From: a virus
Strand: one strand, 5' to 3'
IMG/VR virus record: IMGVR_UViG_3300049847_000173
Coordinates: 1 to 23,931 of that record
DNA length: 23,931 nt
In this document: positions 1 to 23,931 of the stretch, piece after piece
Numbering within the stretch: position 1 is the stretch's first letter
Layout: each line of letters starts with the position of its first letter
Notes under the pieces: generated by a model
What the model was told of the DNA's origin: nothing
Seen by the model: only the letters and a program-made list of their open reading frames with translations
Databases searched by the model: none
Made by a program: the position numbers and the translations under genes

Positions 1-2
1 AT

Positions 3-20
3 TGCGGAACATGTTCCGCA
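3..20. repeat. 18-bp perfect palindrome TGCGGAACATGTTCCGCA
   Basis: The sequence is a perfect dyad with no spacer. It lies on the host side of the attachment site, just past the U-tract of the tRNA terminator. Its 9-base half TGCGGAACA recurs on the prophage side at 155-163 (inverted) and 220-228. It could be a protein-binding site. The function is unknown. Confidence 0.5.
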
Positions 21-60
21 AAAATGAGAAAAGGTCAGCAGGCGCTAACCTGCTGACCTT
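21..60 (-). terminator. Rho-independent terminator of the tRNA-Lys gene
   Basis: A perfect 12-bp stem (31-42 with 49-60) closes a 6-base loop. On the minus strand the stem is followed by a T-rich run (TTCTCATTTTT). It lies 7 bases past the CCA end of the tRNA fragment, where a tRNA terminator would be expected. This part should be original host sequence. Confidence 0.8.
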
Positions 61-67
61 CTAAATT

Positions 68-114
68 TGGTGGGCCCTGAGTGACTCGAACACTCGACCA
101 ACGGATTAAGAGTC
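68..114 (-). other. Left-over att site: 3' half of tRNA-Lys (CUU)
   Basis: Read on the minus strand this gives the 3' side of a tRNA. The anticodon loop is CTCTTAA (112-106, anticodon CUU, lysine), followed by the 3' anticodon stem TCCGT, a variable loop, a complete T arm with stem GAGTG/CACTC (95-79), the 3' acceptor strand AGGGCCC, discriminator A and CCA (70-68). The 5' anticodon stem does not pair past its first two bases (114-113), and no D arm follows toward higher coordinates, so tRNA identity ends near 114. Phage integration into tRNA genes duplicates just such a 3' segment. About 47 bp is a normal core length. The intact tRNA must lie at the far (right) end of the prophage, outside this window. 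Confidence 0.8.
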
Positions 115-153
115 AACCGCCATTTCTTTGTAAATCAAGCACATGCATAGAAT

Positions 154-229
154 GCTGTTCCGCAAATTTCGAACATAAACGGCTCGCAAAGCCATTATCC
201 ATGCGGCCAGAAAATGGATTGCGGAACAG
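154..229. repeat. Inverted repeats next to the att site
   Basis: CTGTTCCGCAA (154-164) and its exact reverse complement TTGCGGAACAG (219-229) form an 11-bp inverted repeat with a 54-base spacer. A second pair of related words, CTCGCAAAGCCAT (183-195) and CTCGCAAGCCAT (241-252), sits nearby as an imperfect direct repeat. This gene-free stretch between the att core and the endolysin stop codon fits the arm region of an attP site, where integrase and accessory proteins bind. That role is inferred from position only. Confidence 0.45.
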
Positions 230-250
230 TTTGCGGCGACTCGCAAGCCA

Positions 251-709
251 TCAGATCAGCGCAGCCTCGGCGCCCCGGCGCTTGACCAGGCCGGGAAGCA
301 CCCTGCCACCACCCCTCACCCATTTGCGCAGTTCCACCGGCACCGACTCCCACTGGCCCGCGTTGATCCGCTTGCGCAGCGTGGATCCGCGCAGGGCGGC
401 CGTGCCCAGGTTGTAGGCGAAGTCAACCACAGCGGCCAGGCGGCCGGGTGTATCCAGGCCCGGGCAGGCTTTGAGCGCCTCAGGCAGGTAGTCACGGCGG
501 ATCTGCCACGCAGCGATCACATACGCCTCGTCGCGCGTGATGGCTCGGTCGGTGGGCCGCACCGGGCGCCCGTCAGGGTAGCGGGTTGTTCCCAGGCCAA
601 TGGTCCACACGCCAGCCGGGCACAGGTAGGGCCGCAAGCGCAGGCCCTCGAAGCTCTCCAGCAGGGCAATGACCAGGCGCACAGCGCGCTCGATGTCGGC
701 TTTATCCAT
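251..709 (-). CDS. Endolysin, GH24 lysozyme (muramidase)
   Basis: This 152-residue protein would cut the glycan backbone of peptidoglycan and release progeny. The T4/P22-type lysozyme active-site motif is clear near residues 20-36. The glutamate of FEG is followed 8 residues later by Cys (PYLC) and 5 later by Thr (GVWT), an E-8-C-5-T triad instead of the commoner E-8-D-5-T, as in phage P1 Lyz. The GLGTT segment and AVVDFAYNLGTAAL helix also fit the family. The start at 709 was chosen because its ATG shares one base with the TGA of the holin (TGATG). Longer upstream frames run inside the holin gene. I see no signal peptide or SAR segment before the active site, so export should depend on the holin. 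It is the last gene before the att site. Confidence 0.93.
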   Translation of the reverse strand: MDKADIERAVRLVIALLESFEGLRLRPYLCPAGVWTIGLGTTRYPDGRPVRPTDRAITRDEAYVIAAWQIRRDYLPEALKACPGLDTPGRLAAVVDFAYNLGTAALRGSTLRKRINAGQWESVPVELRKWVRGGGRVLPGLVKRRGAEAALI

Positions 710-1179
710 CACCGACCCGTCGACGTGATCCGGCCACCCAGGAACAGGCCCAAGGCCCCGCAGATGACCTCCATCACAATGCCCTGCAGCACAACGTGCT
801 GTGGCCACAAAGCATTGCCGATGATCAGCAGGATAGAGACCTGGGCCAGCTCGGGCCTGATCAGCTTGTTGAAGCCATCGATCCAGGCTACGCCGCTGGG
901 CTTGTCGATGCCTTGAACTGCAGAGAGCCAGGCCTGATCCATCAGGCCATCGTGCGCGGCCTCGGCCTGGGCCTCGATGACCTTCACGCCCGCCTCTGCC
1001 GCTGCCGCAATCTCGGCCTTGCGCAGCTCGGCTCGCTCCTTCTCCACATCAAGATTCAGGCGGATCATGGCCATCTCGTGCTCATGGTCCTGCTTGGCTT
1101 TTAAAAAGCCGATCACTTCTCCAAACAACCAGCGGAAAGCCGTGCTGCCAAAGAATGAGAAGAATGCTCCGATGATCAT
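709..1179 (-). CDS. Holin, 3-TM type (GTA-holin-like)
   Basis: This 156-residue membrane protein directly precedes the endolysin. The N-terminus (residues 1-26) is hydrophobic and Phe-rich. Residues about 30-85 form a charged, Ala/Glu-rich coiled-coil-like segment (EKERAELRKAEIAAAAEAG). Two further hydrophobic stretches lie near residues 110-150 around ALWPQHVVLQ. This layout, with a conserved-looking GIDKPSGVAWIDGFNKLIRP linker, resembles the holin family first described for gene transfer agents. The role, opening the inner membrane for the endolysin, is inferred from topology and from the one-base overlap with the endolysin gene. A GAGGT Shine-Dalgarno lies 8 bases before the ATG. Confidence 0.75.
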   Translation of the reverse strand: MIIGAFFSFFGSTAFRWLFGEVIGFLKAKQDHEHEMAMIRLNLDVEKERAELRKAEIAAAAEAGVKVIEAQAEAAHDGLMDQAWLSAVQGIDKPSGVAWIDGFNKLIRPELAQVSILLIIGNALWPQHVVLQGIVMEVICGALGLFLGGRITSTGR

Positions 1180-1185
1180 GGTGCG

Positions 1186-1452
1186 TTACCTCAGGGTGAT
1201 GTGTGTACTGACCCAGTGCCATGCCCACCCTGCCAGGGCGGCCAGCAGGGAGACCGCCATGGCTGGAGCACTCTTGGCGAACATGGCACGCCAGAACTCA
1301 GCCCGGGCCTGCTGACGCTCGATCTGCAGACGCACCCAGTTGTGATGTGACTGGTGCTCTTCGCTGGGCATCTTGGCGCGCTCATCGAGCACGTCGCGGA
1401 TGGCGCATTTGATGGTGTCGAAATCACTCATGGTGCTCCGTTCGTCGTTCAT
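1186..1452 (-). CDS. Small single-TM protein at head of lysis cassette
   Basis: This is an 88-residue protein with a polar, charged N-terminal part (DERAKMPSEEH, QIERQQARAEFWRAM) and one C-terminal membrane segment (APAMAVSLLAALAGWAWHWV) ending in a short basic tail. The ATG at 1452 overlaps the tailspike stop as ATGA and has a GGAAG site 8 bases upstream. An internal ATG at 1431 (MSDFDT, GGAG upstream) is an equally plausible start. Position suggests a role in lysis, for example as an antiholin or second holin, but no diagnostic motif is seen. Confidence 0.7.
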   Translation of the reverse strand: MNDERSTMSDFDTIKCAIRDVLDERAKMPSEEHQSHHNWVRLQIERQQARAEFWRAMFAKSAPAMAVSLLAALAGWAWHWVSTHITLR

Positions 1453-3332
1453 GGCGACCGCTTCCAAACATCGATGTAAATAGTCCCTGCAGCAATATCT
1501 TTTGCTCCGCCTGACGCATTGACGATGGTTGTGTCAACGCTGTTTTCTGCAACGACTTGGCCGGACAGCGAGCAACCATCAGTATTTGCGCTATGGGTAA
1601 CGGTGACGATGTCTCCAACAGCCGCACCAGCAACCGACCAATTCGCAACGCTGGATGAGTTGTTTGCGATGTTTGGCGGGTCGTATGCTTGGGAAAATCT
1701 GACTCGACCGTCGATAGGGAATCCAGCACCGCCAGCGAATTCGTAATCGGTGGCGGTTCCTGATCCAACATGATTGCCGTCGAACTTGATATTCTTCGGA
1801 ACAGGTAGGGATGCGTTTGTTTGGAACGCCGAGCGCCCAGTTGAGGACGCTGGGATTCTGTTGTCAGCAGCTATCCAGCCGCTTGTGCCTGTCGTCCCGT
1901 CTGCGATGAACCGGACACCAGCGTATGTACCCGATGCGGCTTGCCCAACGTCCTTGATGAAGTTCCCACTCACCTCCCCACCGACTGCGGCCACCAGGTC
2001 AATGCCAATGTAATCCGGGGTGAAAATCTTGTTGCCAGTAATTGTCGTGTCCTGAAGGTCGGTAAATCCGGTTCCCTCTAATTTTATGCCGCAGCCTTTC
2101 GAGTTCCTGATGGTGTTTCCGACAATCTGATTCCCACTTGCGTGACCGAACACGCTGATTCCGCCAGAGATGACGCCAGGAATAGCAGCACATGACCCAA
2201 TGATCGTATTGAACCCTGCCACGTTGTCGGTGCATGCTGGTTGGGCTCCCTGGCTATACATGGTGATAGCCTCGTAATCAGCCCCCTCTAGGTGATTGTG
2301 CAAAGCCTGGCACCTGTTTGCACCAGAGCTGAAATACACTCCGTGACGCCCCCTGCCGGGAGATCCGATCCATGTGTTGAATGCGCAAATCAAATCCTTA
2401 ACATTTCCGCCAAGAATTCCGTAGCCGAACCCTGATGCGTTTCCCCAGAGTCGGTCAAAATTACAGTTGAATACCCGCCCGTAGTGGCACCCATCATCGA
2501 ATTTGATGCCGTTCGTGAAACCATGCGCAGCATCCTGGCCAGAAATAAAAACGTTTTCAACCCGAATACCAGTAACCGGTGTTGCGAGCGCTGTAGAAAT
2601 AGCAAACCGGCTGGTAGTTGCTGCGGTAGCTGCACCGTGGAGTTCCATATCCCGGATGGTTACTTTGTCCCCAGTAATGTTGAAAAGGTTTTGAGTTGGG
2701 TCAGTGTGCCGAATTACCGTGGCACCAGGCCCATCGCCGTAAAGGCACTGCCCGCCCAAAGACAGCGTCGCGGCACTGATCTTGTACCCGCCTGCGGGCA
2801 TGTAAATAGCACGGCCTAGCGCGAACGACTTAGCTGCGTTGAATATCGCGGTGTGGTCATCGGCAAACGTCTTTGCTTTGATTGCTGCGCGCTGGGCCTC
2901 AGTGCAAAACCAGAGTATGTTTACTGCGTTATCTTCAACTGCTGCGCCGATCGTTTTAGCCAAGTAGTTGAGTGGCGGCGCAAAAGCCATCATCCCAGGG
3001 CCTTCGGATGCATCCGCCGGGTTAGCAAGTGCGGACTGCAACGCGGCTGACACCCCTGCAACTTCAGGCGTCGCCACAGCATCAACCGTCCAAACCGTCA
3101 CATCAGAAGCCGTCTTGAGCACCACCTTGTAGGCCCCATTCCAGAACACCGTGGCCTCGCCCCTGGCGTCCAGGATGACGGGGTTTGTGTTGGGGGTGGT
3201 GCCCGCCGCGTCAGCGTAGGTGGCGCGTGGCGTGTTCGTGCCCGCATCGTAGGTGTAGAGCATGCCGCCCACCAGGGGCAGGCCTGCGCCATCGGTGAAG
3301 CTCTGTTTGCCTTCCGGCAGAAGGGTTGCCAT
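1449..3332 (-). CDS. Tailspike, beta-helix receptor-binding protein
   Basis: This 627-residue protein is expected at the tail tip, binding and probably cutting surface polysaccharide. Residues 1-86 are a virion-attachment domain of a type seen on many podovirus spikes (LPEGKQSFTDGAGLPLVGGMLY, NPVILDARGEATVFWNGAYKV, split here by a variable loop). From about residue 157 to 550 the chain looks like a pectate-lyase-type right-handed beta-helix: YMPAGGYKI, followed by many short N/G-rich turns such as GNTIRNSKGCGIKLEG and ITGNKIFTPDYIGID. The last 75 residues (NNSSSVANWSV to the end) look like a separate C-terminal domain. The coding sequence after about 2990 looks lower in GC than the attachment-domain part, suggesting module exchange. 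It follows a hairpin at 3352-3374. The Shine-Dalgarno is GGAG, 9 bases from ATG. P22 gp9 is the functional parallel. The exact enzyme activity cannot be read from the sequence. Confidence 0.9.
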   Translation of the reverse strand: MATLLPEGKQSFTDGAGLPLVGGMLYTYDAGTNTPRATYADAAGTTPNTNPVILDARGEATVFWNGAYKVVLKTASDVTVWTVDAVATPEVAGVSAALQSALANPADASEGPGMMAFAPPLNYLAKTIGAAVEDNAVNILWFCTEAQRAAIKAKTFADDHTAIFNAAKSFALGRAIYMPAGGYKISAATLSLGGQCLYGDGPGATVIRHTDPTQNLFNITGDKVTIRDMELHGAATAATTSRFAISTALATPVTGIRVENVFISGQDAAHGFTNGIKFDDGCHYGRVFNCNFDRLWGNASGFGYGILGGNVKDLICAFNTWIGSPGRGRHGVYFSSGANRCQALHNHLEGADYEAITMYSQGAQPACTDNVAGFNTIIGSCAAIPGVISGGISVFGHASGNQIVGNTIRNSKGCGIKLEGTGFTDLQDTTITGNKIFTPDYIGIDLVAAVGGEVSGNFIKDVGQAASGTYAGVRFIADGTTGTSGWIAADNRIPASSTGRSAFQTNASLPVPKNIKFDGNHVGSGTATDYEFAGGAGFPIDGRVRFSQAYDPPNIANNSSSVANWSVAGAAVGDIVTVTHSANTDGCSLSGQVVAENSVDTTIVNASGGAKDIAAGTIYIDVWKRSP

Positions 3333-3351
3333 ACTGCGTGTCTCCGAAACG

Positions 3352-3374
3352 AAAAAGCCCGCTCAAGGCGGGCT
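3352..3374 (-). terminator. Hairpin with T-tract before the tailspike gene
   Basis: On the minus strand AGCCCGC and GCGGGCT (3374-3368 with 3362-3356) pair around loop CTTGA and are followed by TTTTTCG. This is a good intrinsic terminator shape. It lies between the last ejection gene and the tailspike, 23 bases before the tailspike ATG. Either the tailspike is read by antitermination or readthrough, or it has a promoter I could not identify. Confidence 0.75.
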
Positions 3375-3431
3375 GTGGGTGGTCAAATGGAACTTGTTGC
3401 GTCTGTCTTGGGTGTGATGCTGTACCGCTGG

Positions 3432-5621
3432 CTACTTGATAGCTCCGACAGCAGCAGCTCCAGCGGCTACACCGCCAGCACTTACAAGATCGGAGAGGCG
3501 GCGTACCGTGCCGGCATCAAGCTGGGCAGGCTGCACCGGAGGCTGCGCAGCAAGGGCCCGTTGCACGCCCGTTTGGGTTTGAACCGCCGTCCTCGCTGAG
3601 CTGATCAGCCCCATCGCTGCCGGCATGCCGGGAATCCTGGCAACGATGTTGGTGATCGCTCCCCAGTTCCCTGACGTGTTGACTGGCGCCTTGTTGGGTG
3701 GCTGGTTGATGTAGGCGCCAACACGCGCAAGCCTGTGCAGTTGCTCGATTTGCTGGGGGCTGAAAAACGCGGCCAGCTTGTCGTCACCCAAGTCGTTGAG
3801 CACTTTGGCGTAACGCTCTACCGACATGGTATTGTCCCCGGCGACGTTCTCACCGAAGGCTGCACGAGCCAACTTTGCGCCGATCTGGCTCTGGGCTTGG
3901 TGATATGCCTGGGGTGACTGTTGGCGCAGGATGCCAGCCAGGCGGGCGGCCTGGTCTGTGTCAGCGTTGATGATGAATTGATCTACGAAGGTGTCTGGGC
4001 TTGCCTGGCCCCGCGCCACCTGGGCTAGAGCATCCACGCTGTCATGCAGGGCAAAGCGATCTGCTGCCAGACGGCGAGCAGGCGCAAAGACATCATCGGC
4101 GCCAGGCTCGGTGACTGATCGCTTCACCGCTGCGCGCAACTGGGCCAGGGCTGCATTGGTTGCATCGTCGGTGCGACTGCCGCTGGCGTTGATGATCTTG
4201 AGCAGCTTGTCCGCCTCTTCGACGGTGAACAGCTTCCGTGGTGCTGGCATGCCGGTCTGATCTGGCAAAACGCCGTACCGCCGAAGCTGATTGAGCACGC
4301 CGCTTGGCACCTTGTCCCCAAAGTTGTCGAGCACCTCGGCCGCATCCTGGGCAAGGCCCTGCATCGGAAGCTCCGCGTCTTTGCCCGCGCTTTCTCTGGC
4401 TGCCCGATATGCAGATCTCACGCCCGCGCTGAGCTGCTCGTCATAGGCTCGCAGTGGCGCCATGAGGGTTCCACCGGCGCGGTAATCCTGTTGGGCGCCT
4501 TGCCCAAAGCGATTAACGCGTTCTTGAATCTGCTGCCCCTGGCGCTGCATGCGTTGCAGCAGGGGGTCGCCGGTACCGGGCACCTGGCGCAGGTTCATCT
4601 CGTTGGCGTACTGCCTGCCATCGCGAGTGATCTGCCCCAGTGTGGGATCGATGCCCTCGGCCTGGAAGTCTCGAAGCCTGGCCAAGGTGGCAGGATCGCG
4701 GCGGCCCGCTGAAGCCCTGAGCGCCTCCGCAACCTGGCCTCGCATCTGCTGCTGCATGGCCGGGGCCATGTCTTCCCACCGCTGATTTGTGTCGTTGGCC
4801 ACATTGCGAGCGATTTGCTCAACCTCTTGCGCGCTGGGTGGCCTGGTCGAGGCTCGGCGAGCTGATGCGTTGGCAAGCCACTGGCCAACTCGGTCACCGA
4901 TGGCGCCGAGAACCGGTGCTGCCACAGCGCCAGAGATGGCGCCAAGGCCAGCCTGGCCCGCCTTCTGTGCGCCAAAGCTGGTGCCGTCATCGCCCGTGTT
5001 GGTGACCGGCTGCAGCAGCCCAGCCAACGTACCGCCAGCGGCCCCCGTCGCGGCTCGGCGGACCACAGTGGACCCAGCCCCTGGCAGCACCCTCGCAACG
5101 ACGGCATTGGCCGGGCTCAGCAGGTTCCCAACACCGCGCATCAGGTCAACCCCCGGATCCTCCTTCTGGCCTGTGACGATTGATGTCAGCGTGCGCGGCG
5201 CAGTGGCCTGGCGCGCAGCTTGGTACTCGGCCTCTGCGGCCTGTATGCCTGCGTCCATCTGGGCGGGCGTTGCGCCTCGGATGCCCAGCACTTCACCAGC
5301 AAAGTCGCCCGGCAGGCCCAGGCGGTTGAACACCTGGCGATTCAGGAAGCCGCCAGCCGCATCTGCCGCGCTGTTGATCACTCCAGCGCCTGGCATGCGT
5401 GAAGCCAGTTGCGCAGCGCCGTCGATGGGGTCGAAGCCCCCGCGAGCCAGCCTCATGGGAGCGCTTGAAATCAGCTTTTGCCGGTCGGTTGGACCGGTGG
5501 CCGGGGCGTTGGCCCCAAGCCTTTGCTGGAGTACTTGAAATGCCTGCTCTGACGTGGAGCCGTCCGGGCCCTCCACGGTGAAGCTCTTGCCCTCAGGAGA
5601 CGTGAACGTGAATTTGGGCAT
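3432..5621 (-). CDS. DNA ejection protein, large (P22 gp16 position)
   Basis: This 729-residue protein is the third and largest of three adjacent ejection-type genes, as P22 gp16 is after gp7 and gp20. The N-terminus (PKFTFTSPEGKSFTVEGPDGSTSEQAFQVL) is a short beta domain often found on phage internal proteins. The middle is Ala/Gly-rich with hydrophobic stretches (AATGAAGGTLAGLLQPV, GLGAISGAVAAPVLGAIGDRV), consistent with a protein that enters the cell envelope with the DNA. The C-terminal half is mainly predicted helix (Arg/Ala/Gln-rich). The start has GGAG 9 bases upstream and lies only 3 bases past the preceding stop. Function is inferred from order, size and composition. No enzymatic motif was seen. 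Confidence 0.72.
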   Translation of the reverse strand: MPKFTFTSPEGKSFTVEGPDGSTSEQAFQVLQQRLGANAPATGPTDRQKLISSAPMRLARGGFDPIDGAAQLASRMPGAGVINSAADAAGGFLNRQVFNRLGLPGDFAGEVLGIRGATPAQMDAGIQAAEAEYQAARQATAPRTLTSIVTGQKEDPGVDLMRGVGNLLSPANAVVARVLPGAGSTVVRRAATGAAGGTLAGLLQPVTNTGDDGTSFGAQKAGQAGLGAISGAVAAPVLGAIGDRVGQWLANASARRASTRPPSAQEVEQIARNVANDTNQRWEDMAPAMQQQMRGQVAEALRASAGRRDPATLARLRDFQAEGIDPTLGQITRDGRQYANEMNLRQVPGTGDPLLQRMQRQGQQIQERVNRFGQGAQQDYRAGGTLMAPLRAYDEQLSAGVRSAYRAARESAGKDAELPMQGLAQDAAEVLDNFGDKVPSGVLNQLRRYGVLPDQTGMPAPRKLFTVEEADKLLKIINASGSRTDDATNAALAQLRAAVKRSVTEPGADDVFAPARRLAADRFALHDSVDALAQVARGQASPDTFVDQFIINADTDQAARLAGILRQQSPQAYHQAQSQIGAKLARAAFGENVAGDNTMSVERYAKVLNDLGDDKLAAFFSPQQIEQLHRLARVGAYINQPPNKAPVNTSGNWGAITNIVARIPGMPAAMGLISSARTAVQTQTGVQRALAAQPPVQPAQLDAGTVRRLSDLVSAGGVAAGAAAVGAIK

Positions 5622-5624
5622 GGT

Positions 5625-7004
5625 TCAGTGCTCCGTCACGCTCCAGCCGCCAGGTAGGGCCGCTGGCTTCTGTGTTGACTGTTGCTCTTGCGTGTTCAGC
5701 TGTGCGGCCTTGTTGGCTGGCACCTCGGCCATCAAGCCGCGAATTGCCAGCTTTCTGTTCATCGCTTTCTGCTGCTTGACTGCGCCTGAGTCACCGGGCT
5801 GCGGGAAATACTGCTTTGTTGCGCTATCGAACTCGCTCGGGGCAATTGCTGCCCCAGACTCTCTGCGAAGCACTGCGTTGATGAAGTCCCTCTGAGCTTG
5901 CTCAACTTGCTGCTGCTGGGTGGATTGCGTGCCGTTCGCCATCGTTCCTAAGCCGTCACCAATCCATGGCACAGAAGTGACTGCGCGCTTGAACATGCCG
6001 GGCTGATCGACGCCCTGAGATGACAAGGCGTCAAGAATTTTGTTCGATGCCTGCATCCGCGATCCAAACAGCAGCGCCTTGGCCTGGCTGTCATTGAGGC
6101 CGGAATCCTTGCCCTTGATCTGGGCGCCGCTCATGGTTGCTGCTGGTCTGACCAGGCCCGTGCCTTTGTCCACCAGCGCATAGCCGTCAGGCGTCTCCAC
6201 CACTTGCGTGCGGGCGGCCTGGCGCGCAATGTCATTGCCCTCCCTTGCTCTGGCGTCGGCCATGTTTTGCCCGCGTCGTGATGTCGCCGCACTCTGGTCT
6301 TCCCCCGGCGTGGTGGTCATCTGAATGGGTGCCGGGCCACCGGGGGTCGTGATTTCATTCATGTCTGGGAACAATGTCACCTTTCCGTTATTGACCTGCT
6401 TCCGCTGGGGCATCACGGCCTCCAGGCGCTTGGATGCCTCCATGTTCTCAAGGGCCCTCTGAATCAGGAATGGCCTCAGTTTGGTGGGGTCTCCTGGGAT
6501 CGACTGCAGGGCAGCCAGAGCTTGCTGGTCATCAATGGCGCCCGTGTTCTTGAGTTGCACCAAGCCTTGCACCACATCGTCATGGGTCACATCAGGACGG
6601 GAGAGCATCGAGCCCAGCACATCGCGCACGGCGCCCAGTTTCTTCTTCAGCACACCATAGTCGCGCTCTCCGGTCTGGCTACGGGTGTTGGCCAGGTCCA
6701 CCTCGGACTTCTGCTGGTCCTGCTGCTGCTTGAGCAGGGCGCCGTAACCCTTGGTGTTGCCGCTCTTGGCCAGTGATGCCAGCGCCATCCCGGTGTTGAG
6801 CTTGCCGTCAGGCCCCACGCTGTTTTTCAGCGCATCGCCATAGTCCCGGTCGTAGCGCTGTTGCTCCTGGGCCTGCTGCATCTGCATGTCTTGCATCTGC
6901 TGCTGCCCGAGCAATGACTTGAGGCTCAAGGCCTTGCCGTAGCTGTCCATTGGGTCAGCCGCTGGCCGAACGCCCAGGATGATGGATGGATCGAGTTGTG
7001 CCAT
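5625..7004 (-). CDS. DNA ejection / internal virion protein (P22 gp20 position)
   Basis: This 459-residue protein is mainly alpha-helical. Glutamine-rich segments near residues 30-60 and 100-110 (QQQMQDMQMQQAQEQQ, LLKQQQDQQK) suggest coiled coils. P22 gp20 is 471 residues and has the same place between gp7 and gp16. The annotated start at 7004 (MAQLDPSIILG) has a strong AAGGAGG site 8 bases upstream. A longer frame to 7097 would run into the upstream gene without such a site. The stop of the upstream gene (TAA) is part of this ribosome binding site, so the two genes are likely co-translated. Role by analogy: carried inside the capsid and ejected before DNA. Confidence 0.72.
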   Translation of the reverse strand: MAQLDPSIILGVRPAADPMDSYGKALSLKSLLGQQQMQDMQMQQAQEQQRYDRDYGDALKNSVGPDGKLNTGMALASLAKSGNTKGYGALLKQQQDQQKSEVDLANTRSQTGERDYGVLKKKLGAVRDVLGSMLSRPDVTHDDVVQGLVQLKNTGAIDDQQALAALQSIPGDPTKLRPFLIQRALENMEASKRLEAVMPQRKQVNNGKVTLFPDMNEITTPGGPAPIQMTTTPGEDQSAATSRRGQNMADARAREGNDIARQAARTQVVETPDGYALVDKGTGLVRPAATMSGAQIKGKDSGLNDSQAKALLFGSRMQASNKILDALSSQGVDQPGMFKRAVTSVPWIGDGLGTMANGTQSTQQQQVEQAQRDFINAVLRRESGAAIAPSEFDSATKQYFPQPGDSGAVKQQKAMNRKLAIRGLMAEVPANKAAQLNTQEQQSTQKPAALPGGWSVTEH

Positions 7005-7017
7005 GTGGGTGTCCTCC

Positions 7018-7773
7018 TTACGCCATGGCACTGAGCGTGCCGAAGCTGTCGCTGGCGCCGGCGCCGAATGCTGGGTATGAGGCGGACGCAGCTCCACCGC
7101 CGCCTGATCCGAGCATCTTGCTTAGGCTGTACATACTCTGCAGATTGCTCACACCGCTGTTGACGGCGTTGGCCTGGCCGACGATGCCCGCTGCCCGCGC
7201 ATTTCCCGCCGCGAGCTGGTTGCCTGCGATGGAATCCGCGGTGGAGGTGCCCATGCTGGCCACATCACGGGTGGCGGTCTGCCCGGTACCGGCCAGCGAT
7301 GACAGCCGGTTGAATCGACGGTCCATGTCTGCATTGAAGCGGTTGTAGGCGTCGGAGTACTCGCCCGAGGCGTAATCCTGGCTGTAGCGCTCCAGCGCCT
7401 TGGCGGCCCCACCAGACAGCGCGCCACCCCGGGCAGCCGCGCTGCGCTCCATCGCCTGCTGACCCTGGCCCATGCGGAAGTCATAGCCCGGGTCTTTGGT
7501 GAAGTCGCTCAGCGTGAAGTTGCGGTTGAAGTCCGCCCCATCCGCCGTGCCCTTGGTGAGCTGTCCAAGGGCCACCTTGCCAGCATCACGCCAGGGCGTC
7601 AGATCCTCGCGGTTCTGGTTGAACATGGCCAATTGGGTGGCGTTGGCATCTTGCGATGCCTGGCGTTGGGCGTCTGCTGCATCGCCTGCTGCATTGGCGC
7701 CCATGACGGTACCGGCAATGGCGGTACCGGCCCCAATCATCCCCCACGTTGCAGCGCTGATTCCGAGTGCCAT
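7018..7773 (-). CDS. DNA transfer / ejection protein (P22 gp7 position)
   Basis: This 251-residue protein is first of the three ejection-type genes. It begins with a hydrophobic Gly/Ala segment (residues 2-25, ISAATWGMIGAGTAIAGTVMG), then an Ala/Gln/Asp-rich helix (DAADAQRQASQDANATQLAMF), a middle part with RGGALSGGAAKALERY, and a Gly/Ala/Ser-rich tail. This resembles small ejection proteins (P22 gp7, T7 gp14) that insert into the envelope to start DNA passage. ATG at 7773 has AAGGAG 7 bases upstream. It lies 4 bases past the cupin-gene stop. The extension to 7806 was rejected because it would start inside that gene. Confidence 0.72.
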   Translation of the reverse strand: MALGISAATWGMIGAGTAIAGTVMGANAAGDAADAQRQASQDANATQLAMFNQNREDLTPWRDAGKVALGQLTKGTADGADFNRNFTLSDFTKDPGYDFRMGQGQQAMERSAAARGGALSGGAAKALERYSQDYASGEYSDAYNRFNADMDRRFNRLSSLAGTGQTATRDVASMGTSTADSIAGNQLAAGNARAAGIVGQANAVNSGVSNLQSMYSLSKMLGSGGGGAASASYPAFGAGASDSFGTLSAMA

Positions 7774-7777
7774 GGTG

Positions 7778-8245
7778 TTACTCCTTGAGTGCGGCCGGGG
7801 CCACAAATTCGATGCCTGAGCGGCGCGTCTGAAGGCTGGCCGATTCGCTGGTCATTTCATCCTCGATGGCCTCGATGTCTGAAAGCTGCGTCGGCCAGAT
7901 CGTTGTCCAGTAGGTGTCGGCATGGGCAACCCCTGCCCGCTTGAAGCCCGCTTTGGCTGGGATCACGTGAAAGCCTGTCAGCCGCCTGGGGCCCTCATCC
8001 GTCGTGACCGTTATGTCACCCGACAAGATGCACAGGTTTGCAATGTTGGTCAGGGCGCCCGTGAGCACGGTACCAGCCGGGATGAAAATGGTTCGCGAGC
8101 ACATCCCACCATGCACCACATGGCTGGCGGCCAGGTCAACCTGAGGCAGCGTGAGCAGGTGGGCTTCCATGGCGCGCACTGACTCGGGCGAAGGCATGGA
8201 GCCCATGAGCGCGTGGGCAGACTTCTCTGTCAGCTCAGCACACAT
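7778..8245 (-). CDS. Cupin-fold protein in the virion gene block
   Basis: This 155-residue protein has residues about 50-117 that read as a small jelly-roll: SRTIFIPAGTVLTGALT, then NLCILSGDITVTTDEGPRRLTG, then FHVIPAKAGFKRAGVAHADTYWTTIW. The IPAGT/GDI/PAKAG pattern is typical of cupins. The His pattern is incomplete for a canonical metal site, with H42, H45, H93 and H108 present. The start at 8245 was chosen because its ATG shares a base with the preceding stop (TGATG). The longer frame to 8350 has an Arg/Gly-rich shadow-like N-terminus. P22 has the small assembly gene 14 near this position, but I see no sequence argument for homology. It is likely a virion or assembly protein; enzymatic activity is unproven. 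Confidence 0.75.
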   Translation of the reverse strand: MCAELTEKSAHALMGSMPSPESVRAMEAHLLTLPQVDLAASHVVHGGMCSRTIFIPAGTVLTGALTNIANLCILSGDITVTTDEGPRRLTGFHVIPAKAGFKRAGVAHADTYWTTIWPTQLSDIEAIEDEMTSESASLQTRRSGIEFVAPAALKE

Positions 8246-8577
8246 CAGCTCACCTCCCGACCGCTTGCGCGGATGGTGACGCCCGTGGCGCCCGCCAGGG
8301 TGGAGATGAAGCCACCGGGCGCCAGCACCTGACCGACCACCTCGGGGCACGTGTAGGTTTCACCGGCGGCCAGGCTCTTGGTCTTGAGCACCAGGTTCTG
8401 CGTACCCGCCGTGTCGCTGCTGGTCACCAAGTTGACCGAGATGGTCACAGCCGCAGCCGTGGTGTTCGTAGCAGTGAACTTGTCGATGATGGTCCGCACG
8501 CCGTTGGCGGTGTACTGGGTGGTTTGGGCTGTCTCCGCGTTCTTCGCGGGGATCAGCACGGCGACATTGACGGCCAT
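8245..8577 (-). CDS. Small beta-rich structural protein, unknown
   Basis: This 110-residue Thr/Ala/Val-rich protein has alternating beta-strand patterns (IIDKFTATNTTAAAVTISVNLV, split by short turns, and TYTCPEVVGQVLAPGGFIST). It looks like an Ig-like or decoration-type fold used on phage surfaces. AAGGAG lies 7 bases before the ATG. It is coupled to the cupin gene downstream by TGATG. No specific family was recognised. The virion location is inferred from the surrounding genes. Confidence 0.75.
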   Translation of the reverse strand: MAVNVAVLIPAKNAETAQTTQYTANGVRTIIDKFTATNTTAAAVTISVNLVTSSDTAGTQNLVLKTKSLAAGETYTCPEVVGQVLAPGGFISTLAGATGVTIRASGREVS

Positions 8578-8589
8578 GGTTTGGCTCCT

Positions 8590-8982
8590 TCAGGGGGTTG
8601 TGCCTTGCAGCAGGCTTTGGATTTGTTGGCGCAGGGTGTCGATCTCGGCGCGCAGGGATGCGATGTCAGGCAGCAGGTCGGGATCGGTGGTGATCAGGTA
8701 GATGGGCGCCGGAGCGATCAGGGCCTGCTCGTCGACCTGGTCGGCCTGCACGGCTGGGGCCTGCTGCCAGGCGTCATCCATGGAGCGAAGGCGGGAATCG
8801 ACCTCGCTGGTGCCCGCGTCCTCGAAGAGGCTCAAAGACAGGTCTGTGGTGGAGTTGCCCAGAGATCCACCAACGCGCAAGAACAGGCCTTGCAGGAAGA
8901 GAAACCACTCTCGGGTGATCATCCCCGTGCGCGGATCCACGAACGCGACCCTGGGCGGCACGAACTTGAGTGCATCGCTCAT
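8590..8982 (-). CDS. Small structural-block protein with C-terminal coiled coil
   Basis: This 130-residue protein has an N-terminal motif (PPRVAFVDPRTGMITREWFLFL) of a type common among short proteins of phage tail and tail-fibre regions. The C-terminal 30 residues (SLRAEIDTLRQQIQSLLQ) form an amphipathic coiled coil. The ATG overlaps the stop of the gp10-like gene as ATGA. It occupies the position of the P22 tail-needle gene 26, but is much shorter and has no long trimeric repeat region, so identity with gp26 is not supported. Confidence 0.72.
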   Translation of the reverse strand: MSDALKFVPPRVAFVDPRTGMITREWFLFLQGLFLRVGGSLGNSTTDLSLSLFEDAGTSEVDSRLRSMDDAWQQAPAVQADQVDEQALIAPAPIYLITTDPDLLPDIASLRAEIDTLRQQIQSLLQGTTP

Positions 8983-10412
8983 GCTGGCCCCGCCGTCACT
9001 TCAACGCTGGCGCCCACCATGACCACTTTGACGGGGTCGGTGATGGTCACCATGAACACTCGGTCGCGGCTCTTGCCCAGGCGGCGCCACCGCACGCGGC
9101 GCTTGCGCTCACCCATCTTGCCGATGGATGCCCACATTTCGTTGCCCCAGGTGAAGCCGCCATCGTCCGAGCACTGCAGCATGGCCTGCGGGTCACTGCC
9201 CTGCCCGCTGGCCAGGCCAACGCCCGCTTCCATGTCGATCTGCAGGGCGGTGAAGAACTGCCAGCGCAGGTCTGCGGCCAGGTGGGGGCAGGAGCGAATG
9301 CGAGGGATCAAGGCCCCGTTGTCCGTGAAGGTGTCCAGATCCAGGCTGTAGAGGTTGCCGGTCTCCCAGTCACCCAAGATGTTCAGGCCCGCGAATGCCA
9401 TGTGGCTCATTGAGCGGTGGCGGTTCATGGAGGCGTCCGCAGGGTTGCGCCATGCGCGCTCGTGCCACAGGTTCGTGCTGGCGTCATAGACCCAGGTGAC
9501 GTTGGCGGTGGGGAAGCTCAGCACGTAGAAGCTGTGCCCCTCTTGCTGATAGGTGTAGGCCACGGCATCGCTGATGGTGACCATCTGCCCAATCGAGTAC
9601 TCGACCGCGTGCGTGCTGATGCGTTGGGGCTGGTACCCGACAGCGCGCACCACAATGCCCTGGCCACGCTCATCAGCGCTGAGCCAAAACACGCTGTTGT
9701 CCATCTTGGCGGGCGAGTACTTGGCCGCGCAGCCCATCTCGATGAAAGCGCCCTGGATGCGCTCAAAGGGGAAGTCAGGGTTACCGCTGTTGTAGAACAC
9801 CTCGACCGAGTTCTCACCCATGAGCCACAGCTCACGGTGATCAACGATCAGCGATACCAGCAGGTCGGGCGATCCCTCTGCCGTGGCGAAGTCCAGGCCA
9901 TCAATGTCGGTCCCGTAAAGCTGGGTGATCTGGAACTGGCCGGTGCCCGGCTTGTTGAAGACGAAGTAGCCGTCGATGAAGTACACCGCATCGGCGCCCG
10001 TGAAGTCACTGTCCGTGATGGTGGTGACGGTGCCCGCTGACGGGTTGATGACGTAGCCAGCCGATCCCGTGACCAGCATCACCACGGTGCCATTGCTGGC
10101 CATGCTGACGGGCGTGGAGCCACCGGCTACCGTGCCAATCAAGGTGCCCACGCCTGCGGTGGTGACCGTGTAGACATTGGAGCCCGCCACGGCGATGGCC
10201 ACCGAAGCACTGAAGCGCAGCAGACCACGCACCGAGCCACCGGCCAGTGTGGACCACAGCGCCAGGCCGGGCGTGCCGATCAGCGCCGCCACGCTTTTGC
10301 TGGGGCCTGGGCCGCTCTCGCTCACCTCGGGGTAGAGGTTCACGCAGCGCTGGCTGTCAAATGCCTTGCTGCGCGCCGTGTAGCTGGCGCCGATGAAGGG
10401 GAACTTGCTCAT
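8979..10412 (-). CDS. P22 gp10-like packaged-DNA stabilisation / tail hub protein
   Basis: This 477-residue protein is close to the 472 residues of P22 gp10. The family's N-terminus is recognisable (SYTARSKAFDSQRCVNLYPE, then GTPGLALW). Repeated beta-blades follow (VRGLLRFSASVAIAVAGSNVYTV, split over residues 60-85), as well as IDGYFVFNKPGTGQFQIT and EYSIGQMVTISDAVAYTYQQ. These proteins form a propeller-like ring under the portal and gp4, close the DNA channel after packaging and hold the spikes. It lies 5 bases past the gp4-like gene, the same order as in P22. Confidence 0.9.
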   Translation of the reverse strand: MSKFPFIGASYTARSKAFDSQRCVNLYPEVSESGPGPSKSVAALIGTPGLALWSTLAGGSVRGLLRFSASVAIAVAGSNVYTVTTAGVGTLIGTVAGGSTPVSMASNGTVVMLVTGSAGYVINPSAGTVTTITDSDFTGADAVYFIDGYFVFNKPGTGQFQITQLYGTDIDGLDFATAEGSPDLLVSLIVDHRELWLMGENSVEVFYNSGNPDFPFERIQGAFIEMGCAAKYSPAKMDNSVFWLSADERGQGIVVRAVGYQPQRISTHAVEYSIGQMVTISDAVAYTYQQEGHSFYVLSFPTANVTWVYDASTNLWHERAWRNPADASMNRHRSMSHMAFAGLNILGDWETGNLYSLDLDTFTDNGALIPRIRSCPHLAADLRWQFFTALQIDMEAGVGLASGQGSDPQAMLQCSDDGGFTWGNEMWASIGKMGERKRRVRWRRLGKSRDRVFMVTITDPVKVVMVGASVEVTAGPA

Positions 10413-10417
10413 GGTGA

Positions 10418-11125
10418 TCAGCCGCCCGTGCGCCAGTTGCCCGTGCCGAACTGCCCAACCAGGGCCGAGTCATAGGACGCCCGCACCGGCTGCTTGTTGG
10501 CCCGTTTGAAGTCGGCCTTGGCATCAGCCGCCAGCGCCACCATGGCCTGATCGACCGGCGAGCCGAACTCGGTGGCCAGCTCGATGGCCAAGATGTAGCG
10601 CAAGGCCTTGGCCGCCCCGGGCGGGTAGTTGATGACCGTGGCCAGGCTGGGGATCTGCGTCAGCAGCCGATCAAAGGTCAGCGTGATGGGCATGGCCGAG
10701 GTGGGCACCGGCCACAGCGTGATCAGGCCAAGGGGATAGTCGTTGACGTACAGCAGCTGGTTGGCGATGGGCTGCTGGTAGGTCTTCAGGCTGATCTTGT
10801 TGTAATCGAGCTGGCCGACCACATCGAGCGGGAAATCAACCCCGTTGAAGGTGACGAATGCACCATTGATGTTGCTCGGGCGCGTGGTGTTGAAGTTCCC
10901 GCCCGGGCCAATGGTGTACGTGGCCTGGCCGCCCACCGTCGCCCCCACGAAGTTGCTGGTGCCCCAGAGGGACATGGGCTCGGTGTCCCAGTTCTCCAGG
11001 ATGTCATTGAGCGTGGCCAGGGCGTCCGTGGCTTCCTCGGCTGTAGGCGTCTCCCCGGAGCTGAGCAGCTTGGCGAGCTTCATGGACCGGGTGATCAGGT
11101 CCAGGGCGGTGGTGGGGCTGGGCAT
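10418..11125 (-). CDS. P22 gp4-like tail accessory (adaptor) protein
   Basis: This 235-residue protein matches the gp4 family pattern. The N-terminal helices (TALDLITRSMKLAKLLSSGE and EEATDALATLNDILENW) are followed by a beta region (FPLDVVGQLDYNKISLK, YPLGLITLWPVPT). A C-terminal helical part follows (GAAKALRYILAIELATEFG, then ADAKADFKRANKQP). It is longer than P22 gp4 (166 residues). Such proteins bind the portal first after packaging and form the adaptor ring for gp10. GAGG lies 8 bases before the ATG. It follows the 213-residue beta-domain gene by 10 bases. Confidence 0.87.
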   Translation of the reverse strand: MPSPTTALDLITRSMKLAKLLSSGETPTAEEATDALATLNDILENWDTEPMSLWGTSNFVGATVGGQATYTIGPGGNFNTTRPSNINGAFVTFNGVDFPLDVVGQLDYNKISLKTYQQPIANQLLYVNDYPLGLITLWPVPTSAMPITLTFDRLLTQIPSLATVINYPPGAAKALRYILAIELATEFGSPVDQAMVALAADAKADFKRANKQPVRASYDSALVGQFGTGNWRTGG

Positions 11126-11135
11126 GGCGTCAGCC

Positions 11136-11777
11136 TCAGTTCTGAATCACAAGGTAGTCGAACGGTGTGATACCAGTCGCCGCAGCGTTGCCCGTTACGG
11201 TGAACGAGCCCGCGCCAGGAGTGACGCGCACAGAAGTGAGCGTGGCGTCAGCACCACCGAGAGACACGAGAATCGTACTGTTTGCCGCAACCAACGAGTT
11301 GGTAACCGCGACGGAAGCGCCAGCAGCAGCAAATGCAGCGCGGCCACGAGGCTGGTTTTGGGTCACATTTCCTGGCGTACCAGATCCATCAATGAGAGCG
11401 CAATTGAGCGAGCCACCGATAGCAAATCGCAACGTTGTAAACGAGCCTGTGTTGGGGGTCGCTACGCCGATCGTTGTGTTGTTCACTGCGCCACCAGTGA
11501 TAGAGACCGCTCCGGAGTTGTACAACCCGTCTGTTAAGAACGGATTGGCGCTCACCACATATTCAGCCTCACCATACACTGCCTCCACAGTGACAGTAGC
11601 ACCAGCAGGATACGGTCCATAAACGCTCTGACCGTCAGTGACCGATTGAGTCGGACCGCCCGGGAGACCCTGAGGGATGGAGATGGAGGCCGATGCACCG
11701 CGCAGGGCGCCCACGCGGATCGACTGACCCGCAGGAATCACCACCTGTGCGTCGCGGCCTTGTTGCAAAAACGGCAT
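11136..11777 (-). CDS. Beta-rich decoration / head-fibre-like protein
   Basis: This 213-residue protein has an N-terminal part (residues 1-70, IPAGQSIRVGALRG, SVYGPYPAGATVTVEAVYG) that looks like a small beta-sandwich. A Gly/Thr-rich middle contains GVATPNTGSFTTL. The C-terminal 75 residues (GRAAFAAAGASVAVTNS to DYLVIQN) closely resemble the C-terminal part of the 131-residue product of 12088-12483, so the two are paralogues over this domain. This domain type is common on phage capsid decoration proteins. It is preceded by a strong terminator-like hairpin 23 bases upstream, and has AAGGA 8 bases before the ATG. Confidence 0.78.
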   Translation of the reverse strand: MPFLQQGRDAQVVIPAGQSIRVGALRGASASISIPQGLPGGPTQSVTDGQSVYGPYPAGATVTVEAVYGEAEYVVSANPFLTDGLYNSGAVSITGGAVNNTTIGVATPNTGSFTTLRFAIGGSLNCALIDGSGTPGNVTQNQPRGRAAFAAAGASVAVTNSLVAANSTILVSLGGADATLTSVRVTPGAGSFTVTGNAAATGITPFDYLVIQN

Positions 11778-11792
11778 GGTGTTCGTCCTTCA

Positions 11793-11818
11793 AAAAAGAA
11801 GGGGGCCGAAGCCCCCTG
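11793..11818 (-). terminator. Hairpin with UUCG loop and T-tract
   Basis: On the minus strand the hairpin is AGGGGGC-TTCG-GCCCCCT followed by TCTTTTTTG. This is the strongest intrinsic terminator in the window. It follows the 73-residue gene and ends 23 bases before the start of the 213-residue gene. Confidence 0.88.
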
Positions 11819-11839
11819 TGTGATCAAGCCGGTGCGGCG

Positions 11840-12061
11840 TCAAGCTGCTGCGGTGGCCTTCTTGCCCTTGGTCTGCGCTTCAGCCAGAGCTGCGCGCAGG
11901 GCCTCGATCTCCGCATCGCGGGGATCAACTTCGGGCTCTGCCGATGCGTCGCTGGGCTGATCTCCCCAGCCATCGCCCAGCGCGGCCTCTTCTTCGGTGT
12001 TGTGCACCAGCTTGGCGGTTGCGCCCTGGTACTTCCACTTGGGAAACTCGATGTGTTCCAT
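11840..12061 (-). CDS. Small acidic protein, unknown
   Basis: This 73-residue protein has three parts. The N-terminus reads EHIEFPKWKYQGATAKLVHN, followed by an acidic Asp/Pro-rich linker (DASAEPEVDPRDAE) and an Ala-rich helix with a basic end (IEALRAALAEAQTKGKKATA). Small proteins with the FPKWKY start are frequent beside capsid genes in phages. No function was recognised. AAGGAG lies 7-8 bases before the ATG, and the gene ends just before a strong terminator. Confidence 0.7.
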   Translation of the reverse strand: MEHIEFPKWKYQGATAKLVHNTEEEAALGDGWGDQPSDASAEPEVDPRDAEIEALRAALAEAQTKGKKATAAA

Positions 12062-12087
12062 GGTTCAGACTCCTTCTGTGTGCCTGA

Positions 12088-12483
12088 TCAGGCGTTGGTT
12101 GTGAGGCCGCCGTAGGGGCCGAGCTGGGCCCAGTCGATGGCCACAGCGGCGGTGGCGGCAGCGTTCAGCGTGAACGTCACCGAGCCAGCGGCAGGCGTGA
12201 TGCGGGTGATGTACAGCGCAGTGGCGTCAGCCGCAGCGTTGGAAAGTACGGCAAAGAACTTCGACTCAGTGGTGAAGCTCGGATTGCTGACCACCACGGA
12301 GGTGCCAGCAGCAGCGATGCCGACGCGGCCCATGGGTTGAGTGGTGGACACGGCGCCCGGAGTGACGGGGCCCGCAGAGGTGGTGGCGTAGCCTGACGCA
12401 ACCAACGCAGCTTCGACGCTGGTAGCCAGTTGCACGATGGTGCCCGCAGCGTAGCCGCCATAGGATTTACCTAAGAGGATCAT
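12088..12483 (-). CDS. Small beta-domain head protein, likely decoration
   Basis: This 131-residue protein sits directly after the coat gene. After ILLGKSYGGYAAGTIVQL come a beta-rich Gly/Ala/Thr domain with GRVGIAAAGTSVVVSNP and a second half with ITPAAGSVTFTLNAAATAA. The latter two align with the C-terminal domain of the 213-residue protein. The start was placed at 12483, where AAGGA lies 7-9 bases upstream. The frame extending to 12540 would pass through the hairpin after the coat gene. It is probably a capsid-surface or head-stabilising protein, by location and fold pattern. Confidence 0.75.
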   Translation of the reverse strand: MILLGKSYGGYAAGTIVQLATSVEAALVASGYATTSAGPVTPGAVSTTQPMGRVGIAAAGTSVVVSNPSFTTESKFFAVLSNAAADATALYITRITPAAGSVTFTLNAAATAAVAIDWAQLGPYGGLTTNA

Positions 12484-12516
12484 GATGGTTCCTTGAAAAA
12501 GGTGATGGGGTTGCAG

Positions 12517-12542
12517 GGATGGAAGGCCCCGAAGGGCCATCC
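12517..12542 (-). terminator. Hairpin after the coat gene, UUCG loop
   Basis: On the minus strand GGCCC-TTCG-GGGCC forms the top. A 4-bp outer stem (12517-12520 with 12539-12542) is separated by a 4-base bulge. The T-run TTTTT comes only 16 or so bases later. It is weaker as a terminator than its neighbours and may be an attenuator or an mRNA-stabilising hairpin. It starts one base past the coat stop codon. Confidence 0.55.
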
Positions 12543-12543
12543 A

Positions 12544-13758
12544 TCAGGTCGCGTACAGGCAAGCCAGTTCGGGGTAAGTGGCGGCCCAACCGAAAAGCAC
12601 GTCCAGACGCATGATCGAGTTGTCGTTCACGCCGTCGTAGAACTCCGTGACTTTGATGGTGAAGCCCTTGTAGGTCTCCTGAGCCACGTCGATCACACCC
12701 TTGCCGCCAGGGGGCGCCCACATCGGCACCATGGCCAGCGTGAAGGCATCCTTGTGATACGCCACGTTGGCCGAGTAGCTGCCCGAGGCGGTGCCGAAGA
12801 TGGTGATCACCGCGCTGTTGGCTGGCGAGCCGGTCACGTTCTGGAAGGCGCCAGAGGTCACCATGGCGGGGCTGATAGGCAACGAAGTGGCTGATGCAGC
12901 CACGTCAGCAGTCACCACGAACTGGGCAAGCGTACCGGTCGATTGGCGCGACTGGGGGTTGACCGCAAAGACGCCCGCAAAGGTCACCTTGGTGCCCTTG
13001 GTGATCGTGCCGTTCAGTGCATTGACCGTGATCGTGGCGCCGGTCTGGTTGGTACCGTTGACCGTGTTGGTGTTCACCACGGCGGTGCCGTTGGTGTGCA
13101 AGTCAACGTTCTGGTCCATGGCGTAGGCCAGGCCCAGGCTGTCAACCATGGTGCCGCTGCTGAATTGCTCGGTAAGCGTCTTCTGACCGTTGAAGAGGCC
13201 AGCGAAGCCCTGCACGGTCGAGGCGTTCAGTGCCGGGTTCATGATGAAGGCGCGGCGGTTGTCCTTGCGGGGGGCGCCCATTTCGTCCAGGCGCTGATTG
13301 ACGCCAGTGACGGCGGCCAGGGCCAGGGCTTGGGTGGTGGGCAGCGTGCCGGGCGTGCCGATGCAGTTGAAGACCGACTGACGGGCCAACTGCAGGCCCT
13401 GACGGTCGATTTCGTTGGCCACCGGCTCCATGGCGGCGCGCACCTTGTCTTCCAGCTTGTTGAACGACAGAGTGCGCTCCAGGCTGGTGAAGTTCAGGTC
13501 ACAGCCGCCCTGAGACAGCGTCAAGGGCAGCGATGTTTCCACCGTGGCCTGGGGCACGGCCACGCGGCCCTGGCGGTAGGTGTAGCGCGGGGGCTTCTTG
13601 ATGTTGATGGTCTGGCCGGGCATGTAGCCACGAGCCACATTGCCGTTGAACTCGTCTTCAAAGTCGCGGTTGACGTTGGAGGCGAAGCTCAGCATGTTGG
13701 CCAGGATGGGCAATGCCTCCTTGGCCACGATGGAACAGGTAACTGCGGTATTGGTCAT
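12544..13758 (-). CDS. Major coat protein, P22 gp5-like
   Basis: This 404-residue protein builds the icosahedral shell (P22 gp5 has 430 residues). Recognisable family features are the N-terminal helix region (SIVAKEALPILANMLSFASN, then VNRDFEDEF) and GQTINIKKPPRYTYRQG. PLTLSQGGCDLNFTSLERTL and KLEDKVRAAMEPVANEIDRQ follow. A variable beta-rich insert is seen near residues 230-300 (VVNTNTVNGTNQTGATITVN). The C-terminus is GFTIKVTEFYDGVNDNSIMR followed by LDVLFGWAATYPELA. GGAG lies 7 bases before the ATG. Hairpins flank the gene on both sides, which may set its expression above that of its neighbours. It follows the scaffold gene, as in P22. Confidence 0.92.
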   Translation of the reverse strand: MTNTAVTCSIVAKEALPILANMLSFASNVNRDFEDEFNGNVARGYMPGQTINIKKPPRYTYRQGRVAVPQATVETSLPLTLSQGGCDLNFTSLERTLSFNKLEDKVRAAMEPVANEIDRQGLQLARQSVFNCIGTPGTLPTTQALALAAVTGVNQRLDEMGAPRKDNRRAFIMNPALNASTVQGFAGLFNGQKTLTEQFSSGTMVDSLGLAYAMDQNVDLHTNGTAVVNTNTVNGTNQTGATITVNALNGTITKGTKVTFAGVFAVNPQSRQSTGTLAQFVVTADVAASATSLPISPAMVTSGAFQNVTGSPANSAVITIFGTASGSYSANVAYHKDAFTLAMVPMWAPPGGKGVIDVAQETYKGFTIKVTEFYDGVNDNSIMRLDVLFGWAATYPELACLYAT

Positions 13759-13780
13759 CTTGGATCTCCAGAAACGACAA

Positions 13781-13798
13781 ACCCCGCCGAAGCGGGGT
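13781..13798 (-). terminator. Hairpin between scaffold and coat genes, UUCG loop
   Basis: On the minus strand the hairpin is ACCCCGC-TTCG-GCGGGGT, a 7-bp stem with an extra-stable loop, followed by TTGTCGTTTC. It ends 22 bases before the coat ATG. The U-tract is interrupted, so it could be a partial terminator or a 5' stabiliser of the coat message. Confidence 0.75.
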
Positions 13799-13826
13799 CA
13801 ATTGGTGGTGTCGTGTGGTTCAGTGG

Positions 13827-14717
13827 TTACCGTGCCCACCGTGCTTTGTTCGGGCCCTTGGAGCGGAACGCCTCGTACTCGGCCATCGTCATCTTTGACG
13901 GGTCTTGCGCGATGGTTCGCCCCTGGCTCGACGTGACAGCGGCGGGCTTGGGTGCTTGGGTGGTCTTCGCAGGAGCGGGCTCGGCGGCAGGCTGCGTGCC
14001 GGGCTCAGCGGGCTTTGACGAAAGGCGCTCTTCCAGGCGGCCAAGCTCACGATCGGATGCGCGTGGGGAGAGGCCATTGAGGCGGTCCAGCAGGTCCGGG
14101 TTCTTGGCCAGGTGGTAAGCCAGGGCGGGCCCGTGCTCGCTGTCCTGGATGGCCTCGGCCACGTGCGCGGCGACGGGTGCATCTGATGCACCCAGCACAG
14201 CGTCGTAGTCGGGCATCGCGGCGCGTGCCCGGGCCTGGCGTTGCTCCCACGTCGTTGCCCGAGTTTGGGCCTGTTGCTGCTGGGCAGCTTTGGCTTCGCG
14301 CTCGGTCAACGCCTTGGAGATCTTTTCCTCAGCCTTCCACTCGGTCAGGGCCTCGATGTAGTCACCGTAGTCGTCGAACTGGTCAGGGGTAGGCTTGGGA
14401 TTGGCAGCGGGTTGATCCGCCGAAGGTTGAGGCGCCTTGCCCTGGGTTGCAACGCCCTTCCAGTAGGCCGCTTCGCGTTCAGCTTCGTGGCGCTTCCGGG
14501 TGAGCTCATCGATGCGAGGCTGGACGCCCTTGAAGCGCCCTTTCTCGTCACGGTCCTGCTGTTCGCCCTCTGGGGCGTCAGTCTGCTGCTGTTGCTCCTG
14601 CGTTTGAGCCGCCTTGTCCTCGCCAGCACCCGTATCGGTCTGCTGGCTCTGGTCGGTGGTGTCGGCCTGGGCCGTCACCGGTGGCTCGGGGGTGAAGGTG
14701 TCTTCTGGCACGCTCAT
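13827..14717 (-). CDS. Scaffolding protein
   Basis: This 296-residue protein (P22 gp8 has 303) has an extremely polar N-terminal third with Gln/Asp/Glu/Thr runs. KGVQPRIDELTRKRHEAERE follows as the start of a long helical region (DYGDYIEALTEWKAEEKISK, EREAKAAQQQQAQ). After a Pro/Ala-rich linker the protein ends in a small basic segment (MTMAEYEAFRSKGPNKARWA). In P22 a basic C-terminal helix-turn-helix binds coat protein. The ATG overlaps the portal stop as ATGA and has GGAGA 7 bases upstream. The role is to direct coat assembly and then leave the procapsid, inferred from composition, size and order. Confidence 0.85.
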   Translation of the reverse strand: MSVPEDTFTPEPPVTAQADTTDQSQQTDTGAGEDKAAQTQEQQQQTDAPEGEQQDRDEKGRFKGVQPRIDELTRKRHEAEREAAYWKGVATQGKAPQPSADQPAANPKPTPDQFDDYGDYIEALTEWKAEEKISKALTEREAKAAQQQQAQTRATTWEQRQARARAAMPDYDAVLGASDAPVAAHVAEAIQDSEHGPALAYHLAKNPDLLDRLNGLSPRASDRELGRLEERLSSKPAEPGTQPAAEPAPAKTTQAPKPAAVTSSQGRTIAQDPSKMTMAEYEAFRSKGPNKARWAR

Positions 14718-16915
14718 TGCGCGATCTCCGGCCCGCTGTACTGATTACCCAGCGGTAGGTCATTGCCCGGGGCGCCTTGTTCTGATGCCGGGCCAGCATC
14801 AGGGCGAGAGTTGGCCTCCCCAGAATCGACAAGGCCCGCATTTGCGGGCCCGGTGTCATCGTCTTGGAGGTCTTGCGCCACATCGGTGGCCAGCACCGTG
14901 GGCGGTTGCATCTTTTGCAGCAGCATGGCGATCACGCCCTTGAGCTCTTCTGTATCGCCACGGCTCTCAGCGTTGATCTTGGCCACCTGGATCTGGGCGT
15001 CAGCAGCAATGCGGGCCTTGTCGACACCGCTCTTGGCCTGGTCGAGCTGGTCCATGAGGTTGTGCATGGCCTGCTCCATCTGCTGGATGTGCTGCTGTAC
15101 CTCGGGCGGCAGTGGTGGCGGGCCGGCTGGCTCGCCGTCGTCGCCCTCTGCCTGGTCGCGCAGCTCTGGCGGCAGGGTCTTCTCGATGCGATCAGCGATC
15201 TCATCAGACATGGGCCAGTCCATGGAGCGCACGACCTTGTCACCCGCGATGTCCATCAGCTTGGGCCAGCTTTGGGCGGTCTGGATCATGCCGTCCACCG
15301 CTTCCTGGCGCATCGTGTCGTAGCTCGGGCCGCTGCTGACGGTGACCGAGTACTCGCCCACGGTCATGTCGTTGAGCACATTCTGAATAGCGCCAGTCTT
15401 GGGGTCTGGCTTTTGCTGCTCGGGAGGCACTGGCGTGTTGATCGGAACCGCCGACACCTTGCCATCCTTGCCCATGATCTGCAGCGTTCGCTGGGCGTCG
15501 TACACCTTGGGCCACATGTCGATGATGCAGCGGCCCACGTGGCGCAGCGTGATGTGCAGGTTGTCGATGTAGTGGAAATTGGCTGTCTCGCCCTGCTGGT
15601 CTCGGCGTTTGATGGCCACGCCGCTCGTCTCGTTGGATCGGGCGCCCAGGCTTGCATCAAAGATACCCGTGGTGGCCTTGATGTCGTCGCTGGCGTGCAT
15701 GGCCATGGCCAGGACGCCAGACGGCAGATCAGCCATGGGCTGACGCTGCGGAGGCGGTGCAAGCATGCCGCCCAGGCTTTTTGGCTTGTACTCCAAGAAG
15801 GGGAAGCTGCTGGTGTTGGCCGAGGCCCACTCGCTCTCGTGCCCCTCGAATTGGCCTTCGGCGCCAATGTACGGTGTCTTGGGGCGCAGCGCCACCTCTT
15901 CGGTGGCCGCCGTCATCCAGAAGTTGTACATGCGCGCCGGGTCTTTGGCGTTGCGGATCAGGCCGGAGCGGAACACCTTGCCGTCGATGTCGGTTTCGTC
16001 ACCATAGACCGGGAACACCGGAATCCACTTGCAGGGGATGTCGGCCCGATCAATGATCTGCGTGGCCGTGAGCTTGAACCATTGCACCGTGGTGCGGAAG
16101 CTGTCGCGCTCCTGCTTGATCGTCACGCCTGGCGGCAGCTCAAGCAGCTTGTCTTTGAAGCCGGATTCGCCATTGCTGAGCAGCACGACCTTGGCGGGCT
16201 CGCGGTGGATGCGGTAGTACTCGGCCAGGCGCACTGTGTCTTCATCGGCCCAGTCGTGCGCGGCGTCGCCCATCCCGCGAATCGCGTTGAGGTCATCGGC
16301 TGTAGCGTCGGGGTGCTCGACCTTGAACTCGGTGCGCGGCATCTTCACGGACAGGATGCACCACTGCTGGTCAGAGCCGTCAGGGTTGACGTGCGACGGG
16401 TCCATGTAGACCGTGAAGGGGTTTCGGATGCGCTTGAACTGGATCTCTTGGTCGAAGCTGTCTTCTCGACAATAGGCTGTGACCAAGCGGAAGTAGCCGA
16501 AGCCGATCTCAGCCGCGCTGTTGACCGCCGTGTCGTAGCACGTGCTGGCGTTGGAGGCGTACTCAACGTGGCGAATGCCGCCCTGGATCACCTCGGCCAC
16601 AGCCTTGTCGCCGTCGCCCACTGGGTGCACGTTGATGCTGGGTACGTTCTGGCGCTGTGCATTGGTGACCTGGTGCACGAAGGTTGGCAGCTTGTTCATG
16701 GTCAGGCACGGGCGCTGATCTCGCGTGCGCTGGGCCTTCACGGCCGGATCCCATTGGTCACCCTTCTTGAAGTTCAGGTCATCGATGGCCTCAGAACGGT
16801 TCTCGCTGTCAGCCGTAACACTGATCTGCATGCGGGCAATGCACTCGGCAATGATGGCCGCGTCGTCAGTGTCCTTGGCCAGCTCGTCGCCAGTGGCCGC
16901 CGTCTTGTCGCTCAT
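14714..16915 (-). CDS. Portal protein, P22 gp1-like
   Basis: This 733-residue protein (P22 portal has 725) forms the dodecameric ring through which DNA enters and leaves. Visible family segments include the N-terminal ADSENRSEAIDDLNFKKGDQW and PCLTMNKLPTFVHQVTNAQR. FKRIRNPFTVYMDPSHVNPD and LGARSNETSGVAIKRRDQQG also fit the family. The C-terminus is helical (PPLPPEVQQHIQQMEQAMHN and KSGVDKARIAADAQIQVAKI), the barrel or coiled-coil part of such portals. The ATG overlaps the stop of the upstream acetyltransferase gene as ATGA, with GAGG about 10 bases upstream. Confidence 0.93.
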   Translation of the reverse strand: MSDKTAATGDELAKDTDDAAIIAECIARMQISVTADSENRSEAIDDLNFKKGDQWDPAVKAQRTRDQRPCLTMNKLPTFVHQVTNAQRQNVPSINVHPVGDGDKAVAEVIQGGIRHVEYASNASTCYDTAVNSAAEIGFGYFRLVTAYCREDSFDQEIQFKRIRNPFTVYMDPSHVNPDGSDQQWCILSVKMPRTEFKVEHPDATADDLNAIRGMGDAAHDWADEDTVRLAEYYRIHREPAKVVLLSNGESGFKDKLLELPPGVTIKQERDSFRTTVQWFKLTATQIIDRADIPCKWIPVFPVYGDETDIDGKVFRSGLIRNAKDPARMYNFWMTAATEEVALRPKTPYIGAEGQFEGHESEWASANTSSFPFLEYKPKSLGGMLAPPPQRQPMADLPSGVLAMAMHASDDIKATTGIFDASLGARSNETSGVAIKRRDQQGETANFHYIDNLHITLRHVGRCIIDMWPKVYDAQRTLQIMGKDGKVSAVPINTPVPPEQQKPDPKTGAIQNVLNDMTVGEYSVTVSSGPSYDTMRQEAVDGMIQTAQSWPKLMDIAGDKVVRSMDWPMSDEIADRIEKTLPPELRDQAEGDDGEPAGPPPLPPEVQQHIQQMEQAMHNLMDQLDQAKSGVDKARIAADAQIQVAKINAESRGDTEELKGVIAMLLQKMQPPTVLATDVAQDLQDDDTGPANAGLVDSGEANSRPDAGPASEQGAPGNDLPLGNQYSGPEIAQ

Positions 16916-17289
16916 GAGTGCAAGGCCTCGATGGTTGGGTTCAGGCGCAGCAGGCGGGGCGTTGAGCCTGGCATGCGGGCCATCAGCACGGGGTCAGGCT
17001 GGATCACCTGAAAGCCAAAGGTGCGGGCGTACCAGTCGATGAGCTGCGTTTTGCCCATGGCGATGTGATCGCCGAATGGCTGTGGCCACAGCACCAGGAC
17101 GATGCCAGCGGCGTCAGCCTCTCGGCACACCGAGTGCATGAGGCTGGTGGCGTAGCCCTTGCCCTGCTCGCTCGCGGGCACCTGCAGGCAGGCCACTTCG
17201 CGGATGCCCTCGCGCATGGTTGCGGGCACGGCGTTGGTGCGGCGAACGCGGCACGTTGCGGCGCCAACCTTGTGATCTTTGGTTTCCAT
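16912..17289 (-). CDS. GNAT-family acetyltransferase between terminase and portal
   Basis: This 125-residue protein has an acetyl-CoA binding motif A at residues 31-56: VACLQVPASEQGKGYATSLM, with the Q-x-x-G-x-G/A loop at 41-47. A C-terminal WYARTFGFQV (86-95) is typical for the last strands of the fold. The expected reaction is acetyl transfer to an amine on a small molecule or protein. The substrate is unknown. The gene is tightly packed: 3 bases after the terminase stop, and overlapping the portal start as ATGA, so it is co-expressed with packaging genes. Possible roles are modification of a virion or host protein late in infection. It could equally be a cargo gene. Confidence 0.8.
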   Translation of the reverse strand: METKDHKVGAATCRVRRTNAVPATMREGIREVACLQVPASEQGKGYATSLMHSVCREADAAGIVLVLWPQPFGDHIAMGKTQLIDWYARTFGFQVIQPDPVLMARMPGSTPRLLRLNPTIEALHS

Positions 17290-17292
17290 CTG

Positions 17293-18609
17293 TCAGCCCA
17301 TCCAGGCAGTTGCGCCGCCCATGGCGATCTGGCGGGCGGTCGGGCGCGGTGTCTTCACCACGTTGTTTGTCAACTGGTCAGCGACCAGGCCCAGGTAGCG
17401 GAACGCGTCAGCGCCGTGGCTGAATTCGTCATGGCGTGGCGTGCCGGGCTCGCCCGTCGTCTTGCTCACGTTGCGGCGGTACCGCTTGAGGCACTCAATC
17501 AGCCGATGCACGCCCGGCGTGTCGTTGAACCAGATCCTGGGGAAGACCAGACGAGCGGTGCGAATGCCCTGCTCTACCTCGATATTGGGTGTCATCTGTG
17601 GCACGCGGCCCAGGGCCTCCAGCACCTCGCTATCGCTCTTGCCCGTCTGGTGACGAGTGGCGTAACCGTCATGGGGCAGCCAGTCATTGCCCCAGGTGTA
17701 GGGCTTGAGTGCGAGCTCGTCGCCCACAGGCTGAGTCGGGTCACGGGGCCTGATGTACTCATCGATGGCGCGGTGACTGTCTTCCAGATAGTCGATCACG
17801 CGCAGTTCGCTGGCGGCACGCTGAACCATGATGATGGACATGGAATCGTTCCAGCCAAGATCCCACACGGCGTGGGTCTTGAGCATGGGGTCGTGCGGCA
17901 CGCGGGTGATGCGGCCTTGCATGAGCACCTGGGCCATCTCTCCGGCATAGATTGCGCCCTGCACTGCTGGGCGGCACTGGCCTTCCCACACGTGCGCGTA
18001 CTCGTCGGCCGCCATGGTGGCCTTGGCGTGCAGGCGCTCCTTCTCCAGCTCTGCCGGGAACCACGGGTTGTCCCGCCAGTTCATGACGATGGACACAGTG
18101 TCGGGGTGCGGGCGCACGGCGGCGCGCTGGTGCGTCTCGTCGCTCTCCAGCTCTGGGTTGTAGCTGGCCCAGATCTCAGAGCCATCGGCCCGGATGGTCG
18201 GGGTGAGGATCTTCCACGACCTGGCCGTGATTGTCTGGGCCTCTTCCAGCCACACGCGGGTGTAGCCTTCCAGCGACTTGATGCTGTCGGCGGTCAGGTC
18301 GGACAGGCCACGGAAGGTGAAGGTGCTGCCGTTGCGCCCTCGGATCTCATTTGCCAGGATCTCGAAGAAGCTGCCCAGGCCCAGGGCCTCGATCTGGTCG
18401 CGCAGCAGCTGGTGCACAGACTGCTTGATGGAGGTCTGCACCTCACGGGCGCACAGGACGCGGTGCGGAGCGCTGGCCGCCTGAACCAGCAGGGCCCGGG
18501 CAATACCCCAGGACTTGCCGGAGCCACGGCCACCACGGACGAACTTGTAGCGGGCCGGTGAGAACAGGAGCGCGAGCGCCTCCGGGATGTTCACCGACGT
18601 TGCGGACAT
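17293..18609 (-). CDS. Terminase large subunit
   Basis: This 438-residue DNA-packaging motor has an N-terminal ATPase with Walker A GGRGSGKS at residues 26-33 and Walker B-like VWLEEAQ at 119-125. The motor-coupling motif region follows (ASYNPELESDE). The C-terminal RNase-H-like nuclease has an early acidic residue in AVWDLGWNDSMSIIM and a late one in EFSHGADAFRYLGLVADQL. This set is typical of the PBSX/Terminase_3 family. AAGG lies 5 bases before ATG 18609. A hairpin ends 17 bases upstream of the start. It opens the morphogenesis block. Confidence 0.95.
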   Translation of the reverse strand: MSATSVNIPEALALLFSPARYKFVRGGRGSGKSWGIARALLVQAASAPHRVLCAREVQTSIKQSVHQLLRDQIEALGLGSFFEILANEIRGRNGSTFTFRGLSDLTADSIKSLEGYTRVWLEEAQTITARSWKILTPTIRADGSEIWASYNPELESDETHQRAAVRPHPDTVSIVMNWRDNPWFPAELEKERLHAKATMAADEYAHVWEGQCRPAVQGAIYAGEMAQVLMQGRITRVPHDPMLKTHAVWDLGWNDSMSIIMVQRAASELRVIDYLEDSHRAIDEYIRPRDPTQPVGDELALKPYTWGNDWLPHDGYATRHQTGKSDSEVLEALGRVPQMTPNIEVEQGIRTARLVFPRIWFNDTPGVHRLIECLKRYRRNVSKTTGEPGTPRHDEFSHGADAFRYLGLVADQLTNNVVKTPRPTARQIAMGGATAWMG

Positions 18610-18626
18610 GCAGGCCTTGAAACGAC

Positions 18627-18659
18627 GAAGCCCGCCGGGCTTGGGGCCGGGCGGGCTTC
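18627..18659 (-). terminator. Hairpin before the terminase gene
   Basis: A perfect 10-bp stem (18627-18636 with 18650-18659) closes a 13-base loop. On the minus strand it is followed by GTCGTTTC rather than a clean U-run. It lies between a Q-position gene with a candidate promoter and the first late gene, which is where lambdoid phages place the terminator that Q overrides. Confidence 0.6.
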
Positions 18660-18697
18660 AGGAGATCTTTTCGGGCACGCTGGCGCCCTCGATAAGG

Positions 18698-18727
18698 ATT
18701 ACATCACAGAACACCCGCCAGCCGCAA
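18698..18727 (-). promoter_or_regulatory. Candidate late promoter upstream of terminase
   Basis: On the minus strand TTGCGG (18727-18722) and TGTAAT (18703-18698) are 18 bases apart. The -10 box matches sigma-70 consensus at 5 of 6 bases. The -35 matches at 3 of 6. Transcription would start near 18690, inside the gap ahead of the hairpin. It overlaps the end of the upstream gene. Such matches also arise by chance. Confidence 0.3.
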
Positions 18728-19090
18728 CAGCCCCGCCAGTTGCTCGCGTGCCTGCTGCACGGTCTCCTGCCTGCGCTTTGGGTCAGCTGGGAGCCTGGGC
18801 GAGATGAACACCTGCGCGCCTGCAGTGAGGTTGCGCGCTTCTTGGTGGATGGCGGCGCGCAGCACCTCGGGCAACTTGTCCACCGCAAAATCGACGGCCC
18901 GCATGATCTGTTCGTCCAGGTCATCATCGAAGGTGCCGTCGTCGCCGTTGCGGTGCTTGCCAGCGTTGTAATCGCCGCACACCAGCGCCTTGCCCTTCCA
19001 GGCCCGCACAGGCCGATAGTGCTGTTGCCACTGGTGCCACATGCACAGCAGCTCGTCGAGTGCCTCGGTCTGGAGCTGGTCAGCCACCAT
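18704..19090 (-). CDS. Possible late-gene regulator (antiterminator Q position)
   Basis: This 128-residue protein has two parts. The N-terminus is Gln/Trp-rich (ALDELLCMWHQWQQHYRP), with a polar acidic linker (GDDGTFDDDLDE). The C-terminal half is helical (IMRAVDFAVDKLPEVLRAAI, HQEARNLT, KRRQETVQQAREQLAGLLRL), with the pattern of DNA-binding proteins related to sigma region 4. Similar proteins occur in betaproteobacterial prophages between RusA and the terminase. Position at the end of the early operon, followed by a candidate promoter and hairpin, fits a Q-type activator, but the sequence alone does not prove this. The start at 19090 has GAAGGA 8 bases upstream. The ATG at 19099 lies directly against that site and was rejected. 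It overlaps the preceding gene by 11 bases. Confidence 0.72.
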   Translation of the reverse strand: MVADQLQTEALDELLCMWHQWQQHYRPVRAWKGKALVCGDYNAGKHRNGDDGTFDDDLDEQIMRAVDFAVDKLPEVLRAAIHQEARNLTAGAQVFISPRLPADPKRRQETVQQAREQLAGLLRLAGVL

Positions 19091-19391
19091 TTGCACCATC
19101 CTTCGGTTCGGGCTTTGTGAACGTGACTTTGAGCGATGCCTCGATGGGGCCGCCGTCTGCGCCCGTCACCTGCATGGGCAGCACCTTGCCCAGCAGTGCC
19201 ATGAACGGCGCAGGGTTTCGGCGCTTGGCCTGCTTGACCAGGTAGGCCACGCCACCGGCTTGGTCAAGGGCCTGCAGGATCATTTCCTTGAGCTGCGCCG
19301 TGGTCTTGTTGGGCGTGCCCTTGGGGCGGCCCTTGCCTGCGGCCGGGGGCTTGCGTTTTGCAGTTGTCGGCACTTGTTTGCTGTCTGTCAT
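19080..19391 (-). CDS. Putative terminase small subunit / DNA-binding protein
   Basis: This 103-residue protein has a basic Lys/Pro/Gly-rich N-terminus with an AT-hook-like GRPKGTPNKTT at about residues 21-31. A helical part follows (AQLKEMILQALDQAGGVAYL, VKQAKRRNPAPFMALLGKVL), then a beta-like tail (PMQVTGADGGPIEASLKVTF). Proteins of this kind are found just upstream of large terminase genes and are plausible site-recognition subunits. Here a 128-residue gene separates it from the large subunit. The ATG overlaps the previous stop as ATGA. AAAGGTG lies upstream. The terminase role is inferred. Confidence 0.65.
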   Translation of the reverse strand: MTDSKQVPTTAKRKPPAAGKGRPKGTPNKTTAQLKEMILQALDQAGGVAYLVKQAKRRNPAPFMALLGKVLPMQVTGADGGPIEASLKVTFTKPEPKDGANGG

Positions 19392-19552
19392 GGGATCACC
19401 TTTGAAACACGGTAGAGGACGCCAGCGATCTCAAAACGATCACCGACCCTGGCTTGCACGAGGGTGGGCATTTGCGCCTGGTGGGCGGCGTCGTAGTTGA
19501 GTTGGAGTGGGGACCAGTTGCCCCGGCCGACTCGGCGCAGGACGAGGGTCAT
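19388..19552 (-). CDS. Small conserved-type phage protein, 54 residues
   Basis: The sequence begins MTLVLRRVGRGNWSPLQLNY and ends ARVGDRFEIAGVLYRVSKVI plus Pro. The pattern suggests a small beta-barrel (VGDRFEIAGVLYRV). Both ends are joined to neighbours by ATGA overlaps (start within the previous stop at 19549-19552, stop within the next start at 19388-19391), and AAGGAA lies 6-7 bases before the ATG. This supports a genuine gene despite its size. The function is unknown. Confidence 0.72.
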   Translation of the reverse strand: MTLVLRRVGRGNWSPLQLNYDAAHQAQMPTLVQARVGDRFEIAGVLYRVSKVIP

Positions 19553-19758
19553 GCTGCTTTCCTTTGCCCGTCGCGCCAGGACTGCCAGGCTGGCCAGAAG
19601 CTACTGCGCGATCCTGGCTGGCGTCTTTTTGGGTTGCCATCCTTGTTGAGCACGATTGGGCCAACCATTCGGGTGGACTCGAAAGTCCAGGCACGCCCGG
19701 CATAGTCTGTGATCGTGTGCACAGGAGGCGGGTTGCAACAGCTGCAGATGGGATTCAC
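19549..19758 (-). CDS. Small Cys-containing protein, GTG start
   Basis: This 69-residue protein starts with a GTG that overlaps the RusA stop as GTGA and ends in an ATGA overlap with the next gene. The N-terminus has a CSCC cluster (residues 5-8), possibly metal-binding. The middle reads YAGRAWTFESTRMVGPIVLN and the end RRQPGSRSSFWPAWQSWRDG. It is a nin-region-type small protein of unknown function. Confidence 0.65.
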   Translation of the reverse strand: MNPICSCCNPPPVHTITDYAGRAWTFESTRMVGPIVLNKDGNPKRRQPGSRSSFWPAWQSWRDGQRKAA

Positions 19759-20210
19759 GCCACAGCCCCCAACAGCTCACCCTGCACCACGGGCAACACA
19801 ATGGGCGTGATGGTGACAACTACGCGGGCGCCATGCTCGTCTGGCTCCATGCGATCCAGGACAATGCGGCGATGCTGCTTGTCATCGACCCATGCCACAC
19901 CGTTGAGCGCATCAGAGAGCACCTTCTCGCAGTTGCCCAGGTCCATGCACATCACTGTGTCATCCCAAGCGTGGCCGTGCTTGCGTTGGCGGGTCTTCCA
20001 GTCCTGAGGGCGATGCGGGTAGAGCTGCAGGTGCAGTTGCACTCGCCCCGTGATCGGGGTGTGCACGCCGGCGGCTCGTGCCAGCTTGGCGACATCTGCG
20101 CGGTAGGCCTTGGCCTCCTTGGTTGGCACGATGCTGATGTGCGCGCCCAGCTTGACGGGCCGCCAGTAGCGGTTTGATGACACGGGATACGGCAAAGTGA
20201 GCGTGATCAT
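19755..20210 (-). CDS. rusA: Holliday junction resolvase RusA
   Basis: This 151-residue nuclease resolves four-way junctions formed during phage recombination and replication. The family start ITLTLPYPVSSNRYWRP is clear. The catalytic segment MDLGNCEKVLSDALNGVAWV followed by DDKQ carries the acidic residues and lysine of the RusA pattern (D..N..K...D.L......DD). E. coli RusA from prophage DLP12 has 120 residues. The extra length here includes a loop (RPQDWKTRQRKHGHAWDD). ATG 20210 overlaps the previous stop as ATGA. A longer frame to 20255 was rejected for lying inside the upstream gene. Confidence 0.92.
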   Translation of the reverse strand: MITLTLPYPVSSNRYWRPVKLGAHISIVPTKEAKAYRADVAKLARAAGVHTPITGRVQLHLQLYPHRPQDWKTRQRKHGHAWDDTVMCMDLGNCEKVLSDALNGVAWVDDKQHRRIVLDRMEPDEHGARVVVTITPIVLPVVQGELLGAVA

Positions 20211-20569
20211 GCTGCGCACCCCCGCAGAGACAGGACGATGGCCGTGCCCCAACAAAAGCCCAGACCGATCAGCACCATGCGGATCACCAGGCGGTCAAAC
20301 GTGGACCTGCAGCTGCATTCGCGGCCCTGGCCAACGGCGCAGCGCGTGCACTGCTCACCGCCAGTCGCCCGCGTTGCCTCGGTTGCCTGCGCTCCACTGC
20401 CTTGCAGCTGCTGCGCGGAGCTGCTCTGCGACTTGCGCTCCACGTGCCTTTGCCACTCCGGTAAGCCATGCAGACACCCAATCTCGGCCGTGTTGCACAC
20501 GCCATCGCAGGAGCTGGCGCACTTCGCACCGGTGGCGGTGCCTCTCGTCGGTTTGCATGGGGATTTCAT
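20207..20569 (-). CDS. Cys-rich protein with C-terminal membrane helix
   Basis: This 120-residue protein contains 11 cysteines, five in the first 32 residues and four in a cluster CTRC..CSC near residues 74-87. A hydrophobic helix follows near the C-terminus (MVLIGLGFCWGTAIVLSL). Strong G/C at third codon positions and ATGA overlaps at both ends support it as a gene. It could be a small membrane-anchored metal-binding or disulfide-bearing protein. No known family was recognised. Confidence 0.68.
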   Translation of the reverse strand: MKSPCKPTRGTATGAKCASSCDGVCNTAEIGCLHGLPEWQRHVERKSQSSSAQQLQGSGAQATEATRATGGEQCTRCAVGQGRECSCRSTFDRLVIRMVLIGLGFCWGTAIVLSLRGCAA

Positions 20570-21075
20570 GGGTTGGTCTCCTGGCTTGGTTTGCTCATGC
20601 CCAAGGCCTGGCGGTAGGTTTGGCGCTGGGCGAGCGTGACTTTTCGGCCCCGGAATGTGCCGTCGCGGGCATCACTGGCTGCCAGCTCGCGCAGGGTCTC
20701 CAGTGGGTCGCGCTCCTGGCGCGGCGTGCGGATTCCGGCGATCACCTGCTGCACCCGGGCGGGATCTGCCCGTGGGGCATCGAGTGCGGGCAGCGGGCGG
20801 TCTGGCCTGCGGTTGCAGATGGACTTGAACTGGAGCAGGTTTGGCGGCCGGTCTGGAGGCAAGTTGTCCAGCCCGTAGGCGATGGCCGACGGGTTCTGCT
20901 GGAGTTGCGCGAGAGCCCTGCCCCATGTGTCCATGAGGTTCTGCACATGGGCTTGAGGCGTAACGCCTACCGGGCATTCCCACTGCCGGTCGAACTCGGC
21001 ACCGTAGGTGGCGCGCATGGTGTCCCAGATCTTTCGGACCCAGGCTTCAGGGAGTGATGAGACGTGCTGTGACAT
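20566..21075 (-). CDS. Replication protein, lambda P-like helicase loader candidate
   Basis: This 169-residue protein follows the DUF1376-type protein gene with a 29-base overlap, as P follows O in lambda. The conserved-looking N-terminal half (LPEAWVRKIWDTMRATYGAEF, VQNLMDTWGRALAQL, NPSAIAYGLDNLPPDRPPNL) matches the Trp-spaced pattern of P-type proteins. A short C-terminal part reads ETLRELAASDARDGTFRGRK. GGAGA lies 6 bases before ATG. The proposed job is to recruit the host replicative helicase to the phage origin. It is shorter than lambda P (233 residues), so the assignment is by pattern and context. Confidence 0.62.
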   Translation of the reverse strand: MSQHVSSLPEAWVRKIWDTMRATYGAEFDRQWECPVGVTPQAHVQNLMDTWGRALAQLQQNPSAIAYGLDNLPPDRPPNLLQFKSICNRRPDRPLPALDAPRADPARVQQVIAGIRTPRQERDPLETLRELAASDARDGTFRGRKVTLAQRQTYRQALGMSKPSQETNP

Positions 21076-21907
21076 CGATGGTCTCCGGCGTGTTTTGCTG
21101 GGGCGCGATGGCTGCGCCGGTCATGAGTGCGGCGGTCTGCAACTGCACGTCCTTGCGAGTTTTGGGCATGGCGCCGTGGTGCACCTGCTGGGCGGTCTGG
21201 GCGGCCTCGATGCGCTGGCGCCTGAGTGTCCCCACGGCGTAGGCAAAGCCCTTGGATCGTTCGACGGCGGTGCGCGCTGCCCCCTGCGCCTCGGCATCGG
21301 TCACGCCCGCATCGGCCAGGGCGATGAGGTCGGGGTGGCCCGGGTTGGTGTCTGCGATGCCCGCCTGTCGCATGAGGCGGCACAGGTGCCCGGCCCGGGT
21401 GGGCTCGGCGGGGGCTGGCTTTGGCGGATCAGCGGACACACGCACAGCATCGGTGGAGGCACTCGGTGTGTGTGTATTTGGGTCTGGTGACTGGTGTCTG
21501 GTGTCTGGTGTCTGGTGAGCATTGCCTTCGCTATGCGTTCGCATTGCGTCCGGTGATGCGTTCGCATTGCCTTCGCTATGCGTTGGCTTTGCGCTCCATC
21601 TCGCTTGAGCGCTGCGCTTTGCCTTGGCTTGCTTGTCCTGGTAGCGGGCAATTTCTTCGTCACACCGGGTCTGATGCCACCCGTCGTCCTGAAGTTCGAA
21701 GAACTCTCTCAGCACCGAGTCGACGGCTTCGCGCTCGTCTTTGGAGCGAGCCCCTACAAGCCGCTGCACGGCCTTTGTGTCAGCAGGAAGGGGCTTCTCC
21801 TGGGCGTAATACTTGCGGATCAATCGACTGTAGGCCGCATCCTCGACAAACGACAGGTGTGCGGTGGCCTCAGCAAAGTCACCGATGTGATGCTCGTAAT
21901 AGTTCAA
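21047..21907 (-). CDS. Replication protein with DUF1376 (YdaU) domain, TTG start
   Basis: This 286-residue protein has residues 1 to about 100 forming the YdaU/DUF1376 domain: NYYEHHIGDFAEATAHLSFV, EDAAYSRLIRKYYAQEKPLP, then VDSVLREFFELQDDGWHQTR. This domain occurs in phage proteins that replace lambda O. Residues about 107-141 are low-complexity and repetitive (two copies of THSEGNA, then TPDTRHQSPDPNTH), encoded by repeated DNA words. The C-terminal part is helical (EAQGAARTAVERSKGFAYAV, then GTLRRQRIEAA). The start was set at the TTG 21907, which overlaps the previous stop as TTGA and has GGAGG 7 bases upstream. The 20-residue extension to 21967 lies inside the upstream gene and has no such site. 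Confidence 0.8.
   Translation of the reverse strand: MNYYEHHIGDFAEATAHLSFVEDAAYSRLIRKYYAQEKPLPADTKAVQRLVGARSKDEREAVDSVLREFFELQDDGWHQTRCDEEIARYQDKQAKAKRSAQARWSAKPTHSEGNANASPDAMRTHSEGNAHQTPDTRHQSPDPNTHTPSASTDAVRVSADPPKPAPAEPTRAGHLCRLMRQAGIADTNPGHPDLIALADAGVTDAEAQGAARTAVERSKGFAYAVGTLRRQRIEAAQTAQQVHHGAMPKTRKDVQLQTAALMTGAAIAPQQNTPETIDVTARLITP
21484..21584. repeat. Iteron-like repeats inside the replication gene; candidate origin
   Basis: Five tandem 7-base units CTGGTGW run from 21484 to 21518 (ends A, T, T, T, A). Right beside them a 21-base word occurs perfectly at 21519-21539 and 21564-21584. An overlapping 15-base word (ATGCGTTCGCATTGC) occurs at 21533-21547 and 21556-21570. Lambda's origin is likewise a cluster of iterons inside gene O. 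The 7-base unit is not a multiple of three, which argues for selection on DNA rather than on the peptide. Confidence 0.6.
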
Positions 21908-22185
21908 CTGGCCACCTCCGCCCTTATGAGCTGGAGCGTTGCTTCTGCTTTGCTTGTGAGGTACCACAGCGAATGCGTGTGGCCATTGCGTTTGCGCCGC
22001 TCGTGACCTATCACCCCTGCGGATGTCGCGTGGTTCAGTCGTGAGTGAATTGTTTCGAGCTCAATGCCCAGCATGCGCGACAGGTCCGCGCTGTACTGGG
22101 CGCCATCCTCATCCAGGATCAACAGCGCGCGATGACAGAAGGTGCCAGCACGAGGCCGGTATGGTCGGCGACTCTTTGATCTCAT
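21904..22185 (-). CDS. Winged-helix DNA-binding protein
   Basis: This 93-residue protein starts with a basic segment (RSKSRRPYRPR). The body reads as a winged helix: FCHRALLILDEDGAQYSADL, SRMLGIELETIHSRLNHATS (recognition helix region), then AGVIGHERRKRNGHTHSLWY as the wing. Size and pattern resemble small MarR/ArsR-like domains. ATG 22185 overlaps the previous stop as ATGA and has GGGAGG 7 bases upstream. The gene lies between a CII-like regulator with GNAT and the replication genes, so it could regulate the early operon or assist replication. Confidence 0.72.
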   Translation of the reverse strand: MRSKSRRPYRPRAGTFCHRALLILDEDGAQYSADLSRMLGIELETIHSRLNHATSAGVIGHERRKRNGHTHSLWYLTSKAEATLQLIRAEVAS

Positions 22186-22493
22186 GGTGTGACCTCCCAG
22201 CCCCACAGCACCGTGGTGCCGCCAGAATGGCTGTTTGCGAACTCGGCCAGCCGACGCCAGCCGACACCCTCAAGCACGCGGTGTTGGCGCACGTTGTCGC
22301 CGGCCGTTGTGCACGTGGCGTAGTTGAAGCCCTGGGTTCTGAGCACGTCGAGCTGGGCCAGCTTGAGAGCCTTGGCCAGGCCTTGGCCGCGCTGGTGGGC
22401 GTGGATAAAGAAGCTGTGGCAGTGGGCCACCTGGGGCTGATTGGGGATGGCATCGACGCAGAACGCGCCAGCGGGGTAGGCGTAGCGGGTCAT
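22182..22493 (-). CDS. GNAT-like acetyltransferase in the early operon
   Basis: This 103-residue protein has an acetyl-CoA binding loop HQRGQGLAKAL at residues 33-43, followed by a helix (KLAQLDVLRTQGF) and strand NYATCTTAGDNVRQHRVLEG plus VGWRRL, the usual N...H/Y...GW pattern of GNAT C-termini. It is shorter than most GNAT proteins, and the N-terminal strands are reduced (YAYPAGAFCVDAIP). Start and stop both overlap neighbours as ATGA. The substrate is unknown. It is the second GNAT-like gene of this phage and is not obviously a copy of the one at 16912-17289. Confidence 0.72.
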   Translation of the reverse strand: MTRYAYPAGAFCVDAIPNQPQVAHCHSFFIHAHQRGQGLAKALKLAQLDVLRTQGFNYATCTTAGDNVRQHRVLEGVGWRRLAEFANSHSGGTTVLWGWEVTP

Positions 22494-22882
22494 GCTGCCC
22501 TCACCTTCGGCGTAGTCTGACGCTCCAGTGCCTCGATCTTCTCGGCCATGGCTGTCAGGGCACGTGTGCTCTCGATGAACTGGCGTCTCAGCTCGTCGGC
22601 CTCGTCCTTGGGCTCCACTGGCGCAGGTTCGGCATAGCTCAGCACGGCTGACAGGTGCTGCATGTAGGCATGGCAGCCGCGCTCACGAGCCAGGCGGGCG
22701 ATCAGCAATACCTGGTCGGGCGTGAGGCGCTCGGCCTTGCCTTCGTTGAGGCAGTTCAGCAGGTGACGCTGCGCCGCATCGACGGTCTTCTCGGGCCACA
22801 CTTTGTGCCCCACTTGTTTGGATCCACCAGCGGCCTTGACGCACTCAATCAAGCAGTCGGTGAGGGTTTCAAACTCGGACAT
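22490..22882 (-). CDS. CII-type phage regulator (CP76-like), first gene of the early operon
   Basis: This 130-residue protein matches the phage regulatory CII (CP76) type. LTDCLIECVKAAGGSKQVGH is the first helical part with the HTH-like GGSKQVGHKVWPEK. RHLLNCLNEGKAERLTPDQV and LLIARLARERGCHAYMQHLS complete the domain. A C-terminal coiled coil follows (DELRRQFIESTRALTAMAEK). Such proteins act in the lysis-lysogeny decision or early gene control. AAGG lies 7 bases before ATG 22882. It heads the chain of overlapping early genes, next to a divergent region with an operator-like dyad. Confidence 0.75.
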   Translation of the reverse strand: MSEFETLTDCLIECVKAAGGSKQVGHKVWPEKTVDAAQRHLLNCLNEGKAERLTPDQVLLIARLARERGCHAYMQHLSAVLSYAEPAPVEPKDEADELRRQFIESTRALTAMAEKIEALERQTTPKVRAA

Positions 22883-22910
22883 TCACAGACCTTCCGAAAT
22901 TTTGGGAACC

Positions 22911-22929
22911 GTTCGGATCGACGCCGAAC
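22911..22929. promoter_or_regulatory. Operator-like dyad GTTCGG-N7-CCGAAC
   Basis: A 19-bp site with perfect 6-bp inverted arms lies 29 bases upstream of the CII-type gene. Further matches (ACC outside the left arm, GGT one base outside the right arm) lengthen the symmetry. Size and location fit a phage repressor or Cro operator controlling the early leftward transcript. Only one clear copy is seen. Confidence 0.4.
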
Positions 22930-22998
22930 AGGTAAAAAAAGAGACTGGCGGCATGAACAGCACCGCAGTCAACGTGAAGAAAAGCCCCAAGCACCTCA

Positions 22999-23226
22999 GT
23001 GCCACAAATCACCCGCCCAGGGAGGATGGAAAGCAGGCGGCTCAAGGCCGTGGCCGTGACGCTGGTGGAAGTGCTTGGGGGAGAAAAGGTGGGGCCCGTG
23101 CCGTCAAATGCGCTTTCCCAACGACGAACTACAGGAACGACGACCGGGCCCCAAAACATGGCTCAGCCCCTCACCCGGGACCAGGCCCAGCGGCAGGCGC
23201 GGCAGATGGCCACGCAGACGAAGTGA
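22999..23226 (+). CDS. Possible small gene, unknown
   Basis: This is a 75-residue frame beginning with GTG. A shorter version begins at ATG 23026 (66 residues). From 23026 on, third codon positions are mostly G/C, which supports coding. The peptide has a hydrophobic start (LKAVAVTLVEVLGGEKVGPV) and a Gln/Arg-rich end (TRDQAQRQARQMATQTK). The GTG has no ribosome binding site, and the purine run AGGGAGG lies directly against the ATG, so the start is unclear. No family was recognised. A 10-bp inverted repeat (22985-22994 with 23071-23080, CCCCAAGCAC) overlaps its beginning. Confidence 0.35.
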   Translation: MPQITRPGRMESRRLKAVAVTLVEVLGGEKVGPVPSNALSQRRTTGTTTGPQNMAQPLTRDQAQRQARQMATQTK

Positions 23227-23249
23227 AGGATCAGCATGGATCAGCCCCC

Positions 23250-23331
23250 CGACGGGTGAAGTGGTGGGAGCCCGTCGCTATGGCAGGATGGAGATTCCCC
23301 AACCAACCATCCCGCCACAGCGGGGACTCCC
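23250..23331 (+). promoter_or_regulatory. Possible structured RNA leader masking a ribosome binding site
   Basis: Three pairings can be seen. CGACGGG/CCCGTCG (23250-23256 with 23271-23277) forms a hairpin. Helix A pairs 23281-23291 with 23307-23317 (10 of 11 positions). Helix B pairs 23290-23300 with 23322-23330 (nine pairs around a 2-base bulge). A and B interlock as an H-type pseudoknot, and B covers GGGGA, the ribosome binding site of the ORF at 23332. A competing hairpin CCCGC-CACA-GCGGG (23311-23324) also covers it and excludes A. This is riboswitch-like, but no known class was recognised. Confidence 0.35.
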
Positions 23332-23583
23332 ATGAAAAACAACTTCACGGTGCTTGTGCGCACGGAATCGCGGGCGGGCTTCATACAAACCCCTTCGGGT
23401 CGCATTCCATATGTGGATTTGCGTTTTTGGTATCAGCCATCGATGGACGCTCAAGAGGTGTCAACCCCATGGATGCGCATGCAACATCCATCGGCTCAAT
23501 ATCTGATCGACCAAACAACCAGGGCGATGGCCGCGCCACAGGCTGCGGCAACGAACACCAAACCTCCCGGCTCTGGCCACTGA
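23332..23583 (+). CDS. Possible plus-strand gene, unknown
   Basis: This is an 83-residue frame. ATG is preceded by GGGGA at 5-base spacing. The beginning (KNNFTVLVRTESRAGFIQTP, then SGRIPYVDLRFWYQP) reads like a folded beta-rich protein. The end is Ala/Thr/Pro-rich. It would end 14 bases from the stop of the convergent gene at 23598. Third-position G/C is only moderate, unlike the safe genes here. It competes with a minus-strand frame over the same bases (23381-23608), and at most one is likely real. Confidence 0.4.
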   Translation: MKNNFTVLVRTESRAGFIQTPSGRIPYVDLRFWYQPSMDAQEVSTPWMRMQHPSAQYLIDQTTRAMAAPQAAATNTKPPGSGH

Positions 23584-23608
23584 AGATCCAGAACAACTCA
23601 TTGCGCAT
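23381..23608 (-). CDS. Possible minus-strand gene after the 83-residue gene, perhaps frameshifted
   Basis: This 75-residue frame starts at ATG 23608 with GGAGG 6 bases upstream, and its start overlaps the preceding gene by 11 bases, as is usual in this phage. The first residues (MRNELFWIFSGQ) look genuine, but the rest has weak codon bias. In the neighbouring minus frame the sequence WPEPGGLVFVAAACGAAIAL followed by VVWSIRY and a stop forms a clear membrane helix. A small membrane protein broken by a frameshift is a possible reading. The plus-strand ORF at 23332 is the alternative. Confidence 0.3.
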   Translation of the reverse strand: MRNELFWIFSGQSREVWCSLPQPVARPSPWLFGRSDIEPMDVACASMGLTPLERPSMADTKNANPHMECDPKGFV

Positions 23609-23849
23609 CGCTGACCTCCGCTTTTTGCATCAGCGACTCAGGGCTGTGACAAAAGGCACACGTCCTGGTCATGGCATACGAAAAGCCACTTTGCGCAATG
23701 AACATGTGACCCGCGACAGCGCAGGCGGACTGAAGGCCCTCCACCTCGGGCGCGTGATCTGCGTTCACCTGACGGCGAACGGCATCAATGGCTTCGTTCT
23801 TGGCTCGATTGATCGCTTCGAGCCGAGCCCTGATCTGCTTCTGGTCCAT
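23598..23849 (-). CDS. Small protein with coiled-coil and CxxC/H segment
   Basis: This 83-residue protein has a charged helix (QIRARLEAINRAKNEAIDAV) and a hydrophobic middle (SACAVAGHMFIAQSGFSYAM). The segment TRTCAFCHSP carries CxxCH and could bind a metal or, less likely, be heme-like. An AGGAGG site lies 8 bases before the ATG, and the upstream gene's TGA is directly adjacent to the ATG, so the two form an operon. The function is unknown. Position suggests the part of the prophage between integrase and the immunity region. Confidence 0.68.
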   Translation of the reverse strand: MDQKQIRARLEAINRAKNEAIDAVRRQVNADHAPEVEGLQSACAVAGHMFIAQSGFSYAMTRTCAFCHSPESLMQKAEVSDAQ

Positions 23850-23931
23850 TCAGTCCACCTCCTGCCCAGCGGGGGGCTGGCCGGGGGCTTGGGGGGCGGT
23901 CGGCGCAACTTGCTCGCGCAGCACACCCCAG
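23850..23931 (-). CDS. 3' end of a gene cut by the window edge
   Basis: Twenty-six codons remain before a TGA that touches the next ATG. They read WGVLREQVAPTAPQAPGQPP followed by AGQEVD. The Pro/Ala/Gln-rich tail gives no family clue. The frame is open to the edge, and its end contains the AGGAGG site for the downstream 83-residue gene, which supports translation of this strand. Confidence 0.5.
   Translation of the reverse strand, partial: WGVLREQVAPTAPQAPGQPPAGQEVD

Follow-up and report, generated by a model that had tools for sequence, protein, structure and literature searches.

Terminator-like hairpins joined to ribosome binding sites in the late operon of a phage with a P22-like coat

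Introduction

Why should a phage place structures that resemble transcription terminators directly before the genes of its coat and tailspike? The question is raised by a virus record from IMG/VR, a genome fragment of 23,931 nt which was analysed over its whole length (the window) and in which the late genes all lie on the minus strand. That such elements stand before the most needed proteins is the main puzzle, since partial termination at these sites would be costly unless read-through was nearly complete. Lambda, P22 and HK97 offer known examples of hairpins at capsid genes inside the late operon, and the role of terminators within phage late operons has been described as unknown in a study of phage L (PMC8022706). 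Could the hairpins be terminators that the late polymerase ignores, do they act on the mRNA instead, or is the same element used for both?

Results

Genes of the window

PHROGs assignments were obtained for the terminase large subunit TerL (17293–18609, minus strand, PHROG 3717/2), the portal, the scaffold, the P22-like major coat protein (12544–13758, minus strand, PHROG 283 major head protein), the head closure protein and the tailspike (1449–3332, minus strand, PHROG 7458 tail spike). Among annotated phages Rhodoferax phage P26218 comes closest (coat 78% identity), the nearest contigs are L004, L087 and L009 (coat 90–91%), and the scan of a genome collection yielded a single kin, L163. Only the N-terminus of the tailspike is common to the kin, and the kin scan therefore used this part. 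Two more genes are preceded by hairpins. The family search gave no match for the 213-aa protein (11136–11777, minus strand), and the 131-aa protein (12088–12483, minus strand) is predicted to be mostly beta (pLDDT 77.5), its predicted structure bearing a weak likeness to the Pam1 tailspike and to K1-lyase C-terminal domains. By eye the C-terminal parts of the two proteins look alike. They are possible decoration or fibre proteins, although for the 131-aa protein such a role is only a guess. A GNAT acetyltransferase-like gene which is kept in many kin lies between TerL and the portal (16912–17289, minus strand), and a second one lies upstream (22182–22493, minus strand).

Anatomy of the five hairpins

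The preliminary description had placed GC hairpins 17–33 bases before the starts of the TerL, coat, 131-aa, 213-aa and tailspike genes. All five are present on the minus strand, with 16, 21, 36, 22 and 23 nt, respectively, between the end of the stem and the ATG; the discrepancy reflects the number of outer pairs counted. It is also true that the other late gaps have no hairpin, but this is trivial and mostly a matter of gap length: the hairpin-bearing gaps measure 94, 68, 60, 62 and 99 nt in the same order, and the remaining ones, all of 26 nt or less, are too short for a hairpin. The rule is thus that every long gap has one, as each of the five late gaps of at least 60 nt, together 383 of the 17,650 late bases, holds a GC hairpin. 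With a hairpin scorer and thresholds of our own, an equally good hairpin appeared in 0, 1, 4, 3 and 3 of 300 dinucleotide shuffles of the respective gaps.

The hairpin before TerL (18626–18660, minus strand) has the stem GAAGCCCGCC...GGCGGGCTTC and is followed by TCGTTTC (18619–18625) and the ribosome binding site AAGG (18615–18618). The coat hairpin (13780–13799, minus strand; GACCCCGC-UUCG-GCGGGGUU) leads into a U-rich TCGTTTC fused to the Shine-Dalgarno sequence TGGAG (13766–13777). At the 213-aa gene the hairpin AGGGGGC-UUCG-GCCCCCU (11800–11817, minus strand) carries the tail UCUUUUUUGAAGGA, and before the tailspike (3356–3374, minus strand) AGCCCGCCUUGAGCGGGCU is followed by UUUU and then by TCGTTTC fused to GGAG (3342–3352, minus strand). 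The fifth hairpin (12520–12543, minus strand), assigned earlier to the 131-aa gene, starts at the stop codon of the coat gene. A hairpin followed by a ribosome binding site, claimed for all five, therefore holds for TerL, coat, 213 and tailspike, but the remaining hairpin belongs to the end of the coat gene and not to the 131 ribosome binding site. The three UUCG loops were found as described, in the coat, 131 and 213 hairpins, and so was TCGTTTC behind those of TerL, coat and tailspike. The window has exactly three copies of this word, each directly after a hairpin, against 1.4 copies expected anywhere.

Every one of the five has the GC-rich stem-loop of an intrinsic terminator. On the minus strand a simple terminator scan was passed only by the coat, 213 and tailspike hairpins, which have a U-tract at the stem foot; that of TerL is weak, and the post-coat hairpin has none (T score 1.08). 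The idea that all five are one element was consequently rejected in favour of two classes: class A, in which the U-tract runs into the Shine-Dalgarno sequence of the next gene (coat, tailspike and 213, more weakly TerL), and class B, the post-coat hairpin without a U-tract. We detected no promoter-like site in window positions 1–20000 and no Rfam match in the window at the gathering score.

Class A hairpins in relatives

A hairpin occupies the same site before TerL in kin L087 and L084, before the coat gene in L087, L005–L008, L084 and L085, and before the tailspike in L172, L173, L064 and L041. At these homologous sites the position, the stem pairing and the fusion of U-tract and Shine-Dalgarno sequence are kept while stems or loops are altered, and the tails in kin include TGTCGTTTCTGGAG, TTTTGCTTCTGGAG and TTTCATTTCTGGAG. 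In class A the distance from stem to ATG is 15–26 nt, and most members have an unbroken T4–T6 directly at the stem foot. Xanthomonas phage PBR31 also has a hairpin before its coat gene. Many relatives, including the more distant kin P26218, have no coat-leader hairpin, so that it is not essential. Among 114 kin contigs (1.47 Mb), which are related to one another, 44 of 99 U-tailed hairpins on the late strand are followed within 80 nt by a Shine-Dalgarno sequence and a start, the distances peaking at 15–25 nt; for the opposite strand the figure is 9 of 88, without a peak. Loss of the stems and of TCGTTTC in relatives had been named in advance as the outcome that would speak against the set; stems and word alike proved to be conserved, and compensatory changes were seen.

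The hairpin behind the coat gene

The class B hairpin is kept far more widely. A strong hairpin lies within 62 nt past the coat stop codon in 67 of 98 distinct relatives, and 60 of these start within 15 nt. The background is 5% in shuffled sequences and 0–20% after most other late genes, with only the rates behind the 131 (52%) and 213 (43%) genes coming near. UUCG loops are common in these post-coat hairpins (44/67) and U-tracts less so (18/67). The hairpin extends to coats of 33–41% identity. Of the phages with P22-like coats that are isolated or named, 15 of 17 have it, and it is present in Rhodoferax phage P26218. In an alignment of 19 kin, chosen as mostly hairpin-bearing, 92% of the cells pair, and covariation reaches 0.363 compared with 0.222; the observed value was attained by none of 500 shuffles and lies above all slid registers.

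The tail word TCGTTTC

IMG/VR was scanned with the stem-free 16-mer pattern TTTNTCGTTTCTGGAG, which gave at least 120 matches; 80 loci were readable and represented 78 distinct places, the matches listed being biased by file order. Among the matches listed, a hairpin ended within 6 nt of the word in 71 of the 78 places and an ATG followed 3–12 nt on in 76, all 71 hairpin places having both. When the letters of the word were scrambled, a hairpin was present in 1 of 66 places among the matches listed, and we reject the view that TCGTTTC is a chance word. The lower mean GC of the scrambled set (0.40 vs 0.58) explains part of this gap, not all of it; random positions in the contigs of the TTTNTCGTTTCTGGAG set itself had a hairpin in 43 of 800 cases. 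Good stem pairing, seen in 76% of the matches listed, fell to 17% when right arms were swapped between sequences, which indicates that left and right arms change in concert.

The 69 distinct downstream proteins among the matches listed include 23 tail sheath proteins, about 12 major capsid proteins (7 capsid E, 4 protease-capsid fusions and 1 further major capsid protein) and several holins. Most of the sheath set comes from a single Pseudomonas P2-like lineage, so that the counts are not independent. P2 has an activator site and a transcription start ahead of its sheath gene and no hairpin there, which makes the sheath element a feature of a sub-lineage. In the Pseudomonas P2-like prophages (L317, L324, L335 and others) two hairpins and a GTTACGCGTAAC dyad lie about 50 nt before the Shine-Dalgarno sequence of the sheath gene. 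Pseudomonas phage PAE2 carries the exact tail GTCGTTTCTGGAG behind its post-coat hairpin.

Could TCGTTTC be an ordinary tail of host terminators? Counts in bacterial genomes do not support this. Of the genomes taken from the order of the sole host-side kin, 3 of 150 contained the 16-mer, and of those from its phylum 5 of 100, which is near the chance level that we estimated; most of these copies have no hairpin. In a small sample of host contigs (about 180 kb) the design is rare, with 1 of 32 U-tailed hairpins lying 13–27 nt before a start. At homologous phage sites the word varies freely (TTTTGCTTC, TTTCATTTC, TTTTCATTTT), and elements without the seed word have other T-rich tails, for example TTTTTATGCCTGGAG and TTTATTTGGAG. 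On this sequence comparison TCGTTTC is best seen as the commonest variant of the spacer between U-tract and Shine-Dalgarno sequence and not as an obligatory code. One bacterial genome (L438) has the end of a tRNA, a hairpin whose loop measures 10 nt and TTTCTCGTTTCTGGAG before a thrS-like gene starting MPVITLPDGSQRSF; this hairpin is possibly an attenuator.

Discussion

Lambda and P22 are documented cases of late antitermination, and in the phage studied here it is presumed. The likeness to lambda, HK97, P22, Sf6 and phage L is one of place and make-up: the elements lie inside the late operon and around the major capsid gene, and they have a GC stem with a U-tract or UUCG loop at a similarly short distance from the next start. 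The P22 record has a stem_loop at 6102–6119 after the coat gene, marked "similar in location" to those of HK97 and lambda, the Sf6 record annotates "t coat" at the capsid gene, and that of HK97 lists putative terminators after the head gene and on either side of the major tail gene. In lambda, AAAGGCCGCCTGTGCGGCTTTTTTTACG stands in the D/E gap just ahead of capsid gene E and ATGGCCCTTCGGGGCCAT in the E/FI gap, where the hairpin has a GGCCC-UUCG-GGGCC core in common with the post-coat hairpin described here. The annotated HK97 terminator before the major tail gene (L444, 1671–1740) is also fused to a ribosome binding site, CCCGCCAGATGGCGGGTTTTCTTTTTCCAGGAG. Unlike the elements of the lambdoid phages, those of the window are found also before TerL, the tailspike and the 213-aa gene and have the recurring TCGTTTC-TGGAG tail. 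Intercistronic C(UUCG)G hairpins of T4, UUCG-capped intergenic stems as here, were reportedly described by Tuerk et al. in 1988, although T4 belongs to a different phage group. The SAS/ESAS elements of cluster K mycobacteriophages combine a 13-bp sequence at the ribosome binding site, GGGATAGGAGCCC, with 17-bp inverted repeats, stand at non-structural genes and have no U-tract; identity with them was rejected, since the tails TCGTTTC(T)GGAG do not match their consensus (PMC3203893).

How, then, could terminators before the coat and the tailspike be tolerated? The late operon may be punctuated by read-through intrinsic terminators which double as mRNA-end barriers and as insulators of ribosome binding sites, an account to which, judging from the sequence, we give an even chance. 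Unmodified polymerase arriving from early genes or host promoters would stop at the class A hairpins, and late RNA polymerase modified by a factor, Q-like or other, would pass them. The space behind a class A hairpin is too short for a promoter, so the downstream gene would be made by read-through only. In the read-through mRNA the hairpin would passively block 3' exonucleases for the upstream gene and insulate the downstream ribosome binding site, keeping it open. The post-coat hairpin, which has lost its U-tract or never had one, would act mainly as a 3'-end barrier. The anatomy, spacing, conservation and covariation of the hairpins were observed, as was the rarity of the design in the small host sample; their effects on termination, antitermination and mRNA stability we infer. 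The preliminary description had offered intrinsic terminators which a Q-like factor overrides. Four of the five hairpins agree with this and have counterparts in lambda, HK97, P22, Sf6 and phage L, but among the proteins of the window, itself a genome fragment, no Q-like protein or antiterminator was recognised, and the override is therefore putative. A single-subunit phage RNA polymerase was likewise not seen among the window proteins scanned. RNA-processing or stability elements, another of its proposals, suit the post-coat hairpin best, as this is deeply kept, covarying and mostly without a U-tract.

Is it possible that the hairpins are partial terminators tuned to set protein ratios along one transcript, as Tphi after gene 10 of T7? 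In T7 the native terminator that separates gene 10 from gene 11 is tuned to an efficiency of about 62%, so that upstream genes exceed downstream ones (PMC9157156), and LUZ100 has an apparent strong terminator just past its capsid gene (PMC10134795). The position of the post-coat hairpin immediately behind the major capsid gene is the same, with read-through in T7 and LUZ100. Tphi, however, works with a T7-type polymerase and a local promoter, whereas the phage studied here presumably uses host polymerase and its post-coat hairpin has no U-tract, a feature present in only 18 of the 67 relatives that have this hairpin; moreover, attenuators before the coat and tailspike would reduce the very proteins most needed. 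We consider such tuning unlikely. The same low probability is assigned to a role confined to the mRNA, in which the hairpins protect its ends and insulate or boost ribosome binding sites, TCGTTTC serves as an S1-type or ribosome standby stretch, and no termination takes place. The sheath and capsid genes downstream, the constant spacing from stem to ATG and the covariation of a post-coat hairpin free of a U-tract would all agree with it; an unbroken T4–T6 at the foot of class A stems is more than an insulator needs, and the annotators of HK97 and Sf6 call such elements terminators.

Two further explanations seem highly improbable to us. The recurrence of one word behind diverse stems in unrelated phages could mean that a specific factor, a protein or an antitermination complex, recognises the hairpin together with UUUxUCGUUUC, yet the word varies at homologous sites and other T-rich tails replace it; the protein-binding sites proposed earlier found no support. 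Nor do we give much credence to neutral leftovers of mosaic exchange, that is, terminators which came with incoming genes and are ignored by late polymerase. Their patchy occurrence before coat and TerL and the HK97 terminator annotated beside a moron gene would agree with this, but compensatory changes, kept spacing and deep persistence behind the coat gene argue against it.

In the sequences compared, unrelated phages have the hairpin and ribosome binding site design, with its common tail word, ahead of capsid and tail-sheath genes. Returning to read-through terminators, a tentative and rather doubtful extension is that Hairpin-UUUxUCGUUUC-UGGAG-N5-10-AUG is a single composite terminator and ribosome binding element, common to unrelated proteobacterial phages and selected before their virion proteins of highest abundance, which late and unmodified polymerase read in different ways. 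If so, stray transcription would find the element switched off, and it would provide an efficient, insulated ribosome binding site once late polymerase had passed. The element has a defined consensus and a clear expectation of which genes carry it, and a homologous coat-leader series exists in which it is present (L087, L005, L084, L085) or absent (P26218), so that a direct experimental test is possible. It would aid the annotation of phage transcription units and the design of insulated expression cassettes.

Lastly, the low-numbered end of the window holds a sequence like the 3' half of tRNA-Lys(CTT) (61–117, minus strand), followed by a strong hairpin with a T-rich tail (62–29). ARAGORN found no full tRNA at this sequence. 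GCGGAACA/TGTTCCGC repeats lie nearby at 1–21, 148–168 and 218–238, and together the tRNA-like half, the hairpin and the repeats are probably the attachment site of a temperate phage.
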